Virus record (IMG/VR): IMGVR_UViG_3300009183_000110
Span: 1 to 57,755 of that record
Origin: a virus
Direction: 5' to 3' (one strand)
DNA: 57,755 nucleotides
Positions 1 through 57,755 of this stretch are shown one piece after another. The notes below the pieces were generated by a model. It did not search any database and had not been told where the DNA came from. It saw nothing but the letters and a program-made list of their open reading frames with translations. How positions within the stretch are numbered: position 1 is the first letter of the stretch; each line of letters opens with the position of its first letter. A program made the position numbers and the translations under genes.

Positions 1-90
1 AATATTCTTGAATGTAGTCACCCCGTAGAGTTCGTTAAATACTATCCGTGGGCTAGGACTTGCATGAAGTGTGGACAACGCCTCCCATAG
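1..90 (+). CDS. 3' end of a small zinc-ribbon protein
   Basis: The frame is open from the window edge to a TAG at 88-90 and gives 29 residues. It has Cys-Ser-His near its start and a Cys-Met-Lys-Cys-Gly knuckle before the end, a plausible CxH...CxxC zinc site. The start lies outside the window. The giant gene begins 49 bases downstream on the same strand. Function unknown; small zinc ribbons are common in actinophages. Confidence 0.5.
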   Translation, partial: NILECSHPVEFVKYYPWARTCMKCGQRLP

Positions 91-139
91 CTTATTTATC
101 TGTGTTTTAGCGCTGAAAGCAGTGCTATTATTGCTTTGA

Positions 140-3100
140 ATGTCTGTCGATGATAATGAGTTCCTTATTCCCATAGAGGAATCCCGTAGAGCGCGCCCTG
201 CCTCAGTAGAGCAGAAAGCGCTTGGAAATAGACTCGCCCGATTAGTCGGTAGCCGACTAGTGGATAGGCCAAGCATTGGCGAAGGAAGACGCCGCCGTGG
301 CGGGATGGACATTGATGCACCGACGGGCGGAGTTCGTGGCTACAGAAAACCCACCCTCAGCAACTTTGACCCCGACAATGACGGCTGGGTAGACGAAGGC
401 TCAACTAATCCACGTTTTATTGGCATAGATTCGCCCACAAGAGGCACTGAGACAGCCAGAAGAATGTCTTCGGGCGCTAACGAGGACTACAGAGGCCAGC
501 ATGGAGCTCCAGAAAGAGGCGCAGGCGCTCCCCTACATGACATGTTGGCAGATGGTGGAGTTTATCCAGAGGACGTCTATTCTGCCGATGCAATACGTTT
601 TTATGGTGTCGGGGATGACCAGCTTGACCCAATAGCCGCCAGCCTGATTAAGCAATACAAAGGCAAGCCAAATGCCGAGGTGACTATTTATCGTGCGGTG
701 CCTCTTTCAAACAGTAAAAAGATAGAAAAACTAGAAAAACAACTCGCCAGATATATGGCGCGTGGCAAACTTCCAGAAGGAACCAGCAGAAGTATCGAAC
801 CTAGCGATTGGTCTCAGGGTGTTCGAGACGAAATAGAGAGACTAAAGAATCTTCCACCAGACGACATGAAGATAACCCCCGGTGACTGGGTTACCCCAAT
901 TCGAGAGTACGCAGTTATGCACGGCGATGGAGCACTGCGTGGCGAATATCAAATCATAAAGAAGCGAGTCAAGGCTAAGGATATTTATACAGCCGGCGAC
1001 TCTTGGCTTGAATGGGGCTACGACCCAGAAGTAACCAAAAAACTTTCTAGTGGTACCGAAATAAATAATGCCGATATATCCGCAGCTTATACGCAGGAAA
1101 TATTTGGGAAACTAAGAGCCTTGAAAGAACGACTCGGTTACGGCACGAACTTTGAAGAAAAAGTAAGCAAAGAAAAACTCGATACAAGAATAAAAGAAAC
1201 AGCAGAGTCCGCCAAGCGTCAAATTGACTATTACTTTAAAAAAGATACAATTCTTCCGCAAGAGGCTATTGATTACATAAACGAAGTAGTAGCAGAAGGA
1301 AAGTTTTTTACTTCGGAGATGACCGGCAGGGATGCCGAGGCAGCGTTTTTCCCCATACAAGCAAGACTTCGTGAGTCTGGAGTATGGGCAAAAGGAGACC
1401 CTATTCCTCCGAGCGTAGCATTAGAAATATCAAGACAGATACATATCGCTAGGGGCGATACTGAAATGGTTGCAAAAATTGACGAGTTTAAAACTTATCT
1501 AAAAACAGCCACCCCAGAACAGTTGAATGCAGACATGAGGAAGGCGTCTGAAGCGTATGGTAAATCTATCGACACACGGGTGCTCGTAAGGACAAGAAGC
1601 ATTGCCTCGTTTATTAAGGGCAATCGCACCATACTCACTCAACATGACAAAGAAGAAAGAGAAGCAGCTGATATTGAGTCTATGAACCTAATAGGCGATG
1701 CTATTACTACCAGTGCCAGACGAAAGGTTGAAGGCAATCTATTAGGTTTACCGTTTGAAGAAGGGGTGGAAGACCCTCCAGAAGTAAGAGAACTTAGACC
1801 ATCATCGGGCTATGTTACTACTTCAAAAACAGCATTAGCACGAGAAGAAAAGTTTAAAAAAATATACGGAGACGACATTAAACTTATGTACGAAGGTCCT
1901 GCAGGAGCAGCACTAGAGGCTTCGCAGAACAGAACACAAAAGTACGGCGATTCACATTTTGTGCTACGACCAGAAGTTGCAGAGCGCACTAGGGTTTTTG
2001 ATGCAGACACAGTTGATATGTCAATGAAAGACAATGCGCCTCTTCAACTCAGTTCACTGGGTGAAGATGGAGTGTTTCTTAGTAGTTTTAGTCCACTTGG
2101 CATACTTTATGACTACAAGACTGGCGACACTTACCCAACACCATCCGGAGCATTTGAGGCTAGTTCCGACAATGGCATATCAGCAAGTTACAAAGAAGCA
2201 TTAGTTCTTGGAAGATTCAAGCCTGAAGAAGTTCAAGCAATAATTGCTACACCAAAAGAGTTTAGAAAAGAGTTGGGAGAACTTAGCAAGGACTACAACG
2301 AGAATAACGAAAGCAATGTGAGTCTCCTGATTGATATGGCGCAATCACGTGATGAACTAATGCGAGAGTATGGCATAGAGGTAGTTCCTAACATTAGGGG
2401 CGGAGTATTTAAAACTGACGATGTTGAGATGTTTAACCCAGCAATGACAGATGTGTGGTTTGACAAAAACTTCGGGGATAAGGGGTTGTCTAAAGAAGAA
2501 ATAATCCCAGATAAATCAACTACGCCATATGAAGCATGGCTAAGAGTTCTGGTCAAGTCCGAAAAACTCCCTGTTATATTTGAATACCGTGGTCCTAGTG
2601 GCAAGAGCGAAGAAGATAAAGATGTTTGGAAGAGAGATGTGCTCAAGGAAGAACTTGCCAGGGTTCTGTCAGTTAAAACCTCACGGGCTCCTGAAGTTGA
2701 CGATTCTCAAGCATTTAACCAGCTTGAGGAACAGATGGGAGACCGCCTATCTAGCGGCAAGGCTCCACGATATCCACGCGAACCAACGCTTGGAGCTTTC
2801 CTTGGTGAAGCAGATTCATACTTTGGCGACTCTAATTCATGGGAAGAGTTCAAGAAGAAATACAACGATGCCGAAATTGTATTTCTCGACTATGAGACAA
2901 CCGGCCTGAATTTTGACGAGTTTGGTAAAGCCACAACCAACGGAAAACCAACACAAATTGGCCTAGTTCGCATGAAAAATGGGGAAGAAATAGGCAGATT
3001 AAATCTGTTTATGAACCCAGAAGAACCACTAGGAGAATGGTCTTTAGCAAATCTTAAAGACGCAGACGGTAATCCGATTACCAATGAATGGCTTGCCACG

Positions 3101-6100
3101 CAAATGCCCATGGCTGAAGCGCATAGACAGGTTGCTGAGTTTATTGGCCCAGACGCAATCATCGGCGTTCAGAACGCAACTTTCGACAAGAACGTTCTTG
3201 ATGATGCTTTACGTGAAAGCGGTATCGATTGGACACCACGCGGTTATTTAGATACTCGCGAAATAAGTTCTCTTACCCTTCCGGTATGGAGCGAAGATAG
3301 CCCAGATGGCCCACATATCGTAAGTAGTAGAGACGGGACAACCAAACCATCCAGCAGCCTTGCCGCCATTACCGAATACCTCGGCGTGGAACTTGGCGAC
3401 GGACATCACAACGCAGACGCTGATGCCTTCGCAACCAGTCAGGTAATGCAAAAGATAATTGATGGTGCTATAGAAAACAACTGGGACACTTCTGTACTTA
3501 GCAGAAAGCGCCGCGATGAAAAACTAAGACTTGAGCGCGAAAAGTTTGACGCCGATGTAAAAAAATTTGAATCAGACAAAGAGTCTTTTGTTGCAGCCCA
3601 GAAAGAAGAGGGAAGCACAAGACTTTCTTCTGGCAGAGAATCAACTCGTTTTACCGTAGCCAGAGGTGGAAATCATGATGACAGTTTCGACCAAACACTC
3701 GAATTTGCCAACCCTGAGCAGGAGAAATTCAAGTATTGGGAACTTTACGAAAAATACAAGCGATACAACAGACTTGAGCCTGCCGAAGATGGTTTTGGAC
3801 AAATAGACAAAGAAGCACAAATTAGAGCACTAAATGAAGCATTCGGACCAGATGTTGATACTTGGGCAAAAGCACTTGAAATACTAAATGTCAGAAGAAA
3901 ACGTTTCAAAGAAGATGAAGCCTATAAAGAAGAACTAAAGCTAGAGCACATAAAACGATATGGGTACCTGTATAGCCCAGTTTACAAAAACGGCGAGAAA
4001 ACCAAAAAAGCTGTAATAGAAGTATACGACGACGAACTTGCATATAACTCCCTAGACGCATTGATTGGAAAAATAGGAAAGGGTACTGAAGGCCAGACAA
4101 AGGCTGTTAATAAAGTAAAAAAAGTCTTAGAAGGCCTCGAAGAATCAAACAAGCTTAAAAACAGAGCATTCAAACTTGAACATAATCCAGACGGTAGCGG
4201 ACTGTCTTATGTTCTTATGGATTTTGACGCAGAATTGAGTCGTCAAAAATCGGAAGAGATGGCCCGCTTGCGAGAAATATACAAAGCAGAAGGAATGTCT
4301 CTTCTTGATGCTATGTATAGGGCTATAGACGAGATAAAGAAAGACGAAAGATTTTCTGATGAAAAAATATACTCAAATCGCAACGAAGGGGAAAGCACAA
4401 GACTCTCTTCTGGCGCAAATGTAGTTGAAGCATTTAATGAACCCACAGAAGTAACCCAGCAAGAAGCTGCCGACATAGGACTAACTAGAGAGTCTTTAAC
4501 GGGTAAAAAAGTTGCCGAGAGAATAATTAAAAAAATAGAAGAAACGACAGGAAAAGAACTAACAAAACAACAGAAATATTCTATTGAAGATGCTATTCCC
4601 GGCTTGACCAAAGAAATTGCTGGGAAAACACTACTTGACGTTGAAGTGGACAATGCGTTTTCCGAAACCGGAAAACAGCTACTTGAATCAATATCGATTG
4701 ATATTTCTTCAGACGGAATTCCGTTTGTTTCCGCTGACCCGATACCTCAATTGGCAGAACAGATACCGGACAAACGAGACTGGCGTACCGTCGAGTTGCC
4801 TAAGCGTGATGACGTTATTTCAATACTTGATGAAGCAATGAAAGATACGGTTGTTTTCAATGGTTCCGTATGGAAAGATTCCGACGGAAACATTATTGCA
4901 AGAAAAATATACAAAAACGACGCTTCTACTTTAGAATTTGAAAACGACGAGGCGAGGGAAAGATTCCCCCTGTTGGAAATGTTGGCTCCAAAAGGATTTG
5001 TCATCAGGAGCGACAGTATTGGTTTGCCAGCATTAACTCAAGATACATTGCCGGAACCGTATCTTGAAGCGTGGAAAAAACATAGCAAGTTTGTTAGGGA
5101 ACTTACGCGCCGTGCGGGCGAACTAATGGGTGACGAGGAGCTTTTTCTTCCAGGTTCAAGAATCAGCCACAGCACGGATACATATCTTCGTGGCTACATA
5201 GGTGGAATAACTGACCCGCATAAATTCAATATGGGACTCTATGGCAAGGCACTTCAAGACACCCATGACCTATTCGGACATCTCGGAACCGGTAGAGCTT
5301 TTGACCGCCATGGAGAATGGGCAAACGACCTTGCCATGATGTCCCTTGCGGACCACCCAGACTCACCTCTAACGCCTCAAGAAAAAATGGTCGTTAAGCA
5401 TCTTCATTACATGATGTACTCCGCCGAACGAATGCTCAGGGTTGGCAGACTTGACGAGTCCGACCTAAATATGAACGAAACAATGGGCTACCGTAATCGA
5501 CCAAGAACCGTATTCGATATTGAAGGCGTATCTGACTCCGAAACGCGTATATATGCTGGTGATTTTAATTCAGTTATTAAGAAGCTTGATACAGCATCTA
5601 CTAGTGGACGACTGTCTTCTGGAAGCAAGCCAATTTATGAAGCCAACGAAGAAGATATTGAATTAGCTCTTGCGCACGATATTTTGGGAAAGAGCAGCAG
5701 ACCCTCACTTGCTTCAGGGCAGGAACGTCCGTCTATACAAATTAGACCAGATTCCCCCCAAAGACCAATAATAGAAATTGGTCGCAACGAGCGCGAACTT
5801 CTAAGAGAACACAGAGCCAAGGATTACAAGTACGGCGACAAGAGCGTGCTTGGCGGCGAGATAAGAAAGACTACAAATACATGGCTAAGAGGTCTCAGCT
5901 CTGAACAAATGGCTAAGGTTTTGGTTCCTTCAAATCGTGAAGAACATTTTCAAATGTGGCTCGACGACTACGCTGGCGCTGATGTTGTAGACCCTGCTAC
6001 TAGATTAAAATTTCAGAAATACTATGATGATTTTCATCAAAAAAACCCTTGGGATACCCCGGACTTCTCACCAGACAACGTAAAAGCCATGCAAGAACTC

Positions 6101-9100
6101 CTGGCACAATCCATTGAAGATAACCCACAAATGAAGTGGGCTTTTGAAAACCACGGAGCTCCTTCTTTCTCCTTCATGGACCCAGAAGGCATAGCAGCCT
6201 ATGAAGCAATACCAGAAGTGCGCGAGAAATTTGCAGCGATTGCAAAGCAACGCAACGACGGTAAGCCGGTTAGGGCAAGAGGAAGAATGAGTCCAAACAT
6301 GGACACCGTCTATCTCAACAAAGAGGTGTTTCTTGAAGCATTGGATGACTCAATACCGTCAGTAACCAAAAGCACTCTTCGATGGAATGGTCAGTCCCCA
6401 GTAAAAGGACAGAAGTCAATAGAAAACTCCCTTGCAGGAACGCTGCTTCACGAATGGGGTCACTGGCTGCACTTCAAGGCCATAGCTGACTCTGAGGGCG
6501 GACCAAAGACAACAATTCATACACGTCAAAGATACGGCAGCAAAGACAAGGGCAACACAAACTATGCTCGTGCACTTGCTGTTGCTTCTGAATTTAATAA
6601 ATTTACATATGACCAAGACAGAATAACAATGTTTGAAAACGATGTTCCGTTTTCTGAAACTCCAGACGTTCCTCGTTTGCTCACTTCATACGGAAACGTC
6701 AACATGGCAGAAACCATGGCTGAGGGCATTGTCGCCGTACTGCATCCAGACGAAAAAATACAAAATGAAATGATTAGTCCTTCCTTGAAGAAAGCTGTAA
6801 CAACCTTGCTTGGCGGAAACGACACCTATCAGCCATGGCGTGATGGCGACAGGGCTGGTCGGATTCTTTCATCTGGGCGTTCCCCTGGAGTAAGAGACGA
6901 ACGTCGCGGAAGACTAGAAAGTGCTCTTTCGGAAATAGAAGGTTTGCGCCGTTCTAGAATAACGGAAACTTCTATTCCTCAATCAAGAGATACGCAGTGG
7001 AAAAAAGCACAGATTGCCAAGTTTGTTCCAATACCGACAACTCGTAAGCCTTACTCGCCAACAAAACCTGCTGACGAAAAAGACGTCTTGCAGATGTTTA
7101 TTGACGATGCGGTTTCTATTCCTGGAACATACGATATTGATTCTAGTCTTGCTGCTCCAAAAATTAAAAGAGAGATTTCTAAAAAAATAGCAGAATCTAT
7201 GGATTTTACTCCTCAAGATTTTGTAAAAATGTTTCAGACTTCAATGCCTGGAAGCGGAGTTGGTTTTGCTGATGACGAGAATTTTAGAGACGTATCACTC
7301 ATCCTTAACAGAACACTCGAAGGAGTGCGCGATGGAAGTAAGTTTTTTTACAATCCCAAAAAAGGCTCGGTAGCTTCGGGAATAGATTTCAGTGTAGAAC
7401 AGCGCGTTCTCAAAATATGGAACGAATCTTTTATTCCTAAACTTGAATCACTGACTGCTGGTGAGCTTTTTGATAAATCAAGCATGTGGGACATGTATGA
7501 AAAAACCATGGATGATTATTCAATAGGCTCCATAGGTCCAACTGAAATGCGCCGCTGGTCCGGAGACCATATAACTGCAATAAAAACTCAGTTGTATTAC
7601 TTTGACATGTGGGGGAATAGGGAAACACGTCAAAGAAGAGAAGGCAATCCCGAAAATGACTACCTGGGCATATACAGGCTAAAAGACGGAACCTTAATAT
7701 CAATAGATTCATATTCTCTTATGAATAGTCCGGATGACTGGGAACAGATACTGCAAAAAGGCTACGGAATAAAGAAAGGTACTGATTACAAAGACTTGTC
7801 TGAATTGATGGTCGCCAAAATTGACAAAAATACGCCGGACGACGCAAAAGACCTAGAAGTATTAAAAGAACTAACTATACAAAATATTAAAAAAGTAATA
7901 CCTAGTCCTGAAGAATTGTTGAAAAGCCGTGGTCTTGTAGAGTTTGACGCCAATACCCCAGAAGGGCAAGGGGTTCTGAAGCAGGCGTTAATATCAGGAT
8001 TGGTTCATACATGGGCTATATCAGCAAACGACTCCAACGACGTTGCGTTATCAATGCAGAACGTAGCCAGAGAACTGTTCTCCGTAGACGGTGCTGTTGG
8101 TTGGGACCGAGGAAATCAATATAGGATGGACAGAGTTGTTGCATCCCCTGGCCCAGGACAGATTATGGAAGACTTCGATGGTGCTCCAGTCCTGAGCGAA
8201 ATGCAAAGAAAATTTGTTGGAGAATTCCTGCAAACATCTCATGAAGCAACGCAGCAGTATTTCGAAGACAGAGGGATAACACATCTTGCTGTATACAGAG
8301 GAATTACTGCTGGTGAAAATGCGTTTGGAGAACCAATAGCCATAGGCGATATGGATATACGTGAAGTACGTATGAGGCCACTTTCGTCTTGGTCAATCAA
8401 TGAAGCTACAGCCAGGTCGTTCAGTAGAAGACCAGGTAATGACCAAAGTGGATACGTCATAAAGGCTTTTGTGCCAATTAAAGATATTTTTTCTACTCCA
8501 TTTACTGGCTTTGGGTGTCTAGAAGAAGATGAAACAGTAATACTAGGCCGACCGATGCAGGCGATGGTTTTCAGAGTTGATGAAGCAACACGATACAGCG
8601 CAGACGGAGAGTCACTTGCTACAAAATTAGTTGACGTTGATAGAGACTCAATGGCTAAACAAATCGAGGCCAAGAAGCTTTCATCTGGAGAAACAGACGT
8701 ATTGGAAAAACCAACTCCGTACAAAGCTGATACCCGATTTAATACTTCTTACGAGAAAGAAAAACTAGACGAACAATCTTCCTATATGAGAAGATTTACT
8801 CAGGCCTTGGAGCATTATAATAAAACTGGCGACTGGCTTGGCGGAGACTTTGACGTTGTGGTTGCTTCAGATAAAAACATGAATGCTCCGACCATACATT
8901 CATCGGAAGCTCAAGCAAAAAACTTACTAAAAGCAGACATAGTGACGCGAGCTGAAGATGCGTTTACTGCAAGACATGAGTCGTGGACTAGATATCCGGG
9001 AAGCGACAAGGAACCCGAACGTGATTCTTTTGTTAAAAACTGGATTAAGAAATTTGAAGACGATATTAATGAAAAGTCAAGACTTTTAAAAGAAGAAGTA

Positions 9101-12100
9101 GCCTTGCTGCAATATAAACATGATAGCAAGAAGATAAGAATTGAACAAAACGTACTTGACCTAGAAGATATAACTCCAGAAGAGTACGATGACCTACTTA
9201 AAGAAACACGAGAGATATTAGAACTCAAACAAAATGATAGAGATAAATACTGGGAACTATTCGGTAATGGCGCTTCAGATGGAGAAAAATTCTTAATACA
9301 TCAAGGCTCATCAGAACTTGATGGCGGAGTCCTTAACCCTAAAAAAACTGTTGGTTCTGACGGTTTTAATGTTGCTTCTGCTGACACAAAAGCTCTTAAC
9401 AATATCAACGTCGCTGATGTAAAAGCTAGAAATAATCAAATAGAAAAACAAATTGAAGAATTAAAAAAGTTTATTGAATCAGCTTCTACTGATGGGACAA
9501 TACACGCTGGGAACTACAACAGAAATTCACTTGGATTGTTGTCTAGTAACCTATCTCAAGAATTTCGTCAGAATAGTCCAGACCAAGTAATAGACCTCGC
9601 TGCTAGAGGGTGGGATGTTGCTCACTTCATATCGGAAGCACATAAAAGAATTGCAGGACTTGAGAATGAACAAGTCGATGTAAAGTCTGTCATCAAGGCC
9701 CTCGAGGAAGCGGACAATCAGTTCTTGAGCGCACTCATGACTGGAGAAGAATTGGCCGGGGGGTATTTTGGTAGATACGCGCATCGAATAATCCCTAAAC
9801 ACATAGCAGAAAATCTTTCGAGAGATTGGGATTTCGAGAACAGAGGCAAAGACTTAAAAGTACATGACAGTGTAATGATGCAAAGATGGCAGTACGCCAT
9901 GCGTGGAACGCAGTGGATTATTGGTGGAGAACAACACAAACACTGGACCAACAAGCTTGGACCTGGTTATGAAAAACAAATAATCGGCATGCAGAGACCT
10001 TTTGTTGGATTCTCTTCCGTTACTCTTGATGAAGGCAGGAATAGACTGTATGCGATAACACCCGCACTTATTGTTAGAGCTATTAAAAACTATAAACAGG
10101 GCAACAAGAAAGTGGACTTATCAACACTGGTAAAACCTCGCTCCATTTCCGGAACAGAAGTACTGCAGCCTGATGAATTAAATCAAGAACTGCGCATGTC
10201 GTCCGGTAAGAAAAAAGTAGTAGAGAGCGTTATGAATGCAAACTACTACGGCATAGTTTCAGCAAGACATATTGAACACACATCTAAAGATGGAAACGAA
10301 ACTAGCTACTGGGTAGTTCTTGATGCTGGTGGAACCATAACTGCTTATGATACTGGAAGCGTAAATGACGCTAGACAAAAACTTTCCGAAAGCTGGACAA
10401 AACTTGGTTTCAATCCGATGACTGATAAAAAAGGGCCAGTTCCTATTGAAGAAGTAAACGTCTTAGATGCCCTAAAGCGAATGGAAGACTCCAAGAATTC
10501 GATAGGACTGATGACGACCATAAAGTGGAACGAGGATGACCACAGCGAAATCCTAAGGACTGGCGTAGCCAGAACCCGCAGACGTACGGGAATAGCATCA
10601 GAAATGATGCGCCTTCACAGGGATACATGGCCTGAACAGAACCTTCAACACTCTGATGCATTATCCCCGGATGGCAGAGCTTTTGCCGCTTCCGCCACTC
10701 CGGAAGTTCTTGACGGACAAAGAGAATCGGTTGGGAAAAACGCTGGAAAAAAGCTTTCGTCCGGACTAACCGAGCACGTAAGTAACGAACACGCCAAAGC
10801 CCTTGTTGCTGCCTATCCAAGGTCACTGAAGGAACCAACCGAAGATATTGCTATCGCAAGAAAAGAAGGAAGACCAGTATCTTGGCTTCTGGACGAAACT
10901 ATAGACCCTAAAATAGGTGCTGTTATTGGTGAACTAATTGATGGTGTACTCGATGACCCTCGTTTTAAAAAAGCATTCGACGGAGAAGAAATTAACCCAT
11001 TCCTACTAGAAACTTCAAAGGGGCCATGGGCACGTATTAGAGAGAGGTCTCCATTCAGTGAACGCATCGGTCCAGCAATTGACAAAATAACAGGAATAGT
11101 TTTATCTAGAGACCCTCAAATGATGGAATGGGATGCTGAAACCATTGCCAAAGGCTTGGTTCTTCGTGCCGGGATACACATAACACGCGCTAAGTATCTA
11201 GAAAATGAACGTAAAAAAATAATAATGTCCGCGGACATGCGTGTTAGAGGTACCGTTGAAGACTTGGTAAGCGAATACGATAAATACGCAAAAGAACTCG
11301 TTGGCATGGGTGGAGATTATTTCCAGCCAGGGCCAATGGATTATAATCGCGTAGTCGTTGCTGTAGACAAAGAAGCAATAAGCGGTCTTATAAAAAACAA
11401 AAAACTTCTTAGTCAGTTTGAAACAGGCAGAAGCAATGGACATTACAATCCTCAAGCTAGACAGCAAGCGGAAGTAACACTGTTTGGATATCCACCAGAT
11501 ATGGCTCCAGAATTCAGACCAATCTATGGAATGGCTGCATATGGTGGAGTAACTGAAGAAGTGGCTGGTTCTGGTCAGCAGTACGGCAACTACCTATTAG
11601 TCCTCAAGCCAGGAAATGAAGACAGAACAACCGTAACAGAATCAGACTCCCTCAGCTTAATGGGAACAACGTCAGCAATGAACTCTCCTGATATAAACAT
11701 GATGATGTTGAGAAACGCTGGAGAAAAAGACACTTTCGACTATCCAGTCGAAGCACAGGTACATCCCGGCGAGGGCGGAATTTCGCTAGACGATATTGCC
11801 TACATCATAGTAAGGGATGATTACACCGGAGAAAACCCAGACGAAGGAGAAAAACTTCAAGCGCTATCAAGACGTCTAGGCATACCTGCGGTTTCTGAAT
11901 ACGACATAGACTACGGCGGTACCCCTGGCGCATTCGATGAAGATTACATACTCAATGCTGGAGGAGAACAGGCAGGAGATTCCTCTCCTGAATCCACGCG
12001 ATTAAGTAGCGGCAGGTCAAATAGGAGGCTTCGCAAAGGCCGTCCAGGAGCAAAACCTCGCAGCGACGCTGAATATGTTGCTTATTCTGCAAATGAATTA

Positions 12101-12892
12101 TCAATCAGAGCCGTTCCGTCTTCCCCTGAAGAGCTTGCATCAATATTGAGAAGTTCTCCGCACACAAAGAATTCAAACAAGAGTATTAGAAAAATTAATA
12201 AACTCATTGAAGAACTAGAAATTAATTGGGATAAACAAAAAGAACTTCAGAAAAAAGTTGAATTGACACTAAGCAATTCACCATCATTGAGAAACATGCT
12301 CGGAAGATTTGACATACCACCAATGCTTCTAACTGACTTTGGGCTCAAGCAAGGGTTTATTTTTGAATCCGACCTAGAGCCAACTAACTGGTACGCCGGA
12401 GGCGGGGTATACACACCGTCTTATGGCTTCATAGCATTCCCAGACAAAGTCCTTAAGGACTATATTCCGGGGACAAACCTTACCGGAGAGTACGTAATAC
12501 GTCACGAACTTGGACACGCAATCCACGCTATGGCTAAAAAGACAAATAAAGCTGCATTCAAACGTGAATCAGAAGATTTAGATGGAATCTATAAAGAACT
12601 AAAAGCCGCCACCTCGTGGGCAAAAGACGAACTAAAAGCCGGAAGAAGTAGTTCCGAAATTGAAGACGAACTTTCCTCAATGGTAAACATGCTTTCAGAA
12701 TACGATTCATCACTAGCTAAGCAAATAAGCGATTACGCTGCAACCAACAGGGCGGAATACATAGCGGAAGCAATAGCTTACGCTACGGCTCCAGCAAACG
12801 AAGGACTAAGAAGGCTCAAAGCAGAGCACTACGATATGCTTTCAGAGTTCCTTGGATTAACCGTAGAAGAACTAAAGACGATGGGATTATAG
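140..12892 (+). CDS. Giant multidomain polyvalent protein (ART, exonuclease, zincin, GNAT modules)
   Basis: 4,250 residues, no signal peptide or membrane segment. Modules in order: a DPDNDG Ca-binding-like loop (about 75-85); an ART-like domain (YR184-185, GDWVTP 248-253, EWGYDP 291-296); an unassigned region 306-868; a DnaQ/RNase T-type DEDDh exonuclease (D917, E919, H1090, D1095); a mostly helical unassigned region 1166-1420; a domain with HDLFGH at 1709-1714; a zincin (HEWGH 2104-2108, E2195); a VIP2-like ART (YRG 2719-2721, SSWS 2749-2752, ExE 2796-2798); an unassigned region 2851-3350; a GNAT-like segment (RRRTGIA about 3480-3486); a DUF3626-like segment (SQFETG from 3758); and a C-terminal zincin (HELGH 4122-4126, E4206/E4210). 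Eleven SSG linkers separate the segments. This resembles phage polyvalent proteins thought to be delivered with DNA and processed in the host; that role is inference. Confidence 0.88.
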   Translation: MSVDDNEFLIPIEESRRARPASVEQKALGNRLARLVGSRLVDRPSIGEGRRRRGGMDIDAPTGGVRGYRKPTLSNFDPDNDGWVDEGSTNPRFIGIDSPTRGTETARRMSSGANEDYRGQHGAPERGAGAPLHDMLADGGVYPEDVYSADAIRFYGVGDDQLDPIAASLIKQYKGKPNAEVTIYRAVPLSNSKKIEKLEKQLARYMARGKLPEGTSRSIEPSDWSQGVRDEIERLKNLPPDDMKITPGDWVTPIREYAVMHGDGALRGEYQIIKKRVKAKDIYTAGDSWLEWGYDPEVTKKLSSGTEINNADISAAYTQEIFGKLRALKERLGYGTNFEEKVSKEKLDTRIKETAESAKRQIDYYFKKDTILPQEAIDYINEVVAEGKFFTSEMTGRDAEAAFFPIQARLRESGVWAKGDPIPPSVALEISRQIHIARGDTEMVAKIDEFKTYLKTATPEQLNADMRKASEAYGKSIDTRVLVRTRSIASFIKGNRTILTQHDKEEREAADIESMNLIGDAITTSARRKVEGNLLGLPFEEGVEDPPEVRELRPSSGYVTTSKTALAREEKFKKIYGDDIKLMYEGPAGAALEASQNRTQKYGDSHFVLRPEVAERTRVFDADTVDMSMKDNAPLQLSSLGEDGVFLSSFSPLGILYDYKTGDTYPTPSGAFEASSDNGISASYKEALVLGRFKPEEVQAIIATPKEFRKELGELSKDYNENNESNVSLLIDMAQSRDELMREYGIEVVPNIRGGVFKTDDVEMFNPAMTDVWFDKNFGDKGLSKEEIIPDKSTTPYEAWLRVLVKSEKLPVIFEYRGPSGKSEEDKDVWKRDVLKEELARVLSVKTSRAPEVDDSQAFNQLEEQMGDRLSSGKAPRYPREPTLGAFLGEADSYFGDSNSWEEFKKKYNDAEIVFLDYETTGLNFDEFGKATTNGKPTQIGLVRMKNGEEIGRLNLFMNPEEPLGEWSLANLKDADGNPITNEWLATQMPMAEAHRQVAEFIGPDAIIGVQNATFDKNVLDDALRESGIDWTPRGYLDTREISSLTLPVWSEDSPDGPHIVSSRDGTTKPSSSLAAITEYLGVELGDGHHNADADAFATSQVMQKIIDGAIENNWDTSVLSRKRRDEKLRLEREKFDADVKKFESDKESFVAAQKEEGSTRLSSGRESTRFTVARGGNHDDSFDQTLEFANPEQEKFKYWELYEKYKRYNRLEPAEDGFGQIDKEAQIRALNEAFGPDVDTWAKALEILNVRRKRFKEDEAYKEELKLEHIKRYGYLYSPVYKNGEKTKKAVIEVYDDELAYNSLDALIGKIGKGTEGQTKAVNKVKKVLEGLEESNKLKNRAFKLEHNPDGSGLSYVLMDFDAELSRQKSEEMARLREIYKAEGMSLLDAMYRAIDEIKKDERFSDEKIYSNRNEGESTRLSSGANVVEAFNEPTEVTQQEAADIGLTRESLTGKKVAERIIKKIEETTGKELTKQQKYSIEDAIPGLTKEIAGKTLLDVEVDNAFSETGKQLLESISIDISSDGIPFVSADPIPQLAEQIPDKRDWRTVELPKRDDVISILDEAMKDTVVFNGSVWKDSDGNIIARKIYKNDASTLEFENDEARERFPLLEMLAPKGFVIRSDSIGLPALTQDTLPEPYLEAWKKHSKFVRELTRRAGELMGDEELFLPGSRISHSTDTYLRGYIGGITDPHKFNMGLYGKALQDTHDLFGHLGTGRAFDRHGEWANDLAMMSLADHPDSPLTPQEKMVVKHLHYMMYSAERMLRVGRLDESDLNMNETMGYRNRPRTVFDIEGVSDSETRIYAGDFNSVIKKLDTASTSGRLSSGSKPIYEANEEDIELALAHDILGKSSRPSLASGQERPSIQIRPDSPQRPIIEIGRNERELLREHRAKDYKYGDKSVLGGEIRKTTNTWLRGLSSEQMAKVLVPSNREEHFQMWLDDYAGADVVDPATRLKFQKYYDDFHQKNPWDTPDFSPDNVKAMQELLAQSIEDNPQMKWAFENHGAPSFSFMDPEGIAAYEAIPEVREKFAAIAKQRNDGKPVRARGRMSPNMDTVYLNKEVFLEALDDSIPSVTKSTLRWNGQSPVKGQKSIENSLAGTLLHEWGHWLHFKAIADSEGGPKTTIHTRQRYGSKDKGNTNYARALAVASEFNKFTYDQDRITMFENDVPFSETPDVPRLLTSYGNVNMAETMAEGIVAVLHPDEKIQNEMISPSLKKAVTTLLGGNDTYQPWRDGDRAGRILSSGRSPGVRDERRGRLESALSEIEGLRRSRITETSIPQSRDTQWKKAQIAKFVPIPTTRKPYSPTKPADEKDVLQMFIDDAVSIPGTYDIDSSLAAPKIKREISKKIAESMDFTPQDFVKMFQTSMPGSGVGFADDENFRDVSLILNRTLEGVRDGSKFFYNPKKGSVASGIDFSVEQRVLKIWNESFIPKLESLTAGELFDKSSMWDMYEKTMDDYSIGSIGPTEMRRWSGDHITAIKTQLYYFDMWGNRETRQRREGNPENDYLGIYRLKDGTLISIDSYSLMNSPDDWEQILQKGYGIKKGTDYKDLSELMVAKIDKNTPDDAKDLEVLKELTIQNIKKVIPSPEELLKSRGLVEFDANTPEGQGVLKQALISGLVHTWAISANDSNDVALSMQNVARELFSVDGAVGWDRGNQYRMDRVVASPGPGQIMEDFDGAPVLSEMQRKFVGEFLQTSHEATQQYFEDRGITHLAVYRGITAGENAFGEPIAIGDMDIREVRMRPLSSWSINEATARSFSRRPGNDQSGYVIKAFVPIKDIFSTPFTGFGCLEEDETVILGRPMQAMVFRVDEATRYSADGESLATKLVDVDRDSMAKQIEAKKLSSGETDVLEKPTPYKADTRFNTSYEKEKLDEQSSYMRRFTQALEHYNKTGDWLGGDFDVVVASDKNMNAPTIHSSEAQAKNLLKADIVTRAEDAFTARHESWTRYPGSDKEPERDSFVKNWIKKFEDDINEKSRLLKEEVALLQYKHDSKKIRIEQNVLDLEDITPEEYDDLLKETREILELKQNDRDKYWELFGNGASDGEKFLIHQGSSELDGGVLNPKKTVGSDGFNVASADTKALNNINVADVKARNNQIEKQIEELKKFIESASTDGTIHAGNYNRNSLGLLSSNLSQEFRQNSPDQVIDLAARGWDVAHFISEAHKRIAGLENEQVDVKSVIKALEEADNQFLSALMTGEELAGGYFGRYAHRIIPKHIAENLSRDWDFENRGKDLKVHDSVMMQRWQYAMRGTQWIIGGEQHKHWTNKLGPGYEKQIIGMQRPFVGFSSVTLDEGRNRLYAITPALIVRAIKNYKQGNKKVDLSTLVKPRSISGTEVLQPDELNQELRMSSGKKKVVESVMNANYYGIVSARHIEHTSKDGNETSYWVVLDAGGTITAYDTGSVNDARQKLSESWTKLGFNPMTDKKGPVPIEEVNVLDALKRMEDSKNSIGLMTTIKWNEDDHSEILRTGVARTRRRTGIASEMMRLHRDTWPEQNLQHSDALSPDGRAFAASATPEVLDGQRESVGKNAGKKLSSGLTEHVSNEHAKALVAAYPRSLKEPTEDIAIARKEGRPVSWLLDETIDPKIGAVIGELIDGVLDDPRFKKAFDGEEINPFLLETSKGPWARIRERSPFSERIGPAIDKITGIVLSRDPQMMEWDAETIAKGLVLRAGIHITRAKYLENERKKIIMSADMRVRGTVEDLVSEYDKYAKELVGMGGDYFQPGPMDYNRVVVAVDKEAISGLIKNKKLLSQFETGRSNGHYNPQARQQAEVTLFGYPPDMAPEFRPIYGMAAYGGVTEEVAGSGQQYGNYLLVLKPGNEDRTTVTESDSLSLMGTTSAMNSPDINMMMLRNAGEKDTFDYPVEAQVHPGEGGISLDDIAYIIVRDDYTGENPDEGEKLQALSRRLGIPAVSEYDIDYGGTPGAFDEDYILNAGGEQAGDSSPESTRLSSGRSNRRLRKGRPGAKPRSDAEYVAYSANELSIRAVPSSPEELASILRSSPHTKNSNKSIRKINKLIEELEINWDKQKELQKKVELTLSNSPSLRNMLGRFDIPPMLLTDFGLKQGFIFESDLEPTNWYAGGGVYTPSYGFIAFPDKVLKDYIPGTNLTGEYVIRHELGHAIHAMAKKTNKAAFKRESEDLDGIYKELKAATSWAKDELKAGRSSSEIEDELSSMVNMLSEYDSSLAKQISDYAATNRAEYIAEAIAYATAPANEGLRRLKAEHYDMLSEFLGLTVEELKTMGL

Positions 12893-12893
12893 G

Positions 12894-13064
12894 ATGCTTC
12901 CTAGTAAGAAAATTGGCGAAAAAGGATACGAAGAAGAGACTAGAGCTATCTCTTCGTTCGGCATAAACATGGCCATGAATGAAGCAAGTGGAGAAAAAGC
13001 ATCCAGAACAAAAAGGGCCTTATCTGAATTGATACAAGTACTTCGTGATGGAGGCAAAAAATGA
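12894..13064 (+). CDS. Small helical hypothetical protein, 56 aa
   Basis: ATG lies one base after the giant gene's stop and the frame ends TGA overlapping the next ATG (ATGA junction), so it is translationally coupled on both sides. The product is lysine- and glutamate-rich, predicted helical, ending VLRDGGKK. No family recognised; its position suggests co-expression with the giant protein. Confidence 0.6.
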   Translation: MLPSKKIGEKGYEEETRAISSFGINMAMNEASGEKASRTKRALSELIQVLRDGGKK

Positions 13065-13252
13065 ACAAACTAATAGCAAAAAGGGACAACGACAAGCTGT
13101 TTGTTGATTCAGAAGAAGAAACCATCTCCGGAAAGATACGCCTTGGTTATGTAATCATGGGCAACGGGAAGAGAATTGATGTAAACGTGGACGACTTATT
13201 GTCCAGGAGTTCCTGGGACATGGTTGAAGAGCCCAATAAATCTTTCCAATAA
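13061..13252 (+). CDS. Hypothetical protein, 63 aa
   Basis: Starts in an ATGA overlap with the previous gene. The acidic product has alternating hydrophobic residues (IRLGYVIMGNGKRIDVNVDDLL) suggesting a small beta-rich fold. No motif recognised. Confidence 0.65.
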   Translation: MNKLIAKRDNDKLFVDSEEETISGKIRLGYVIMGNGKRIDVNVDDLLSRSSWDMVEEPNKSFQ

Positions 13253-13290
13253 CTTGACACCGTATAGATATAGACTTTGACAATACCCTT

Positions 13291-13539
13291 ATGACAAACA
13301 TAGATAACAATACAGAAAACGCAGACTGGTTAAAGTCCGTAAGACTAGACATACCAGGACTGGAAACGTTTGTCGACATAGTTAAATATTTCAATGTTCC
13401 ACAAGAACAGCCAGAAAGAAATATTGCTATCAGGAAAATAGCTAACGAGCATCCATGGGTCTACTCTTTAGAACCCGCAGAGATGTTTCAATTTGAACAA
13501 GCCTTCATGCAGCCCGACGAACAGCCTAAAGAGAAATAA
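13291..13539 (+). CDS. Hypothetical protein, 82 aa
   Basis: Acidic soluble protein. The 38-base gap before it contains two TTGACA hexamers (13254 and 13277) but I could not match a good -10 at normal spacing. No family recognised. It is followed after 2 bases by the next small gene. Confidence 0.65.
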   Translation: MTNIDNNTENADWLKSVRLDIPGLETFVDIVKYFNVPQEQPERNIAIRKIANEHPWVYSLEPAEMFQFEQAFMQPDEQPKEK

Positions 13540-13541
13540 TC

Positions 13542-13718
13542 ATGGGACGCAGCTTTGACGAAGACGACGACGAATACATCGAATTACTGTCTCTTTATGA
13601 GCGTTATGTAAAAAGCAGTCCTGGAGACTATGAAGACTTTGACGACTGGGTGGATGTTGAATTTGGTGCTTCCAAAAAACGTGTCTATAAACGCCCCAAT
13701 CGAGGAAGCAAAGAATAA
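13542..13718 (+). CDS. Acidic small protein, 58 aa
   Basis: ATG two bases after the upstream stop. The product has a run of Asp/Glu near the N-terminus (SFDEDDDEY) and a basic tail (KKRVYKRPNRGSK). Its TAA overlaps the next ATG. No family recognised. Confidence 0.6.
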   Translation: MGRSFDEDDDEYIELLSLYERYVKSSPGDYEDFDDWVDVEFGASKKRVYKRPNRGSKE

Positions 13719-13897
13719 TGACAACCTTCAATACCGACGCAGATATAAAAGTGCTTGGTGAAGCTGCTGCACTAGATGGACTAATGCGCGATAACAGTTT
13801 TCAGAATAAAATGGACTTAATTGCTATCTATGAACATTCAAAGAAGCGTAAAAAGTTAGAAGACGAGGAAGAGTCTACTTCTTCCGAGAAGTCTTAA
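13718..13897 (+). CDS. Small hypothetical protein, 59 aa
   Basis: ATG overlaps the preceding TAA (TAATG). Predicted helical, with a lysine-rich then acidic/serine tail. Its last 23 bases overlap the end of the convergent minus-strand gene at 13875. No family recognised. Confidence 0.55.
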   Translation: MTTFNTDADIKVLGEAAALDGLMRDNSFQNKMDLIAIYEHSKKRKKLEDEEESTSSEKS

Positions 13898-14123
13898 CTC
13901 TGTCCCGAATTTGACGAGTTGCTTTTTGCAGGTCTTTTAATTCCGCAAGATAAATCTCTTCGAACTCTTCAGTGTGGCGCTCCTTGAGGACCAGGTGAGC
14001 CCTACGGCGTGCTTCTTGTCTGAACGAGTTAAGAACACGAGACTGTTCTTGTTGTTCTGGAGTATGGCGAGGGCGTCCTCGGCTCATGATTCCCTTTTGC
14101 TTGAGTTTTTCATACTCTGACAT
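13875..14123 (-). CDS. Basic helical hypothetical protein, 82 aa
   Basis: I start at the ATG giving MSEYEKLKQ because a GGGG Shine-Dalgarno lies about 7 bases upstream; a longer in-frame start has none. The product is rich in Arg/Lys/Glu, with a GRPRH segment like an AT-hook core, and may bind nucleic acid. Transcribed away from ssb, whose terminator lies upstream. Confidence 0.55.
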   Translation of the reverse strand: MSEYEKLKQKGIMSRGRPRHTPEQQEQSRVLNSFRQEARRRAHLVLKERHTEEFEEIYLAELKDLQKATRQIRDRVKTSRKK

Positions 14124-14215
14124 ATATTCCCCTTTCAATGGGTTTATTTGTAGTTGTTTAGATATTAGTAGCATTTTTTAAAGATGACAACATTCTTATA
14201 AAATAATTTAGCGCA

Positions 14216-14258
14216 CAAAAAAAGCGCTCGTTCCCCATCTCTGGTTCCCGAGCGCTTC
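14216..14258 (-). terminator. Intrinsic terminator of ssb
   Basis: Perfect 9-bp stem, AAGCGCTCG at 14222-14230 with CGAGCGCTT at 14249-14257, followed in the minus direction by a run of seven T (14216-14222). It lies just after the ssb stop. Confidence 0.85.
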
Positions 14259-14279
14259 TTAAGTTTTCCTTAGGAGGAC

Positions 14280-14774
14280 CTAGAAGGGTTCATCCATTCC
14301 CTCGTTAGAGGAGCCTGAGACGCCAGCACTGGCGGTAACTGGACGGCTGCGGCGAGGTGCCCCACCCTGCTGATTTGAGCGCTGTGCAGGAGCTCCTGCG
14401 GCAGAACCTTCTCCACCGTTTCCACGGCGGCGCTCAATTGTTTCAAGAGACTTGGTTGCGATGGCGATTTCGTCTGCAACGATTTCAACGATGGAACGCT
14501 TGTTTCCCTCTTTGTCGTCGTATGAGCGCTGCTCAAGGCGACCGTAGATAACAACGCCGATTCCTTTTTCAAGGGTACGAGCAGAGTTCTCTGCGAGGTA
14601 ACGCCATGCAGTTACGTTGATGTAACTTGCCTTTTCCTGCTTTTCATTGCTCTGGTCATACCAGACATGATTTGTTGCTACGGAAAAGGACAATCGTGCC
14701 TGACCGTTCGTTGTAAAGGTCAATTGTGGTTCATCTGTGAGATTTCCAACAATAGTGACTGGTGCCATATTCAT
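14280..14774 (-). CDS. ssb: Single-stranded DNA-binding protein
   Basis: 164 residues. An N-terminal OB-fold (VTIVGNLTDEPQL..., YINVTAWRYLAENSARTLEKG, VYGRLEQRSYDD-type core) is followed by a Gly/Ala/Gln/Arg-rich disordered linker and an acidic C-terminal tip GMDEPF, the usual partner-docking tail of bacterial and phage SSBs. I chose MNMAPV because AGGAGG/GGAAAG lies 7-8 bases upstream. A TTGACA-17-TAATGT promoter and an intrinsic terminator bracket it, so it is monocistronic. Confidence 0.95.
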   Translation of the reverse strand: MNMAPVTIVGNLTDEPQLTFTTNGQARLSFSVATNHVWYDQSNEKQEKASYINVTAWRYLAENSARTLEKGIGVVIYGRLEQRSYDDKEGNKRSIVEIVADEIAIATKSLETIERRRGNGGEGSAAGAPAQRSNQQGGAPRRSRPVTASAGVSGSSNEGMDEPF

Positions 14775-14801
14775 ATTTCTTTCCTCCATACTAGGGACTG
14801 A

Positions 14802-14830
14802 TGTACACATTATCGGCATGGGTGTAGGAT
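14802..14830 (+). promoter_or_regulatory. Promoter for a probably leaderless gene at 14837
   Basis: TGTACA (14802-14807), 17-bp spacer, TAGGAT (14825-14830). The ATG at 14837 is 7 bases after the -10, at the expected transcription start, so the mRNA may be leaderless, which is common in actinobacteria. It shares bases with the ssb promoter. Confidence 0.5.
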
Positions 14831-14835
14831 GTCAA
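14807..14835 (-). promoter_or_regulatory. ssb promoter
   Basis: Minus strand TTGACA (14835-14830), 17-bp spacer, TAATGT (14812-14807), about 33 bases upstream of the ssb ATG. It overlaps the divergent plus-strand promoter. Confidence 0.75.
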
Positions 14836-14836
14836 C

Positions 14837-15085
14837 ATGACAGAGAATAAATTTTCCCATGAAGCCAGACTGGCAATAATCGACCAGATAGTGGACACTA
14901 TTCTCATATTCACGGACTTCAACAAGATAGATACCATAGCTGGTGCCGAACTCAAGTTCTCTATTGAAGACCTAGCCGAAAGGTTGGTCGAGTCCATGGG
15001 GCTGGAAGTTATTGACTTTAATGAAGTCTCAAAAGAAATATTCGTTAGAATATCTTTGCAAAATCCTTCTGACTTTGTAGAGTAG
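14837..15085 (+). CDS. Hypothetical protein, 82 aa
   Basis: Helical acidic protein with no Shine-Dalgarno but a -10-like hexamer directly upstream, so possibly leaderless. First gene of a plus-strand run that includes a possible nuclease and thioredoxin. No family recognised. Confidence 0.65.
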   Translation: MTENKFSHEARLAIIDQIVDTILIFTDFNKIDTIAGAELKFSIEDLAERLVESMGLEVIDFNEVSKEIFVRISLQNPSDFVE

Positions 15086-15089
15086 AAAA

Positions 15090-15542
15090 ATGACATCTAA
15101 AGAGTTCGACATACCAGGAAGAACTTTTGACTTTGTAAAAGACTTAAAGTTCGGCGAAGCCGGCGAAGAAACCATAAAAGGTTTTTTAGACGCTCTATCC
15201 GGTGGAGCTTTTGAGGTTAAATCTGATAGATACAGAAACGGCCGGATGGTTGTTGAGACAGAACAAAATCCACGTGGAATTAAGGATTCCGAGGGCACCC
15301 CAGTGTGGGTCAAAAGTGGAATAAACGTGACTACTGCAAAGTGGTGGGTTTACGTATACTCGCCAGACAATGCGTTCGTTGTAATTTCCGTTTCTCGCCT
15401 TAAAAATTATCTACGGTCTAACAAAAACAAATACAGCGATGCAACGAAACGAAACTTCGGTGGTTCAGATAACCCAGCAAAAGGTTTTCTGATAATGGAA
15501 ACCGACGTAGTTGATTTGTTAACTAACCCTCAGTATGATTAG
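15090..15542 (+). CDS. Possible PD-(D/E)XK-type nuclease, 150 aa
   Basis: Contains a Glu-rich first helix (GEAGEETIKGFLDAL), then AFEVKSDRY and RMVVETEQNPRG strands, then SGINVTTAKWWVYVY. An E-x-K pair after a helix and a later V-E strand fit a PD-(D/E)XK resolvase or endonuclease core, but the catalytic Asp is not certain. Four bases after the previous gene, 30 before thioredoxin. Assignment is by motif only. Confidence 0.5.
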   Translation: MTSKEFDIPGRTFDFVKDLKFGEAGEETIKGFLDALSGGAFEVKSDRYRNGRMVVETEQNPRGIKDSEGTPVWVKSGINVTTAKWWVYVYSPDNAFVVISVSRLKNYLRSNKNKYSDATKRNFGGSDNPAKGFLIMETDVVDLLTNPQYD

Positions 15543-15572
15543 CACCTACACTATTAGAAAAATTGGAGCAAT

Positions 15573-15914
15573 ATGACTATTCAGCTAACTTCCGAAACTT
15601 TTGATGAATTTGTTAAATCATCAACAAATCCAGTACTTATTGACTTCTGGGCCGAATGGTGCGGACCGTGCAAAATGATTGCGCCGATTATTGACGAGCT
15701 CTCAGGAGAAATGAATGACTCTTTCTCTATTGCGAAGGTTGACGTAGACGCGTTTCCTGAATTAGCAGCAAGATTTGAAATCAGGTCGATACCTGCGCTA
15801 CTAGTTTTTAAAGACGGTAATTTCGTTGACAAAGTACAAACTTCTTCCGGCCTATCGAAGGCCAAGATAGTTGACGGAATGAATAAAGCCATTTCAAATA
15901 TGGAGCAAAAATAA
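15573..15914 (+). CDS. trxA: Thioredoxin
   Basis: 113 residues with the classical FWAEWCGPCKMIAPI active site (the two Cys of WCGPC), KVDVDAFPELAARF and the cis-proline SIPALLVFKDG. Length matches bacterial thioredoxin. Many phages carry thioredoxin or glutaredoxin to feed reductants to ribonucleotide reductase or as a polymerase factor; which applies here is not visible. It overlaps nothing and is followed after one base by the next gene. Confidence 0.95.
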   Translation: MTIQLTSETFDEFVKSSTNPVLIDFWAEWCGPCKMIAPIIDELSGEMNDSFSIAKVDVDAFPELAARFEIRSIPALLVFKDGNFVDKVQTSSGLSKAKIVDGMNKAISNMEQK

Positions 15915-15915
15915 A

Positions 15916-16254
15916 ATGGAAATGCCCGACCTTCCGCCAGCACAAAAACGGATAGAAGAACGTAGAGCTCTCAAGTTTTGGGTTGACCATTGTCATTTTC
16001 TTGAGGAGAAACTTTCGCAAGCTAATGCAGAAAATTTGCAATTAACAAAAATCATAAAAACATGGATGCCGGAAGTAATGTCTGCACGGTCAGAAGATTA
16101 TTTTGCCGCTGGATGGCTTGCTGAGCTAGACACAGAGCTGCCCAAAATGGACTTAGACATACATAACGCAGCTACTATTCTCGGAGAAATACCAACCTAC
16201 TGGGATGGAAATAGTGACCCCGAAACGAATACCACTTGGCGAATATACAGCTAA
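15916..16254 (+). CDS. Hypothetical protein, 112 aa
   Basis: N-terminal coiled-coil-like stretch (ALKFWVDHCHFLEEKLSQAN) followed by a helical segment with several Trp. Directly follows thioredoxin and precedes the tRNA pair by 6 bases. No family recognised. Confidence 0.65.
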   Translation: MEMPDLPPAQKRIEERRALKFWVDHCHFLEEKLSQANAENLQLTKIIKTWMPEVMSARSEDYFAAGWLAELDTELPKMDLDIHNAATILGEIPTYWDGNSDPETNTTWRIYS

Positions 16255-16260
16255 CCTTTA

Positions 16261-16333
16261 GGGTTAGTAGCTCAGCGGTAAGAGCACCATTCTTATAAAA
16301 TGGCGGTCGCGGGTTCAATCCCCGTCTAGCCCA
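16261..16333 (+). tRNA. tRNA-Ile (anticodon UAU)
   Basis: 73 bases. Acceptor GGGTTAG pairs with CTAGCCC; D arm GCTC...GAGC; anticodon stem CCATT/AATGG with loop CTTATAA, giving anticodon TAT; T arm CGGG-TTCAATC-CCCG. CCA is not encoded. UAU reads AUA, which bacteria usually read with a lysidine-modified CAU tRNA, so this phage tRNA may boost AUA decoding. Confidence 0.9.
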
Positions 16334-16347
16334 CTAAGAAAAAATAC

Positions 16348-16421
16348 GGGCCCTTAGCTCAGTTGGTTAGAGCGCCGGACTCATAATCCGTCAGTCCTGG
16401 GTTCAAGTCCCAGAGGGCCCA
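16348..16421 (+). tRNA. tRNA-Met/CAU
   Basis: 74 bases. GGGCCCT pairs with AGGGCCC; D arm AGCTC/GAGC; anticodon loop CTCATAA gives CAT; T arm CTGGG-TTCAAGT-CCCAG. The first pair of the anticodon stem is a C/T mismatch. It lacks obvious initiator features, so elongator Met is likeliest, though a CAU tRNA-Ile2 cannot be excluded. CCA is not encoded. Confidence 0.85.
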
Positions 16422-16448
16422 CTAATAGTAATAAAAAGGAATAAACAA

Positions 16449-16643
16449 ATGAGTGATGAGACTTATAGAAAAGAAGAGCTTGCAAGGGACCTTGGCTTAA
16501 TGGTCAAAGCTGGACTTCTTGACATCTACATGCGAGAAGATGGTGAGTGGGTTTACAAAGTGAGTGATAAGTCTTTACTCATGACAGAGGAAGAGAAAGA
16601 AAGAATCATTTGTAATCTAGAAGATTACGCTGACGAAGAATGA
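16449..16643 (+). CDS. Hypothetical protein, 64 aa
   Basis: AAAAGGA Shine-Dalgarno before ATG. Acidic helical protein; the segment KEELARDLGLMVKAGLLDIYMREDGEWVYKVS resembles a winged-helix wing (Leu-rich helix, then short strand with Trp) and is similar in style to the product at 57265. Possibly DNA-binding; weak. Confidence 0.6.
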   Translation: MSDETYRKEELARDLGLMVKAGLLDIYMREDGEWVYKVSDKSLLMTEEEKERIICNLEDYADEE

Positions 16644-16867
16644 AACACATCATTCACGTTCATCAGCAAAACATTAAAAAAGGTCTTGCTGCAATCATTG
16701 ATAGAACATACAAGGGTTCAAAGCATCAGAGAACGCTTGACATAGTATGTCCACATTGTAATAATGTTGCAGCAACGGTAGTCCAGTCAGAAACTCCAGA
16801 TAAATGTGGGGCCAGGGTCTGGATTGAAGCAGAAAAAACAGGCGAATCTAATGACAACCATAGTTAA
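16640..16867 (+). CDS. Small zinc-binding-like protein, 75 aa
   Basis: ATGA overlap with the preceding gene. Basic N-terminal half with His residues, then VCPHCNN and a later Cys (DKCGARVW) as possible zinc ligands. No specific family. Confidence 0.6.
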   Translation: MKHIIHVHQQNIKKGLAAIIDRTYKGSKHQRTLDIVCPHCNNVAATVVQSETPDKCGARVWIEAEKTGESNDNHS

Positions 16868-17075
16868 TAACCAAAACATACAGGGCCAAGACTGGAAAGC
16901 TATTGCGCACCAACTTGCTCATGCTATAAAGGTATTGGAAGATGATTCTTCAAGCATGAAGAATTGGCATAGGGTCTTTTGGACGCTTGATAGATATGAA
17001 GAAATGGCAAAAAAAGATGAAACAATCAGCCGAGACAAATTTGGAAAATTTACACTCAGTACCAAGCAGTCCTGA
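16851..17075 (+). CDS. Hypothetical protein, 74 aa
   Basis: I use the ATG giving MTTIVNNQ, which limits the overlap with the upstream gene to 17 bases. Helical protein with HQLAHAIKVLEDD, a pattern often seen in small phage proteins. No family recognised. Confidence 0.55.
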   Translation: MTTIVNNQNIQGQDWKAIAHQLAHAIKVLEDDSSSMKNWHRVFWTLDRYEEMAKKDETISRDKFGKFTLSTKQS

Positions 17076-17283
17076 ACAAAAAGCACTAAGAGATGCAGAG
17101 TCTCGTGCGTTCAGCTTAAAGCTAGAGCTTATTGAGGCGCGCACTGCGCTAAACGACGCTCTCCGTGATGCGGATACACTAGCGTCTCACCTGTCTAATG
17201 TTTTATTACACGACCCAGAACCAGCAGAGATAGCAGACGCTGCCGCTTTTTTAGCTGAATTTATCCTCTCCAAGGAAAAATAA
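17017..17283 (+). CDS. Helical hypothetical protein, 88 aa
   Basis: Start uncertain: ATG at 17017 keeps the overlap with the previous gene below 60 bases; ATG at 16996 is also possible. The product is a long helix (EQKALRDAESRAFSLKLELI...) with an Ala/Leu-rich end. No family. Confidence 0.5.
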   Translation: MKQSAETNLENLHSVPSSPEQKALRDAESRAFSLKLELIEARTALNDALRDADTLASHLSNVLLHDPEPAEIADAAAFLAEFILSKEK

Positions 17284-17286
17284 CAA

Positions 17287-17490
17287 ATGTCTTACGACTT
17301 CTCTTCAGATGGAATAAAAATAAAAGGCGAAGATTCGTTTCACGTAATGAAGCTTGCTGATGTAGATGAATGGATTCTGCTGAGGTTGCGTAATGGAACC
17401 TCATATAGAGCTGGTTCTTTTATTTCCCCCGATGAAGCTAGAGCTTTCGCTCACTCCATGGGCCTAGAACTAACTAGAAACAAACAATAA
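17287..17490 (+). CDS. Hypothetical protein, 67 aa
   Basis: Compact alpha/beta protein with strands (KIKGEDSFHVMKL, EWILLRLRNGTSYRAG) and a final helix (PDEARAFAHSMGLEL). Last gene before convergence with the lysin. No family recognised. Confidence 0.6.
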   Translation: MSYDFSSDGIKIKGEDSFHVMKLADVDEWILLRLRNGTSYRAGSFISPDEARAFAHSMGLELTRNKQ

Positions 17491-17492
17491 GT

Positions 17493-17515
17493 ATTCAGAT
17501 AAATTTATCCTGAAT
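17493..17515. terminator. Inverted repeat between convergent genes
   Basis: ATTCAG at 17493-17498 pairs with CTGAAT at 17510-17515 around an AT-rich GATAAATTTATC core. It sits between convergent genes, so it may be a bidirectional terminator; similar AT cores recur at 22370, 42010 and 50597, so an operator is also possible. Confidence 0.4.
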
Positions 17516-17533
17516 CAACATGTCTTTATGTAT

Positions 17534-18535
17534 TTAGTTACTGCCTGAATTACTAGCCCAGTGATGAGCCCCACCGTTATTAAACAAGTAACGAGCAACC
17601 TTTAAATTGCACTTGCTATTCAACAACACTTTTAGGTCGCCAAACTTAGAACCGCACACTTGTGCAGTCACTGTTTTCCATGAGCTATTAATCTGCAGTA
17701 AGCCGTAATCTCTTGTGCCGTTACTGTTTAATTTAGACACAACCTTTTCGGTGCATCTACTTTCACGCCACATAATATAAGAAAACCTATCTACTGGAAC
17801 AAGGCCATTTGCGCGTAACTGAGCTTCCCATTTGGGGCACCTTTTAGTTTTGTCACTTGAGTGACTAACCGTGGATGACACGCTTGATTTACTAACGCTT
17901 CCCGAGGGAACAGAACTCTTTGTTTCACTACTAGGGCGCGTCTTTAACCACTCAGTCATTCCGGCTTCGGTGTATCTATCTCGCGTAGGTTTGCGGGTCT
18001 TCCAGTTAACACATGTCCTACCCCAGTTACTAGAGTTACGCCAACCAACGGCTGGGCGAAAGAAAGGCCTGTTGTTCAGCTTGTCATCAAGCGTACGAAA
18101 TACATTTCTTGTTTGATATCCAAAAAACGCCATACGGTTCGCAACAATAATCTGCTCTTCCTTGGTTGCCTTAGGTGGACGGGAAGCAAACTGACGTCCG
18201 CCATATCCCTCCCAGACAGACTGAGCCATTCCCAAACCGCCAGAGAAATATCCACCGTTTTCCCAGTTGTGGTTAGTCTCACACCAGGAGACAGCCTCCC
18301 AGAACTTGATGGAACCACCCTTTTTAGAACGTAGCTGAACCACTAGTTCGGGATGCATTGTGCTGACAGCCATCACGTTCACCTTGTTCTGCACAGCAGG
18401 GTTGATTACGGAAACCGCTGAGGTACTCGTTGTTGAACTATCACCCCCAGTCTTGACGCCCGCAGCGTCAACAACACTTACGGAAACGCAAGATGTAATT
18501 AAAAGGGATGTTAGGAAACGACGGTACTTAGACAA
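17534..18535 (-). CDS. Secreted lysin with Rpf-like and lysozyme-like domains
   Basis: 333 residues. N-terminal signal peptide (RRFLTSLLITSCVSVSVVDAA). Residues about 75-140 match resuscitation-promoting-factor transglycosylase: FWEAVSWCETNHNW (catalytic Glu86), GGLGMAQSVWEGYGG, ATKEEQIIVANRM. After a Ser/Thr-rich linker, residues about 232-333 look like a second lysozyme/SLT fold with MWRESRC (Glu258) and DYGLLQINSSW. Start is TTG with AGGAGA about 8 bases upstream. Rpf domains are actinobacterial, supporting the host assignment. Likely cleaves peptidoglycan at lysis or entry; export by Sec is inferred. Confidence 0.85.
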   Translation of the reverse strand: MSKYRRFLTSLLITSCVSVSVVDAAGVKTGGDSSTTSTSAVSVINPAVQNKVNVMAVSTMHPELVVQLRSKKGGSIKFWEAVSWCETNHNWENGGYFSGGLGMAQSVWEGYGGRQFASRPPKATKEEQIIVANRMAFFGYQTRNVFRTLDDKLNNRPFFRPAVGWRNSSNWGRTCVNWKTRKPTRDRYTEAGMTEWLKTRPSSETKSSVPSGSVSKSSVSSTVSHSSDKTKRCPKWEAQLRANGLVPVDRFSYIMWRESRCTEKVVSKLNSNGTRDYGLLQINSSWKTVTAQVCGSKFGDLKVLLNSKCNLKVARYLFNNGGAHHWASNSGSN

Positions 18536-18978
18536 TGATTTCTCCTGTCATAGGCGGATAATAAGCTCTTGTAGTATGCGAGCGCCCTCGTTCGGGGTAC
18601 CAACTATTATACAGTCACCACCTGCGGAGCGGGCACCCCCACCCCCGCGAGACCCCAAATATGGCTCTGAAAGCCTTACTAGTAAAGGGTTAGAAACCTT
18701 CAAAAAAATTTTTAGAATTTGGGTAAATTTATCCCAGTAATGCCCCGTTTGTTGATATTTAGAGGGGGTCCAAAAAGCTCAGGGAAGTTCATCGCCGGCA
18801 CTTTCAAATGAGCCATCCACGCAATACCTGCGGAAATATCAATAAGGGTTACAAAACAGTGTAAGGAGTAACAATTACTGGTCTGCGGTGACGAACCACA
18901 CCCAGAGAACAAACAAGGAGAACCATAACCAGAACATGCCAGAAACAATATCTAAACAACTAATAAAAAACAAACAAA
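18536..18978. other. Gap without a supported gene
   Basis: 443 bases upstream of the lysin. C-rich tract near 18635-18655 and AT-rich GGGTAAATTTATCCC at 18720-18734. A 34-codon minus-strand frame (18712-18816) reads like a peptide but has no Shine-Dalgarno; a 24-codon plus frame at 18936 is equally weak. I support neither as a gene. Confidence 0.4.
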
Positions 18979-19203
18979 TTAAAAAAATAGTTCAACAAGC
19001 TCATGAGTGATATCAGACACCTCATCAGAATAGAAGGGGTCACTACTGGTCCCCCTGAGCCTCTCAGCAGCCTCTGGAACCACCTCACACAACCGATTGA
19101 AGTACACCTGCCCATATCGTAGACCCGAACTTACAAACGCCTCATCGACGCCGGCCACAAACGCCAAATACGCAGGCTTCACAGGACCATCAAACATCAG
19201 CAC
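18979..19203 (-). CDS. Conserved-type actinophage hypothetical protein, 74 aa
   Basis: GTG start; an ATG two codons in is an alternative. Contains GLRYGQVYFNRLCEVVPEAAERLRG and SDPFY, a pattern I recognise from short actinophage proteins of unknown role. Isolated on the minus strand between two non-coding stretches. Confidence 0.7.
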   Translation of the reverse strand: MLMFDGPVKPAYLAFVAGVDEAFVSSGLRYGQVYFNRLCEVVPEAAERLRGTSSDPFYSDEVSDITHELVELFF

Positions 19204-19555
19204 ATCGTACCACCATCATAAAGACAAGCACGACACATAACTTTGGATAAATTTAAACAAACAACAGCCAGCTCTATTTTTTGATTTGTAGCTACCCACC
19301 CGGGTACGGGATACCGATAAAGTTTGCGGGGCTCACTAGGGCCTCCCACCACAGGGAGTGCACCCTATACACATTTTTTATTTGAGTGACCTCAGCCCCA
19401 CCACCATGGCTACAGCGCACGCCGTGACGAGGACGAATGAGACGATGGTTGTGTCAAGCATGGTGAGAGACGATACCAACCACATCACCTCATGACAATC
19501 ATTCGTCACTTCGTGTTGTATCACCCGTGATACACCCTTAGAGTACTTTACTCTT
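19204..19555. other. Gap, mostly non-coding
   Basis: Holds an AT-rich GGATAAATTTAAAC (19244-19257; near-copy at 52564) and GC-rich inverted segments near 19340-19365. A 35-codon minus frame (19378-19485) would encode one membrane helix (TTIVSFVLVTACAVAMVVGL) after a GAGGTG; possible but unproven. Confidence 0.35.
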
Positions 19556-19783
19556 ATGACAATAAATACTCCAACGATTGACAGCATGATTGATAGTGAT
19601 GATGACCTCACAACACTCGTGATGACACACAACGTAATGCTCATCAATGTAATAGACACATCAGTAGAGGTGTGGTTATCGCACCCCTCAGGCACACACA
19701 TCATTCGTCACATACCTTGTGTTACACACGCCCAAGCGCATGCCGTATCCGCAATGCTTAAGAGTGTATGGTGTAACGCATGA
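19556..19783 (+). CDS. Hypothetical protein, 75 aa
   Basis: Acidic N-terminal part followed by VEVWLSHPSGTHIIRHIPCVTHAQAHAVSAML, with regularly placed His residues. Coupled to the next gene by an ATGA overlap. No family. Confidence 0.6.
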   Translation: MTINTPTIDSMIDSDDDLTTLVMTHNVMLINVIDTSVEVWLSHPSGTHIIRHIPCVTHAQAHAVSAMLKSVWCNA

Positions 19784-19959
19784 GTGATACATACCGATTG
19801 ACTATCGCAATACGTAAACGCAATGACCTTGAGAGACCAACGTCAGAAGCTGAAGCAATCATGTTGGTGCACGACTTGTTGTCACATGGTTCGTTCGTTG
19901 ATGTGCTATCAGTAACGCCCGAGGCAGGGGCAACGAAGGATGACACCGTATGGAGATAG
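19780..19959 (+). CDS. Hypothetical protein, 59 aa
   Basis: ATG overlaps the TGA of the preceding gene. Soluble, alpha/beta-looking (YRLTIAIRKRND, EAEAIMLVHDLLSHG, FVDVLSVTPE). Probably forms a two-gene unit with its neighbour. Confidence 0.6.
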   Translation: MSDTYRLTIAIRKRNDLERPTSEAEAIMLVHDLLSHGSFVDVLSVTPEAGATKDDTVWR

Positions 19960-20281
19960 GGGTACGTACCCCTTGTCTAATGAGGTAACCATCACACCCC
20001 TTCATCGCTTACCCCCTCGCCCTCGTCACCTTGACCCAACACGTTTCGCAAGGCTACGGGTGGCTACGGGTGTTGAGATAGATAAGTCCCCCTCTATGTA
20101 CCCCCGTACCTCAACCCCATCTCACCCTCCCCTCCCTCATCCTTCACCTCCATACCCTCACATCGTGTAGAAGCGTGCCTAATAGGTACGCTTTTGCACA
20201 CACATCACCTCATCCACATACACGATGACCCGATGCGATAACAGGGACCGATACCCCTAGTAGTGATAGAGTGCCTATCTC
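19960..20281. other. Gap with a motif A copy and hairpin
   Basis: C-rich non-coding stretch. It holds a motif A/B-like hybrid (GAGATAGATAAGTCCCC, motif A at 20078-20087) and a hairpin at 20171-20195. A Pro-rich frame crosses it but looks non-coding. Confidence 0.5.
20171..20195 (+). terminator. Likely intrinsic terminator
   Basis: AAGCGT(G)CC, loop TAATA, GG(T)ACGCTT, then TTTT. Follows the 19556-19959 gene pair. Confidence 0.55.
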
Positions 20282-20662
20282 ATGACACCTATCGCCTTCT
20301 ACGTTGACACATCGTCTCTCTCTAAGACCATCGCTTCCTACTTAGTAGGACGTGGTAAACAGAAGAAGCACCCCTCTAAGCACGAGGAGTTGACTCGTTG
20401 GCATCTCGCCTCTCTCTTTATGACTAAGGTCTTTGATGCCTGTGCTGAACACAACGTCACCCCTATGACAGCCGATGGACAGTTCAGCCTCAACTCGCTC
20501 ATGCTTGACGCAGAGAGAGAGCTCGACATACACATCTCTGAAACGTCCTTCGCCCTAATGGATAAGGCATACAGAGAGAGGGCGTTGAGAGAAGTGACCG
20601 AGCGAAGGCAGTTCGCTTACTCATCACTGATAAGGATGACGTCTAATGGCTTCATCAAGTAA
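20282..20662 (+). CDS. Hypothetical protein, 126 aa
   Basis: Soluble, helical, basic in the middle (GRGKQKKHPSKHEELTRWHL). No Shine-Dalgarno close by. No family recognised. Confidence 0.65.
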   Translation: MTPIAFYVDTSSLSKTIASYLVGRGKQKKHPSKHEELTRWHLASLFMTKVFDACAEHNVTPMTADGQFSLNSLMLDAERELDIHISETSFALMDKAYRERALREVTERRQFAYSSLIRMTSNGFIK

Positions 20663-20683
20663 TCGCCTTTCTTGACGACCCCC

Positions 20684-20712
20684 GTGTAGGTCTGTACCTA
20701 TTGGTGTAGTAT
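20684..20712 (+). promoter_or_regulatory. Promoter of the TTGTAG-17-TANNNT family
   Basis: GTGTAG (20684-20689), 17 bp beginning GTCTGTACC, then TAGTAT (20707-20712); includes GTAGGT-CTGT-ACCTAT. ATG of the next gene lies 9 bases downstream. The earliest member of the family and without an adjacent motif A. Confidence 0.7.
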
Positions 20713-20720
20713 CACAGTCA

Positions 20721-20921
20721 ATGAATACCACACATGCCTCATCAGGTAGTCAACACGACGCTCTTGACACCTTCATCAATGAACACAAGAGGACGTTAGG
20801 TACTAATCCCCCTCACCCTTATGCCGACCAACACCTAATGACGTTGCTCATTCAGGTGGTCGAAGCCCTTAGACCCTCTCGCTCAAACATCGACGCAACA
20901 GCCACGGGTAGCCATGGGTGA
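20721..20921 (+). CDS. Hypothetical protein, 66 aa
   Basis: First gene after the promoter at 20684. Contains ALDTFINEHKRTLG and a helical LMTLLIQVVEALRPSRS. Ends in an ATGGGTGA overlap with the next gene. No family. Confidence 0.6.
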   Translation: MNTTHASSGSQHDALDTFINEHKRTLGTNPPHPYADQHLMTLLIQVVEALRPSRSNIDATATGSHG

Positions 20922-21165
20922 TACAGGATGGACTTGGTTCCTCTTCGCAATGGAGATAGTAGGTGTATGTGGCATGTTCGCCGTTGGACGCCTGCATTGG
21001 TGGGGATGGTTGATTGTCCTACTACATAGCGTGCCATGGTTTGTGTACAGCATCAGTCATGATAAGCCCGGCTTCATAGCCATGTCCCTCATGTGGTGGA
21101 TAACACATGCCTACAACATGATGAAGTGGCGCAAAGATTCATCAACCCCCGTGCATAGACACTAG
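20914..21165 (+). CDS. Membrane protein, 83 aa
   Basis: Trp-rich protein with two to three hydrophobic segments (FLFAMEIVGVCGMFAVG, WWGWLIVLLHSVPWFVYSI, GFIAMSLMWWITHAYNM) and a basic tail. Overlaps the previous gene by 8 bases. Its TAG stop abuts motif A at 21166. Function unknown. Confidence 0.65.
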   Translation: MGDTGWTWFLFAMEIVGVCGMFAVGRLHWWGWLIVLLHSVPWFVYSISHDKPGFIAMSLMWWITHAYNMMKWRKDSSTPVHRH

Positions 21166-21184
21166 ATAGATAAGTACCCACATC

Positions 21185-21586
21185 ATGACCACAACAAACA
21201 CAGTGCTCTGTTCAGCATGCCATACATCAGTACCATGCACTCAACAGGAGTTGTACCCTGATAATGGTTGGGTCTTACCCTTCGACACCTTTGGTTACTA
21301 TGGTGGCTTCGATGACAACATGCCTGTACTACTAGGCGATAGACGTCCTCGTCAGTGGATTATGTGTCATGACTGTGTTGCGAAGTTCCTTGCCGTATTC
21401 CCTCTATTGGGAGAGACGGTAGGACCATCGTGTCATGTGGTGTCAAGAGAAGATGGTGAAGAGCCGTGCTGTAGGCACGCTTGGCGAGGCACTGAACTGT
21501 TCGGTCGATTTGAGTATGGCGTCCATACCCAGTCATCGTGGCCTGATGGCGTGTGGCATGACGACCAGCCTGAGGCGAACGGTTAG
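21185..21586 (+). CDS. Zinc-binding-like hypothetical protein, 133 aa
   Basis: Cys pairs LCSACHTSVPC and MCHDCVAKF suggest a zinc site, with a later EEPCCRHAW. Trp/Gly-rich in between. No named family; shares a C-x-x-C plus acidic style with other small proteins here. Confidence 0.65.
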   Translation: MTTTNTVLCSACHTSVPCTQQELYPDNGWVLPFDTFGYYGGFDDNMPVLLGDRRPRQWIMCHDCVAKFLAVFPLLGETVGPSCHVVSREDGEEPCCRHAWRGTELFGRFEYGVHTQSSWPDGVWHDDQPEANG

Positions 21587-21595
21587 TCCGATTTC

Positions 21596-21841
21596 TTATG
21601 CCACGGGTGACGTAGTACCTCTGTACTTACGCATCCACTCTTTGGTGTCCATGTAGCAATACAGTAGTGCTTCATTAAGGGAGTCACATTGACCGCTCTG
21701 CCCCCATGGCACATCGTCTAGTGATGATGCCATGCCTCTACTCCATGCACTCACTACCCATACCCCTGAGCGATTGGTTGCTTCGAAGTCCATATCATGC
21801 ATGTCAAACCATTTAGCGTATTGCTCTACATATGAACTCAT
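21596..21841 (-). CDS. Hypothetical protein, 81 aa
   Basis: I choose the ATG giving MSSYVEQYAKWF, with GAGAG upstream. The body (SGVWVVSAWSRGM..., CDSLNEALLYCYMDTKEWMRKYR) looks like an alpha/beta protein that combines a strand with a helix from a 'sequence-to-column' phage family, not identified. A one-base-short motif A (CTTATCTATT) lies at 21897. Confidence 0.55.
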   Translation of the reverse strand: MSSYVEQYAKWFDMHDMDFEATNRSGVWVVSAWSRGMASSLDDVPWGQSGQCDSLNEALLYCYMDTKEWMRKYRGTTSPVA

Positions 21842-21943
21842 AGTTCTCTCGCTTTTTTCTGGGTGACCGTAAAGTACTGGCATAGTGAAAGCATAGCTTA
21901 TCTATTAGGATGCTGTACAGTGATGATGAAAATAAGGAGAATC

Positions 21944-22288
21944 ATGAAAGACATTGACACACGCCATTCGTTCGATAGGTTTATCGATTGGATTGACGAT
22001 ATGAACTCGTCAGTAAAGAACGGCATCGACCCATACACCGTGTTTCACATAGTAGGGATAATGCTTATCGCATTGCCTGCACTTGGTATCTTCTCGATAG
22101 TGCTTGGTTACGCAATGGCTGACTTCATGAAAGTAGCCACGGGTATAGTGTTGTTGCTAGTAGGCACCATAGGCGCAACGCTAGGAGGCCTTGTTATCTA
22201 TAACGAAGTTGAGGATGCTAAGCAATCAGCCAAGCGCAATCACCCCGCCTACCCATACAGGCGTTCCTCTTCTAAATCCGAGGACTAA
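21944..22288 (+). CDS. Membrane protein, 114 aa
   Basis: ATG chosen for the AAGGAGA 5 bases upstream. Two transmembrane helices (FHIVGIMLIALPALGIFSIV and ATGIVLLLVGTIGATLGGLV) between a charged N-terminus and a basic, Ser-rich tail. Its 3' end runs into a short tandem repeat. Confidence 0.65.
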   Translation: MKDIDTRHSFDRFIDWIDDMNSSVKNGIDPYTVFHIVGIMLIALPALGIFSIVLGYAMADFMKVATGIVLLLVGTIGATLGGLVIYNEVEDAKQSAKRNHPAYPYRRSSSKSED

Positions 22289-22338
22289 ACATTTCTAAAC
22301 TCGAGGACTAAACATTTCTAAACTCGAGGATTAAACAC
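22279..22338 (+). repeat. 23-bp tandem repeat, about 2.6 copies
   Basis: Unit CGAGGACTAAACATTTCTAAACT at 22279, 22302 and (partial) 22325; stated here in two parts, CGAGGACTAAAC then ATTTCTAAACT. The first copy contains the stop of the membrane protein gene, so the array duplicates a gene end. Confidence 0.85.
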
Positions 22339-22408
22339 CACAGACGTCCCTGTTGTGTAAACTTCATTCAGATAGATTTATCTAAACATATAGAGAGACG
22401 GACACGTT

Positions 22409-23434
22409 ATGGCTCATCAACTAGAAATCGAATCAGACGGCACAGCACGAATGGCTTTTGCTGATAGAGAAATCCCTTGGCACAGACTCGGAACCCCTAT
22501 GAAGGGACTCCAAACCGCCGAAGCAATGCTTACCGCTGCTCAGGCAGATTTTGATGTAGTGACCACGCGTGTTGCTGTGTGCGATGACAATGGTGAACCT
22601 ATTCGCAACTCCGATGGTACGCCTGTCCTAGTTCCTGACAGTAGAGCCACGGTAAGAGTCAACCCGAATGGAACCTTTGATGGATTGGCTACGGTAGGCA
22701 CACGGTATGTGGTGCAGCAGAACCGTGAATGTCTTGATTACGCCCTTGCCATAGCCGGCGCTTCATCTGGTGATGCCGTTGTTGATACTTGTGGAGTGCT
22801 TAATGGTGGCAGAGAGTTCTTCTCATCCATAGACCTAGGCGCTCTCGTTATTGACCCAAAGGGTATTAATGATGAGATTGCTCGTTACCTACTTGTACAC
22901 AATGGTCACGATGGCAAGACCGCTATCACCTTTGCGAATACATCAATTAGAGCCGTTTGCAAGAACACAGTGACCGCAGGCATCACGGGTGCCAAACGGG
23001 TGTTTACTGCTCGCCACACACGCAACGCTGACAGAGTAATGGAAGAGGCTAACGAAGTACTCAACATCTCTAACGAATGGGCACGCCAATTCACGCAGAC
23101 GGCAGAACGTTTGTTGGCCATTCCGGTAGCACCACGCTCTAAGCTTCTCAATGACTTACTTATCGCTACATTTCCTATTGATTCAGGGGCCACGGAGAGA
23201 CAGAAGAAGAACCATGACAACGTAATGTCACTTGTTCGTGGAGTCTACGAAAACCAGAACAACGCAAAAGGCTACGGGTACAACGGGTGGTCTGCTGTTA
23301 ACGCAATCGGTGAATACCTTGACCATTACCGTGACGCGTCCATACGTGAACGCGCGCTCGCATCAATGGATTCGAACTCATGGGTGACAAGAGCTAAGCT
23401 GAAGTCGCAACATTTCCTCTTGTCGTCTATCTAA
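22409..23434 (+). CDS. DUF932 family phage/plasmid-like protein
   Basis: 341 residues. N-terminal DREIPWHRLGTPM is the typical opening of the DUF932/TIGR03299 family, with TVGTRYVVQQNRECLDYA, NGGREFFSSIDL and LVHNGHDGKTAITFANTSIRAVCKNT matching the rest of the fold. Members are common in phages and plasmids of actinobacteria; molecular role unknown. Full-length. Confidence 0.85.
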   Translation: MAHQLEIESDGTARMAFADREIPWHRLGTPMKGLQTAEAMLTAAQADFDVVTTRVAVCDDNGEPIRNSDGTPVLVPDSRATVRVNPNGTFDGLATVGTRYVVQQNRECLDYALAIAGASSGDAVVDTCGVLNGGREFFSSIDLGALVIDPKGINDEIARYLLVHNGHDGKTAITFANTSIRAVCKNTVTAGITGAKRVFTARHTRNADRVMEEANEVLNISNEWARQFTQTAERLLAIPVAPRSKLLNDLLIATFPIDSGATERQKKNHDNVMSLVRGVYENQNNAKGYGYNGWSAVNAIGEYLDHYRDASIRERALASMDSNSWVTRAKLKSQHFLLSSI

Positions 23435-23481
23435 CATCATTACGCTGTATCATTGTGTATCACGAGATTAAGTGAGGCATC

Positions 23482-23937
23482 ATGGACAACAATAGTGATA
23501 ATGAACGTTTCTATGACTTCGACTCAGAAGACGACGATGCCCCAACCACTGAAGAGTTAGCGGTATGGCTATCGGACTTCATGTCTCAATCAAGTAAGGC
23601 AGAAAAGATGTACCGGTCACACTTCTGCTCTATCGTTGTCAATCGTCTCTGGAAAGAGTTCGGCGTTGAAGGCATGTGTGAATTGATGCTCGCTATCGAT
23701 AAGCGTGCTGGGTGGATTTCAGACATAATCCTTGAGGATGCTGACCTTCATGATGCCCTCTTTGATAACCACGGGGTGTTCGACGACGATGCTGTCATAA
23801 AGGCACGTATGAGTAACCGCCTAATGGAGATGAACAAGAAGATTTGGCGCTTACGGAGAAAATACTCCAAGCTAATAGCCGCAGAAATCGTCAATGGCGT
23901 CGATACTAACGAGTCAGAAGACGCTCCAAAGCCCTAG
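23482..23937 (+). CDS. Acidic hypothetical protein, 151 aa
   Basis: Acidic N-terminus (DFDSEDDDAPTTEEL) followed by a helical body with a basic patch (KKIWRLRRKYSKLI). Its stop overlaps the stop of the convergent helicase gene by 4 bases. No family recognised. Confidence 0.65.
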   Translation: MDNNSDNERFYDFDSEDDDAPTTEELAVWLSDFMSQSSKAEKMYRSHFCSIVVNRLWKEFGVEGMCELMLAIDKRAGWISDIILEDADLHDALFDNHGVFDDDAVIKARMSNRLMEMNKKIWRLRRKYSKLIAAEIVNGVDTNESEDAPKP

Positions 23938-25853
23938 CGAGCCCTATCAAATAGGCCCATAATCATCTGTACGGTGCCATTTACGCTAGATACTTCGCCA
24001 CCTTCTACGGCTGCATCGACTACGGAACGCTTTTTATCTATTAAATCGTAAATATCTTCATCGATTGTTCCGGCTGCTAATAGATAAGTCGCCGTCACGC
24101 TGCCCTTTTGTCCCAGTCTGTGCAATCTGCTGTAAGTTTGGTCTACGTCCGCGGGTGTCCACGGGAGTTCCACGAACAGACAGTTCTCCGAAGCAGTCAA
24201 CGTGTGTCCGGTCTTTGCTGCCTGCATCGACAAAACGATTACGGGTGCCTTGTCGACGCCTAACTCTTGGAACTTCTTCTTGTTTAGTTCGACTTCCTCT
24301 ACGGACATCCCTCCTTGGATACGTAGATTGCCGTACTTATTAGACAACTCGTCGACTATCTCTCTGTGGTGAGCAGCAATCACTACCTTCTTGCCGTCCT
24401 CTAGGTGCGCATCAACCCATTCGTGTACGGAATCCATCTTCGCTTTGGCAGCAAGTCTTCTAAGTATGGACAACCGAACGAGGTGTTCATTGGCTTCGGC
24501 TCTAATCATTGCAGCCATCGCTGCTTTGTGAGACGGCTCGCCTCGTTCTATAGCAAGTTGCCGTGCGCGTTCAGCGATGTAGAACAAGATGTCCTTTTCT
24601 GCCTTGACATACTCCTTCATTCCGGCCGAGCTTCCTTCGACGACAAGCCGGCTATGGACTACGGGTGGCAACTCGGAAAGAACTTGGTCTTTTGTTCGGC
24701 GTATGTAACACGCTCCACGTAGTCTGTCGTTGAGTTCATCTAAGTGAGAGTTCCCACTGATGTTCCATTGACCAAACGAGTCTTGATACGCAGCACAATA
24801 ACGCCGGTAGAAACCCCACAACCCACCGAACTCTTTGAGTCTTCCGAGTATCTCGAGTTGTGAAGCGTATTCGTTTGGCCGGTTGGTCACGGGTGTTCCG
24901 GTAAGACAGAGAACAAGACCTTCCTTCGGAGCACTACGGGCTATCTTGACTGCTGCCTTGGTTCGTTGTGCAGTAGGCGTCTTACAATAGTGACTCTCGT
25001 CGAAAATGTACGAGCGATGTCCGGTGAGCCTCTTCTCCCAGTGAGGGATGTTGCTGTAACCAACGATGACAACGTCATATGTTTCTTCATCTGGAAACAC
25101 TTTCCTATTCGTTACGGTAGTTACTCGTCTCTCGGGTAACCACTTATTCCACTCCTTAGCCCAGTTAAGTACAAGGCTCGGTGGGCATACAACTACTACC
25201 GGATACGAATCCATTACGTACTCAACAGTGCATATTGCCTGAATTGTCTTTCCAAGACCCATCTCGTCTGCGATGAATGTTCTACGAGCGTTGGCTGCAT
25301 ACTGCACACCGGCTCTTTGATACGGAAGCAAATCACCCTGCAACTTATCTATTGCTATGACTGCATCAGTAGAGCGAGATGCTTCGATGAGTTGATTAGT
25401 CTTTTCTTCTACATGGGTTGCTTCGACCATGATTTCGTTATCAACCGTAACGTTAAACATTCCAGCCCACGCAATTACGTTCTTGACTGATGACATGGGT
25501 GCAGTCCACGCTCGTTGTTCCCCATCCCAAGACACTGCGGGTATTTGCTTGATTGCTTTAATGGCCACGCGCTCGTACGGGTAACGAATACTGATACTGC
25601 CGGCGTTTATCCATACACGAGCAGCAGATGGCTTCTTGTCTTGAGGAACAGTGAACTTCATTACATCAACGGTTACATCAAACCCGTGCTTGAGTGCGAA
25701 GTCTCTTCCTTCGGTTACAGAGGTGATAGGTAGTCGCCACAATTTCGTAAGCTTGTCCCAGCGAGCACCGGAGATTGCTTTGAGTTCATTCACTTGCTCT
25801 TTATCGAACGGAAAGTCAAGAACTATCTCGTCGTTGTCTAAATAAAGTCGCAT
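23934..25853 (-). CDS. SNF2/SMARCAL1-like helicase
   Basis: 639 residues from the ATG preceded by AGGG (an upstream GTG adds five). Residues about 1-150 hold two repeats like the HARP domain of annealing helicases (FPFDKEQVNELKAISGARWD... WRLPITS; SWDGEQRAWTAPMSS). The SNF2 ATPase follows: MGLGKTIQAI (Walker A about 199-203), FDESH (about 285-288), LTGTPVTNRPNE; the C-terminal lobe has VIVLSMQAAKTGHTLTAS and SRLHRLGQKGSVTATYLLAAGTIDEDIY. Such proteins remodel DNA at forks or help phage replication. Motif A (24080) lies antisense here, encoding TYLL. Confidence 0.88.
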   Translation of the reverse strand: MRLYLDNDEIVLDFPFDKEQVNELKAISGARWDKLTKLWRLPITSVTEGRDFALKHGFDVTVDVMKFTVPQDKKPSAARVWINAGSISIRYPYERVAIKAIKQIPAVSWDGEQRAWTAPMSSVKNVIAWAGMFNVTVDNEIMVEATHVEEKTNQLIEASRSTDAVIAIDKLQGDLLPYQRAGVQYAANARRTFIADEMGLGKTIQAICTVEYVMDSYPVVVVCPPSLVLNWAKEWNKWLPERRVTTVTNRKVFPDEETYDVVIVGYSNIPHWEKRLTGHRSYIFDESHYCKTPTAQRTKAAVKIARSAPKEGLVLCLTGTPVTNRPNEYASQLEILGRLKEFGGLWGFYRRYCAAYQDSFGQWNISGNSHLDELNDRLRGACYIRRTKDQVLSELPPVVHSRLVVEGSSAGMKEYVKAEKDILFYIAERARQLAIERGEPSHKAAMAAMIRAEANEHLVRLSILRRLAAKAKMDSVHEWVDAHLEDGKKVVIAAHHREIVDELSNKYGNLRIQGGMSVEEVELNKKKFQELGVDKAPVIVLSMQAAKTGHTLTASENCLFVELPWTPADVDQTYSRLHRLGQKGSVTATYLLAAGTIDEDIYDLIDKKRSVVDAAVEGGEVSSVNGTVQMIMGLFDRAR

Positions 25854-25971
25854 ACTGTGAGCCCTCACCCCTTACAAGATAAAAGGCTAGCGAGACATGC
25901 ACGTGAAGGGGGTACCGAAAGGAGAAACGGAAGCACATGTCCCACTAGCCATAATTTATCCTACACTGCGT

Positions 25972-26000
25972 TTGCGTAAATGTGCACCTATGGGTATCAT
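25972..26000 (+). promoter_or_regulatory. Sigma70-like promoter for 26030
   Basis: TTGCGT (25972-25977), 17 bp, TATCAT (25995-26000), with TGGG before the -10. AAGGAGGAG lies just upstream of the following ATG. Confidence 0.55.
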
Positions 26001-26029
26001 TCAGTCATTAAGCCAAGGAGGAGAAACCA

Positions 26030-26575
26030 ATGGTATGCGCAGAGTGCAGGGAACCAATAGACCCTGAAGGTGGTGATGACAGTCGCTATGCCTCTGTCAA
26101 GGAGGACTATGTCTGCTGGAGTTGCTGGGAAAGTGACAGCCAGTCAGCGTCAACTATCAACCTAATCGAGGATAAGGTAGTGAAAATCTACGTCGGCGAC
26201 CTTGACATCTTTAACGAATTCGGAAACCCTGTGGACCCCCACAAACTCAACATCAAACGCGAATGGGTATCGAGCGATGGATGGCGTGGTCACTACGACA
26301 CCACAATCGAAGGGTGGGACAATGTACTCACTGGGTGGACTACAGCGAATTGGGGAGGCGACCCAATCGGTGAACGCAAAGCGAACTTTAATGAATGGGC
26401 AGACGCTATGCTTGCAGGGGAAATCTATTCACCATGCCCGGTCGCTATAGTGGCCGACCCAACATCAAACGTATTCTCAACAGGAATAGCCGTGTTAGTA
26501 AAAAAGAAAGACATTAAATCTTTCCGCTCATGGCTATCTGATGATTACTACAACCTTGACTCATCCCTACGTTAG
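26030..26575 (+). CDS. Zinc-ribbon protein, 181 aa
   Basis: Strong Shine-Dalgarno AAGGAGGAG. N-terminal CAECREP and CWSCWES form a four-Cys zinc ribbon. The rest is Trp-rich (EWVSSDGWRGHYDTTIEGWDNVLTGWT) with no family I know. First of four plus-strand genes. Confidence 0.7.
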   Translation: MVCAECREPIDPEGGDDSRYASVKEDYVCWSCWESDSQSASTINLIEDKVVKIYVGDLDIFNEFGNPVDPHKLNIKREWVSSDGWRGHYDTTIEGWDNVLTGWTTANWGGDPIGERKANFNEWADAMLAGEIYSPCPVAIVADPTSNVFSTGIAVLVKKKDIKSFRSWLSDDYYNLDSSLR

Positions 26576-26584
26576 GAGAAACTA

Positions 26585-26794
26585 ATGAATACAAATACTG
26601 AAACAGCAACTGAAAACAAGTACGAGTGTCCCCGTTGTGGTGGACAGATTCCGAACAATATATATCCGGGCGCATATCCGGGGGCTCTCTCCCGTTTGGA
26701 CAACAAAACAGAAATCTGCTCCGGATGCGGAACTGACGAAGCCCTTGAGGATTATTCCTTTGGTTACGTGGTTGATTGGATGGCTAACAAGTGA
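26585..26794 (+). CDS. Conserved actinophage zinc protein, 69 aa
   Basis: AGGAG upstream. CPRCGG...NNIYPGAYPGALSRLDN...ICSGCG is a pattern I recognise as widely conserved in actinophages, with two CxxC zinc ligands. Function unknown. TGA overlaps the next GTG. Confidence 0.8.
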   Translation: MNTNTETATENKYECPRCGGQIPNNIYPGAYPGALSRLDNKTEICSGCGTDEALEDYSFGYVVDWMANK

Positions 26795-26997
26795 GTGGAA
26801 TTCCGCCTCTTTACACATGCGAGGTGTGCGGGTTTGCTCTTCGGCCTCAAGACAATGGGTGCAGCAGATTGGCTATCGTCTGGCTTAGAGGCAAGACCAA
26901 TACTGTTGCCGGCGTAGTTGAGGACCTTCATCGATACAAACATGATGTATGTGACCATAAAAACCTCAATGTGTCTATTCAGGATGCCCTTTTCTAG
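26791..26997 (+). CDS. Small zinc-binding-like protein, 68 aa
   Basis: GTG start in a GTGA overlap. CEVCGFALRPQDNGC and a later HDVCDHK could bind zinc. Compare the upstream zinc proteins; possibly a coordinated cluster. Function unknown. Confidence 0.65.
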   Translation: MSGIPPLYTCEVCGFALRPQDNGCSRLAIVWLRGKTNTVAGVVEDLHRYKHDVCDHKNLNVSIQDALF

Positions 26998-27008
26998 GAG
27001 TTGTACCA

Positions 27009-27356
27009 GTGCAGGTGACCATCATCTACAATATACGTATGGCAACACGCAAGAAAACAGATGAATTTGGCAACGAGACCGTCGAAGTAGACGAAATAGT
27101 TACGGAAGCCACAGAAGAGCAAGTAGTTGAGCCTGTCCAAGAAGAGACAGTAGTCGAGCCAGAGCCAATCATTGAGCCTGCTCCAGTTGAGCCAGAGCCG
27201 GTAGTCGAGGCAATCGTTGAGCCAGTAGTAGAGACTGCTCCGGTTGTTGAGGAAATAGCAAAGAAGTCAACCCCTGTATCAAGCGCAGTAAAGCTTGCCG
27301 GCGACATTGTGAAAGCACATCGTCCAACGCGCATCGGGCGCACTCGCTGCTGCTAA
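27009..27356 (+). CDS. Pro/Glu/Val-rich repeat protein, 115 aa
   Basis: GTG start 8 bases after AGGAG; an internal ATG (27039) is the alternative. Residues about 38-85 are an imperfect EPEP/VEP repeat, resembling periplasm-spanning or spacer segments; then a basic tail ending RIGRTRCC. Soluble, unstructured. Function unknown. Confidence 0.6.
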   Translation: MQVTIIYNIRMATRKKTDEFGNETVEVDEIVTEATEEQVVEPVQEETVVEPEPIIEPAPVEPEPVVEAIVEPVVETAPVVEEIAKKSTPVSSAVKLAGDIVKAHRPTRIGRTRCC

Positions 27357-27364
27357 TCAGCGAC

Positions 27365-27574
27365 TTATCTATCTAGAACCCCATTCACGTCACCCAAATG
27401 GAGTGCGTAAAGTGAATTTGCTGCAGCAGATATAATCAGTAGCGTTGCTATGAAGTCTGATGTGTTCATCAGCCCCATGAACCCAGCAAGCAGACTCATT
27501 AGCAAGTGGAATATTGCGCTGTTCCTTAAGAAAGCTACGAATTCATCAACTACTTCGAGTAGTGATTGCGCCAC
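27365..27574 (-). CDS. Membrane protein, about 69 aa
   Basis: Start uncertain: I use GTG at 27574, which shortens the overlap with the upstream gene; an ATG at 27649 would overlap it by 100 bases. Two hydrophobic segments (IFHLLMSLLAGFMGLMN, FIATLLIISAAANSLYAL). Motif A (27363) covers the stop codon. Confidence 0.5.
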   Translation of the reverse strand: MAQSLLEVVDEFVAFLRNSAIFHLLMSLLAGFMGLMNTSDFIATLLIISAAANSLYALHLGDVNGVLDR

Positions 27575-27861
27575 TGGCTCGGCGAGTGTGCGTCCTCTAT
27601 TGATTGCTTGTGCTCTTCGCTCTCGTACATACGAATCACGTGAATGCATGGGTCTCCCTCTTCGAATTCTGACTCTTCTTCTTCGGACATTGGCAGCCCA
27701 TCATGGGTATAACAGACCGGTGGACCACACCATCCGGACTCAAGTCCTACTTTAATCCATTCATCGAACGTCATCTTTTTCTCCTCTTTCATACGGGCCA
27801 TCATATCGGAAGGGTCGAATCCCCATGCATCTTTCCCCACCACCGGTTCAGCCTTCTCCAA
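27550..27861 (-). CDS. Actinophage hypothetical protein, 103 aa
   Basis: The segment MTFDEWIKVGLESGWCGPPVCYTHDG...DPCIHVIRMYESEEHKQ...HSPSQWR matches a family I recognise from actinophages (Cys pairs, acidic centre). Start ATG overlaps the end of the upstream lysine-rich gene; MTFDEW is an alternative start. Role unknown. Confidence 0.75.
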   Translation of the reverse strand: MEKAEPVVGKDAWGFDPSDMMARMKEEKKMTFDEWIKVGLESGWCGPPVCYTHDGLPMSEEEESEFEEGDPCIHVIRMYESEEHKQSIEDAHSPSQWRNHYSK

Positions 27862-28051
27862 ATACGATTGTTACGTTGACTGACTTAATACGGGTATCTG
27901 TCGACTTTGTAATTACCTTCGGGAAGCTCGTGACGTACGTAAGAGGCTGCGTGCTGGTCACGTTACCCACTGTCACCGTACGCACTACTGGCTCGGCTTT
28001 TTTCTTAGCCGGCGATTTACGCGATGTGGCTTTCTTCTTTGGTTCTCCCAT
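27848..28051 (-). CDS. Lysine-rich small protein, 67 aa
   Basis: Strong AGGAGG 5 bases before ATG. N-terminus KKKATSRKSPAKKKAEP is histone-tail-like and may bind DNA; C-terminal half is beta-rich (VRTVTVGNVTSTQ, VNVTIVFGEG). Its 3' end overlaps the next gene's start by 14 bases. Confidence 0.65.
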   Translation of the reverse strand: MGEPKKKATSRKSPAKKKAEPVVRTVTVGNVTSTQPLTYVTSFPKVITKSTDTRIKSVNVTIVFGEG

Positions 28052-28106
28052 GATGTCCTCCTGAATAGTTAAGCAATCCTACACATCTTTAAACAATCTC
28101 ACAAGA

Positions 28107-28140
28107 GAGCCCCGTGTGAAACGGAGTCACCCGGGGCTTC
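28107..28140. terminator. GAGCCCCG-family hairpin
   Basis: GAGCCCCG (28107-28114) pairs with CGGGGCTT (28132-28139). No T run, so terminator function is unproven. First member of the hairpin family in this window. Confidence 0.45.
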
Positions 28141-28200
28141 CTTGGCGCGGGGTACTTATCTATTACAGATACAAGACTCGAATGTGCATGGACACGACAA

Positions 28201-28228
28201 GTCCCCCGAGCAATGACACTCGGGGGAC
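28201..28228. terminator. Hairpin abutting motif A
   Basis: GTCCCCCGAG, loop CAATGACA, CTCGGGGGAC, a perfect 10-bp stem. Its last two bases begin motif A at 28227. Lies just after the stop of the 28266 gene. Confidence 0.6.
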
Positions 28229-28265
28229 TTATCTATTCAGTAGGGAGCCGTTGTGGCTCTGTTGG

Positions 28266-28607
28266 TTAGACCAGTATTTCTCTGATGTACCCTACGAGTT
28301 GCTGAGCCTGCGAGCCTCTGCCGTTCGCTGTGGTGCGCTCCGTCACTCCGAGTTGCCCTGCGAGCCAGTAGAGAAAATCTAGATTGTAGATAGCCTCTAA
28401 TTCAGGAATGACATTGCCGTCCTCGTCAAAGATGGTGGATTTCCACGAGCCGTGAGATTCGTGCTTACGAATAAGGCTAGAGAGTTCCTCTGCCGTGAAG
28501 TACGGCTCGTAGAACTCGGGAGCGAACAGAGTGTGCCCGTCCCCGATAACCTTGCCTGCCGTGAGTGCTTCCTGCACTCTGTTGATGAATGTAATGTCTG
28601 ATGACAT
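28266..28607 (-). CDS. Hypothetical protein, 113 aa
   Basis: Monocistronic in a complete cassette: promoter at 28635-28663 with motif A upstream, AAGGGG before ATG, and hairpin plus motif A after the stop. Product is soluble and acidic with LYWLAGQLGVTERTTANGRG at the C-terminus. No family. Confidence 0.65.
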   Translation of the reverse strand: MSSDITFINRVQEALTAGKVIGDGHTLFAPEFYEPYFTAEELSSLIRKHESHGSWKSTIFDEDGNVIPELEAIYNLDFLYWLAGQLGVTERTTANGRGSQAQQLVGYIREILV

Positions 28608-28634
28608 TGCGTACCCCTTTCCTTAGGTGACCAC

Positions 28635-28663
28635 ACAGTACCACCGTAGGTTCAGACCTACAA
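28635..28663 (-). promoter_or_regulatory. TTGTAG-family promoter
   Basis: TTGTAG, 17 bp, TACTGT on the minus strand; contains GTAGGT-CTGA-ACCTAC. Motif A (28669) lies 5 bp upstream. Confidence 0.8.
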
Positions 28664-28694
28664 TTGGCACTTATCTATTACCAATAATTGAGCG

Positions 28695-29201
28695 CTAGAG
28701 CCACTCAAATAAATCGCCGTCAGCAATTTCGTCGTAGTCAAGGTCATTCGCATCAGCAATTGCCTGCCACACATTCTCCTCTGTCATAGGAGCGTCACCG
28801 AGATGGTCTTGCCAGCTCATGACCTTCTTCGTCTCTGCCTTGGTGATGAACACTGCGGAGCGAGCAAGACGCTCGGCTACTTCGTGAATGTCTTTGACCA
28901 ATTCTTCACGGAGACCCATTGTGTCACCTTCATCATCAGCACCGCCAGTGAATACAACATCACCCACGATAATGTCACGCCCTGCACCGTATGCATTGTC
29001 ATAGAAGTGTTGAGCAATGATGTTCTGCGAGAGACCGTCTAGTTTGCCTTCTTCGTTGCACCACATAGTCAGCGAGTTGGTGAAGTTTATTGCTTCAATG
29101 TATCCGCCCACTGCACTCTGCAGTGTTGCTAGTTCGTCACCCTCTAGGTCAAGCATTACTACTTCACCTGTGGTCTTTACTTGTAGAGCCGTCTTTGGCA
29201 T
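28695..29201 (-). CDS. DUF3846-domain protein, 168 aa
   Basis: ATG chosen for GAAGGGG upstream. The N-terminal about 100 residues (ALQVKTTGEVVMLDL..., GGYIEAINF, LTMWCNEEGKLDGLSQN, GRDIIVGDVVFTGG) match DUF3846, found in actinophages and a second copy at 40996. C-terminal extension is acidic and helical. Function unknown. Confidence 0.75.
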   Translation of the reverse strand: MPKTALQVKTTGEVVMLDLEGDELATLQSAVGGYIEAINFTNSLTMWCNEEGKLDGLSQNIIAQHFYDNAYGAGRDIIVGDVVFTGGADDEGDTMGLREELVKDIHEVAERLARSAVFITKAETKKVMSWQDHLGDAPMTEENVWQAIADANDLDYDEIADGDLFEWL

Positions 29202-29229
29202 CTCGTACCCCTTCCGTTGGTATGACCAC

Positions 29230-29258
29230 ACTGTACTGCACTAGGTACAGACCTACAC
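29230..29258 (-). promoter_or_regulatory. TTGTAG-family promoter
   Basis: GTGTAG, 17 bp, TACAGT, with GTAGGT-CTGT-ACCTAG. The upstream neighbour here is motif B (29257-29276), not motif A. Confidence 0.75.
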
Positions 29259-29303
29259 TTTTTTATCACGACCCCCAATGCACTCTCGCTCGCTCGCCGA
29301 TGA

Positions 29304-29347
29304 GAGCCCCGTCGGAGACGAACGGACTCCGCCGAAGACGGGGCTTC
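29304..29347. terminator. GAGCCCCG-family hairpin
   Basis: GAGCCCCGT pairs with ACGGGGCTT; the loop has further GGACTCCG-type pairing. Function as terminator inferred. Confidence 0.45.
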
Positions 29348-29403
29348 ATCACAACAGGGGACTTATCTATTACAAGTACGGGCTGGGTCACGGGCAAAGA
29401 AAA

Positions 29404-29430
29404 TCCCCCGAGCGGGGGGTGCTCGGGGGA
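29404..29430. terminator. Hairpin abutting motif A
   Basis: TCCCCCGAGC, loop GGGGGGT, GCTCGGGGGA; motif A starts at 29430. Located right after the 29443 gene. Confidence 0.55.
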
Positions 29431-29442
29431 CTTATCTATTAC

Positions 29443-29745
29443 CTATTGTTCGGCGAGGAGGCGGTAGCCCTCTTGCATCGCATCCAGTTGTGCGAGCGCA
29501 ATTTCCAGTGGAGCGCGGGTGATGGCCATGTAGCAATCGTAGGCCTTCATCGCAATCTCTTGACATTCGTTAGAGAGGTCGCGAACTGCGTTCTCAAAAT
29601 CGCGATAATTCTCAGCGTTCTCCTCGTCTGAGAAGCAGCAATCGCATGGTGTTGGCGTTCTTAGCGCCTCTACCATTTTCTTCATCTGGTCTGTTGATGC
29701 TTCCAGTTGCTCTTTGAGCATCTCGAATTTTTCCGTTGTTATCAT
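29443..29745 (-). CDS. Helical hypothetical protein, 100 aa
   Basis: ATG chosen for GAAGGGG about 7 bases upstream; a longer frame beginning in motif A has no Shine-Dalgarno. Long helices with PCDCCFSDEENAENYRDF suggesting a coiled-coil with a Cys motif. No family. Confidence 0.6.
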   Translation of the reverse strand: MITTEKFEMLKEQLEASTDQMKKMVEALRTPTPCDCCFSDEENAENYRDFENAVRDLSNECQEIAMKAYDCYMAITRAPLEIALAQLDAMQEGYRLLAEQ

Positions 29746-29771
29746 GGAAACCCCTTCCGTGGTCTGAACAG

Positions 29772-29800
29772 AGCGTACTACATAAGGTACAGAACTACAA
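29772..29800 (-). promoter_or_regulatory. TTGTAG-family promoter
   Basis: TTGTAG, 17 bp, TACGCT; motif A (29805) is 4 bp upstream. Confidence 0.8.
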
Positions 29801-29819
29801 GGGGACTTATCTATCACCA

Positions 29820-30119
29820 CTAGTCAACCCTCCAATGGTCTGGTTTGCCGTGGAAACCGTTCGGGTCTCGCAGGACGAACATTCCGTCTCGCACACTGCC
29901 GTTGTATTCGTGGTCAAGTGAATCGGCCTGATAAATTGCGAGACCCATTCTCTGAGCGATTTCGTCTGCGAACGAACGCAAATCTTTGTATCGGTCAAAG
30001 GCCACAGTTATGACGAACGATTTGTCGGGATTCCCGACTTCCATTTCCTCAACTAATTCATCTACCGAAATGCCTAGGCCTTCGGCTTTCTTTTTGAGAG
30101 AGCGTGTCTCTTTCCTCAT
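29820..30119 (-). CDS. Hypothetical protein, 99 aa
   Basis: GAAGGGG before ATG. Basic N-terminal helix (RKETRSLKKKAEGLG) then alpha/beta body (SFVITVAFDRYKDLRSFADEIAQRMG, GMFVLRDPNG). No family. Confidence 0.6.
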   Translation of the reverse strand: MRKETRSLKKKAEGLGISVDELVEEMEVGNPDKSFVITVAFDRYKDLRSFADEIAQRMGLAIYQADSLDHEYNGSVRDGMFVLRDPNGFHGKPDHWRVD

Positions 30120-30148
30120 TGGTCAACCCCTTCTACTGGTCTGATGAA

Positions 30149-30177
30149 ATCGTACCACAGCAGGTACAGGATTGCAA
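30149..30177 (-). promoter_or_regulatory. TTGTAG-family promoter (variant)
   Basis: TTGCAA, 17 bp, TACGAT; -35 deviates. Motif B (30193) lies 15 bp upstream. Confidence 0.6.
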
Positions 30178-30238
30178 CCTTTTCTTTTGGAAACTTTTCT
30201 ATCGCGACCCCCAATCATTCTCGCTCGCTCGCCGATGA

Positions 30239-30315
30239 GAGCCCCGTTCGTGCCGAACAGCCACGGGGCTGTCTTGAGAACGGGAAGAACCCCACCCGAG
30301 TGAGGTGGGGTTCTC
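30239..30315. terminator. Two adjacent GC-rich hairpins
   Basis: GAGCCCCGT (30239) with ACGGGGCT (ends 30270), then GAACCCCACC (30286) with GGTGGGGTTC (ends 30314). Located after the 30332 gene. Confidence 0.5.
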
Positions 30316-30331
30316 CGCTGGGGGGACTTAT

Positions 30332-30613
30332 CTATTCAGTAAGAGCGTCAGCGATGAACCTGGTAGCCCAACCCATTGGCTCGCACCGAATCACTTCGCC
30401 ATCAACTGTGACTTCGTCTCCAACTGAAAGCGCAGTGTGTGTGCGTGTGGCTGGCAGGAGCGGTTCCAGTTCGTCCCATATCGGACCAGCGTAAACATTC
30501 GTTTGGTGGAATATTGCATCGCATATCTCCAACGCGCTTGCGCTCGTGTCAAGCGCGAGTGCAGCCGATGTTGGTTCGCCGAACGCTTTCCATGTGATTG
30601 TTACTTGCTTCAT
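30332..30613 (-). CDS. Hypothetical protein, 93 aa
   Basis: ATG chosen for GAAGGG upstream. Contains VTITWKAFGEPTSAALAL and LSVGDEVTVDGEVIRCEPMGW, a small beta-rich protein. Stop TAG lies in motif A (30326). No family. Confidence 0.6.
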   Translation of the reverse strand: MKQVTITWKAFGEPTSAALALDTSASALEICDAIFHQTNVYAGPIWDELEPLLPATRTHTALSVGDEVTVDGEVIRCEPMGWATRFIADALTE

Positions 30614-30653
30614 GACTTTCCCTTCATGGGCGGGTACTTCCCGCCGTACAAGC

Positions 30654-30682
30654 ATCGTACCTGGTCAGGTACAGACCTACAC
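30654..30682 (-). promoter_or_regulatory. TTGTAG-family promoter
   Basis: GTGTAG, 17 bp, TACGAT; motif A (30681) is directly adjacent, sharing 2 bases, and fused to motif B-like CACAACCCCC. Confidence 0.75.
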
Positions 30683-30736
30683 TTATCTATCACAACCCCC
30701 ATCGCGTGTTGTTCGCGCCGAACACCCGAGCCGATG

Positions 30737-30781
30737 AGAGCCCCGTTCGAAACAATAGAGAACGAACGAGAACGGGGCTTC
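30737..30781. terminator. GAGCCCCG-family hairpin
   Basis: GAGCCCCGTTC pairs with GAACGGGGCTT; long loop with second pairing. No T-run. Confidence 0.45.
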
Positions 30782-30846
30782 TACCATTAGCGCAAAATCT
30801 TTCCGATTCCGGCAAGAAATTCCGGTGAAGAAAAAACCCGCCGGAA

Positions 30847-30882
30847 TTTCTCCCCGGCAGGGAATTTCGTGCCGGGGAGAAA
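30847..30882 (-). terminator. Likely terminator after 30898 gene
   Basis: TTTCTCCCCGGCA (30847-30859) pairs perfectly with TGCCGGGGAGAAA (30870-30882), and a T run follows on the minus strand (30831-30836). Confidence 0.6.
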
Positions 30883-30897
30883 AAGTTCACCGGGTGT

Positions 30898-31227
30898 CTA
30901 ACTCGCTTGCCTGACCAACTCATCGAAGCCCTTGCGAGCCTCTGTGAGCGTGCAGAAGTCAGGGTGGAGCGTGTAGGGCGCATTGGCCTCTAGGCCGTCC
31001 CACACGAGGACTACAGGGCAATCCACAAGGCAAGGGATGTATCCGCCACGCTCGTGCTCTGCTGCGTATTCCATCTCCTGAATCCATATTTCGATACGGG
31101 TGGTATCGCTCTTCCATGAGGCCACTGTGTGCTCCTCCCAGCAGGTTCCGATGGGTTCTAGGGCGAGGTTGTTTTTCTCGGCCCATGCTTCGGCTTTGGT
31201 GTAATCGGTGAAGTGTTTTTTTGTCAT
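30898..31227 (-). CDS. Hypothetical protein, 109 aa
   Basis: ATG lies 7 bases after the -10 of the promoter at 31234, so likely leaderless. Trp/His-rich (DYTKAEAWAEKNNLALEPIG, TRIEIWIQEMEYAAEHERGG). No family. Confidence 0.6.
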   Translation of the reverse strand: MTKKHFTDYTKAEAWAEKNNLALEPIGTCWEEHTVASWKSDTTRIEIWIQEMEYAAEHERGGYIPCLVDCPVVLVWDGLEANAPYTLHPDFCTLTEARKGFDELVRQAS

Positions 31228-31233
31228 GGCCAC

Positions 31234-31262
31234 AGAGTACCCGGGGAGGTACAGACCTACGG
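31234..31262 (-). promoter_or_regulatory. TTGTAG-family promoter, leaderless
   Basis: CCGTAG, 17 bp, TACTCT; the ATG at 31227 coincides with the expected start site. Confidence 0.65.
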
Positions 31263-31282
31263 ACATTTCGCGCTAACGATGA

Positions 31283-31369
31283 GAGCCCCGACGGAAACGA
31301 ACCCGAACGGGGCTTGTCCCTGCGATAAACCCCACGCCCCTGATGGAAGGGGGGGTGGGGGCGTGGGGA
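31283..31369. terminator. Two GC-rich hairpins
   Basis: GAGCCCCG (31283) with CGGGGCTT (ends 31315), then CCCCACGCCCC with GGGGGCGTGGGG (31331-31369). Follows 31394 gene. Confidence 0.5.
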
Positions 31370-31393
31370 GAACTTATCTATTCCAAGAGGTGG

Positions 31394-32002
31394 CTAGTAG
31401 CTGTCCTCGTAATCCAAGCGGTATTGCTCGTCCTGCTCCTCTTGCGTCATGTGTTCCATGCTGATGGAACGGTGACCTGCTTCGCACTCCCAACCAACTC
31501 GCACGCCGTTGCGAATGACATCTGCGAGCTTCGCACCACAATCAACGATTGCGTAGCGGTTGCCTGACTCTGCTGCTCGTTCACCGAGGCTTTCACCGTG
31601 CCACTGCCTGTGTTCGGCGTTCTCCTCATCTGTGTATTCGGGGTTCGGCACGAATGGGAAAGCTGCTTCCCATGAGCGCTCTACGAGCCAACCACAACGG
31701 CTAGCTGCCTCTTGTTCTTCGCGCCAGCGCTTGTACGCCTCTTGCTCTGCTTCGCGCTCTCGGTCGCCTTCCTCAATAATCCAGCCGTAAACATCTTGAC
31801 GAAGCTCGCAAAGCTCCTTGACTGCTTTGAGCGCCTGCTTGATTGTGAGCGCCTTGTCTCCGTCCCAGCCGAATGTTTCTACAAGCTCCTCGTCTGAGTA
31901 GCACTCGGCTAGTTCTGACTCAAAGAATGTCTGCGGGTCTGTGTAAGCAGGTAGCGCCTTGATTGCGTCTACTACTGCTGCGTGGTGTGGGTGTGTGTTC
32001 AT
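31394..32002 (-). CDS. Acidic hypothetical protein, 202 aa
   Basis: Glu-rich helical protein with a long coiled-coil-like centre (EEGDREREAEQEAYKRWREEQE). C-terminus acidic. No family; sits alone downstream of the 32030 peptide gene, with motif A (31372) after its stop. Confidence 0.65.
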   Translation of the reverse strand: MNTHPHHAAVVDAIKALPAYTDPQTFFESELAECYSDEELVETFGWDGDKALTIKQALKAVKELCELRQDVYGWIIEEGDREREAEQEAYKRWREEQEAASRCGWLVERSWEAAFPFVPNPEYTDEENAEHRQWHGESLGERAAESGNRYAIVDCGAKLADVIRNGVRVGWECEAGHRSISMEHMTQEEQDEQYRLDYEDSY

Positions 32003-32029
32003 CGGGTGTGGTTCCTTCCTTTGTCCGAA

Positions 32030-32131
32030 TTACTTTTTATCTTTTGGCTTTGATTTGCCGCGCTTATTCCAATGACCTGCGCCGCCTACGAATGAGGTAG
32101 GTGGGCGGCTGTTCTTATCGTGTGGCTTCAT
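32030..32131 (-). CDS. Small basic protein, 33 aa
   Basis: AAGGAG 6 bases before ATG. Product MKPHDKNSRPPTSFVGGAGH then a Lys-rich tail. First gene downstream of the TATAAT promoter, just upstream of 31394. No family. Confidence 0.55.
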   Translation of the reverse strand: MKPHDKNSRPPTSFVGGAGHWNKRGKSKPKDKK

Positions 32132-32175
32132 GTGGGCTCCTTGTGGGTTGTTGTGGTGGTTGTGGGCGTGCGCGG

Positions 32176-32204
32176 ATTATACAAAAGTAGGTACAAACCT
32201 ACAT
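32176..32204 (-). promoter_or_regulatory. TTGTAG-family promoter with TATAAT
   Basis: ATGTAG, 17 bp, TATAAT, the strongest -10 of the family, with GTAGGT-TTGT-ACCTAC. Supports treating TTGTAG/TANNNT as true promoter elements. Confidence 0.85.
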
Positions 32205-32300
32205 TTTTACGACCGCAAACCCTTTATTTGCAAGGAGTTGCGTTTTGCAATCGGTCAGTTTTGTAAAAGATTTAAACCACTTATCTATCCCTTATTTCGC

Positions 32301-32326
32301 CAGCTCCCAGCTCCCAGCTCCCAGCT
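32301..32326 (+). repeat. 7-bp tandem repeat
   Basis: CAGCTCC repeated three times plus CAGCTG. Confidence 0.8.
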
Positions 32327-32335
32327 GAAATCTTG

Positions 32336-32472
32336 CTTATTTATCGCGACCCCCCAAGCTTGCTGCTCTCGGCGTCACGCGCGCGAGGTAGAAGCCCCGT
32401 TAGGAGCGAACAGCATCGGGGCTCCCATGCGCTGGCATAACTGCCTTGCAACGGGGGTAGAGATAGAAAAGT
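32336..32472. repeat. Palindromic MITE-like element E1
   Basis: Motif B inverted at both ends (32336-32355 minus, 32453-32472 plus) around a GAAGCCCCG/CGGGGCTCC hairpin (32391-32425). 137 bp. Confidence 0.75.
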
Positions 32473-32724
32473 TGCTGACTCGCTTACTTTCTCCGAGCGA
32501 AGCCTGCTTTCTATTACTGAATAGATAAGTCGTTTCGTTTTCGTATCAAGATGACGCTTCTATCAACTGCGAGCATCGTTTTCAGAAACGGAGACGATGA
32601 CACGTCTAATAGGTAACGGACAAAAACTTTTGACATAAAGAGATGCAAGGACTCTTGTAAAAGATGTAAGAAAAAATGTCCGATTGTAAAACACAAGCAA
32701 CCTCATAAGAGGTGAGAGGAAAAA

Positions 32725-33036
32725 ATGAAAAAAACAAAAGCACTCCAACCGTACTTTGCAACTAGCACCAACCAGTTCTCTGATGAGTACGAGCAAGATG
32801 ACATGACTACATCTGTCATCTATGACGAGATTGCCGATGGCTACATCTGTGCGTACTGCGCCGAGGACTTAGGTCTCAACAGCGAAGAGATAAAAACGCA
32901 TCAAGCATTGTTGAGTGAGTACGAAGGTGGTGGTCATCTTTCATCTGCGTACATCGTCAAGAGAAAAACAAAAAAGACACTTGCACATTACGATTGTTTG
33001 CAATGCGACTTACCAGTGTCTCGTTCGTTTGATTAG
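32725..33036 (+). CDS. Zinc-binding-like protein, 103 aa
   Basis: Shine-Dalgarno GAGAGG. CAYCAEDLG and CLQCDLP are two CxxC zinc pairs. The only plus-strand gene inside the minus block. Motif A (33039) lies 2 bases after its stop. Confidence 0.7.
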   Translation: MKKTKALQPYFATSTNQFSDEYEQDDMTTSVIYDEIADGYICAYCAEDLGLNSEEIKTHQALLSEYEGGGHLSSAYIVKRKTKKTLAHYDCLQCDLPVSRSFD

Positions 33037-33050
33037 TAATAGATAAGTGT

Positions 33051-33125
33051 TCACCACCATCTATCGTCACGAACTATTGCTATTAGAACTGCAAGCGTTA
33101 CTGCAATAACAAATAAAAAAACCAT
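33051..33125 (-). CDS. Micro membrane protein, 24 aa
   Basis: AAAGGA 6 bases before ATG. Product is one transmembrane helix (VFLFVIAVTLAVLIAIV) plus RDDRWW. It follows the 33138 membrane protein by 12 bases; may be a small regulator or holin-like peptide (inference). Confidence 0.5.
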   Translation of the reverse strand: MVFLFVIAVTLAVLIAIVRDDRWW

Positions 33126-33137
33126 AATCAATCCTTT

Positions 33138-33428
33138 CTATGAGTCCATGTATGGGTCGTACCATTCCCATGTGCCGTTCTCATTGAGAACAACGCTTTG
33201 GTAATGACGGCAATCTGCAAGCGTCTTGGTTGGATTGAGCACTGCGAACTCACGAGCGTTCCATGTGAAGTCACGCTCTAATGTCACATCACAATCGGGT
33301 GTTTCATCAGATGCAAAAACTGCAATAGATGTTGTAACAATCCACATGATTACTGCGAGTATCGTTCCCCAAAAGATAAAACGAATGACAGACCTAAGTG
33401 TGTAATAACTATCGCTTTTGTTATTCAT
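33138..33428 (-). CDS. Membrane protein, 96 aa
   Basis: One N-terminal transmembrane helix (FIFWGTILAVIMWIVTTSIAVFA) preceded by a basic stretch, then an extracytoplasmic part with Cys pair (PDCDV, LADCRHY). Coupled with 33431 and 33670 genes. Confidence 0.65.
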   Translation of the reverse strand: MNNKSDSYYTLRSVIRFIFWGTILAVIMWIVTTSIAVFASDETPDCDVTLERDFTWNAREFAVLNPTKTLADCRHYQSVVLNENGTWEWYDPYMDS

Positions 33429-33430
33429 GA

Positions 33431-33670
33431 TTAGTAGTCCTCTGACTTATCTATTACCCATAGTGGGAATGGTTGCTTGTAACAAAAGTATTCGTAATCT
33501 CTTTCAGCAATGCCTGTCACCCACATTGCATCAGTTCTTTCGTGGAGAGGTGTTGTACGGTCATCGCCTATGCGAGCACTGACATTCTGCATTGCTACTG
33601 CCATTGCTCCATCGTCATCTTCTGCCTCAACATCAAGCGTGACCTGAACAGTTACACGGTAAGTAAACAT
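33431..33670 (-). CDS. Hypothetical protein, 79 aa
   Basis: Begins in a TGATG overlap with the 33670 gene. Beta-rich (YRVTVQVTLDVEAEDDDGAM). Its C-terminus WVIDKSEDY includes motif A in frame (33445), so the motif has extended or replaced the original tail. Confidence 0.65.
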   Translation of the reverse strand: MFTYRVTVQVTLDVEAEDDDGAMAVAMQNVSARIGDDRTTPLHERTDAMWVTGIAERDYEYFCYKQPFPLWVIDKSEDY

Positions 33671-34083
33671 CAGCAACCTGCCATTCGTTCAGCACGACTT
33701 TCAGATGCGCTATCAAATGCGTACTGACGGTAGTTGTCAATGAACTCAATAACTTCTTCAGGCAATGCGCCTTCGTTCATCTCATAGACCTTTCCACTTC
33801 CATCACACGCTTCACAACGGTCATCGTAAGCACCACGCAAGTACGCTTCACGAGACTCATCGCTCCACTCTGCAAACTCTTCTGAACTCATTGCACCGAA
33901 ACGGCGAGAGTGTCCACCGTTGCCACGGCAGTAATCACAGATGACCCACTCCATGTGGAATGTGAAAGGTGCAAGTTCTTCATCTTTCACGGCATCAAGT
34001 AAAGCATCAAGCAACTTTTTATCTGACTCAATAACTTGAGCCTCGTACGAAAGTTGTATTCCGTCATAATCTATTTTTGACAT
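33670..34083 (-). CDS. DnaJ-like zinc-finger protein, 137 aa
   Basis: CDYCRGNGGH and CEACDGSGKV are the paired CxxCxGxG motifs of DnaJ/YtxH-type zinc fingers; no J domain. GAAGGGGG before ATG. Likely protein- or nucleic-acid-binding adaptor. First gene of a four-gene minus unit from the 34122 promoter. Confidence 0.75.
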   Translation of the reverse strand: MSKIDYDGIQLSYEAQVIESDKKLLDALLDAVKDEELAPFTFHMEWVICDYCRGNGGHSRRFGAMSSEEFAEWSDESREAYLRGAYDDRCEACDGSGKVYEMNEGALPEEVIEFIDNYRQYAFDSASESRAERMAGC

Positions 34084-34121
34084 TTAGTTCCCCCTTCAGG
34101 AAAGTGTTATGTGGTCACTCA

Positions 34122-34150
34122 ATAGTAACCCAATAGGTACAGAACTGCTA
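34122..34150 (-). promoter_or_regulatory. TTGTAG-family promoter
   Basis: TAGCAG, 17 bp, TACTAT; motif A (34156) is 5 bp upstream. Confidence 0.65.
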
Positions 34151-34249
34151 GGGGTACTTATCTATTACAGATAACCCGAGCTTCTCCCTCGCAACGAGGA
34201 GCAGACTTTTTTATCACGACCCCCACCACCGAAGCAAGCGAAGCGCAAG

Positions 34250-34334
34250 GGAGCCCCGTTGGGAACGAGCGAGCCGGGGCTTCCTTGGTCATCACTCTGA
34301 GCGAGTTCTTCTTTCACTCAGAGTGGTTGATGAC
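34250..34334. terminator. Two hairpins after 34342
   Basis: GGAGCCCCG (34250) pairs with CCGGGGCTTCC (ends 34284). A second hairpin, GTCATCACTCTGAG (34288) with CTCAGAGTGGTTGATGAC (ends 34334), runs into motif A (34333). Confidence 0.5.
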
Positions 34335-34341
34335 TTATCTA

Positions 34342-34863
34342 TTACCGATTGGCTGGGAGTGCTGGTAGCAACTCCCAATGCTCAACTGCAAGGCACTCGG
34401 CTTCGGGGTAGGTGCCATGCGAGGTCTCCACCATTGTGGTCTCGTAGTTGATAACGGACTTGGTTTCCGAAACGCCGTGGATGTCCTCGGAGAGCCACTT
34501 GCCTTCAACAAGAATGAGCGAGCCTTCGGCGATTGCAGCGCTTTTTGGAAACTGCACAAATGCGAACCCTCTCGGAATGTCATCCCATCCGTTGCTTCCC
34601 CAATTGAGATAGCCCGTGCCTTCGGTGAGGCACCAAATGCAACCACAGGCTTCCATCGCTGAACCCTGCTCGTCGTCCTCTGCTTGGTTGTAAGAGCACT
34701 GGCGCTCTTCCTTGATGAGATTGACAATGTCTTGGTCAAAGAAGTTGGGGTGGAATGTTCCAACCACAGCGAGTGCATCGCCTTCCTCTTTGACTTCGTA
34801 AACGAAAAGCACAGTGCGAGCCTGCACCTCTTCGTCCTCCAACTGCTGAACAACACCGAACAT
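34342..34863 (-). CDS. Hypothetical protein, 173 aa
   Basis: ATG chosen for GGAAGGG upstream. Cys-rich segment QGSAMEACGCIWCLTEG. Stop TAA is followed by motif A. No family recognised. Confidence 0.6.
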   Translation of the reverse strand: MFGVVQQLEDEEVQARTVLFVYEVKEEGDALAVVGTFHPNFFDQDIVNLIKEERQCSYNQAEDDEQGSAMEACGCIWCLTEGTGYLNWGSNGWDDIPRGFAFVQFPKSAAIAEGSLILVEGKWLSEDIHGVSETKSVINYETTMVETSHGTYPEAECLAVEHWELLPALPANR

Positions 34864-34904
34864 GGCATCCCTTCCTGCTGGGAGACCATCCCCCAACTGG
34901 ACAC

Positions 34905-34933
34905 AGAGTACATGGTGAGGTACAAACCTCCAC
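34905..34933 (-). promoter_or_regulatory. TTGTAG-family promoter (variant)
   Basis: GTGGAG, 17 bp, TACTCT; motif A (34938) is 4 bp upstream. Confidence 0.6.
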
Positions 34934-34976
34934 CGAGACTTATCTATGAAAGAAAGACCCTGACCGATTAGATGAA

Positions 34977-35113
34977 ACTTTTTTATCACGACCCCCAAGA
35001 GTAGGGAAGCGCCCTTCCCGATGGGAGCCCCGAGGGAACCGAGCGCGAACGGGGCTCCAACCGTAAGAGTCCGAGAGACTCCGAGGCTGTGACGGGGGTT
35101 GAGATAGATAAGC
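34977..35113. repeat. Palindromic MITE-like element E2
   Basis: Motif B at both ends (34977-34996 minus; 35094-35113 plus, the latter fused to a motif A-like ATAGATAAGC) around GGAGCCCCG/CGGGGCTCC (35024-35058). 137 bp, same length as E1. This lies between divergent genes and marks the strand switch. Confidence 0.75.
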
Positions 35114-35173
35114 CCAACTATCGGGGGTTGCCGAGTGGCGAGGCGTGAGCGTATCGGTAATAGATAAGTCCCA

Positions 35174-35202
35174 CAGTAGTTCCGTACCTACGATGGTACT
35201 AT
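35174..35202 (+). promoter_or_regulatory. TTGTAG-family promoter
   Basis: CAGTAG, 17 bp, TACTAT; motif A (35160) is 4 bp upstream. Confidence 0.7.
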
Positions 35203-35234
35203 GCGAGTAGTCAAACAACCATGAAGGGGTAACC

Positions 35235-35669
35235 ATGACCACAGCAACCACCAACCTACTAGCGCAAGCCAAGCGCCGTGAGCGTGACCGTGAGGTCACC
35301 TACCGTTGGCAGTCCTCAAAGGTAGACATTCCGCATGTCCACAGCAATGACTTGTGGGGTGAGCAAATAGAACTTGAGTTCAGCCATGACGCTAAGCGCA
35401 AGCAGTATGAGGCAACTATCCGTCTAGTTCACTGGCAACCACACGCCACCATGAGCGTGACATCATTTACCGTCTTTGACTTCGCTACCTACCCTGCTAC
35501 CAAGTTTGCCACGCAAGCGGTGGGGCGCTACGGCGATAAGTCCTTCGCCGAGTTTGAGCGCACAGTCCTAGCCTCATTGGGCAAGTACCTAGACGGCACA
35601 GCGCCTGACTACTACGCTGACGGCATACTTACGGGATTACTCGCAAGGGCTAGCGCCTTTCCTGAATAG
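35235..35669 (+). CDS. Hypothetical protein, 144 aa
   Basis: Shine-Dalgarno GAAGGGG. Basic N-terminus (LLAQAKRRERDREVTYRWQS), a beta-rich middle and helical end. TAG stop lies in motif A (35666). No family. Confidence 0.65.
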   Translation: MTTATTNLLAQAKRRERDREVTYRWQSSKVDIPHVHSNDLWGEQIELEFSHDAKRKQYEATIRLVHWQPHATMSVTSFTVFDFATYPATKFATQAVGRYGDKSFAEFERTVLASLGKYLDGTAPDYYADGILTGLLARASAFPE

Positions 35670-35688
35670 ATAAGTGCTAGATAGTCTC

Positions 35689-35797
35689 GCCTTGACTTAC
35701 TCTCACGGGTAGGTCAAGGCTTGACCTTGCGCCCGATGGGAGCCCCGGCATGACTCAGCGCGAACGGGGCCCCCACCGAGAAGTGACGGGTGGGGGC
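35689..35797. terminator. Three consecutive hairpins
   Basis: GCCTTGAC/GTCAAGGC, then GGAGCCCCG/CGGGGCCCC, then GCCCCCACC/GGTGGGGGC. Follow the 35235 gene; T runs are absent. Confidence 0.5.
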
Positions 35798-35948
35798 GCA
35801 ACGGGGGTAGAGATAAAAAAGAGTGCTGGTGCTGGTAGGTGCGAGGCGTGGGTGATTACTGAATAGATAAGTCCGAGCGAAGTATGCGAGCCAACTGCGA
35901 GCGTATCCGAGTGGATACTGCGAGCCGATACTGAATAGATAAGTCCCC

Positions 35949-35977
35949 TAGTAGTTCCGTACCTTTGCTGGTATTGT
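35949..35977 (+). promoter_or_regulatory. TTGTAG-family promoter
   Basis: TAGTAG, 17 bp, TATTGT; motif A (35935) is 4 bp upstream. Confidence 0.75.
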
Positions 35978-36010
35978 ACGAGTAGTCAAACTACTTAGAA
36001 GGGGTAAGAC

Positions 36011-36499
36011 ATGACCACACCACCACTAGACCGATTAGAAATAATCGCTAATTTCTTGCGTGAGAACGCTAAGAGTAATTCGTTCTATGCGAGCGTACTT
36101 AGTTCGCTAGACCGTTTCGGCTCTCTCACTATCAAGCAGATAGAAGCCGTAGAGGCGAGCATGGCGAAGGCTAAGGCGAGTGCGCCTGCGAACCTTGACC
36201 CTGTTACCGAAATCGGTATGTATCGCAATGCTGACGGCGTTGTTTATCGTGTGAAGTACAACAAGGATAAATCAGGAATGTACGCCATGCGTTTCGTTCC
36301 CGAAGGCACAACGAAGTCCGAGCGCATTGTCTTTGAGCGTGGGGCGTTCTATCGCCTTACTGCGAGTATGCGTATGACTATTGCCGAGTGCGCTGAACTT
36401 GGCTTGCTGTACTCAATGTGCGTTATCTGTGGGGCAGACCTAACTGACCCTAAGAGCGTTGCTAGGGGCATGGGTAGCACCTGTGCTGGAAAGGTCTGA
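36011..36499 (+). CDS. Phage protein with C-terminal Cys motif, 162 aa
   Basis: AGAAGGGG before ATG. C-terminus MCVICGADLTDPKSVARGMGSTCAGK matches the zinc-like tail of actinophage proteins (DUF6011-like). N-terminal part is helical and basic. Role unknown. Confidence 0.65.
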   Translation: MTTPPLDRLEIIANFLRENAKSNSFYASVLSSLDRFGSLTIKQIEAVEASMAKAKASAPANLDPVTEIGMYRNADGVVYRVKYNKDKSGMYAMRFVPEGTTKSERIVFERGAFYRLTASMRMTIAECAELGLLYSMCVICGADLTDPKSVARGMGSTCAGKV

Positions 36500-36500
36500 C

Positions 36501-36809
36501 ATGACTGACATAGATAAGTCCGATACGCCCGAACTGACGCATGAGGATTGTCTTGATTACGATAATCCTGACTCCCCGTGCGAAGGCTCCGTGAACTACG
36601 AGGTGACTATCCCCGTGCGCTACTACCGTTCGGGTGCGTTCGTTACCTTCCCACGCTGTGAGAAGCATTACGAGGCGTACTACGAGGAATGTGAAGCCCG
36701 TGAGAACCGTGAGCGTGAGTATCAGGCGAGCCTCTACTGTAAGCACGGTAATTATGTGGGTGACGCTTGGGGTGCTGACTACCTGTGTGGCAGGTGCGAG
36801 TCCGAGTAG
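36501..36809 (+). CDS. Zinc-binding-like protein, 102 aa
   Basis: Starts one base after the previous stop, with motif A encoding its residues 3-6 (MTDIDKSD). YCKHGN...YLCGRCESE could bind zinc. Bicistronic with 36011. Confidence 0.65.
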   Translation: MTDIDKSDTPELTHEDCLDYDNPDSPCEGSVNYEVTIPVRYYRSGAFVTFPRCEKHYEAYYEECEARENREREYQASLYCKHGNYVGDAWGADYLCGRCESE

Positions 36810-36825
36810 CCCTCTAACAGCCTTT

Positions 36826-36858
36826 GCCCTGACTTATCTATTACGGATAGGTCAGGGC
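36826..36858 (+). terminator. Hairpin with motif A in the loop
   Basis: GCCCTGAC pairs with GTCAGGGC; the loop holds TTATCTATT (motif A at 36832). Followed by TTTG. Follows 36501 gene. Confidence 0.55.
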
Positions 36859-36972
36859 TTTGCTGTGTGCGTGGACTTATCTATTACAGATACGAGCCGT
36901 GCGCCCGTGCGTGAGCGAACTCACTCCACCGATACAAGCCGTGCGATAAAGTTCGCAACCCGATAGAACTCC

Positions 36973-37113
36973 ACATTTCTATCTCTACCCCCGTCATGCG
37001 AGCAAAGCGTCACGCACGAGGGGAGCCCCGATGGAAACGAGCGAGGTCGGGGCTCCAACAGAAAGCGTCTTTTTTGACGCTTTTGTGAGCATGGGGGGTC
37101 GTGATAAAAAAGT
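36973..37113. repeat. Palindromic MITE-like element E3
   Basis: Motif B at both ends; GGAGCCCCG/CGGGGCTCC (37022-37056) in the centre, then AAAGCGTC/GACGCTTT hairpin (37062-37083). The inner arms (ATGC...AAGCGTC) also pair, so the whole 141 bp could form a cruciform. Confidence 0.75.
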
Positions 37114-37161
37114 CAGATTGTGAGTGGGTCGGGCGTGTTGGTAATAGATAAGTGGGCAGGG

Positions 37162-37190
37162 TTGTAGGTTTGTACCTCTACTGGTATTCT
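37162..37190 (+). promoter_or_regulatory. TTGTAG-family promoter
   Basis: TTGTAG, 17 bp, TATTCT; motif A (37144) is 8 bp upstream. Confidence 0.8.
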
Positions 37191-37218
37191 GCAAGCAAGT
37201 CAAACGGAAGGAAACGAA

Positions 37219-37524
37219 ATGACTATGAACAATGACCACATGACAACTGCGAGGTTTATTGACCAGCAGGCGAGCAAACACCTCGTGTACCACTACAACG
37301 GCGCACAAGCGTATGTGCGAGCAAGCCGAGATAATTCGGTATTGCTGATTATTGACCTTTCAGACATTGAGAATGTCACCATCACTACCATCATTGACGC
37401 AAGCGATTATTTCTTGGCGTATGCGAACTATCCATCTCACTACAAGAGTTTGTTAGAGGCGTACCCATTGGAAGCGCACTTCTCAATGTTCGGCACTCGC
37501 CCTGTAATCACGGTGGGTAAATAA
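37219..37524 (+). CDS. Hypothetical protein, 101 aa
   Basis: GGAAGGAAACG upstream. Alpha/beta (NSVLLIIDLSDIENVTITTIIDASDYFLAYANYP). First of four coupled genes (37219-38359). No family. Confidence 0.6.
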   Translation: MTMNNDHMTTARFIDQQASKHLVYHYNGAQAYVRASRDNSVLLIIDLSDIENVTITTIIDASDYFLAYANYPSHYKSLLEAYPLEAHFSMFGTRPVITVGK

Positions 37525-37525
37525 C

Positions 37526-37957
37526 ATGAGTACACGAGCAATAATCGCAAGCGAACTAGCAGGGGGCAGGTGGCATGGGCGTTACGCTCATTGGGACAAC
37601 TACCCATCTCGTATCGTGCCTCTCTTGGCTGAACTGCGAGAGCGTGACGGATTAGCGAAAGTGGTTCAGACGCTTTTGCACGACCACAACTCTTGGTCAG
37701 TAATCACCACCGAACCTCGTGAGGAAACTGCAAGCGATAACTACTGCGAGGGCTACGGTATTTTTCACACCGATACGCCTGATGACGAGTATGCGTGGTA
37801 TGCGCCAGAGGACAAATCGTTCTCATGGGCTGACTATGTGTATGTAATGCGTAAAGATGGTGTCACCGTTTATGCCGTAGAGGGATTAGACGAAAATCAA
37901 ACATTGGCAGAAATTGCAAATTATTCGTGGGCAGACGCTATGAAAGTGAGTGCGTGA
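37526..37957 (+). CDS. Phage protein, 143 aa
   Basis: Begins STRAIIASEL..GRWHGRYAHWDNYP, a pattern I recognise from many actinophage hypothetical proteins. Starts one base after the previous stop. Function unknown. Confidence 0.65.
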   Translation: MSTRAIIASELAGGRWHGRYAHWDNYPSRIVPLLAELRERDGLAKVVQTLLHDHNSWSVITTEPREETASDNYCEGYGIFHTDTPDDEYAWYAPEDKSFSWADYVYVMRKDGVTVYAVEGLDENQTLAEIANYSWADAMKVSA

Positions 37958-37958
37958 A

Positions 37959-38249
37959 ATGGTAATAGATAAGTACAAGCGTAGGCGTTTCGCTTTCGGC
38001 ACTACCTCGCTTATTGTTCTGCTGTTCTCTCTCCCTCTCGCTGGTGCTGTTGTGGGGTGGATTACGGCTGACCGTACCCACTTCACTTGTGACACGCCTA
38101 CGGTGAATGTTGAGAAGGGTGACACGGTGTGGAGTATCGCTCGCACAAATTGTCACGGAGACACGGGGGCTGTCATCTCACGGCTCGTGGATTTCTACGG
38201 AACTAGCCTAGACACTTGGCAAGTGCTGACCATGCCACATGACAGATGA
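37959..38249 (+). CDS. Membrane-anchored LysM-like protein, 96 aa
   Basis: ATG at 37959 lies in ATGGTAATAGATAAGT, so motif A supplies residues 3-5 (MVIDK). A transmembrane helix (TSLIVLLFSLPLAGAVVGWI) is followed by NVEKGDTVWSIARTNC..., a LysM-like fold that would face the cell wall. Function: maybe peptidoglycan binding (inference). Confidence 0.65.
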   Translation: MVIDKYKRRRFAFGTTSLIVLLFSLPLAGAVVGWITADRTHFTCDTPTVNVEKGDTVWSIARTNCHGDTGAVISRLVDFYGTSLDTWQVLTMPHDR

Positions 38250-38359
38250 GAACGCTCGTGATACTCGCCCTCTGTTCACCGTTGCTCGGTGTTGCTCTCA
38301 TGGCAGGCGTTGTGGCGTGGCACTTGTCTATTGAGGATAGGCACGAGGGCAGAGAGTGA
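38246..38359 (+). CDS. Micro membrane protein, 37 aa
   Basis: ATG overlaps the TGA of the LysM gene. One transmembrane helix (LVILALCSPLLGVALMAGVVA) plus charged tail. Possible partner of the LysM protein. Confidence 0.55.
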   Translation: MRTLVILALCSPLLGVALMAGVVAWHLSIEDRHEGRE

Positions 38360-38451
38360 CACGCTCGCTCTATCTCTCGGCTGTCTCGGTATCAGCAATA
38401 GATAAGTCACCCAACCCAACCAATTCACTCGGCTCGGCTTCCTTTCCCATT

Positions 38452-38484
38452 GGAGCCCCGCCGTTGGCGAAATGCCCGGGGCTC
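38452..38484. terminator. GGAGCCCCG hairpin
   Basis: GGAGCCCCG pairs with CCGGGGCTC. Flanked by motif A (38398) and motif B (38523). Follows the 37219-38359 unit. Confidence 0.45.
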
Positions 38485-38625
38485 TTTCCGAACACGCCAA
38501 GGCGAGGGCGAACGAGGGGCTTGGGGGTCGTGATAAAAAAGTCAAAAAATAGCGAGAAGGGTTGTGGGTTGTCCTGTTAGTGAATGACGGTGGTGGAAGT
38601 CTTTTTTCTGAATAGATAAGTGCCA

Positions 38626-38654
38626 TTGTAGTTCTGTACCTAATCGTGTACGCT
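38626..38654 (+). promoter_or_regulatory. TTGTAG-family promoter
   Basis: TTGTAG, 17 bp, TACGCT; motif A (38612) is 4 bp upstream. Confidence 0.8.
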
Positions 38655-38688
38655 GTCCTTGTCACAACAAACCACGAAGGGAAACGCT

Positions 38689-39153
38689 ATGACACTTTCA
38701 TTACTCGCTACGGCAGAGTTGGCAGAAGCCAAACTCCACCACCTACTCAGTCACCCGACTAATCCTGATGACCAGTTCCAACTGTCCTCATCTCGCCTCT
38801 ACGGTGTCACTATCACCAACAACGAAGCGAAACTCACTCACCTCTCGTCACATGATGATGTTTATGACCTACTGGACAAGGCAGACCGTAAGGTTGCTAA
38901 GTCATACGAGTTCACGGCAGTAGTTACAACGGGTTGGGCTGCGCCACTTCCCAAGGACTTTGACGCAGAAGTTGGTCTTGACACTCCACCAAGTCAGCAC
39001 CCTGAAAAGCGTCGTGTTCGTCTCGTTGTGGTTGCTACTCGTGAAGATGTTGTAAGCGTTCTCCGTTTCCAAGACGAGCCTGATGACACGATTACTGATG
39101 AAGGTGGCGCAACTGGCAGTCTCAATGACGCTATTCGCAACTTCATGCGCTAA
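38689..39153 (+). CDS. Hypothetical protein, 154 aa
   Basis: ATG chosen for GAAGGGAAACG upstream; an earlier in-frame ATG has none. Helical start, beta-rich middle (RRVRLVVVATREDVVSVLRF). Followed by a perfect hairpin and inverted motif A. Confidence 0.65.
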   Translation: MTLSLLATAELAEAKLHHLLSHPTNPDDQFQLSSSRLYGVTITNNEAKLTHLSSHDDVYDLLDKADRKVAKSYEFTAVVTTGWAAPLPKDFDAEVGLDTPPSQHPEKRRVRLVVVATREDVVSVLRFQDEPDDTITDEGGATGSLNDAIRNFMR

Positions 39154-39169
39154 CACTTAGCAAGCCTTA

Positions 39170-39201
39170 GCCCCTGTCAGCCACCCCATGCTGACAGGGG
39201 C
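39170..39201 (+). terminator. Strong hairpin after 38689 gene
   Basis: GCCCCTGTCAG pairs perfectly (11 bp) with CTGACAGGGGC, followed by TTT. Motif A in minus orientation starts 5 bases downstream (39206). Confidence 0.7.
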
Positions 39202-39307
39202 TTTGACTTATCTATTACCAAGGTGACCTGACTTATCTATTACGGTTGTGCGAGCGTTACGGTTTTTTGATTATTCCAAATAGATAAGTTACGCAACCCC
39301 GAACTCA

Positions 39308-39435
39308 ACTTTTCTATCTCAACCCCCAAGTGCGCTCTTGTTCTCTCGTTTCGGAATGAGCCCCGTTGATAACGAACTAGGTCGGGGCTTTCTTGCGAAC
39401 ACATGGCGAGGGACGGGGGGGCGAGATAAAAATGT
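39308..39435. repeat. Palindromic MITE-like element E4
   Basis: Motif B at both ends (39308-39327 minus, 39416-39435 plus) around GAGCCCCG/CGGGGCTT (39358-39390). 128 bp. Confidence 0.7.
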
Positions 39436-39450
39436 AATAGATAAGTGGGC

Positions 39451-39479
39451 GTGTAGGTCTGTACCTTGAGTGGTACGGT
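39451..39479 (+). promoter_or_regulatory. TTGTAG-family promoter
   Basis: GTGTAG, 17 bp, TACGGT; motif A (39437) is 4 bp upstream. Confidence 0.75.
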
Positions 39480-39522
39480 ATGCGAGTCAGCACCCACCTA
39501 CAAGGCTGGCAGGAGAAACCAA

Positions 39523-39942
39523 ATGAAACAGAAATCCATAAATGTAAAGGTCAGCACTAAGAAAGTGATTGACGCATTACAGAAGGCTCTTGACTTTCGC
39601 AATAAGCAAATGTCCGATTACGAAAAAGCAAAAAAAGAATACGAAAAAGAAGTCAAAGACTTCCAAGACAGTCTTTCGGAGTTGTTTCGTTCAGGCAAGG
39701 GCAAGGTCACAAATGTCAGCAAGTACAACAACTACCGTAACGAGGAAGGCAACAAGTACGAACTCACGATTGAGTTTCCTGCTTCGGTGAAAGCACCAAA
39801 AGAGCCTGAACAAGACTTCGTTCATTGGGCTATCAAATCAGAGATTGAGGAGTTGGAGAACGCTATCAGTATCCTTCGTATGACAGACGAGGAAACAGTA
39901 AGCACCAACACCTACGCAGGGGTCGCTCGCTACATAAAGTAG
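39523..39942 (+). CDS. Coiled-coil hypothetical protein, 139 aa
   Basis: ATG chosen for GGAGAAACC upstream. Long Lys/Glu helix (EKAKKEYEKEVKDFQDSL) then a beta-rich end. Followed by an intrinsic terminator. No family. Confidence 0.65.
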   Translation: MKQKSINVKVSTKKVIDALQKALDFRNKQMSDYEKAKKEYEKEVKDFQDSLSELFRSGKGKVTNVSKYNNYRNEEGNKYELTIEFPASVKAPKEPEQDFVHWAIKSEIEELENAISILRMTDEETVSTNTYAGVARYIK

Positions 39943-40009
39943 TTGAGCGAGGGCTTAGTACCTCTGTCCCCCCTTCCTTTCAGAAGGGAAACGCCCACAC
40001 CAACAAAGA

Positions 40010-40046
40010 GGGAGACTTATCTATTACAGATGAGTCTCCCTTTTTT
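40010..40046 (+). terminator. Intrinsic terminator with motif A in the loop
   Basis: GGGAGACT (40010-40017) pairs with AGTCTCCC (40033-40040), followed by TTTTTT; the loop contains most of motif A (40015-40024). Confidence 0.85.
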
Positions 40047-40212
40047 GGTTTTCTACCTGAATAGATAAGTCGTTCTCCACGAGTACGAACTTGCTTCGCT
40101 CTAACCTTGCCCGTGTCTGACTGTTGAGCAGACGCACGGCACTCACTAGCCGTTCTACTTCTGTGAGCCGAGCATAAATCCGAGCCAGTCTGCGCTTATC
40201 CAAATCGTTCAC
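40024..40212 (-). CDS. Possible basic helical protein, 62 aa
   Basis: GTG start giving VNDLDKRRLARIYARLTEVERLVSAVRLLN; Arg-rich, looks protein-like, but has no clear promoter or Shine-Dalgarno and its end overlaps the terminator. Could be a decayed gene. Confidence 0.3.
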   Translation of the reverse strand: MNDLDKRRLARIYARLTEVERLVSAVRLLNSQTRARLERSKFVLVENDLSIQVENQKRETHL

Positions 40213-40354
40213 TTTTCTATCTCTACTCCCCATGCGAACTTGCCTATCGGGGGGTTTGCCGAAGGGAGCCCCGATGATGCCCGACTAGAACGGGGCTCCA
40301 ACCGAGAAGGGGCGAAAAGGAGAGGCGAGGCATGGGGGGTCGTGATAAATAAGA
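40211..40354. repeat. Palindromic MITE-like element E5
   Basis: Motif B at both ends, with ATGC next to each, around GGGAGCCCCG/CGGGGCTCC (40264-40299). 144 bp. Confidence 0.75.
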
Positions 40355-40403
40355 GACTAACTGTGAGGGTGCGAGGGGAGTTGTAAATAGATAAGTCAAA
40401 AGG

Positions 40404-40432
40404 TTGTAGTTCTGTACCTGACCGTGTACGCT
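40404..40432 (+). promoter_or_regulatory. TTGTAG-family promoter
   Basis: TTGTAG, 17 bp, TACGCT; motif A (40387) is 7 bp upstream. Confidence 0.8.
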
Positions 40433-40475
40433 TGTGGGTACCACAAGCGATACACACCCACGAAAGGGGTACATC

Positions 40476-40880
40476 ATGGAAGCAGAAACAATCAACCAAG
40501 CAGTAGAGGCTTTTCTCACTGCTCTAACAGCCAAAGAGCAAGCCGAGCAGGCGCATGACGAAGCGAGAGAGTTGCTTATCGCAACATTCGCAATCGCAGG
40601 CGTGAGCGAAGCCGAGTTCGCAGAACTGAATGTCAAAGTCTCGCCAGCAGAACGCCGTTCGTTCTCTGTTGAGAAATTGCGTGAGCAACTTTCGCCAGCA
40701 TTGTTTCGCAAGGTCACCAAGCCAGCGATTGACACTAAGGCGTGGGACAGCGCAGTAGGCAAGGGCGAAATCACCAAGAAGGTCATCAAGTCCTGCGTGG
40801 AAATCACGAACAGTGTGCGAGTTCTCGTGAAGCCTGCCAAAGGTTCAGTCAAGCCTGCGAGCAAAGCAGAAGCCGTCTAA
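40476..40880 (+). CDS. Helical hypothetical protein, 134 aa
   Basis: ATG chosen for AAAGGGG upstream. Ala/Glu-rich helices (EAFLTALTAKEQAEQAHDEAREL) with a basic Lys/Pro/Ala tail. No family. Confidence 0.65.
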   Translation: MEAETINQAVEAFLTALTAKEQAEQAHDEARELLIATFAIAGVSEAEFAELNVKVSPAERRSFSVEKLREQLSPALFRKVTKPAIDTKAWDSAVGKGEITKKVIKSCVEITNSVRVLVKPAKGSVKPASKAEAV

Positions 40881-40893
40881 CCAATTCATCTGC

Positions 40894-40921
40894 GAGTAGT
40901 GGGGAGAAGTCCCCACTACTC
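40894..40921. terminator. Perfect 12-bp hairpin
   Basis: GAGTAGTGGGGA, loop GAAG, TCCCCACTACTC. No T run. Overlaps the start of AATAGATAAGT (40922). Confidence 0.55.
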
Positions 40922-40936
40922 AATAGATAAGTCCAC

Positions 40937-40965
40937 CAGTAGTTCTGTACCCACAGTGGTACGCT
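40937..40965 (+). promoter_or_regulatory. TTGTAG-family promoter
   Basis: CAGTAG, 17 bp, TACGCT; motif A (40923) is 4 bp upstream. Confidence 0.7.
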
Positions 40966-40995
40966 ATCAACACCTACCAAACAAGGAGAGCCATC

Positions 40996-41439
40996 ATGGC
41001 AACAGCAATAATCATCAAGTCCACAGGTGAAGTATTCACGCAGGACATACCAAGCGAGAACGGTCACACACTCATTCACGAAATCGTGGGTGGCTGGTTT
41101 GACTGTGTACGAGGCGAAGAAATCGTGGGCTATGTCCATGACGAAGGATTGCTTATCGGGCTACCAGTGAACGCCGTAGCGTCTATGTTGTTCCAGCGTC
41201 CACTTGTGGGTGACTGCGTTGTAATCGGCTCTCTCAACGAGCGTGGCGAGTATGACGGAGAGAACCACGACATTCCAGCAACCTACACATCAGGACGCTT
41301 TTTTGACTTTGCGAAAGAAATCGCAGAGATGGAAGTCATCAAAGAAATGCTGACCAAAGAAATCGCTGAAATGGATTTCAGACCAACCATTACCGAGATG
41401 ACAGATGAGCAGATGAACGCTTGGTTGGGTGGCGAGTAA
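40996..41439 (+). CDS. DUF3846-domain protein, 147 aa
   Basis: GGAGAG before ATG. GGWFDCVRGEEIVGYVHDEG and GLPVNAVASMLFQRPLVGDCVVIG match DUF3846; paralogue of 28695 but divergent. Its end overlaps the next ATG in a TAATG. Confidence 0.75.
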   Translation: MATAIIIKSTGEVFTQDIPSENGHTLIHEIVGGWFDCVRGEEIVGYVHDEGLLIGLPVNAVASMLFQRPLVGDCVVIGSLNERGEYDGENHDIPATYTSGRFFDFAKEIAEMEVIKEMLTKEIAEMDFRPTITEMTDEQMNAWLGGE

Positions 41440-41756
41440 TGTCAATAGATAAGTCCCCTACCGAGACATACCCAATGCGATTGCTGAAAGTGGGTGACAC
41501 ATTCACTCCTAGCAGTGGCAGTAATCCTGTCACCATTCTCGCTTGCTGGCTCTCTCGCCCGTCTGACATTGACGCTTACGCCGTGTGGGTTGTTCTCTGT
41601 CTCTTGCCACACAACACGCTTCACCCGTTCGCAGTGTGGAACGCCGTAGACCGTCCCGAAGGTTGGCACATGGAGAATGGTGATTACCGTGAAACCGTTA
41701 CTGAGGCTACTGCTCAATACGAGAGGCGTGGTGGGCATTATCTCCTGACCGAGTGA
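41439..41756 (+). CDS. Hypothetical protein, 105 aa
   Basis: ATG at 41439 overlaps the upstream TAA; motif A encodes residues 3-5 (MSIDKSPT). Pro/Trp-rich (CWLSRPSDIDAYAVWVVLCLLPHNTLHPFAVW). Followed at 41759 by minus motif A, so this two-gene cassette (40923-41768) has inverted motif A ends. Confidence 0.65.
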   Translation: MSIDKSPTETYPMRLLKVGDTFTPSSGSNPVTILACWLSRPSDIDAYAVWVVLCLLPHNTLHPFAVWNAVDRPEGWHMENGDYRETVTEATAQYERRGGHYLLTE

Positions 41757-41837
41757 CCACTTATCTATTCAGTAGTCTCCCTTGCGCTCGGCAGGGGAGA
41801 TTGCTCTATGTAATAGATAAGTCCCATCTTCTCCATT

Positions 41838-41871
41838 GGAGCCCCGCCTGCGCTGGTCCGTCCGGGGCTCT
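41838..41871. terminator. GGAGCCCCG hairpin
   Basis: GGAGCCCCG pairs with CCGGGGCTC, followed by TTTC. Confidence 0.5.
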
Positions 41872-42000
41872 TTCGGAACAGGGCAAAAATCTGGGGGGTC
41901 GGGATAAAAAAGTTGATTTTTTGCGAATTCGTCGGTCGAGCTGGGGGTCGCGATAAAAAAGTCGCCGTTAGCAATTGACGGTGGTGGATGAGTCTGCTGA

Positions 42001-42029
42001 TTGACTTTTCGGATAAATCTATCTACACT
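42001..42029 (+). promoter_or_regulatory. TTGACT-17-TACACT promoter, leaderless
   Basis: TTGACT (42001-42006), 17 bp containing GGATAAATCTATC, TACACT (42024-42029). ATG at 42037 lies 7 bases after the -10, so likely leaderless. Confidence 0.6.
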
Positions 42030-42036
42030 AAAAAAC

Positions 42037-42348
42037 ATGACTGACCTAAACATAGAAGAAATCTTTGACAGCGTTCCTGACGAACTGCGCCCTGACAAGA
42101 TGGGGTACAGGTTTGCTCTACAAGAGGAGAGCGAACATGACCGAGGGATTTACTGGAAGGCAGTTGTCTCACGCAATGGTGTGGAGTTCCTGACCGTGTA
42201 CAACATGGGAGAAGGTGGGTGCAACCGTTACACGGAGACGAACGAGTTGATGTTCTCGGACTTCCAGTTCCTAGCCTCGGACGCATTTCCGTCAATGTCA
42301 GAGCCGTTGGACATTCTCGTACTGTGGCTTGACTACCTCTGTTCATGA
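42037..42348 (+). CDS. Hypothetical protein, 103 aa
   Basis: No Shine-Dalgarno; the -10 of the 42001 promoter ends 7 bases upstream, so leaderless. Beta-rich protein (IYWKAVVSRNGVEFLTVYNMGEGG). TGA abuts motif A (42349). No family. Confidence 0.6.
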   Translation: MTDLNIEEIFDSVPDELRPDKMGYRFALQEESEHDRGIYWKAVVSRNGVEFLTVYNMGEGGCNRYTETNELMFSDFQFLASDAFPSMSEPLDILVLWLDYLCS

Positions 42349-42363
42349 ATAGATAAGTCCCCC

Positions 42364-42392
42364 TTGTAGTTCCGTACCTCTTGTGGTACAGT
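42364..42392 (+). promoter_or_regulatory. TTGTAG-family promoter
   Basis: TTGTAG, 17 bp, TACAGT; motif A (42349) is 5 bp upstream. Confidence 0.85.
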
Positions 42393-42423
42393 GAAGGCGA
42401 AGCCAACCACAAAGGGGAAAGTA

Positions 42424-42639
42424 ATGGCAACAAAAGAATACGAAATAATCGCTCTGCTGACAAAGCAGGAAAAGATTGGTCTTGCCGAGTGGACAGAAGA
42501 TACCACCGTAGAAGCCAAGAGCCTAAAAGAAGCAGGCAAAATGGCTAGAACATTCGGCAGGAATGTTGCAGGCTTGGCAGGAGCCAAGTTGGAAGATGCT
42601 TACGCTATTGACATGGAAACAGGAGAACACTCAGAATGA
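42424..42639 (+). CDS. Hypothetical protein, 71 aa
   Basis: AAAGGGGAAAG upstream. First of a five-gene unit (42424-43635). Helical (AKSLKEAGKMARTFGRNVAGLAG). ATGA overlap with next. Confidence 0.65.
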   Translation: MATKEYEIIALLTKQEKIGLAEWTEDTTVEAKSLKEAGKMARTFGRNVAGLAGAKLEDAYAIDMETGEHSE

Positions 42640-42863
42640 GTACAGATACAAAATACCCACACATCAACATTCCACTAGTAGGAGAGGACGGCAACGCCTT
42701 CTCCATACTTGGGCGTGTGCAGAGAATTGCTCGGCGAGCAGGATTGACTGCCGATGAGATAGAGGCGTTTCGTGCCGAAGCAACATCGGGCGATTACGAT
42801 AACCTGCTTCTAACAGTGATGCGCTGGTTCTCCGTGGACAGCGACTATGAAGATGAGGAATAG
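42636..42863 (+). CDS. Conserved phage protein, 75 aa
   Basis: INIPLVGEDGNAFSILGRVQRIARRAG...SGDYDNLLLTVMRWF is a pattern I recognise from many actinophages. TAG lies in motif A (42860); the next gene's GTG follows in the same element (TAGATAAGTG). Confidence 0.8.
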   Translation: MSTDTKYPHINIPLVGEDGNAFSILGRVQRIARRAGLTADEIEAFRAEATSGDYDNLLLTVMRWFSVDSDYEDEE

Positions 42864-42867
42864 ATAA

Positions 42868-43083
42868 GTGGCTCTTTACGAAGTAACAGCAATAGTTGGA
42901 CCAGCAACAGTAAGGGAAGTGCTGAGCATTGACTCGGCAAATCTTTCTACGGAAGAAGTTGCGAACCTTGCGATGGAAGTTGTACTGGACAGATGGAAAG
43001 CATCGTTTGGTGTAGATTTCTCAAAAATTGCAGACACGATTTCATCGCACGTAGCAGAGGAAGTACAAAATGACGAAAACTAG
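42868..43083 (+). CDS. Hypothetical protein, 71 aa
   Basis: GTG start is the tail of motif A (ATAAGTGGC), which thus supplies stop and start at once. Alpha/beta (YEVTAIVGPATVREVLSI). No Shine-Dalgarno; translation by coupling. Confidence 0.6.
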   Translation: MALYEVTAIVGPATVREVLSIDSANLSTEEVANLAMEVVLDRWKASFGVDFSKIADTISSHVAEEVQNDEN

Positions 43084-43315
43084 CAAATACGCAGTTGATG
43101 AAATCCTATGGGAAAACTATTACAGCATTGGCGTTAGTCGTGCTGGCGCAATGGCGAACATTTGGTGTGACTACGAGAACGGAATGATGTTCCCGTGGGC
43201 TAACGAGGAATGGGGCATTACCGAAAAAGAACTGCTGGAATCCATTGCACGATTGACTATTGCCCTGATTGGTACCGACCTGACCGAACAGTTCAGCGTT
43301 TGGCGAAGGGCATGA
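43070..43315 (+). CDS. Hypothetical protein, 81 aa
   Basis: Overlaps the previous gene by 14 bases. Aromatic-rich (ILWENYYSIGVSRAGAMANIWCDYENG). No family. Confidence 0.6.
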   Translation: MTKTSKYAVDEILWENYYSIGVSRAGAMANIWCDYENGMMFPWANEEWGITEKELLESIARLTIALIGTDLTEQFSVWRRA

Positions 43316-43317
43316 GA

Positions 43318-43635
43318 ATGGTAATAGATAAGTCATTCGCCCACATTTGGTCTTTGATAAAGACTCTCTTTCTGATGATGACAAAAAAAAAGTTTATTGG
43401 AGCGCAGTGCCAGATAAAGCCACAGAGGTCTTATGGCTCTTATGAGGGATACGAGAACATGTACATCTCGTTCTCACCCAAGCCCGAGCGTGGATTCTTT
43501 GATAGCCACGGCGTTCCGTTGGAAGATGTGTTCACGCACCTTACCGATGTCAAGGAACTACTGCACTACATGACACACCGTCACGCTTACGGCTGGTACA
43601 TCCACTCGGCACAACTCGTAACTCTCCCTATGTAA
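43318..43635 (+). CDS. Hypothetical protein, 105 aa
   Basis: ATG in ATGGTAATAGATAAGT (as at 37959), so residues 2-5 are VIDK. An alternative ATG at 43375 (MTKKKFIGAQ) has GATGAT upstream and is possible. Ends LVTLPM-TAA abutting motif A (43635). Confidence 0.55.
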   Translation: MVIDKSFAHIWSLIKTLFLMMTKKKFIGAQCQIKPQRSYGSYEGYENMYISFSPKPERGFFDSHGVPLEDVFTHLTDVKELLHYMTHRHAYGWYIHSAQLVTLPM

Positions 43636-43657
43636 TAGATAAGTCCTTTTCCCAAAA

Positions 43658-43691
43658 GAGCCCCGGGGCGAACCAAACTGGTCGGGGCTCC
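43658..43691. terminator. GAGCCCCG hairpin
   Basis: GAGCCCCG pairs with CGGGGCTC; followed by motif B (43730 and 43760). Confidence 0.5.
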
Positions 43692-43830
43692 TTCGGAACA
43701 CGGCGAAAAAGAGAAAAAATCGGCGCATGGGGGGTAGAGATAGAAAAGTCAAAAATCTTGGGGGATGAGATAGAAAACTTTTGCTCGTTAGTCAATGACG
43801 GTGGTGGATGAGTAATAGATAAGTCCCCCC

Positions 43831-43859
43831 GAGTAGTTCTGAACCTGTGCTGGTACGCT
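43831..43859 (+). promoter_or_regulatory. TTGTAG-family promoter
   Basis: GAGTAG, 17 bp, TACGCT; motif A (43815) is 6 bp upstream, and it is directly after motif C (43796). Confidence 0.7.
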
Positions 43860-43893
43860 CATTGCATACCACCACTAACCCGAAAGGACTACC

Positions 43894-44550
43894 ATGCCAA
43901 ACTGGTGCTTCTCAAACCTTGTTGTTGCAGGGAACAAAACAGAAACTCGTAAGTTTCTCAAAGCAATCTCAATGCCCGAAGATTATGATGAACTAGGGCG
44001 CAAGATAAACGCTCACTATGACATGAACCATCTAGTACCTATCCCTGACGAGAGTGAATGGGTGGACAAACTTGATTCTTTCTTTGGTGGCGCACTTGGC
44101 GTGTGGGGAAGCAAGTGGGGTGCTTGTGACATAGAGATTGACGATAAAGATTCGTACCCACTACATCTGCGCTACACGAGCGCATGGAGTCCATGTGACA
44201 AGTTGATTGAGAACATCAGCAAGCAGTTCCCTAAATTGGTATTTGGGTACAGTTGCACAGAAGAAGCAGATTTCTACGCTGGTTGGGAACTTTACTGTGA
44301 CGGCGAAAAGATTGCAGAGGACATGTGTGACATGACGCAACCACCTGAACTGATACAGATGTACGAAAAAGCGTCAGAATCAGGGCTTGACGAGTTGTAT
44401 GACGAGTTCTACGAAGCACAAAGTGAATGGCGCAATCTCATCACTGACCAGCATGACATAGATTTGGATGCCACTATCAGGGAGTATGTGGCATGGAGAA
44501 GGGGAAATAAAAGGAGAAAGGTGTTTCAGAGTTTCATTCCGTCATTCTGA
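43894..44550 (+). CDS. DUF1281/Api92-like ferredoxin-fold protein
   Basis: 218 residues starting MPNWCFSNLVVAGN, with GVWGSKWGACDIEIDD and HLRYTSAWSPCDKLIENISKQFP, diagnostic of the phage Api92-like/YubB family. Role unknown; members occur in phages and mobile elements. CGAAAGGA before ATG. Confidence 0.8.
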   Translation: MPNWCFSNLVVAGNKTETRKFLKAISMPEDYDELGRKINAHYDMNHLVPIPDESEWVDKLDSFFGGALGVWGSKWGACDIEIDDKDSYPLHLRYTSAWSPCDKLIENISKQFPKLVFGYSCTEEADFYAGWELYCDGEKIAEDMCDMTQPPELIQMYEKASESGLDELYDEFYEAQSEWRNLITDQHDIDLDATIREYVAWRRGNKRRKVFQSFIPSF

Positions 44551-44584
44551 ACTAAATAGATAAGTCCCCAAGAGAGGAAACAAC

Positions 44585-44791
44585 ATGGGAAACGCAACAG
44601 AAGTAATTGCCACACGGCTAAAAACTGAAAGAAAAGAAAGAGGCTGGTCACAAGAGGAACTAGCAAAGCGAGCAGGGCTGGAACGAAAAACGGTGAACCG
44701 TATTGAGAACCAACATTATTCGCCGAGCGTGGACACTCTTGTCTCGCTAAGTGACGCACTAAGTCTCCCCATTCAGGGGTTGCTTGGATAG
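44585..44791 (+). CDS. XRE-family HTH regulator, 68 aa
   Basis: ATG after GAGAGGAAAC. TRLKTERKERGWSQEELAKRAGLERKTVNRIEN is a typical Cro/CI-like HTH; no C-terminal domain. It lies directly upstream of a TTGTAG promoter (44792, overlaps its stop). Candidate binder of motif A or the promoter operator (inference). Confidence 0.85.
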   Translation: MGNATEVIATRLKTERKERGWSQEELAKRAGLERKTVNRIENQHYSPSVDTLVSLSDALSLPIQGLLG

Positions 44792-44820
44792 TTGTAGTTC
44801 TGTACCTGTACTGGTACGAT
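44792..44820 (+). promoter_or_regulatory. TTGTAG-family promoter
   Basis: TTGTAG, 17 bp, TACGAT. No motif A directly upstream; begins at the stop of the XRE gene. Confidence 0.8.
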
Positions 44821-44851
44821 GACTGCACACCTACCAACAAGGAGAAAGCCA

Positions 44852-45520
44852 ATGGCTATCAACGAAACCATTTCAGAAGAAATGTCAAAAATAATGCTGG
44901 ATGTTCTTGACCGTACTAAGTACGCCAAAGAGCAAATGTGCAAAGACGAGGGGATGACAGACACTCCCCCACTCATGCTCGTTGCTTACAAGAGCGATGA
45001 CGAAGATGCAGTTGAGTATCAGGAAGAAAACGAATTATCTTCTCCATACAAGATTGCAATGATTCCACTCATTCACCGTGAAGATGTATTAGAGGCGTAC
45101 GAAGATGTAGTCAAGGCTATGCCTATCCGTGAGTTCTCTTTCCTCTTTCTCTGTGTAGAGGGTTTCTGCCGTAGTGCAGACACATCAGAAGAAATTGACT
45201 TTGAGCGTGGCGAAATGCAGAAAGACTTTTCAGAGAATCCTTTTTCAGAAGTCCGTGAAGCAATCGTTGTTACTGGCATGGACTGGGATGGTTCGTTGAT
45301 TGGTAGTGCTACTCAAATGTATCGCTACGATGACTTTGGAGTTCCTGTGTATTCGGAAGAAGATTACATGGCAGATGTAAGCGAAGTAAAAGAAGGTCAG
45401 GAGTACGGACGCATGGTTGAGGCTATGGGTGCTACCACTGCCTACATGAAACTCGCCGTAGTTGCTCACCGTTACCACGACCTACTTGGTAACGCTAAGA
45501 AAAAGAAAGATGAGGAATAG
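44852..45520 (+). CDS. Hypothetical protein, 222 aa
   Basis: ATG chosen for AAGGAG upstream. Acidic helical-beta mix (HREDVLEAYEDVVKAMPIREFSFLFLCVEG). TAG in motif A (45517). No family. Confidence 0.65.
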   Translation: MAINETISEEMSKIMLDVLDRTKYAKEQMCKDEGMTDTPPLMLVAYKSDDEDAVEYQEENELSSPYKIAMIPLIHREDVLEAYEDVVKAMPIREFSFLFLCVEGFCRSADTSEEIDFERGEMQKDFSENPFSEVREAIVVTGMDWDGSLIGSATQMYRYDDFGVPVYSEEDYMADVSEVKEGQEYGRMVEAMGATTAYMKLAVVAHRYHDLLGNAKKKKDEE

Positions 45521-45524
45521 ATAA

Positions 45525-45764
45525 GTGTCTGAGCCAAAAACAATCACAGTAACTCGCACCAATACTGTCACATTTGATGTGGCAGAAACGGCAAAGCGAT
45601 TCAGAGAGGACAACGATGAGAAGCCCGACTTTGATGACATCATGGAAATGATTATGTTGGAAGCCGATGAATACTTTGACGACTGTGCAGGAGAGGGAAA
45701 GAAGAAGTACACCGATGAAGAAGGCAACGAACTTGACATGGTTATTTACGGGTACGCAGAATGA
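45525..45764 (+). CDS. Acidic hypothetical protein, 79 aa
   Basis: GTG start is the tail of motif A (ATAAGTGTC), as at 42868. Contains TITVTRTNTVTFDVAETAKRFRE. ATGA overlap with next gene. Confidence 0.6.
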   Translation: MSEPKTITVTRTNTVTFDVAETAKRFREDNDEKPDFDDIMEMIMLEADEYFDDCAGEGKKKYTDEEGNELDMVIYGYAE

Positions 45765-45919
45765 GTGAAGAATCTGTAATAGATAAGTCACCAATCGTCT
45801 TGTTGATTGACAAAGCAATCTCCCACTGTTCAGGCAGAGACATTGTTTCGTCATTAGAAATGACAGATTTTCTATTAGACATGCGAATCATCGCGTTACA
45901 AGAGAAAGAGCCAGCATGA
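45761..45919 (+). CDS. Hypothetical protein, 52 aa
   Basis: ATG overlaps the previous TGA. Motif A in frame (SVIDKSPI, 45779). Ends in ATGA with the next gene. Helical; no family. Confidence 0.55.
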   Translation: MSEESVIDKSPIVLLIDKAISHCSGRDIVSSLEMTDFLLDMRIIALQEKEPA

Positions 45920-46125
45920 TAGATAAGTTGTCAGCAGGACTAGAAGCACTTATTGGCAGGAGAATCAGGCTGATTTACACATCTGACATTCACACCAAAC
46001 TATCCAAAGGAGATGAAGGGGTCATTACCGACTTTGATTCACTAGGAACAATGTTTGTGCAGTGGGATAGTGGGTCTAGTCTCGGACTAATCAAGGGAGA
46101 GGACAGTTGGGTTGTTATTGACTAA
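45916..46125 (+). CDS. DUF4314 protein, 69 aa
   Basis: ATG fused to motif A (ATGATAGATAAGTTG). RIRLIYTSDIHTKLSKGDEGVITDFDSLGTMFVQWDSGSSLGLI matches the KOW-like DUF4314 of phages. Downstream minus motif A (46137) closes the unit. Confidence 0.8.
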   Translation: MIDKLSAGLEALIGRRIRLIYTSDIHTKLSKGDEGVITDFDSLGTMFVQWDSGSSLGLIKGEDSWVVID

Positions 46126-46205
46126 CAGCCCAACTTACTTATCTATCAAAAAAACGATTTTTTAGAAAAAAACTAAACGGTAGAAACTGCAAAAAAAAGG
46201 AAAAA

Positions 46206-46688
46206 ATGCAAACTATTACAGATGACCTAATCAAAGAAGTACACAAAGAACATTGGGCAGTGCTTCTCAAAAAATACAAAAACGCAACAGCAGTTCCGTT
46301 CTCGGAAGTTTCTTATGTTTCTGAAATAAACAGAGGACTTTATGTATTGCAGATTTGGCAACGAGAAGGTGGACAGCGTGTACCACAATCGTACCTAAGT
46401 ACATACTCGGTGCAGGCAGAAGTATCAAAGTACCTTCTATCAACATTCATCGGACTATCTGACGCACAGGTAGAAGTAGAACGCACAGAGAAGCGCAAAG
46501 ATAAGTGGTCAGCATTTGAGCAGTGGTCAAGCGAACATCAGGCAGAGCAATTTACATCTGACCAACTCACAGAACAATCAGGATTCTCTTACCAGACAAC
46601 TTTGACCTACCTCAAAGAATCTCCATTATTTCGCAAAATCAAAAATGGACTATGGGAAGTTCTTATGGTTCCCAAACGAGAAAAATAA
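46206..46688 (+). CDS. Hypothetical protein with winged-helix-like C-terminus, 160 aa
   Basis: AAAAAGGA before ATG. C-terminal part (FTSDQLTEQSGFSYQTTLTYLKES..., IKNGLWEVL) resembles a winged helix. N-terminal half alpha/beta. Possible DNA-binding; weak. Confidence 0.6.
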   Translation: MQTITDDLIKEVHKEHWAVLLKKYKNATAVPFSEVSYVSEINRGLYVLQIWQREGGQRVPQSYLSTYSVQAEVSKYLLSTFIGLSDAQVEVERTEKRKDKWSAFEQWSSEHQAEQFTSDQLTEQSGFSYQTTLTYLKESPLFRKIKNGLWEVLMVPKREK

Positions 46689-46722
46689 AACTATCTGTAA
46701 TAGATAAGTCCCCTTTCCCATA

Positions 46723-46757
46723 GGAGCCCCGGCACTGCTCGGCAACATCGGGGCTCC
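46723..46757. terminator. GGAGCCCCG hairpin
   Basis: GGAGCCCCG pairs with CGGGGCTCC; motif A (46700) before, motif B (46784) after. Confidence 0.5.
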
Positions 46758-46913
46758 AACGCAGAAGGGCGTGTGGCGAGCATGGGGGTAGAGATAAAAA
46801 AGTTTGCGCTGGCGCACTCGCTCGCTCGCTTGCCCACAAGTGGAGAGTGAATAGATAAGTGGTGCGCTTCTGATACTGAATAGATAAGTCTCTACTGAAT
46901 AGATAAGTCAGGT

Positions 46914-46942
46914 TTGTAGGTCTGTACCTACGCTGGTATGGT
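46914..46942 (+). promoter_or_regulatory. TTGTAG-family promoter
   Basis: TTGTAG, 17 bp, TATGGT, with GTAGGT-CTGT-ACCTAC. Three motif A copies (46851, 46880, 46899) lie upstream, the last by 5 bp. Confidence 0.85.
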
Positions 46943-46977
46943 GTGTTCACCACTCACCAACAACAAGGAGAATAGAG

Positions 46978-47703
46978 ATGGAATCAACAACAACGGAAAG
47001 CCTGCCTCAGTGCTGGACTGACCTCAATGACGCTCTCAATGCAGGCATTGACCGAGTAATCCTGTTTGGACCTGCTGGAATCGGCAAGACCTACGCAGGT
47101 ATGACAATGGGCAATGTGGAAGCAGGCGCATACCGTCTTGTTTGCACAGAGGACATGACAAACATGGATGTAACTGGTGGCTTCATGCCAAGTAATAACG
47201 GTGGCTTCCAATGGCTTGACGGTTCTGCCCTCAAAGCATGGAACGGCAACGGCACAGTTGGCGCACGACTTATCGTGGACGAAATTGACAAGGCTGGTGG
47301 CGATGTGTTCGCAACACTTCTCGCCATGCTTGATTCACCTGAATCTGCTTCATTTGAGCATCCTGAAACTGGCTCGGTAGTCCGACCCAAAGAAGGCTTC
47401 TCTGCAATTATGACCACGAACATTGAGAACATGGGCGAATTGCCAACAGCACTCGCTGACCGTTTCCCAATCCGTATTCGTATCAACGAACCACACCCAC
47501 ACGCTCTGCTCGCATTGTCAAAGGATTTGCGTGGATACGCAATCCGTATGGCTGACGCTGGCGATGACCGTATCTCGTTGCGAGCATTTATGGCTCTTGA
47601 CAAGTTGCGTAAGAGCGTAGGCATGGAACGAGCATGCCAACTCACATTCGGCAAGCGAGCAAAGCAGATTCTTGACGCTATCGCAGTTGATTCGGTGGTC
47701 TAA
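46978..47703 (+). CDS. MoxR/CobS-like AAA+ ATPase
   Basis: 241 residues. Walker A GPAGIGKT, Walker B ARLIVDEIDKAGGD, sensor-1 IMTTNIENMGELPTALADRFP, typical of AAA_5 MoxR/CobS-type chaperones. Downstream protein has VWA and HExxH, the usual partner. Function: remodel a target with the VWA partner, target unknown. Confidence 0.9.
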   Translation: MESTTTESLPQCWTDLNDALNAGIDRVILFGPAGIGKTYAGMTMGNVEAGAYRLVCTEDMTNMDVTGGFMPSNNGGFQWLDGSALKAWNGNGTVGARLIVDEIDKAGGDVFATLLAMLDSPESASFEHPETGSVVRPKEGFSAIMTTNIENMGELPTALADRFPIRIRINEPHPHALLALSKDLRGYAIRMADAGDDRISLRAFMALDKLRKSVGMERACQLTFGKRAKQILDAIAVDSVV

Positions 47704-47705
47704 CC

Positions 47706-49253
47706 ATGAGTATCAAGCCAGCACGAAAGAGCGTTGGTAAGCCGTTCCCCTCGTCAATAGATAAGTCAGGGGGAACGGCGAAAGCCGAGCCAAACTTCAT
47801 CGGGCGCAAAGACTTAGCGCATGGACGATGGACAGTAGAAGAATGTCAAGCAGTCAGAGGCGAGCCAAGCACTGACCTGAATACTCGCACAATGTTCACA
47901 CCGTCACAGACGGACGAACTCGCTCGCTGTATTCGTGGGCATGAACTCATGCACTCAAAAGTTTCACCAAACTCTGAACAATTTGAGATGTGGGTTGCTC
48001 GTGAAATGGCTTCTGCTACTGCACTGACCGTTGTAGAGGAATTACGCATAAACATTCTTTGCCAAGAGGCAGGATTTGATGTGAAGAAGAATCTCGCTGA
48101 CGGTGGAGAACTCAATGACGGAGAACGCCTAGCGAAAACTGGAGATTGGGCTGGTGCAGTAACAGGTGCAATCGCAACTGCTGGCACTGCTGGACACAAG
48201 CAATTCCTGAACGGTATTCGCAGGCACAATCGTGCATGGGGTGACGCTCTGCTTGACATCAGCAAGCGAGCAGTCCGTGAGATGAAGAAAGCGCACAAGA
48301 CACGCTCTCTCGCCAACACAACAGAACATCACGGCATTGCGCCATACGGATTCGTTCACACAGAAAGAATCGCAGAATGGGTGGACAGGCTCGCTTCATT
48401 CCCACCACCAAAAGAGCGTGAGAAAGAAGGCAAGGCTGGTGCAGGTGCAAAGGGAATAGATAAGTCAGGCGAAGGCGAAGAAGGCGAGAAAGACCCTGCT
48501 ACGGCAGTCCATTCCAACGAAGGCGATTCAGAGGAAGGTGACAAGAAAGGTATTCCTCATCAGAGCATTACCCCAACATCACACAGTGGCACTGGCAAGT
48601 GGGCAGAACTACGCATTGAGCGTGTTCCTATGCCACGCTTACACGCTGGCACAATCGGCAAGAAGCGTGTTGCTACGAACATGGGGCGCAGACCACGCCG
48701 TATGCACCGTTACATGACTGACCCTGCAAAGCGAGTATTTGACAAGACCGTTCGTGGCAGTGGTGGCATGGTCATCATTGACGCAAGTGGTTCTATGTCA
48801 TTCACCAAAGAGCAGATTTGGCAGATTACAGATTTGGCAAAAGGCGCAACGGTGGCAATCTATTCAGACCGTCACAAAAAGAACGGTGCGAACATGTGGA
48901 TTATCGCTGATAAGGGACGAATGATTGAGACATTGGAGAACATTCCTTACGGACACGGAAACGGTGTTGATTATCCTGCAATCGTGTGGGGCGTAGAGAA
49001 TCGCCAGTATCGCAACACTCCTCTCGTTTGGATTACAGACGGTGGAGTGTGTGGCGAAGGTGATGGTTACACAGACCTGCTCGCTATGCAGTGCCTAACT
49101 TACGCAATGAAACACAACTACATTGTTGTGCCACACATTGAGGAAGCGATTGAGCAACTGTCCAACATGAACAAAGGCATAAAGCCAAAGAGCGTGTATC
49201 CGTCAATGTTCGTTCACACTTATCGTCAGCACATGGGCGTGAACATTCAGTAA
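47706..49253 (+). CDS. HExxH/VWA protein, partner of MoxR ATPase
   Basis: 515 residues. HELMH (79-83) is HExxH-like; MIDAS DASGS (359-363) with TDGG marks a CobT/VWA C-terminus. A Glu/Gly/Lys-rich linker separates them. Two motif A in frame: SSIDKSGG (47757) and KGIDKSGE (48456). TAA is followed by motif A (49253). MoxR-VWA pairs can be proteins for metallo-cofactor insertion or toxin-like defence; which is not visible. Confidence 0.85.
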   Translation: MSIKPARKSVGKPFPSSIDKSGGTAKAEPNFIGRKDLAHGRWTVEECQAVRGEPSTDLNTRTMFTPSQTDELARCIRGHELMHSKVSPNSEQFEMWVAREMASATALTVVEELRINILCQEAGFDVKKNLADGGELNDGERLAKTGDWAGAVTGAIATAGTAGHKQFLNGIRRHNRAWGDALLDISKRAVREMKKAHKTRSLANTTEHHGIAPYGFVHTERIAEWVDRLASFPPPKEREKEGKAGAGAKGIDKSGEGEEGEKDPATAVHSNEGDSEEGDKKGIPHQSITPTSHSGTGKWAELRIERVPMPRLHAGTIGKKRVATNMGRRPRRMHRYMTDPAKRVFDKTVRGSGGMVIIDASGSMSFTKEQIWQITDLAKGATVAIYSDRHKKNGANMWIIADKGRMIETLENIPYGHGNGVDYPAIVWGVENRQYRNTPLVWITDGGVCGEGDGYTDLLAMQCLTYAMKHNYIVVPHIEEAIEQLSNMNKGIKPKSVYPSMFVHTYRQHMGVNIQ

Positions 49254-49441
49254 TAGATAAGTCCCTGCCTCTGTTGGTTTCTTGGTTGTTCCCAACAGAG
49301 GCACTGGTGCTAGTGTCTCTCGGTAATCGTGTTTCTCCTTTGGTGGGTACTACACATTGCCGAGAGACATTGGCGTTTCACTTATCTATTCATGTACCAC
49401 ATCTGACACTTATCTATTACTAATCAAAAAAAGGATTTTTT

Positions 49442-49645
49442 ATGACCGAGCCATCTGAATCAGAATTACTAACAGACTTGCAGGCGAGTCTTACGAGCGC
49501 AATTAGATACTACTCTGCAATACAAGACGAGATAATCGCAGGCACATACACGCCACAGAAAGCGTACGAGGACTACGATAATCTGATGTGGAATGAAGGC
49601 AATAACATTATGTCCGTTCTTGCTGAACTTGCTGATAGACAGTAG
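49442..49645 (+). CDS. Hypothetical protein, 67 aa
   Basis: AAAAAGGATTTTTT before ATG (as before 46206), with two minus motif A (49380, 49408). Helical acidic (TDLQASLTSAIRYYSAIQDEIIAG). No family. Confidence 0.6.
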   Translation: MTEPSESELLTDLQASLTSAIRYYSAIQDEIIAGTYTPQKAYEDYDNLMWNEGNNIMSVLAELADRQ

Positions 49646-49647
49646 TC

Positions 49648-50094
49648 ATGGAGATTCTGCTATTCATTCTTGCGCTACTCACAGAGCCGTACACGCTCGC
49701 TCTGTCACTACTACTCATTCTCACTCAACTCGTTACCGTGACGCTCACACAGAGCCGTACAGTGATAGATAAGTCAATCGCTCGCTATCGCTACTGGCGC
49801 ATGGCTCTCTCTACGCCACGCCACACCATGAGAAGTGATGACAAGCCGAGCGTCTGCCACAGTGACAGGCTCACCTCTGTCACGCCAGCAGAGCGCAAGA
49901 TGTGTAGCGCACCGTCAATGACCAAAGTGTTGATTGCGCTCGCCACCAAAAATCCCAAGAGAGCCCCGCTTGATTCTGACTCCTTCGGCTTGATAGGAGC
50001 CCCGCGAAAATCGTCTCGGATTACTCTCGGGTACGCTGCGCCCCCGTTTAATTTTTCGTTTTTTCTGAGATTCATGTTCTCTCCCTCACGTTAG
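49648..50094 (+). CDS. Possible membrane protein, doubtful full length
   Basis: N-terminal hydrophobic segment (ILLFILALLTEPYTLALSLLLILTQL) is plausible, with motif A in frame (TVIDKSIA, 49765), but the frame then overlaps the minus gene 49791-50075 completely. Likely real only at its start, if at all. Confidence 0.35.
   Translation: MEILLFILALLTEPYTLALSLLLILTQLVTVTLTQSRTVIDKSIARYRYWRMALSTPRHTMRSDDKPSVCHSDRLTSVTPAERKMCSAPSMTKVLIALATKNPKRAPLDSDSFGLIGAPRKSSRITLGYAAPPFNFSFFLRFMFSPSR
49791..50075 (-). CDS. Membrane protein, 94 aa
   Basis: GGGAGAG before ATG. Basic N-terminus, then two transmembrane segments (ALLGFLVASAINTLVID, LWQTLGLSSLLMVW). Favoured over the overlapping plus frame. Confidence 0.55.
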   Translation of the reverse strand: MNLRKNEKLNGGAAYPRVIRDDFRGAPIKPKESESSGALLGFLVASAINTLVIDGALHILRSAGVTEVSLSLWQTLGLSSLLMVWRGVERAMRQ

Positions 50095-50123
50095 TGAATG
50101 ACGGTGGTGGATGACTTTTATTA

Positions 50124-50498
50124 TTAATCGATTTTAAGTTTCTTAACTATTTGATGAACCCGCTGCCGAGACAAATCAAACTCATCGGCGATTTCCCGAA
50201 GGGACTTTCCCTCGATACGCATTTCTTTAATAATTTCATTTCTTTTGATGTCCGTCGCAGGACCCGGCTGAAATGGACCCCACTGCCAGCCAGCAATTTC
50301 TTGCATTTTTGAAACACGTTCTGGATGGAGTTGATTTTTACGATATCTCTGACGAATATATCCGGACCATGCCCCTAGGGAAATATCATTTTCTTGAAAT
50401 TTTTCGATATGAATTGCCGGAATTCGAGAATCCCCTTCTCGGGAAATGTACTGCTCGAGAGCTCCTGTATAAATATTGAATTTTGTGAGGTTATCCAT
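50124..50498 (-). CDS. Helicase-associated-domain and HTH protein, 124 aa
   Basis: ATG chosen for AGGA upstream. GAWSGYIRQRYRKNQLHPERVSKMQEIAGWQW is a helicase-associated (HA) domain; SLREIADEFDLSRQRVHQIVKKL is a sigma4/HTH-like end. Upstream is a LexA-type palindrome (50514). Probably a DNA-binding regulator, SOS-controlled (inference); candidate reader of motif A. Confidence 0.75.
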   Translation of the reverse strand: MDNLTKFNIYTGALEQYISREGDSRIPAIHIEKFQENDISLGAWSGYIRQRYRKNQLHPERVSKMQEIAGWQWGPFQPGPATDIKRNEIIKEMRIEGKSLREIADEFDLSRQRVHQIVKKLKID

Positions 50499-50513
50499 GA
50501 ACACATCCTAGTA

Positions 50514-50527
50514 CGAACATATGTTCG
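50514..50527. promoter_or_regulatory. LexA-type SOS box
   Basis: CGAACATATGTTCG, a perfect 14-bp palindrome matching the actinobacterial SOS core GAAC-N4-GTTC. It lies 16 bp upstream of the HA/HTH gene and 53 bp before the divergent promoter. Confidence 0.75.
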
Positions 50528-50579
50528 CTGTAAAGAAATGTCACCTTAATCATTTATCCAAAGTTATTTATTAGTGGGG

Positions 50580-50608
50580 TTGACAAAAGCTGCGGTGGCG
50601 GATAGATT
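50580..50608 (+). promoter_or_regulatory. TTGACA-17-TAGATT promoter
   Basis: TTGACA (50580-50585), 17 bp, TAGATT (50603-50608). Precedes AATGAGGAG and ATG at 50634. Confidence 0.75.
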
Positions 50609-50633
50609 TATTACATAACGAATGAGGAGTCTC

Positions 50634-50846
50634 ATGAAAGCTGGCAGAATCAGTAGTGTCAAGAAATCCACCGAACGTACCTCTAGTCGAGACCCCTCCT
50701 ACTTCGTAACCGTCAGTGTGGAAACTGGGGCTCAACAATACGAAGACCTCAGGCTGGAATTCGACTCCGCTGCCGAGCAAGAAAAAACGTTTAAATATTG
50801 GGGGGCTCTTTACGAGCTCAGCCAGAACATGCAAGAAAAAGGATAA
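50634..50846 (+). CDS. Hypothetical protein, 70 aa
   Basis: GAGGAG before ATG. Basic N-terminus, beta-rich middle (SYFVTVSVETGAQQYEDLRLEF). Followed by 50849 after 2 bases. Confidence 0.65.
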   Translation: MKAGRISSVKKSTERTSSRDPSYFVTVSVETGAQQYEDLRLEFDSAAEQEKTFKYWGALYELSQNMQEKG

Positions 50847-50848
50847 AT

Positions 50849-51115
50849 ATGAGCGACCTCGACCCGTACGTGTTCACCGCACTTCCTTTTGACCCAATGT
50901 CTCTTGTAGAAGAAGCTCGTGAGAGTCTTATTCTTGAGCAGCTTGATATTGAAAATTCGACAAATATTCGAGAGTTTCTCCTGGAAGCTGAAGAAGAGAC
51001 CTTGAATTTAGTGACAAATTTATGCATGAACGACCCAAGGCTTTGGGAAATTTACTGGTCAGTCATTTATGAAGCTGCAGTAGACGCTATAAAAATCTCA
51101 AATCTTAAAAAGTAA
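50849..51115 (+). CDS. Acidic helical protein, 88 aa
   Basis: AAAGGATAA before ATG. Glu/Leu-rich helices; no family. Terminator-like ACGTAGC/GCTGCGT hairpin and a 7A-TCG-7T palindrome follow (51121-51163). Confidence 0.6.
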   Translation: MSDLDPYVFTALPFDPMSLVEEARESLILEQLDIENSTNIREFLLEAEEETLNLVTNLCMNDPRLWEIYWSVIYEAAVDAIKISNLKK

Positions 51116-51193
51116 CGCGCTACGTAGCAGCCGCTGCGTGCCTAAAAAAATCGTTTTTTTAAACATAACTATCGGGCCCTTAGAAAGGTAACC

Positions 51194-51676
51194 ATGGAAG
51201 AAAAGCAAAATAGTAAATGGAATGCCATCGACAAACTAAATGTCCCTGGAGCTCGAGACGATAATGCTGAATTATTGAAAATTTTGACAGATGCATCTAT
51301 GGATGTGGATGTTGCTCATGAAGTAATTTCCCAGCTCAGAGAGGCCTCTGGGGAAAAGCATAATATTATCTTTATTTTCACGGAGGGGGACTACGTCGTG
51401 ACGGCCATACACGTTCCCCAAAAATCAATAAATGGAGAAACTGGACCAGTTCTGCTGCGAGGGGCAACAGACAAAAGCATCATCGCAGCTTTTTCTAAAG
51501 AATATATACAATCAGAGATATCAAATGTCGATTCGATAGAAGAGGGAGCGGGGCTCACTGGTATCGCGGACGCAGCATGGTTGGCGAAGTTGGAAAAGAT
51601 GGCACTCGCCGTTAAGGTAGAGATGGACACGAACCCGCCCGAAAAGTGGGAAGACTTACTTAGTGGGGGTAATTAG
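51194..51676 (+). CDS. Hypothetical protein, 160 aa
   Basis: AGAAAGGTAACC before ATG. Alpha/beta (NIIFIFTEGDYVVTAIHVPQKS, helical end). Its TAG abuts the next ATG, part of motif C. Confidence 0.65.
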   Translation: MEEKQNSKWNAIDKLNVPGARDDNAELLKILTDASMDVDVAHEVISQLREASGEKHNIIFIFTEGDYVVTAIHVPQKSINGETGPVLLRGATDKSIIAAFSKEYIQSEISNVDSIEEGAGLTGIADAAWLAKLEKMALAVKVEMDTNPPEKWEDLLSGGN

Positions 51677-52354
51677 ATGTTGACGGTGGTGGATGAACTG
51701 AATCCTGGTCAGCCAGAACGTTGGCAAGATGCTGCCAAAATCTGTGTTTCTCAAATATTCGACTTAATAGATAAGTCCCTCGACCAAATGAACTCCCAAC
51801 CGCACGTAGCTCGAGTTGACAGTTCAAAAAATCAAGAAATTGACCCATGCCTGGAAGCTGTTCTGGAAGGCCTTCATCGCCTGGATGTTCAGTTTGAAGG
51901 AATGGTGAATAATTCTAAATGTTTTGACTCAGACCAGATGTATTGGACAGAAGAGTGGAAAATCCTTGGCATCACCGCGGCAGCGGCGGGGATAAAAAAT
52001 GGAGAATTATTGCCATTACTGGGAGCTCCAGGGCCACTGGATAATCATCCAGAATTTGAAAAAATTGACAATCCCGCAGCGGCCGGCGAATTTGACTCCT
52101 GGATGATTCGCGAGCAAATTACAGAAACCTTGATTCGTAAGCAAATGGATTACGGGCATAACAACATCGCACGCTTTGGAAGAATCGGATTAATTATCAG
52201 GACTCATGACAAGCTAGCGCGCTTGAGGAATTTACATCTCTCAAGCAACAACCCCCAGAACGAAGCACTTACTGACACGTATGTCGATATCATTGGTTAC
52301 TCAGCCATCGGTATGATGTGGGAGCGCGGCTGGTTTTTATTGGATATCAAGTGA
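51677..52354 (+). CDS. DUF1599/nucleotide-modification-like protein, 225 aa
   Basis: C-terminal half (RKQMDYGHNNIARFGRIGLI...HDKLARLRNLH, LTDTYVDIIGYSAIGMMWERGW) matches the DUF1599 all-alpha pyrophosphatase-like fold of phages. N-terminal MLTVVDELN is read from motif C, and motif A lies in frame (FDLIDKSLDQ, 51767). Role in nucleotide metabolism is family inference. Confidence 0.75.
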   Translation: MLTVVDELNPGQPERWQDAAKICVSQIFDLIDKSLDQMNSQPHVARVDSSKNQEIDPCLEAVLEGLHRLDVQFEGMVNNSKCFDSDQMYWTEEWKILGITAAAAGIKNGELLPLLGAPGPLDNHPEFEKIDNPAAAGEFDSWMIREQITETLIRKQMDYGHNNIARFGRIGLIIRTHDKLARLRNLHLSSNNPQNEALTDTYVDIIGYSAIGMMWERGWFLLDIK

Positions 52355-52388
52355 GTTTTCTCACGTTAACGAATGACGGTGGTGGATG

Positions 52389-52550
52389 ATGCAAGACATT
52401 AGTCAACTAGGACCAAAGCGCGCAGCGATTGCTCGTGCCTTAACTCAAAAGGGAATCCCAATCTGGGAAGGAATCCCGCAGCACGTAATCGAAGAGCTCG
52501 AGCGCGCCGGCTACAAAATTAAGAAAAAAAAGAAAAAGAAACTTCACTAA
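52389..52550 (+). CDS. Small basic protein, 53 aa
   Basis: ATG lies in motif C, whose GGTGG acts as Shine-Dalgarno. QLGPKRAAIARALTQKGIPIWEG and a Lys-rich tail (KIKKKKKKKLH). Possibly DNA-binding. Confidence 0.6.
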   Translation: MQDISQLGPKRAAIARALTQKGIPIWEGIPQHVIEELERAGYKIKKKKKKKLH

Positions 52551-52619
52551 ATTCTTGTAGACTTTAGATAAATTTAAACGCGCACGCGTTATACGTGCAT
52601 CAATTAGAAAGGGTCCGCT

Positions 52620-52859
52620 ATGACTATTAAACAATTAGCAGAAGACTGGTGGGAATGCACATGCGGCAACCGCCCAGACAGTGACGGGTTCTACCCATGT
52701 ACAAAAGATGGAGAACTAGTAGAGCCAACACCCAAGGACTGGGACGACTACTACCTATGTTATCTATGCGGGGACATCGTCCATTATGAAACCTTCGAAA
52801 TTGCTGGCCGCGCAGCTCCAGAAATCATGAAGAAAAACGAAGAATTCTTCAAACGATGA
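52620..52859 (+). CDS. Zinc-ribbon protein, 79 aa
   Basis: GAAAGGGT before ATG. CTCGNRPD...YPCTKDG...LCYLCGD: Cys ligands for zinc. ATGA overlap with next. Confidence 0.7.
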   Translation: MTIKQLAEDWWECTCGNRPDSDGFYPCTKDGELVEPTPKDWDDYYLCYLCGDIVHYETFEIAGRAAPEIMKKNEEFFKR

Positions 52860-53095
52860 GCACGTACCGCGACGGTCTCCCAGATATTGTTGGAATTTCA
52901 TTTAATTTGCATTATTCCGCGGCGGAAGCTCGAGCTGAGCTAGCTGCGGCCGGCGAAGAAATTACAAAAAATGCGATTATTGACAAGATGCTGGGTTGGG
53001 CCCAGATTGATATTGCAAAAAATGACGTTTTAATTCTGTTTACCGACCCGCTAACTGGGGATGAAGTACACTTCCCTCAAGATTCTCAATTTTAG
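52856..53095 (+). CDS. Hypothetical protein, 79 aa
   Basis: Overlaps previous by 4 bases. Helical Ala-rich middle, beta end (DVLILFTDPLTGDEVHFP). No family. Confidence 0.65.
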   Translation: MSTYRDGLPDIVGISFNLHYSAAEARAELAAAGEEITKNAIIDKMLGWAQIDIAKNDVLILFTDPLTGDEVHFPQDSQF

Positions 53096-53103
53096 GAGAA
53101 AAA

Positions 53104-53460
53104 ATGAAACAATTCACTATTACAGCTGCGGCCATCGCTGCGCTAATTATTTGGTTTTTTGACTCAAAATCTGTCGAACGTCGTAGGACCCAGAAGAAGT
53201 ACTCAAAAGAATTCAATAAATATGTTGAGGCCCAGACGTCTCTGGTAGACGAAGAGCTTCAAGAGATGTTGAATCATGAGTACGGTCACAAGCATATGGA
53301 CAAAGACCTCAGGTCAACCCTCAGTGTACAAATGATGGGCAACCCCAATTGGTCGTACTTCGATAAAGAATCCATGGGCAAGGCAGCATTCCGCCGCGCC
53401 AAGGAAATAAAAGACAAAAAGAACAGACCGTTCTGGCCTGACTGGGACGTCTACGAGTAG
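53104..53460 (+). CDS. Membrane-anchored hypothetical protein, 118 aa
   Basis: AGGAG before ATG. N-terminal membrane segment (ITAAAIAALIIWFF) then a basic soluble part with NHEYGHKHMDKDL. HEYGH is HExxH-like, so a metallopeptidase is possible but the remaining ligand is not obvious. Confidence 0.6.
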   Translation: MKQFTITAAAIAALIIWFFDSKSVERRRTQKKYSKEFNKYVEAQTSLVDEELQEMLNHEYGHKHMDKDLRSTLSVQMMGNPNWSYFDKESMGKAAFRRAKEIKDKKNRPFWPDWDVYE

Positions 53461-54018
53461 AGATGGGAAACCCCGGAGGAGTTTTCCGGTAAGCCACCTA
53501 CCAACGTTCCAGAAAACTCAACTCCAGGGTCCTACTTCCATAGGAGGTCGAAAGGGGTAAACCCTCCCGTAGAAGCCCCGGCCAATTTAGCAGCATAACG
53601 GCTCGAGCGCGCGTCAAGACTTATCCGAACCGTGACACGAACACGTCAACAAAAAATATTTCGCCGGCTTTTAAAAGATTCCTCGCGTTAGGGGTTGACG
53701 GTGGTGGATGATGCTGCTACCATCACCTCCGCAAGTTCAATAGAGCTTGAATGTGATTCACATGACATAGGCATATGTCACTTCTTAGCATCTTTGTACC
53801 ACCCAATCAACTCGGTGGGCATTAGCATGCGTGGGCGCTGGAGCAAATCTAAAGGTTCCCCCCACACCCCCCTCCAAAAGGGAGCGCAGCGACCGTCCTT
53901 CACTAGGCGAAACATCTTCCGTCCACGGAAAAGAAGCCAACGTCAAAACCGTAGCCTTCTCCATCAGGCTTAAGGAGAACTCTGTGTGTAATCACAAATT
54001 AAGGGATAGATTCATAAA
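53461..54018. other. Gap with structured RNA candidate
   Basis: 558 bases. 53473-53575 holds mutually exclusive hairpins (CCGGA/TCCGG and GAGTTTTC/GAAAACTC) with TCCTA/TAGGA. Motif C at 53696. A TTG-started 92-codon frame (53695-53973) follows it but does not look like a folded protein. Confidence 0.45.
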
Positions 54019-54402
54019 ATGGTAGATGATAAAAAAGTAAGAGGTCCCAGCGCTCACAATAGGAGTAAGGGAGACCTAGCCAAAACTGTCTCCAATGTTC
54101 TAATAGAAGAAATCTTTGAGTACTGGAAGGTAGCTATGGGCAAGACCAAACGCCGCGCTGCTCTCGATGTAAACCGCCACAGAGATATCGGGTGGGCAAT
54201 TGCTGTATATGGAGTAGAAGCCTGTAGGGATGCCATAGACGGCTGTGCCAATGACCCGTGGTGGATGGGCCAGAATAATAGGGGCCAGGCCTATAACGAT
54301 GTGTCAGTCATATTCAGAAACGCCGGCAATGTAGAGAAGTTCCTCGAGCTGCATGACAAGCAGAGCGAAACCTCAGCTAAAGACGAATGGATAAACGAAT
54401 GA
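54019..54402 (+). CDS. Replication-associated protein, 127 aa
   Basis: IFEYWKVAMGKTKRRAALDVNRHRDIGWAIAVYGVEACRDAIDGCANDPWWMGQNNRGQAYNDVSVIFRNAGNVEKFLEL matches the C-terminal domain of phage replication initiators. Likely recruits or loads the helicase; N-terminal initiator part is missing. ATGA overlap with the next. Confidence 0.7.
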   Translation: MVDDKKVRGPSAHNRSKGDLAKTVSNVLIEEIFEYWKVAMGKTKRRAALDVNRHRDIGWAIAVYGVEACRDAIDGCANDPWWMGQNNRGQAYNDVSVIFRNAGNVEKFLELHDKQSETSAKDEWINE

Positions 54403-54878
54403 CCAAAGAAGAGCTGTGCTCACTAGTGGACCAGGCCTACATGACCTTTAATGTCCCTCTCCCTGTAGGACCCGCACCAACTAAGTTGCTTTATGCATCT
54501 TGGTTCGACTTGTTGCACGATTTGGATTACAAGGATGCGAAGGCAGCATTCCTTACTCTGGCTGTAGAAGCGCAGTTCCTCCCCCGCCCAGGAGAGATAC
54601 GCCGCACCGCAATAAATAGGGTCACAAAAATGACCCAATTCGAAGACCCCCTTTCTGCTTGGGGTACTTGGATTACCATACAAAAAGACGTCAACTCAGG
54701 TATGGCTCCTTCTATTGGGGTATCAGAAGCACTGAAAGAAACTGTCAAACAATTAGGGGATGCTGCAATCGGCATGCACACCAACTCAGACAGGGAAGCC
54801 TTCTGCCGGACCTACACTAGGATAGTGTCAGAGATGGATATCGCAAGATATGCGGTCCCTCTAATAGAGGAACAATAG
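54399..54878 (+). CDS. Helicase-loader-like protein, 159 aa
   Basis: ATGA overlap favours this ATG; ATG at 54387 is an alternative. YASWFDLLHDLDYKDAKAAFLTLAVEAQFLPRPGEIRRTA matches the G39P/loader-type N-terminal fold of phage. Works with the adjacent replication protein (inference). Confidence 0.65.
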   Translation: MTKEELCSLVDQAYMTFNVPLPVGPAPTKLLYASWFDLLHDLDYKDAKAAFLTLAVEAQFLPRPGEIRRTAINRVTKMTQFEDPLSAWGTWITIQKDVNSGMAPSIGVSEALKETVKQLGDAAIGMHTNSDREAFCRTYTRIVSEMDIARYAVPLIEEQ

Positions 54879-54902
54879 TTCCCAACAATAGTGAGGTTAT
54901 TA

Positions 54903-55046
54903 ATGTTACCCTTTTTAAAAGTCCTAATTTTATTTTGTTCTAGTGCCCTCATCTGGTCGACAATGTACTCCAGTCAGAAGTTCGCAACAAAGCTAATAAC
55001 CGTATTGCTTATCGTTGTTGCAATCAGGACGTTCGTATTGCAGTAA
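54903..55046 (+). CDS. Micro membrane protein, 47 aa
   Basis: ATG after AGTGAGG. Two hydrophobic segments (LPFLKVLILFCSSALIW, LITVLLIVVAI). No family. Confidence 0.5.
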   Translation: MLPFLKVLILFCSSALIWSTMYSSQKFATKLITVLLIVVAIRTFVLQ

Positions 55047-55056
55047 ATTCTCTTGC

Positions 55057-55224
55057 ATGAAGAGAAATCCTGGCCGTCCAGTAACCATTCCTACTAAACC
55101 AGTAGTAACACTCACGCTGCGCGTTACAAAAGAGTTTAAAGAAAAGCTCATAAACCAATCATCTGCTGTAGACCTGACGCTCACCGCTTACTTGCAATCA
55201 TTGGTAGAACGCGATGGGGCGTAA
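55057..55224 (+). CDS. Ribbon-helix-helix protein, 55 aa
   Basis: ATG with no strong Shine-Dalgarno. PVVTLTLRVTKEFKEKLINQSSAVDLTLTAYLQSLVERD is RHH-like. Overlaps the next by 11 bases, which is also RHH-like. Confidence 0.65.
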   Translation: MKRNPGRPVTIPTKPVVTLTLRVTKEFKEKLINQSSAVDLTLTAYLQSLVERDGA

Positions 55225-55558
55225 GTCTGAAAAGACTAAATTCCCCGATAGGTACGTCACTATACAAATACGCCTAAAAGGCAAACAAAAAAATGAGATA
55301 GTTGACTATGCGCGCGCAAAGGGCTACTCAGTAAACGAAGTAGTGCTGTATGCCGTGTGGCAATTCATTCAGAACGAGAAGGGAATACCGGACGCCGGCA
55401 CCCCACAGTTCTCAATACCAACAGTCGAAGAGACAGTTCTTGCCTACATCAGGGGCGAACAGATACTAAAACCCTGCGGACAAAAAGAATGCGTCCAAAA
55501 ATTAACACTATTAAATGAAATGCAATACTGTACGACCTGTAATTTGAGGATTTTGTAG
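55214..55558 (+). CDS. RHH-like protein with C-terminal zinc-like motif, 114 aa
   Basis: RYVTIQIRLKGKQKNEIVDYARAKGYSVNEVVLYAVWQFI is RHH-like; the end has CGQKEC and CTTCN. Possibly a regulator with 55057. Confidence 0.6.
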   Translation: MGRKSEKTKFPDRYVTIQIRLKGKQKNEIVDYARAKGYSVNEVVLYAVWQFIQNEKGIPDAGTPQFSIPTVEETVLAYIRGEQILKPCGQKECVQKLTLLNEMQYCTTCNLRIL

Positions 55559-55772
55559 TTAATACTGACAAATTTTCTCAAAAAAGAAAAAAAGAGCAAA
55601 TTCGCAAGCTTCCGGAGGTTTTTTGCGTTTATTCCTTTTGCGGGTGGAAAGCTATACGGGTGTTGCTTTTGTTTATGGCCGGCGATAAAGTTTCTTTTGC
55701 TGGGTCGGTGGATGCTCAAACCACACAAAAAGGCGCGATTGCTAACGGACTTCCGGCCCAGCCCTTTCTCTT

Positions 55773-55835
55773 CTAGTAGGAACTCCACCATAGGATGAAA
55801 GCGTAAATAATTCCCAGCATGATAAAAGTGACCAT
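55773..55835 (-). CDS. Micro membrane protein, 20 aa
   Basis: ATG 4 bases after the WhiB stop. One transmembrane helix (VTFIMLGIIYAFILWW). Very short; plausible only because of its position. Confidence 0.4.
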   Translation of the reverse strand: MVTFIMLGIIYAFILWWSSY

Positions 55836-55838
55836 AAG

Positions 55839-56189
55839 TTAGTTACCCCACATTTGTGCGAGTGTTGGGCGTATTGGTTTTATCTTGCGCCTTCTTTGTT
55901 CTGCGGCTAGTTGTCTTGATGTGAGTCCTGCCCATACTCCGTGCATATCAGCTGGCGGGAACTCTAGTGCGTACTCCAAACAGTTATCTATCACTGGGCA
56001 TGTTCTGCACAATGCTCTCGCCTGAGCGATATAAGTAATGTCCTTATGTTGTTTGGGGAACATTAGTTCGGTCTTTCCTTTACAGGCTGCCATTCCAAAC
56101 CAAGCTTTTTTAGGTATAGCTAGACTTTCTACAGGTAAGGTATTTTTATTGGGTAATTTTTGTTGGGTCTTTTTGTTGTCTGATTCCAC
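55839..56189 (-). CDS. WhiB-family regulator
   Basis: 116 residues. AACKG, CRTCPVIDNCLEYAL: the four Cys (C...CxxCxxxxxC) for a [4Fe-4S] cluster. GVWAGLTSRQLA is the conserved turn, followed by a basic tail RRRKIKPIRP. WhiB proteins are actinobacteria-specific and common in actinophages; act with sigma region 4. Confidence 0.92.
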   Translation of the reverse strand: MESDNKKTQQKLPNKNTLPVESLAIPKKAWFGMAACKGKTELMFPKQHKDITYIAQARALCRTCPVIDNCLEYALEFPPADMHGVWAGLTSRQLAAEQRRRKIKPIRPTLAQMWGN

Positions 56190-56266
56190 TATGTGTCCTT
56201 GTGTAAAAGCTTATTTTTAAGTACTACACAATTATTAGTACACTCGTACTCACAGGGGGGTGTTAA

Positions 56267-56404
56267 GTGGATTCTGTGACAATGCCCGCAGAGCAGAAAA
56301 AGGGTAGGTGTTTCTACTACTCCCTAGAGTTTGTTTACTCCTACATAGAAGAGTTAGACACCTATGGTGATTACACGGACTTTTCTTACACGTGGATGGG
56401 TTAA
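56267..56404 (+). CDS. Small hypothetical protein, 45 aa
   Basis: GTG 7 bases after GGGGGG. Tyr-rich (CFYYSLEFVYSYIEELDTYGDYTDFSYTW). No family. Confidence 0.5.
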   Translation: MDSVTMPAEQKKGRCFYYSLEFVYSYIEELDTYGDYTDFSYTWMG

Positions 56405-56464
56405 AAAGGCGTTTCTTTATCTATCTACCCAGATATGGAGATAGTTGAGTCAAAGGTCGTGGGA

Positions 56465-56602
56465 TTATTCCCAGCGGTATCCTTCTCGTATTTTCCTGAA
56501 GTGCTCACGCATGGAGCGAATTAGGACAATCAAGCCAATAACGATAGGCAAGGAGATGATGAAGGATGCTGTTGCGGCTAGTTTTTGGCTTTTTGTTGGC
56601 AT
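56465..56602 (-). CDS. Small membrane protein, 45 aa
   Basis: Transmembrane helix (ASFIISLPIVIGLIVLI) with basic ends. Lies 30 bases after the Ntn hydrolase stop. No family. Confidence 0.55.
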   Translation of the reverse strand: MPTKSQKLAATASFIISLPIVIGLIVLIRSMREHFRKIREGYRWE

Positions 56603-56632
56603 GAGTTAATTATATATCCTGTGATGACTTAT

Positions 56633-57268
56633 CTATTGAGACTTAGGTGCAGGGGGTTTTTCGGCTCCCTGTACGAAGGCGTGGTACGGCGCTCCCGTAT
56701 ATGGGTCAAACTTTGCGGCCACATTGATTGCGCGCATTGCTATTTTCTTTGCCATTGGCAGGGTTAGTTTGCCTTTTGGCATCTGTGTATAGAGAGAACC
56801 GAGTGCGTATTGGGCTCCGCTCCCTATGGCAAACAAGCCAGAGGAGTCAGATATCCAGGAGTAATCTCCATCAATGATATAGATAGTGCCGTTTATGGCC
56901 ATGAATACAGTGGAGGCATGCTCCGCCATGTGAGTCTTTTCATCTTTATCAGGCATTGCGTATCCGGAAGACTCGAATACTTCTCTTAAAGCTGGGATAA
57001 ATTTAACTGTAACGAAGTGGTCGAGCTTCTTGCCTTTAAGTGTTGGCGGTGCCGGCGGAGGCTGGAAAGCGTGATGCAGTATGTTTATGGCGCGCAAATC
57101 CCCTGCCGCGCCCAACAAGTAGCGACCATTTAAGGCTATTTTCGTATTCGTCTCTTTTAGACTGACAAATTGCGAAATCAAATTAGACCCGCCCTCAAGC
57201 TCTGAGATGCGAGAATCAGTTGTTGCTATACAAAAGCCATCACCCTGTATGCCAATTATTGTTGTCAT
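56633..57268 (-). CDS. Proteasome-like Ntn hydrolase
   Basis: 211 residues. After Met removal the product begins TTIIGIQGDGFCIATTDSRI: Thr1, Asp17 and Arg19 match proteasome beta positions exactly; NTKIAL may hold the equivalent of Lys33 after an insertion; AIGSGAQYALGSL matches the Ser129/Gly131 segment. Probably a self-compartmentalising or stand-alone protease; may help process phage or host proteins. Stop lies in motif A (56627). ATGA overlap with upstream gene. Confidence 0.8.
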   Translation of the reverse strand: MTTIIGIQGDGFCIATTDSRISELEGGSNLISQFVSLKETNTKIALNGRYLLGAAGDLRAINILHHAFQPPPAPPTLKGKKLDHFVTVKFIPALREVFESSGYAMPDKDEKTHMAEHASTVFMAINGTIYIIDGDYSWISDSSGLFAIGSGAQYALGSLYTQMPKGKLTLPMAKKIAMRAINVAAKFDPYTGAPYHAFVQGAEKPPAPKSQ

Positions 57269-57498
57269 AGGTCACGCTCTTCCTCCATCATGTTTTCCAT
57301 GAGTAATGCGATAGTACCCCATATGTCATCGGTTTCATGGCGAAGTTCTTCAACAAGTTGTTTTGATGTGGGGGAAAGGTTGTAAAGCCACTCTCCCTCG
57401 TCATTTATCCCAACAATATCGATGAGACCCTTGTCTCTTAAGGATTCTAGGTCTTCTCTGAGGTTTGGCATGTTCTCGCCAAAGTCGTATCCGCTCAT
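57265..57498 (-). CDS. Hypothetical protein, 77 aa
   Basis: ATG overlaps the upstream TGA. LREDLESLRDKGLIDIVGINDEGEWLYNLS looks winged-helix-like, cf. 16449. Next to the Ntn hydrolase in one operon. Confidence 0.6.
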   Translation of the reverse strand: MSGYDFGENMPNLREDLESLRDKGLIDIVGINDEGEWLYNLSPTSKQLVEELRHETDDIWGTIALLMENMMEEERDL

Positions 57499-57755
57499 TG
57501 GGCAACGTACTCCACTCCGCGAAGGATGCCTCGGCCGTTGTAAATCCACATTGGTTCGTAGTTGAACCACTCTTCGCCTACTCCGTAAGGCTGGTAAGTA
57601 ACTATTCCTAGTCCTTGTTGCCAGTTCTCGGCTCCTTGGAGGAGTGGTCTACCAAATTCGTCCATACCTGATTTCGTGGATGGAACAGCGCCGTCTACTC
57701 TGCAGAGACATCCAGGACTTGCGGCCATGATTGTTCGTGGACCCTTGTCTGTACG
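57495..57755 (-). CDS. Hypothetical protein, 5' end uncertain
   Basis: The frame is open to the window edge; an ATG at 57728 has no strong Shine-Dalgarno. Gly/Trp/Tyr-rich (VTYQPYGVGEEWFNYEPMWIYNGRG). Probably extends beyond the window. Confidence 0.55.
   Translation of the reverse strand, partial: RTDKGPRTIMAASPGCLCRVDGAVPSTKSGMDEFGRPLLQGAENWQQGLGIVTYQPYGVGEEWFNYEPMWIYNGRGILRGVEYVAQ

What the first reader, a model, noticed from the sequence alone, without database searches (positions are those of the whole stretch)
140..12892. A 4,250-aa polyvalent protein carries many effector-like domains
Two ART-type domains, a DUF3626-like segment (also ART-related by family reports), a DEDDh exonuclease, two HExxH zincins and a GNAT in one chain. 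Known polyvalent proteins combine these activities to overcome host defences on entry. This size and number of domains is unusual.
Basis: partly seen in the sequence, partly recalled or inferred. Interest (0 to 1): 0.8.

Follow-up and report, generated by a model that had tools for sequence, protein, structure and literature searches.

The report
Phage polyprotein with private cut sites
A bacterial virus makes a dozen infection proteins as one 4,250-residue chain punctuated by a repeated short sequence that looks like a cutting signal, and each related virus uses its own spelling of that signal, as if each viral protease had its own private code.

Summary
The 4,250-aa ORF (140-12892 +) is real, and most domain assignments hold: DEDDh exonuclease, R-S-E ADP-ribosyltransferase (ART), DUF3626 with an ART-like fold, two zincins, a GNAT. 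Eleven copies of [RK]-(I)-[LM]SSG (0.14 LSSG expected; codons vary) divide the chain into twelve segments, and no detected domain is cut by one.

The window is a fragment of a 158.7-kb actinobacterial phage. The same motif punctuates two more giant ORFs in its head module. One carries the prohead protease (Peptidase_S78), ArdC/MPTase and UvrD helicases in 3,381 aa. In 16 related genomes about 240 motifs lie in the giant ORFs and 3 in all smaller ones. Each phage has its own spelling: RLSSG, RFSSG, GLSSG, SLSSG, ISGRM, GFASR, GLAS or RGMASR. The spelling changes together across unlinked ORFs and at homologous junctions. The segments are shuffled cassettes, and recent swaps break at the motifs. 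Of 13 gene families, the spelling tracks the protease best.

Best reading: capsid-packaged effector polyproteins, probably cut by the phage's head-maturation protease and injected with the DNA. Cleavage is inferred, not shown. This is a new variant of polyvalent proteins and prohead-protease-processed head proteins.

The parts
140..12892 (+). P3: 4,250-aa polyvalent polyprotein ORF
   Evidence: Intact ORF; identical in G001 79459-92211 - and in L002
140..463 (+). S0: 108-aa leader with a D-x-D-x-DGWxDEGT loop, shared with the protease polyprotein P1; candidate prohead-targeting leader (inferred)
   Evidence: Same leader in P1 and P3 of G001, G007, G008, G010, G011; HMM hits in 23 records; no Pfam match
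464..475 (+). site 1, R-MSSG (aa 109)
464..1042 (+). S1: cassette matching phrog_2579; ART-type domain possible but unproven
   Evidence: homologues in G007, G024 and G038 start at their own sites
1043..1054 (+). site 2, K-LSSG (aa 302)
1043..2746 (+). S2: cassette with a DUF3626-like domain (aa ~421-848). RPSSG at aa 554 is that family's conserved RPxSG, not a site
   Evidence: A3 vs A4 hhalign probability 98%; alignment
2747..2758 (+). site 3, R-LSSG (aa 870)
2747..3622 (+). S3: DEDDh 3'-5' exonuclease cassette
   Evidence: RNase_T E 1.3e-9; NCBIfam DEDD exonuclease models; homologues in 24 records
3623..3634 (+). site 4, R-LSSG (aa 1162)
   Evidence: homologous junction in G016 reads LISGRM
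3623..4402 (+). S4: unknown cassette, also found in G024 at aa 2350-2599
4403..4414 (+). site 5, R-LSSG (aa 1422); left end of a recent DNA-level cassette swap
4403..5611 (+). S5: unknown cassette (HDLFGHxGTGRxFDRHGEW motif), 96.7% DNA identity to G014
5612..5623 (+). site 6, R-LSSG (aa 1825)
   Evidence: low pLDDT
5612..6865 (+). S6: zincin metallopeptidase cassette, HEWGH at 6449-6463
   Evidence: M34-type fold Z 9.1; 25 records
6866..6877 (+). site 7, R-I-LSSG (aa 2243)
   Evidence: low pLDDT
6866..8677 (+). S7: R-S-E class ADP-ribosyltransferase in the C-terminal part (YRG ... SSW ... E-x-E)
   Evidence: Invariant residues in A5; Vis/VIP2/ExoS fold Z about 5
8678..8689 (+). site 8, K-LSSG (aa 2847)
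   Evidence: low pLDDT
8678..10195 (+). S8: unknown cassette found in 20 records (invariant H173, G175, L179, G182)
10196..10207 (+). site 9, R-MSSG (aa 3353)
   Evidence: low pLDDT
10196..10753 (+). S9: GNAT-like acetyltransferase cassette
   Evidence: Pfam Acetyltransf_1 E 0.035; model GNAT Z 6-7
10754..10765 (+). site 10, K-LSSG (aa 3539)
   Evidence: low pLDDT
10754..12001 (+). S10: DUF3626 domain with an ART-like predicted fold
   Evidence: Pfam E 1.4e-8; SopF Z 9.1, DarT Z 6.1
12002..12013 (+). site 11, R-LSSG (aa 3955)
   Evidence: low pLDDT
12002..12889 (+). S11: second zincin cassette, HELGH at 12503-12517
   Evidence: fold Z about 8

Best explanation
The ORF is a capsid-destined effector polyprotein of a freshwater-type actinobacterial tailed phage. 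A leader shared with the protease-bearing polyprotein P1 probably directs it into the prohead (inferred). It is probably cut at the [RK](I)[LM]SSG linkers, releasing about twelve proteins: exonuclease, ART(s), zincins, acetyltransferase and others. The freed proteins are injected with the genome and act in the new host (inferred from polyvalent-protein precedent). The most likely cutter is the phage's own head-maturation protease (Peptidase_S78), encoded at the N-terminus of P1 directly after the portal gene. Protease and sites co-evolve, so each phage has its own site spelling, and effector cassettes are exchanged between phages as site-bounded units. Shown here: motif, punctuation, concerted spelling, cassette shuffling, S78 in the same operon. 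Inferred: cleavage, the identity of the protease, packaging and injection.
For: 1) Eleven [RK](I)[LM]SSG in P3; 0.14 LSSG expected; codons differ. 2) In 16 genomes the dialect motif occurs about 240 times in ORFs of 900 aa or more and 3 times in all smaller ORFs. 3) P1 carries Peptidase_S78, ArdC-N, MPTase-PolyVal and UvrD with the same sites, between portal and P2. 4) Spelling differs by genome and is shared by a genome's separate giant ORFs: identity at positions -1,0 is 1.35 of 2 against 0.643 +- 0.018 when shuffled. 5) At 229 homologous junctions between phages of different dialect, the site resembles its own genome's other sites (4.33/6) more than its homologue (3.65/6), 173 of 229. 6) Homology ends lie within 30 aa of a site in 36.7% of cases against 13.7 +- 1.8% for shifted sites. 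7) The recent S5 swap (96.7% DNA identity) begins at site 1422 and ends at G014's site 1814; S3 similarity runs aa 871-1165 between sites 870 and 1162. 8) Six of six sites covered by models lie in low-pLDDT linkers. 9) Dialect distance tracks S78 divergence best of 13 families: r 0.82; partial 0.76 given MCP, 0.69 given portal. 10) The P2 zincin family is absent from the ISGRM genomes, which still have sites, whereas S78 is in all. 11) Prohead proteases cutting injected head proteins at short motifs are established, e.g. SPN3US gp245 at AXE (PMC10052503).
Against: No cleavage product, virion proteome or enzyme assay exists. The major capsid protein, the normal S78 substrate, does not carry the same motif: it has L[ST]S before the mature N-terminus in the LSSG phages but nothing alike in the ISGRM and GFAS groups, and it keeps L in RFSSG phages. 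Primase (r 0.78) and one other head-module gene (0.78) track the dialect nearly as well as S78. The P2 zincin ties with S78 in the 15 genomes that have it. In G016-G018 the protease ORF is not itself a giant polyprotein.
Confidence: 0.62

Rival explanations
1. Polyproteins cut at the same sites, but by another phage protease: the P2 zincin or a zincin within the polyprotein itself, as Iyer et al. proposed for MPTase domains.
For: Zincins are present in P1, P2 and P3. The P2 zincin family is in 15 of the genomes and ties with S78 in tracking the dialect there. Autoprocessing by MPTases was proposed in PMC5512222.
Against: The P2 zincin family is not detected in G016, G017 and G018, which have dialect sites. 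The S6/S11 zincin families are missing from several motif-bearing genomes.
Confidence: 0.17
2. The motif is a trans-recognised docking or packaging tag (a short linear motif bound by a capsid or scaffold protein), not a cleavage site; the chain acts whole.
For: Concerted spelling needs only a trans-acting reader, not a cut. The N4 virion RNA polymerase is packaged unprocessed despite its MPTase domain (PMC5512222).
Against: Eleven tags, one at nearly every domain boundary of one chain, would be redundant for packaging. The motif is absent from every ordinary-sized head protein. A leader common to P1 and P3 already offers a packaging signal.
Confidence: 0.1
3. Host protease processing, with the dialect reflecting each phage's host.
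For: Different hosts could give different site spellings.
Against: The spelling follows the phage S78 protease closely, and an S78-bearing polyprotein has the same sites.
Confidence: 0.06
4. Neutral linker repeats: a flexible spacer copied around by recombination, without function.
For: Sites lie in low-pLDDT linkers, and cassettes do shuffle.
Against: Codons differ between copies. Spelling is kept at homologous junctions but rewritten to each phage's dialect. There is near-total restriction to giant ORFs.
Confidence: 0.05

Closest known systems
Polyvalent proteins of phages and conjugative elements (Iyer et al. 2017, PMC5512222)
   Same: Many conflict-related domains in one chain (ART, GNAT, zincin MPTase, ArdC-N, exonuclease), predicted to be packaged and injected; processing by embedded peptidases was proposed there.
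   Different: In the passages of that paper read here there is no repeated cleavage-like motif, no genome-specific dialect, no site-bounded cassette exchange, and assemblin-type peptidases only at C-termini. Here S78 is at the N-terminus of one of three co-punctuated polyproteins.
Prohead-protease processing of internal and ejection proteins (T4, phiKZ, SPN3US gp245; PMC10052503)
   Same: A phage head protease cuts several head proteins, including injected ones, after a short motif (AXE in SPN3US); N-terminal propeptides target precursors to the prohead.
   Different: There, separate genes mostly lose an N-terminal propeptide. Here dozens of predicted sites separate different enzymes in giant chains, and the motif is not AXE and varies by phage.
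Polyproteins of eukaryotic RNA viruses
   Same: One translation product, repeated cleavage motif, co-evolving protease encoded in a polyprotein.
   Different: Operational analogy only; dsDNA tailed phage, unrelated proteases, head-packaged effectors.
Brevibacterium phage Cantare and Gordonia phages (Bendigovirus, e.g. Hanem), nearest cultured relatives by capsid protein
   Same: Capsid 45-48% identical; related S78 protease just upstream of the capsid gene; ARTs among the neighbours.
   Different: Stand-alone 418/455-aa protease, separate effector genes, no repeated linker motif.

Membership tests
Polyvalent protein (Iyer et al. 2017) | Multiple disparate conflict-related domains in one chain | tested here: met
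   Exonuclease, ART, DUF3626, two zincins, GNAT in P3
Polyvalent protein (Iyer et al. 2017) | Hallmark domains such as ArdC-N and MPTase-PolyVal | tested here: met
   ArdcN and MPTase-PolyVal in the companion polyprotein P1, E 9e-13 and 6e-35; P3 itself has other zincins
Polyvalent protein (Iyer et al. 2017) | Packaged and transferred with the DNA | not testable with these tools
   No virion proteome; location in the head operon and a shared leader only suggest it
Prohead-protease substrate | Phage encodes a head maturation protease next to it | tested here: met
   Peptidase_S78 E 3e-8, phrog_80 E 2e-23 at the N-terminus of P1 in the head module
Prohead-protease substrate | Same cleavage motif as the capsid protein of that phage | tested here: inconclusive
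   MCP has L[ST]S before the mature N-terminus in the LSSG phages but not in the other dialects
Prohead-protease substrate | Cleavage observed | not testable with these tools
   No peptides or enzyme
R-S-E class ADP-ribosyltransferase (segment S7) | R, S-T/S-S and E-x-E catalytic residues on an ART fold | tested here: met
   Invariant R, SS and E-x-E in 8 homologues; weak fold match Z about 5
DUF3626 (segment S10) | Pfam PF12294 above cut-off | tested here: met
   34.5 bits against cut-off 27
Zincin metallopeptidase (S6, S11) | HExxH on a zincin fold | tested here: met
   HEWGH and HELGH; models match M34-type metallopeptidases, Z 9.1 and about 8
GNAT (S9) | Acetyl-CoA-binding GNAT fold | tested here: inconclusive
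   Pfam E 0.035, below cut-off; model Z 6-7 to several GNATs

The most novel reading that the evidence does not exclude
A clade of uncultured actinobacterial phages makes much of its head-packaged arsenal as several protease-processed polyproteins. Each phage's maturation protease reads its own cleavage code, and effector cassettes moving between phages are rewritten to the recipient's code: a modular, plug-in effector system with private punctuation.
Probability: 0.55. Interest if true: 0.92.

Novelty: new variant of a known kind. Interest (0 to 1): 0.8.

Why it matters
If cleavage is confirmed, this would be polyprotein processing on an RNA-virus scale in tailed phages, and it would explain how giant phage proteins work: as strings of separable enzymes rather than machines. 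The sites give a simple way to parse the metagenomic giant proteins of this clade into functional units. The natural set of protease and site dialects makes protease-substrate co-evolution directly testable. It could also supply a panel of orthogonal site-specific proteases, and a catalogue of uncharacterised cassettes likely to act against bacterial defences.

Tried and rejected
- DNA-level repeats or recombination signals as the cause of the motif: rejected, because codons differ between copies.
- RPSSG at aa 554 as a twelfth site: rejected, because it is the conserved RPxSG of the DUF3626-like domain.
- MCP delta-domain boundary as proof that S78 reads the motif: not upheld. LSS is kept in RFSSG phages and absent in the ISGRM and GFAS groups.
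- G018 as a giant ORF without sites: rejected on closer look. It has a looser [IV][ST]GxM version at homologous junctions. G025, G028 and G029 gave no clear motif and are unexplained.
- Sequence search of PDB with S7, S8 and S10 profiles: no relatives. Foldseek alone gave no match at E <= 0.001; fold statements rest on VIA-align second looks.
- First call with Pfam LAGLIDADG_2: a throwaway to learn the genome handle, nothing found.
- Literature: no paper found on phage polyproteins (open-access PMC only).

Full report
What is there. The window holds one intact 4,250-aa ORF at 140-12892 +. The same ORF is in a 158,714-bp IMG/VR phage record (G001) and in a third record, so the window is a fragment of a larger phage. 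That phage encodes WhiB (Pfam E 3e-13), a sign of an actinobacterial host, and a tail sheath.

The main feature. Scanning the protein showed eleven copies of a basic residue (once followed by I) and [LM]SSG, at aa 109, 302, 870, 1162, 1422, 1825, 2243, 2847, 3353, 3539 and 3955. From composition 0.14 LSSG are expected. The codons differ between copies, so selection is on the protein. The sites cut the chain into pieces of 108 to 604 aa, and every detected domain lies inside one piece: exonuclease 914-1102, DUF3626 in 3539-3954, zincin motifs at 2104 and 4122, ART at about 2590-2830, GNAT in 3353-3538.

Not only this protein. In G001 the portal gene is followed by a 3,381-aa ORF (P1) with Peptidase_S78 at its N-terminus, then ArdC-N, MPTase-PolyVal, an AAA helicase and a UvrD helicase. 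An acidic protein follows, then a 2,672-aa ORF (P2). P1 and P2 carry the same [KR]LSSG sites. The capsid protein is a separate gene nearby (Pfam Phage_capsid E 8e-41). P1 and P3 share a leader with a D-x-D-x-DGWxDEGT loop. The relatives G007, G008, G010, G011 and G014 have the same plan.

Dialects. More than 400 capsid relatives exist in IMG/VR. In 18 further records the most over-represented short word in the giant ORFs was found without assumptions: RLSSG, RFSSG, GLSSG, SLSSG, ISGRM, GFAS(R), GLAS or RGMAS, depending on the phage. G018 has a looser [IV][ST]GxM. In 16 genomes the dialect motif occurs about 240 times in ORFs of at least 900 aa and 3 times in all smaller ORFs. Separate ORFs of one genome share the spelling: identity at positions -1 and 0 is 1.35 of 2, against 0.643 +- 0.018 when sites are shuffled among genomes. 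At 229 homologous junctions between phages of different dialect, a site looks more like its own genome's unrelated sites (4.33/6) than like its homologue (3.65/6; 173 of 229). These pairs are not independent, so no p-value is given. This is what a trans-acting reader that co-evolves with many sites would leave.

Cassettes. Ends of homology between polyproteins fall within 30 aa of a site in 36.7% of cases, against 13.7 +- 1.8% with sites shifted. The pieces change order: G007 has leader, S8, S3, S1, then S6; G024 has S3, S9, S1, S4 in that order. S5 is 96.7% identical in DNA to G014 from aa 1423 to 1851 only. The left break is at site 1422; the right break maps 3 aa from G014's own site at 1814. 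S3 similarity to G014 runs from aa 871 to 1165, between sites 870 and 1162.

Linkers. AlphaFold models of aa 1815-2860 (mean pLDDT 67.7) and 3330-4250 (64.3) put all six covered sites in blocks of low confidence (about 26 to 57) between better-ordered domains. Overall quality is modest, so this is supporting evidence only.

Functions of the pieces. S6 and S11 have HExxH and a predicted fold closest to M34-type metallopeptidases (Z 9.1 and about 8). S7 has invariant R, SSW and E-x-E and weak fold similarity to R-S-E ARTs. S10, the DUF3626 segment, resembles ART folds (SopF 9.1, DarT 6.1), and S2 contains a relative of it. S9 is GNAT-like. S1, S4, S5 and S8 have no assigned fold. Fold similarity does not show targets.

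Who reads the sites. S78 is present in all 18 motif-bearing genomes compared. Dialect distance correlates with S78 divergence at r 0.82, the highest of 13 families. Partial values are 0.76 given the capsid protein and 0.69 given the portal. Primase and another head-module gene reach 0.78, and the P2 zincin ties in the 15 genomes that have it; it is not detected in the ISGRM group. The capsid protein does not repeat the motif outside the LSSG phages. So S78 is the best candidate but not proven.

Comparison with what is known. Polyvalent proteins, and the idea that embedded peptidases process them, are known (PMC5512222). Head proteases that cut packaged, ejected proteins at short motifs are known (PMC10052503). 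The nearest cultured phages, Cantare and Gordonia Bendigovirus, have a separate 418/455-aa protease and no such motif. I found no report of a repeated, phage-specific punctuation motif or of phage polyproteins, within the limits of an open-access library. I therefore file it as a new variant of a known kind: it meets the domain criteria of polyvalent proteins, while packaging and cleavage remain untested.

An alternative target for the ART pieces is a eukaryotic grazer, as proposed for VIP2-like ARTs of freshwater phages (PMC6802176). The company of ArdC, helicases and exonuclease makes a bacterial target more likely, but this is inference.

Noticed in passing
G001 (IMGVR_UViG_3300027969_000001) 120118-130263 -: Prohead protease fused in one 3,381-aa frame with ArdC-N, MPTase-PolyVal and two helicase regions; in relatives this protease-bearing frame reaches 4,905 aa.
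   Followed up: partly
window 140-463 and G001 P1 aa ~555-625: A leader with a dockerin- or EF-hand-like loop (FDPDNDGWVDEGS) is shared by two different polyproteins; it may be a prohead-targeting or calcium-binding element.
   Followed up: partly
window 4403-5654: DNA of cassette S5 is 96.7% identical to a phage (G014) whose neighbouring cassettes have little or no DNA similarity: a recent exchange with breakpoints at the site motifs.
   Followed up: yes
G025, G028, G029: Relatives in which no clear linker motif was found; they may lack polyprotein processing or use a looser motif.
   Followed up: partly
window 17534-18535 -: 333-aa ORF matching a PHROG transglycosylase family (E 4.5e-12).
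   Followed up: no
window 23934-25868 -: 644-aa DNA helicase (phrog_62), opposite strand to the neighbouring genes.
   Followed up: no

Follow-up and report, generated by a model that had tools for sequence, protein, structure and literature searches.

The stoperators of the cluster A mycobacteriophages L5, Bxb1 and TipsytheTRex are described, in the passages cited, as an asymmetric 13 bp site present in 20-30 copies, oriented mostly with transcription and lying in some cases in promoters and in others in intergenic spaces; their consensus differs by subcluster and their specificity is cognate (PMC6550527, PMC9283540). The 57,755-nucleotide stretch of DNA analysed here (the window) belongs to a 158.7-kb phage, G001, a large virus of bacteria, probably with an actinobacterial host. 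It carries an asymmetric word, motif A (ATAGATAAGT; logo at..gtAATAGATAAGTc), which occurs 65 times as an exact 10-mer, 39 times on the plus strand and 26 times on the minus strand. The initial annotation had the plus-strand figure right and fell one short on the minus strand (25), giving 64 in total. Its estimate of about 0.1 copies by chance is replaced by 0.17, from 100 dinucleotide shuffles of which the highest held 2, and the excess over chance stands. The exact and one-mismatch counts with controls that had been proposed were run. Forty permuted motifs have a mean of 0.225 exact matches (maximum 5), and with up to one mismatch motif A is found at 76 places in the window, against a mean of 6.6 (maximum 66) for the permuted motifs.

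Exact copies extend from 20078 (first start) to 56636 (last end), and the clustering reported earlier between 27 and 50 kb is borne out, with 59 copies there, of 65 rather than 64. These form the main array, on both strands, at 27363-49774. Four outlying copies at 20078 (+), 21166 (+), 24080 (+) and 25343 (-) fall within 20078-25352; one lies at 51767-51776 (+) and one at 56627-56636 (-), at the end of an HslV-like gene. The whole of G001 holds 66 copies. By the gene calls made in this analysis, 52 of the 63 copies between 20 and 50.2 kb are mostly intergenic, in a stretch that is 30% intergenic (binomial P 8e-18). Across the whole record the motif mostly follows transcription, as first noted, with 36 same-strand against 9 opposite copies between co-directional genes and 6 against 3 inside genes. 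Inverted copies had been said to come right after gene ends, and 7 of the 9 found between plus-strand genes do lie 3-78 nt past a stop, with 2 at 127 and 155 nt; a simple roadblock does not explain such copies. A same-strand stop falls within -10 to +20 of 21 of the 65 copies. By the same gene calls the suggested association with starts is unsupported: of the 65 copies, the next same-strand start lies no more than 30 nt beyond the end of just 2, and over 200 nt beyond that of 36.

The relatives examined are metagenomic records, the long ones being of 145-170 kb. In 13 other records the exact window word is rare, with 1-5 copies in six and none in seven, because lineages carry their own versions. 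Thirteen such versions have been seen, among them GGTAGATAAGT, GTGTAGGTAAGT, GAGTAGATAACT, TAATAGATAACT and ACTAGATAAGT. It had been proposed that the repeat would be refuted if related phages sharing these genes lacked it; the exact word is indeed nearly absent, but the objection is overturned because the examined relatives hold their own version at matching places. Seven long records each contain 29-67 copies of their own version, nearly all within one gene block (the record with 29 ends inside it), and 0-5 copies of foreign versions, the exceptions being G002 and G004, whose words overlap, and G003 and G005, whose words are identical. For window genes with A no more than 320 nt upstream, 70 of 81 orthologs show their own A there, compared with 25 of 60 for window genes without A; downstream the corresponding figures are 69 of 84 and 21 of 57. 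In all of 20 chosen array-bearing representatives the own version is found no more than 300 nt upstream of the AAA gene, and in 18 of the 20 it is also found within 100 nt past the AAA stop. In all seven records the orientation bias points the same way, and the near-invariant part of A spans some 9-14 bp, with flanks that vary. Our main finding is this lineage-by-lineage rewriting of the word at kept places, which suggests a lineage-specific gene-control code.

From these patterns we consider it moderately likely that motif A is an asymmetric operator of about 10-14 bp, read by a phage-encoded, sequence-specific regulator of a block of accessory, probably early genes. Bound over the core of the promoter-like element described below or immediately upstream of it, the candidate regulator would regulate initiation, with repression favoured. 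Bound past stops or within operons, it would hinder elongation or reinforce termination, as a stoperator does. The word seems to have shifted throughout the regulon along with the specificity of the protein, and this would keep the regulation of co-infecting relatives separate.

The promoter-like element, B, has 18 copies in the window and 0 in 20 random sequences. A ends within 40 nt upstream of 13 of the 18, and at 6-10 nt in 12 of those 13, compared with 12% of random intergenic points having A within the same distance. The B elements with A ending just upstream lie on the plus strand at 35176-35202, 35951-35977, 37164-37190, 38628-38654, 39453-39479, 40406-40432, 40939-40965, 42366-42392, 43833-43859 and 46916-46942 (in the AAA cassette), and on the minus strand at 28635-28661 and 29772-29798; at 30654-30680 (-) A abuts B (0 nt). 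The B at 29230-29256 (-) has no exact A within 40 nt and is abutted by a variant, a (TGATAAAAAAGT), and those at 20686-20712 (+), 44794-44820 (+), 31234-31260 (-) and 32176-32202 (-) likewise have no A within 40 nt. Because the inferred start sites at B lie downstream of A, an action on DNA is argued for. In G002, A is fused with 10 of 19 promoter cores, and within the gene blocks the core-like matches with a same-strand A no more than 150 nt upstream number 12 of 14 in G001, 17 of 19 in G002, 6 of 8 in G004, 12 of 17 in G005 and 11 of 16 in G006. This frequent association and the tight spacing between A and B would also suit an activator site serving only the adjacent B promoters, the other copies of A being relics of shuffled cassettes. 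We think such a site unlikely, since there are 65 copies of A yet only 13 B elements with one within 40 nt, and since the 21 copies close to same-strand stops and the recurrence across lineages of copies past stops, including the AAA stop, do not fit it. Furthermore, A is upstream of only 6 of 26 core-like matches in G007, for which the whole record was scanned, and the core pattern has 9-16 matches outside the block in each of the other five records.

These elements are arranged in cassettes with the recurring order stop - A - hairpin - a - (D) - A - B - gene, and the order hairpin - a - A - B is found in several intergenic gaps. The fullest cassette precedes the AAA gene at 46700-46978 (+), with A at 46700, a hairpin at 46724, variant a, A at 46851, 46880 and 46899, B as given above and the start codon at 46978. 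The hairpin, GAGCCCCG...CGGGGCTC, of which another intergenic example lies at 35019-35056 (+), has 7 copies by a strict pattern and 12 in a looser repeat family. A further copy of A, at 47757-47766 (+), lies inside the gene after AAA (47706-49253), 54 nt past the AAA stop, where CCGTTCCCC...GGGGGAACGG may form a hairpin with this copy in its loop; by eye, the stem differs in sequence and keeps its pairing in several lineages. The occurrence of some copies in hairpin loops counts against the operator reading. The copy at 49253-49262 (+) overlaps the stop codon of the gene 47706-49253 by its final base and is followed by a possible hairpin and by inverted copies at 49380 and 49408. By the usual MoxR-VWA pairing this gene would be a VWA gene, a label that family searches did not support. 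A hairpin-loop RNA motif was also considered as a general rule and found no support: the share of copies enclosed by stems of at least 7 bp is 12-27%, and shuffled flanks give 11-23%, while stems of at least 8 bp reach about twice the control in three of six records and do not exceed it in the other three.

That A acts in RNA, whether in termination or antitermination, as a processing site or by pairing with a lineage-variable small RNA, seems to us decidedly unlikely. The orientation of A does track transcription, copies past stops stand ahead of hairpins, and the loop position past the AAA stop recurs with its differing stem. Enclosing stems of at least 8 bp exceed control in G001 (17% against 10%), G002 (16% against 8%) and G007 (11% against 5%), and in each of six records the 60 nt downstream of A form better folds than shuffled sequence. 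The same stems are, however, at or below control in G004 (9% and 9%), G005 (9% and 9%) and G006 (4% and 8%), most copies have no such stem, and A keeps to a position immediately upstream of a promoter-like element. A search of 12.8-57.8 kb with Rfam at the gathering score found nothing besides two tRNAs.

A host DNA-binding protein as the reader of A, with the word varying according to each lineage's host, is improbable. The lineages may differ in host, and a search of seven records for sigma-70 region 2 found it in none, so that these phages may depend on host transcription factors. Nevertheless G003, G004 and G005 share a median protein identity of about 80%, yet the word of G004 differs from that of the other two, and the sites of host regulators are normally alike in related hosts. 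It is very improbable that the cassettes serve chiefly as joints at which recombination shuffles genes, like the PeSLs of T4-type phages reportedly described by Arbiol (2010) and Comeau (2014), with A kept alike by recombination and not by a binding protein: the repeated cassette order and the several array genes of the window without an ortholog in some relatives would fit, but recombination should homogenise whole cassettes, of which only about 9-14 bp, within A, hardly vary, and copies of A within coding sequence also hold their place.

As possible readers of A, three genes in the window encode helix-turn-helix (HTH) or HTH-like segments: an XRE-type gene (HTH_3) inside the array at 44585-44791 (+), with the recognition helix RKTVNRIEN; a gene at 46206-46688 (+), whose product has an HTH-like end by eye and matches nothing in Pfam or PHROG; and a gene at 50124-50498 (-) for a protein with an HA domain and a sigma-70 region-4-like HTH, LSRQRVHQI. 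The XRE helix and the LSRQRVHQI segment are nearly constant across lineages and the HTH-like end is little changed. All three are unlikely readers because these segments hardly vary while the word does.

The best candidate is Vwh, a candidate regulator encoded outside the window (G001:32242-32757, -), whose predicted model is a winged helix (mean pLDDT 87) and whose divergence ranks third among 91 families. It adjoins a conserved, weakly TrmB-like protein in seven of eight long records, and an ORF directly follows the TrmB-like gene at 40 of 49 loci. In covariation with the word Vwh is not prominent. It gave a partial Mantel r of 0.29 (p 0.055) over the 13 lineages with both word and Vwh, other rows of the alignment being left out and L202 and L194 being represented by the matching Vwh sequences of contigs L200 and L192. 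Among the 16 proteins present in all of 12 lineages (genes missing in any lineage were dropped), Vwh ranked second (p 0.098) and the protein of 47706-49253 first (p 0.009). In sliding windows along Vwh the C-terminal helices gave the top signal (r 0.52, p 0.002, with no correction for how many windows were scanned), and the recognition helix gave r 0.31 (p 0.034). Vwh is 60% identical between G003 and G005, which share a word, and 48% and 54% identical to that of G004; in the helix region the different-word pair G004-G005 and the same-word pair G003-G005 both score 0.62. A comparison of G003 and G005 with G004 for genes that track the word gave, by gene calls, some weak candidates, including Vwh and two proteins of 81 aa and 82 aa, the latter wing-like; with raw ORFs spurious frames dominated. 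In a check for homology to the immunity repressor of L5 and TipsytheTRex, three candidates were compared with PDB sequences at E up to 1, and 7TZ1 and 7R6R were not among the matches.

Neither tyrosine nor serine recombinase (PF00589, PF00239) was found in seven of seven records, which may be incomplete. A search for the phage single-subunit RNA polymerase (PF00940) gave no match even in control genomes and is thus uninformative. Megablast against named phages gave no match, a search with the AAA protein found nine distant records, and a two-peptide scan of 84,980 genomes found one relative. The distant relative DSL-LC01, one of those nine records, for which 45 of 129 kb were examined, has other repeats. 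Since no recombinase was found and the 84,980 genomes gave just one relative, the logic of lysogenic immunity may not apply, yet DSL-LC01 is predicted to be lysogenic (PMC10611076). A doubtful but conceivable extension would be an immunity-like operator code of self and non-self without lysogeny in these apparently non-temperate phages of 145-170 kb, in which each phage's regulator would act on its own block and spare that of a co-infecting relative. Vwh would be the fast-changing reader, and its weakly TrmB-like neighbour would perhaps read invariant elements such as GACGGTGGTGGA.

Thirteen versions of an operator-like word at matching places would constitute a natural series for studying how a transcription factor and its dozens of sites can evolve jointly with the regulon unbroken. 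If the operator reading is true, stoperator-like logic is not confined to small temperate mycobacteriophages and also covers far larger phages, where no integrase was detected, and the word gives a means to type and trace these uncultured phages in metagenomes.

A number of parallels can be drawn with described systems. Motif A resembles the SAS of cluster K mycobacteriophages, as presented in the section cited, in being short, multi-copy, mostly intergenic and mostly outside structural genes (PMC12699233). Unlike SAS (GGGATAGGAGCCC), which is placed near start codons in the same section, it rarely ends close to a same-strand start (2 of 65 copies), and it varies between lineages. The cassettes share with the PeSLs of T4-type phages, in the part of the account cited, a repeated intergenic unit of stem-loop and promoter-like element among small genes of unknown function (PMC4503421). 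This feature is present here between small genes, with 7 strict hairpins and the promoter-like B; unlike PeSLs, the cassettes also include a lineage-specific operator-like word in many copies. The cluster A stoperators differ in copy number (20-30, against 29-67 per record here) and in having a known repressor, where here there is a candidate regulator. The present records are of 145-170 kb with no integrase found, their word has another sequence and is nearly confined to one block, and inverted copies and hairpins occur in their cassettes. In common with those stoperators, there are more than 20 copies of a short asymmetric site (65 in the window), a predominant orientation (36 against 9, with the same bias in all seven records), sites both at promoters (13 of 18 B elements) and in intergenic spaces (52 of 63 copies being mostly intergenic), and a consensus that differs between related groups, in 13 versions. 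Of the claims in the initial annotation, the one that holds best is that the repeat is like a stoperator but of another sequence: asymmetric, multi-copy, mostly with transcription, intergenic, promoter-proximal and lineage-dependent in its consensus.

The window carries 65 exact copies of ATAGATAAGT, 39 on the plus strand and 26 on the minus, where 0.17 would be expected from dinucleotide shuffles; in a control with 40 permuted motifs, exact matches averaged 0.225 and never exceeded 5. The initial annotation, which had claimed a repeat far above expectation, overlooked one minus copy in counting 64; its count is otherwise borne out. The window, the whole of IMG/VR record G000, corresponds to part of G001, a 158,714-base record holding 66 copies in total (a position x in the window equals 92351 - x in G001). 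The exact word is all but confined to this phage. It was matched in 7 of the 14 related records searched; without G001, six of the 13 hold 1 to 5 copies and seven none. Absence from related phages with the same genes had been named as a refuting outcome, and for the exact word this is nearly the case; the finding nevertheless stands, because the commonest repeated word of many relatives is another version of it. Unsupervised k-mer counts and logos recovered 13 versions: AATAGATAAGT in the window and GGTAGATAAGT, GTGTAGGTAAGT, GAGTAGATAACT, GAGTAGATAAGT, TAATAGATAACT, ACTAGATAAGT, AAAGGATAATGTAA, GGGGGATAAGTC, GGATAGTGCA, GTGGGATAAC, GGGGTAGATAAGT and GAATAAAGATAGC in related lineages. Among the best 80 of 113 loci, two of them the same phage as the window, an array of A (the word in each lineage's own version) is present in 42, of which a scripted rule identified 40 and logos the remaining two, L046 and L047. 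In the sequence examined from the other 38, whose AAA proteins are mostly more distant, there are different repeats or no repeats. In the seven long records G001 to G007, own-version copies number 66, 67, 29, 63, 53, 56 and 43, nearly all within one block, which in G003 and G007 is divided between both record ends. Foreign versions occur 0–5 times, apart from two pairs: the words of G002 and G004 overlap, giving 17 and 69 cross-matches, and a single word is common to G003 and G005. In G008, the eighth long record, the word is quite different and has 29 copies.

The word changes between lineages, whilst its places are conserved. Across six records, orthologues of window genes with A within 320 nt upstream have their own A there in 70 of 81 cases, compared with 25 of 60 for window genes lacking it; for the 100 nt downstream the counts become 69 of 84 against 21 of 57. 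These ortholog pairs are not phylogenetically independent. Twenty representatives with arrays were chosen, some of them closely related; all 20 have the own version no more than 300 nt upstream of the AAA gene, and 18 have it within 100 nt past the AAA stop; in 13 it falls 51–60 nt past the stop and hence inside the next reading frame. This post-stop copy is often in a hairpin loop, the stem differing in sequence with pairing kept, as judged by eye. Where the gene following AAA starts (window 47706-47800) there is a possible hairpin whose stem, again by eye, differs in sequence and still pairs between lineages; it is found even without A in the loop, for example in locus L023. An enclosing stem was rejected as a general property of A, 8-bp stems being about twice as frequent as in controls in half of the six records and at or below the control level in the other half.

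Gene boundaries were taken from our own simple gene finder. In its fullest form, from which gaps in the window vary much, the order is stop, A, a hairpin GAGCCCCG...CGGGGCTC, the variant a (resembling GATAAAAAAGT), an occasional GACGGTGGTGGA (D), A one to three times, the promoter-like element B and the gene. The strict hairpin pattern has 7 copies and the looser family 12 (window 28101-46770), with no obvious T-run and no match in Rfam; these may be terminators or structured RNA. D occurs at window 38575-53722 and in most related loci, within CGTTAG..(A/T)TGACGGTGGTGGATGA, with 7 copies in G001 and 5–8 per record in the remaining seven long ones, all on a single strand within each; it is nearly invariant across lineages, whereas A changes. 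A 4250-aa single open frame (window 140-12892) lies near the accessory block. B (GTAG.T..G.ACC, then TA...T) has 18 copies, whereas 20 random sequences matched in first-order composition contain none. A ends within 40 nt upstream of 13 of the 18, with a spacing of 6–10 nt in 12 of these, as against 12% of random intergenic points. A same-strand gene follows 15 B elements within 150 nt, starting 53–70 nt past the start of B in 14. Upstream of AAA, near relatives have the core AAGTCTG...CC...GGTA in common, with A differing. Within the blocks, core-like hits have a same-strand A within 150 nt upstream in 12 of 14 cases in G001, 17 of 19 in G002 (where A is fused with ten such hits), 6 of 8 in G004, 12 of 17 in G005 and 11 of 16 in G006; G007, scanned whole, gives 6 of 26. 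Of all 65 copies of A, 21 lie within −10 to +20 of a same-strand stop, and between 20 and 50.2 kb 52 of 63 are mostly intergenic, in DNA with an intergenic share of 30% (P 8e-18). A start-associated role, one of the two likenesses first suggested, is not supported, as only two of the 65 copies end 30 nt or less before the next same-strand start. The proposal that orientation mostly follows transcription agrees with same to opposite strand ratios between co-directional genes of 36:9 in G001 and, with bias in the same direction, 36:16, 22:4, 43:14, 39:7, 42:7 and 24:4 in G002 to G007.

Since A is asymmetric, with some 9–14 bp near invariant and free flanks, and is placed both at stops and a short way upstream of a promoter-like element, it is best read as a predicted protein-binding site on DNA. 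Three window proteins with HTH or HTH-like segments were judged unlikely as its readers, those segments being nearly constant across lineages. The best candidate, at rather low probability, is Vwh, a predicted winged-helix protein encoded outside the window (G001:32242-32757, minus strand). By reciprocal best hit it adjoins a conserved TrmB-like protein in 7 of 8 long records, the neighbour's TrmB match being weak (25.0 bits, cut-off 25.6); the TrmB-like gene is directly followed by an ORF of 80 aa or more in 40 of the 49 loci examined, out of 66. With a mean identity of 0.32 (median 0.60), Vwh is the third most divergent of 91 families. Its AlphaFold model is a winged helix with long helices (mean pLDDT 87), matched in Foldseek, at low TM-scores and with an E of 1.3e-3 at best, by MntR, MarR and PadR proteins, and the top match of its profile to PDB sequences is a PhiH1 repressor-like protein (E 0.013). 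Evidence that Vwh covaries with the word is no more than suggestive (partial r 0.29, p 0.055); among 16 proteins the product of 47706-49253 came first (p 0.009) and Vwh second (p 0.098). Recognition-helix identity is 0.62 both for G003–G005, with the same word, and for G004–G005, with different words. Locus L123 (13242-14206) has a gene pair of the conserved, weakly TrmB-like protein and the hypervariable winged-helix protein, whose length in alignment A1 is 95–121 aa in six distant rows, where no A array is known, and 117–171 aa elsewhere.

Searches of seven records found no sigma-70 region 2, tyrosine integrase or serine recombinase families. A scan of 84,980 genomes with two peptides of the conserved TrmB-like protein gave one relative, L238, a 21-kb contig of this phage group in a metagenome bin titled Gammaproteobacteria, where it is probably a stray phage contig; that result speaks against common prophages. 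On the other side, the distant lake relative DSL-LC01 is predicted to be lysogenic by its authors, in the available part of their description (PMC10611076). A WhiB gene in the window (55839-56189, Pfam), together with DSL-LC01, where AAA ATPase, HslV subunit and WhiB occur in one region, suggests an actinobacterial host. A second WhiB-like gene of the same phage, at G001 95036-95350, was recognised by eye only. DSL-LC01 (L237, OQ999401, 5000-50000), published as a metagenome-derived lake phage genome, carries repeats of its own, CTAAAGATGTTA in 16 copies and ACGACGAAAGGA in 15, the latter mostly directly before starts.

No paper describing this word or such a version series was found among the titles and abstract starts of open-licence literature. 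Start-associated sequences, as far as the accounts available go, do not fit the array. Of the likenesses first proposed, that to stoperators fares best. According to the available portions of two reports (PMC6550527, PMC9283540), cluster A stoperators share with A an asymmetric multi-copy site, its orientation, promoter and intergenic placement and a group-specific consensus; copy number and genome size differ, and neither an integrase nor, among the three candidate proteins searched, a repressor homologue was found here. For these reasons the array is not classed as a member, yet by analogy it would work like a stoperator system, and its cassette resembles PeSLs as partially described.

Follow-up and report, generated by a model that had tools for sequence, protein, structure and literature searches.

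What does a phage use an exact 11-letter word for, when that word is repeated dozens of times within a single region of its genome? We address this question for AATAGATAAGT, hereafter motif A, in a window that comprises the whole analysed stretch of 57,755 nucleotides (positions 1 to 57,755 of IMG/VR virus record IMGVR_UViG_3300009183_000110) and forms part of a freshwater phage genome of about 159 kb (contig G001, 158.7 kb). A first-pass annotation had placed motif A at a fixed distance upstream of the −35 element of a promoter family, and had read it as a UP element or as the site of an activator next to sigma.

Linkage of Motif A to a Promoter Family

An iterated promoter matrix returned 22 sites in the window and none in the reversed sequence. 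With a weak site at 21613 dropped, the remaining 21 coincide with the set first reported and constitute a family of the form TTGTAG-17-TAnnnT, with a conserved spacer and weak −35 hexamers. Allowing at most one mismatch in the motif, our recount reproduces the original figure of 14 of 21 promoters in which motif A ends 4–8 bp before the −35, with gaps of 4 bp (seven promoters), 5 bp (four), and 6, 7, and 8 bp (one each); one-base variants account for two of these copies, at 29805 and 34938. When 53 motif sites were placed randomly at noncoding positions of the region, on the local gene strand, the mean number of linked promoters was 0.65 and the maximum 5 in 5000 trials. The distance is thus mostly 4–5 bp with a tail up to 8 bp, rather than strictly fixed, and the copy at a fifteenth promoter, described as directly adjacent, is indeed linked but shares 2 bp with the −35. 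The promoters of the family are as follows.

28635-28679 (-): promoter (promoter matrix) and motif A (28669-28679), gap 5 bp
29772-29815 (-): promoter and motif A variant GATAGATAAGT (29805-29815), gap 4 bp
30654-30691 (-): promoter and motif A variant (30681-30691), 2-bp overlap with the −35
34122-34166 (-): promoter and motif A (34156-34166), gap 5 bp
34905-34948 (-): promoter and motif A variant CATAGATAAGT (34938-34948), gap 4 bp
35159-35202 (+): motif A (35159-35169) and promoter, gap 4 bp
35934-35977 (+): motif A and promoter, gap 4 bp
37143-37190 (+): motif A and promoter, gap 8 bp
38611-38654 (+): motif A and promoter, gap 4 bp
39436-39479 (+): motif A and promoter, gap 4 bp
40386-40432 (+): motif A and promoter, gap 7 bp
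40922-40965 (+): motif A and promoter, gap 4 bp
42348-42392 (+): motif A and promoter, gap 5 bp; motif adjoins upstream stop codon
43814-43859 (+): motif A and promoter, gap 6 bp
46898-46942 (+): motif A and promoter, gap 5 bp; further copies at 46850 and 46879
20684-20712 (+): family promoter without motif A
29230-29258 (-): family promoter without motif A; overlapped by G-run variant (motif B)
30149-30177 (-): family promoter without motif A; preceded at 15 bp by G-run variant GATAGAAAAGT
31234-31262 (-): family promoter without motif A
32176-32204 (-): family promoter without motif A
44792-44820 (+): family promoter without motif A

The position upstream of the −35 in the window is one that would suit an activator as well.

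Motif A Away from Promoters

The window holds 54 exact copies of motif A (0.01 expected) and 67 at no more than one mismatch. Promoter-linked copies make up 15 of the 67; most lie elsewhere, among them the following.

24079-24089 (+): within helicase gene, antisense
25343-25353 (-): within helicase gene
28154-28164 (-): intergenic, GAGCCCCG hairpin downstream
28227-28237 (-): stop codon on one side, hairpin on the other
29361-29371 (-): intergenic
29430-29440 (-): 3 bp past stop codon, ahead of hairpin
30326-30336 (-): overlaps stop codon
31372-31382 (-): 12 bp past stop codon, ahead of hairpin
32520-32530 (+): on upstream side of lone + gene
33038-33048 (+): 2 bp past stop codon of lone + gene
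33445-33455 (-): gene boundary
34333-34343 (-): at stop codon
35665-35675 (+): overlaps stop codon
35862-35872 (+): intergenic
36832-36842 (-): opposite orientation, within hairpin
36875-36885 (-): opposite orientation
37964-37974 (+): gene junction; in-frame reading I-D-K
38397-38407 (+): intergenic, hairpin downstream
39206-39216 (-): opposite orientation, beyond hairpin
39231-39241 (-): opposite orientation
39279-39289 (+): intergenic
40015-40025 (-): opposite orientation, within hairpin
40060-40070 (+): intergenic
41444-41454 (+): 5 bp past stop codon
41759-41769 (-): opposite orientation
41812-41822 (+): GAGCCCCG hairpin downstream
42859-42869 (+): overlaps stop codon
43323-43333 (+): 8 bp past stop codon
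43634-43644 (+): hairpin downstream
44555-44565 (+): 5 bp past stop codon, upstream of XRE gene
45516-45526 (+): overlaps stop codon
45778-45788 (+): 14 bp past stop codon
46699-46709 (+): 11 bp past stop codon, hairpin downstream
46850-46860 (+): tandem cluster
46879-46889 (+): tandem cluster
47756-47766 (+): within 515-aa gene, reading I-D-K
48455-48465 (+): within 515-aa gene, reading I-D-K
49252-49262 (+): at stop codon
49380-49390 (-): motif A
49408-49418 (-): motif A
51766-51776 (+): within a gene
56627-56637 (-): at stop codon

A second peak falls at codirectional stop codons (19 observed vs 4.7 expected) and is also seen in relatives. Motif midpoints are noncoding in 89% of cases, in a region that is itself 33% noncoding, and 51 of the 67 copies (76%) are co-oriented with transcription (p=2e-5), the other 24% opposing the nearest gene. 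Motif A is short and asymmetric, its copies in this genome exceed 20, and they are concentrated in one region.

Because most copies lie away from promoters and a second peak occurs at stops, a reading confined to a UP element or to an activator beside sigma covers too little. UP elements are A/T tracts at −40 to −60, contacted by the alpha C-terminal domains and found only at promoters; motif A is an exact 11-mer that differs among close relatives whose promoter core is recognisable, and the UP-element assignment is best abandoned. What stands, and is well supported, is the prediction that motif A is a regulatory site which binds a protein and is associated with promoters. An RNA hairpin element was also considered and rejected, there being no excess of stable structure beside motif copies across phages; an Rfam search for a motif A RNA element gave no match.

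Private Spellings and Selection among Relatives

About a dozen spellings of motif A occur among relatives, each private and each in the same kinds of places, with GATAA the most conserved half. High-copy motifs in three further genomes (G013, G014, and G019) turned out to be the promoters themselves. Between phages sharing a motif, identity is 96–99% within the motif vs 78–84% in noncoding flanks, which indicates that the sites are under purifying selection. In the closely related pair G003 and G009, 43 of 51 alignable sites carry the partner's own motif and none is identical; at least 43 orthologous sites have switched spelling together, the pattern that a change of specificity in a trans-acting reader would produce.

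The offset from motif to −10 is 15 bp, about 24–25, 27–28, or 31 bp across relatives, the shortest belonging to G006 and G021, where the motif sits on the −35. These offsets share neither a single geometry nor a whole number of helical turns, and the 4–5 bp gap rule is particular to the window's phage alone.

A Putative Silencing Network

At barely better than even odds in our judgement, motif A is a putative operator/stoperator of one phage protein, most likely a repressor, that would silence both initiation and elongation. In such a network, spanning about 30 kb of small, presumably early genes, a single phage-encoded sequence-specific DNA-binding protein would read motif A. Occupying the −35 or the DNA just before it, the protein would hinder initiation; at the ends of genes and in the gaps separating them, where most sites share one orientation, it would stop RNA polymerase readthrough, so that the whole region would be kept silent, each gene separately.

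The closest architectural parallel is provided by the stoperators of Cluster A mycobacteriophages such as L5 and Bxb1 (PMC3029335, PMC6550527). Used as a control, Bxb1 yielded its known stoperators through the same pipeline (35 sites, 91% co-oriented). Both systems employ a short asymmetric motif in dozens of mostly intergenic copies, with some sites at promoters and a separate spelling for each phage group; a prevailing orientation to transcription is a possible further likeness. In contrast to Bxb1, copies of motif A are more numerous and denser (67 in the window vs 35) and their orientation bias is weaker (76% vs 91%), a larger share opposing the nearest gene; in contrast to Cluster A stoperators generally, they are limited to one region of the genome and peak strongly at stop codons and 4–5 bp upstream of the −35. 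A phmmer search with Bxb1 gp69 against the open reading frames of 21 motif-A contigs gave no match, and no homologue of the L5 gp71/Bxb1 gp69 repressor was found among them. Cluster A prophages are maintained by an integrase or by parABS; here no integrase was detected in ten records and a ParA-like gene occurs in only some relatives, so lysogeny is at most a possibility.

Candidate Readers and a LexA Box

The window encodes several candidate regulators, one of them preceded by an SOS box; a wHTH candidate lies just beyond the window.

20282-20662 (+): 126-aa basic helical protein, candidate binder; family only in motif-A phages
44585-44791 (+): XRE/Cro-CI type HTH protein, 68 aa, candidate regulator
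50124-50504 (-): protein with HA domain and sigma-region-4-like HTH (HA-HTH), 126 aa, candidate switch regulator
50514-50527 (+): LexA-type SOS box CGAACATATGTTCG, upstream of the HA-HTH gene
55214-55558 (+): Arc-like (ribbon-helix-helix) protein
55839-56189 (-): WhiB-like transcription factor, 116 aa

The recognition helices of the known HTH candidates are nearly invariant across relatives, as is WhiB, including its basic C-terminal tail, while motif A changes. The modelled basic helical protein had no fold match in the PDB, and the top match of a binder scan (partial Mantel of protein vs motif distances) is probably a non-regulatory protein. The wHTH-like family p32242 was rejected as exclusive to motif-A phages after a profile search gave weak homologues elsewhere; by eye, its same-motif pairs are no closer than its different-motif pairs, and its model had only weak, MarR/MntR-like matches.

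The SOS box conforms to the LexA consensus CGAAC-N4-GTTCG (PMC9380542), is a perfect palindrome, and is the single such box in the 158.7-kb contig. A box lies 22–25 bp upstream of HA-HTH in 41 of 41 motif-A loci vs 0 of 37 others, although the 41 loci resemble one clade by AAA identity, so that the association may represent one event instead of phylogenetically independent ones; two MAG-derived motif-A loci also have a match. More weakly, these observations suggest that host LexA controls HA-HTH as part of a switch that would lift the silencing after DNA damage. Phages 186 (Tum), N15 (AntC), Gifsy (antirepressors), and GIL01 likewise place a LexA box in the promoter region of a phage regulator gene, but the regulator here differs from theirs in carrying HA and HTH DNA-binding domains.

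Alternative Readings

HA-HTH might itself read motif A, its HTH contacting the conserved GATAA half and its variable HA domain the private half. Two predicted DNA-binding domains within 126 aa, the conservation of GATAA, and a LexA box found exactly in motif-A phages lend this some appeal; yet HA-HTH distances do not follow motif distances (partial r=0.07, p=0.32) and the protein occurs in relatives without motif A, which leaves the proposal improbable. A phage activator has rather better prospects but is still unlikely. It would bind at about −41 to −51 beside sigma region 4 and recruit RNA polymerase, in a class II-like manner or in a WhiB7-like manner with an AT-rich box, the other copies being dispersed and secondary in role. 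WhiB7-type activation involves a WhiB protein with an AT-hook; the AT-rich element that WhiB7 contacts directly precedes the −35 (PMC3905903), and the window resembles WhiB7-dependent promoters in having such an element before a sigma-A type −35 and a phage WhiB gene nearby; the preferred 4–5 bp gap, the weak hexamers, and the replacement of the −35 by the motif in G006 and G021 also fit. Unlike at those promoters, however, each phage here has an exact 11-mer of its own, mostly off promoters and strongly enriched after stop codons. Activation is further disfavoured by motif-to-−10 offsets ranging from 15 to 31 bp among relatives and by a WhiB, tail included, that stays nearly constant as the motif changes.

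Readings outside transcription fare worse. That motif A forms a parS-like array for partition or nucleoid organisation is very improbable: the copies are very many and confined to one region, and several relatives have ParA-like genes, but no member of that ParA family turned up in the window's phage, G005, or G021, and motif placement tracks promoters, stops, and gene direction. Marginally fainter still is the case for a recombination or gene-shuffling boundary comparable to the promoter-early stem-loop (PeSL) cassettes of T4-type phages, which are repeated units of promoter and stem-loop between small uncharacterised genes. Motif A does flank single-gene cassettes, between hairpins and promoters, much as in those phages. 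In contrast to PeSL units, it is a short word resembling a protein site and under point selection; a tract of 11 bp gives homologous exchange little to work with, and indel breakpoints between same-motif strains mostly miss it, on which ground this reading was rejected.

Implications

Should the operator/stoperator reading be correct, stoperator-like silencing arose outside Cluster A mycobacteriophages, and did so in large phages whose freshwater hosts are hard to culture. Whether these phages embody a new class of phage-wide silencing network, in large freshwater actinobacterial phages, is a more tentative matter that we consider possible but doubtful: an unrelated binder with 50–120 private sites would gate each early promoter and gene end, switch spelling in concert, and be linked to the host's SOS response by way of LexA-controlled HA-HTH, without an integrase. 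Searches for tyrosine and serine integrases (PF00589, PF00239) gave no match in ten records, and the LexA link suggests that these phages may nonetheless have a damage-responsive quiescent state. At orthologous sites the relatives' motif spellings differ by degrees, which makes it testable how one regulator and dozens of its sites change specificity together, a question that bears on superinfection immunity.

Motif A at promoters and gene ends

The 11-bp word motif A occurs in 54 exact copies (0.01 expected) and in 67 with one mismatch allowed, 15 of which are linked to TTGTAG-17-TAnnnT promoters, a family that was collected with an iterated matrix (0 hits on the reversed sequence as control) and shares the conserved spacer GTCTGTACCTnnnnTGG. 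The first-pass annotation had motif A ending 4–8 bp before the −35, mostly 4 or 5 bp, and this is borne out at 14 of 21 promoters (seven at 4 bp, four at 5 bp), whereas random noncoding placement yields a mean of 0.65 and a maximum of 5 in 5000 trials; the linkage is real and significant. One further promoter, described as directly adjacent, does carry motif A at its −35, with a 2-bp overlap instead of strict adjacency.

Motif A also marks gene ends: 19 copies, where 4.7 would be expected by chance, fall between −12 and +20 relative to a codirectional stop codon. Among relatives collected by search with the phage's AAA protein (contigs G001–G021, G001 being the phage itself), this excess recurs for the motifs of G003, G005, G009, and G021 and, more weakly, G006, G007, and G012. 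Orientation matches that of the nearest gene in 51 of 67 copies (p = 2e-5). Some copies lie around hairpins, and the few within genes are often at gene starts, reading I-D-K there in direct reading. The intergenic regions that hold motif A also contain a G-rich variant of it, GGGGGTnGnGATARAAAAGT. Within 28000–47500, a G-run motif (GGGGGTCGTGATAAAAAAGTC / GGGGGTAGAGATAGAAAAGTC, about 20 copies) resembles motif A at its 3′ end and probably represents weaker or composite sites for the protein presumed to read motif A, and hairpins of the form GAGCCCCG...CGGGGCT, repeated between genes at least 12 times and with similar hairpins in relatives, are probable terminators.

A proposed operator network and its candidate readers

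The best explanation, which we hold with slightly better than even confidence, is a stoperator-like network in which motif A copies would serve as operators for a trans-acting reader. The main rival, an activator bound at motif A beside sigma, was suggested by the promoter spacing and appears rather unlikely. The distance from motif end to TAnnnT box peaks at 27–28 bp in this phage, 25 bp in G007, 24 and 28 bp in G003, 24 and 31 bp in G009, and 15 bp in G006 and G021, where the motif's AGATAA sits on the −35 with 17-bp spacing; such variability is hard to reconcile with a single rigid activator–polymerase geometry but can be accounted for by a repressor.

Every motif-A relative has a private high-copy word (GGTGTAGGTAAGTC, CTAATAGATAACT, AGGTAGATAAGTC, AGAGTAGATAACT, GGAGTAGATAAGTC, ACTAGATAAGT, and CTAAAGGATAATGTAA are examples), and strains with the same spelling are 96–99% identical within the motif versus 78–84% in noncoding flanks. 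Of 51 alignable sites between G003 and G009, 43 carry the partner's own spelling and 0 are identical. That at least 43 sites changed together at conserved positions points to a trans-acting reader that switched specificity between these two phages. A host-encoded reader is unlikely because the promoter core remains recognizable while the motif varies. Among candidate readers, WhiB, XRE, HA-HTH, and the C-terminal wHTH of 46206–46688 have recognition regions that are conserved despite the changing motif; a 126-aa family (20282–20662) is exclusive to motif-A phages, and its predicted model has no PDB match. A partial Mantel test correlating protein with motif distances did not single out a reader.

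Independent of the private motifs, the word ATGACGGTGGTGGA is conserved across G001–G021 in 1–8 copies each, on a single strand per contig. The high-copy CTTACAAGGCATAATG of G019 (loci L179–L181) resembles a promoter, with TTGT as −35 and a start codon 5–6 bp past the word, and looks like a leaderless promoter family.

Comparison with stoperators

Cluster A phages carry asymmetric 13-bp repressor sites (24 in L5, 34 in Bxb1) that are mainly intergenic and transcription-oriented, for which an elongation block has been proposed, and whose spelling varies among heteroimmune groups (PMC3029335, PMC6550527, PMC9283540). Our pipeline recovers the Bxb1 word at 35 sites, of which 91% share one orientation, compared with 76% for motif A, and 14% lie well inside genes, compared with 10%. 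On this comparison, the motif-A system probably works like stoperators. Membership of the stoperator family is not supported, since a phmmer search of the ORFs of 21 motif-A contigs gave no Bxb1 repressor homologue, ten records searched for integrases yielded neither the tyrosine nor the serine type, and the ParA-like family present in G003, G006, G007, G008, G009, and G012 was not found in this phage.

A LexA-type box at the HA-HTH gene

50124–50504 (−), HA-HTH regulator gene (HA domain and sigma-region-4-like HTH, 126 aa)
50514–50527, LexA-type box, perfect palindrome, 10 bp upstream of that gene

The actinobacterial LexA consensus is tCGAAC-N4-GNNCGa (PMC9380542). Such a box lies upstream of the HA-HTH gene (22–25 bp across loci) at 41 of 41 loci bearing a word of the motif-A type and at 0 of 37 lacking one, although these loci are related to each other, so that the Fisher value overstates independence and the association could reflect a single gain. 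Two additional MAG-derived motif-A loci have a LexA-box match somewhere within the locus. As phage regulators under LexA control that trigger induction are already known (PMC3121763), a damage-responsive switch in motif-A phages is plausible by analogy.

Relatives and probable host

The 158.7-kb IMG/VR contig G001 contains the window, itself a virus record, in reverse orientation, and motif A is restricted there to about 33 kb plus one outlier copy. The relatives collected through the AAA protein occur in Actinomycetota MAGs. With its nearest isolated and annotated relatives the phage has nothing but distant AAA proteins in common; one of these relatives, a Dishui Lake actinomycete phage, also encodes WhiB and HslV. 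The host is therefore probably a freshwater actinobacterium. A 4250-aa open reading frame at 140–12892, with matches to a ParB C-terminal region and a DNA polymerase exonuclease, encodes a polyvalent giant protein.
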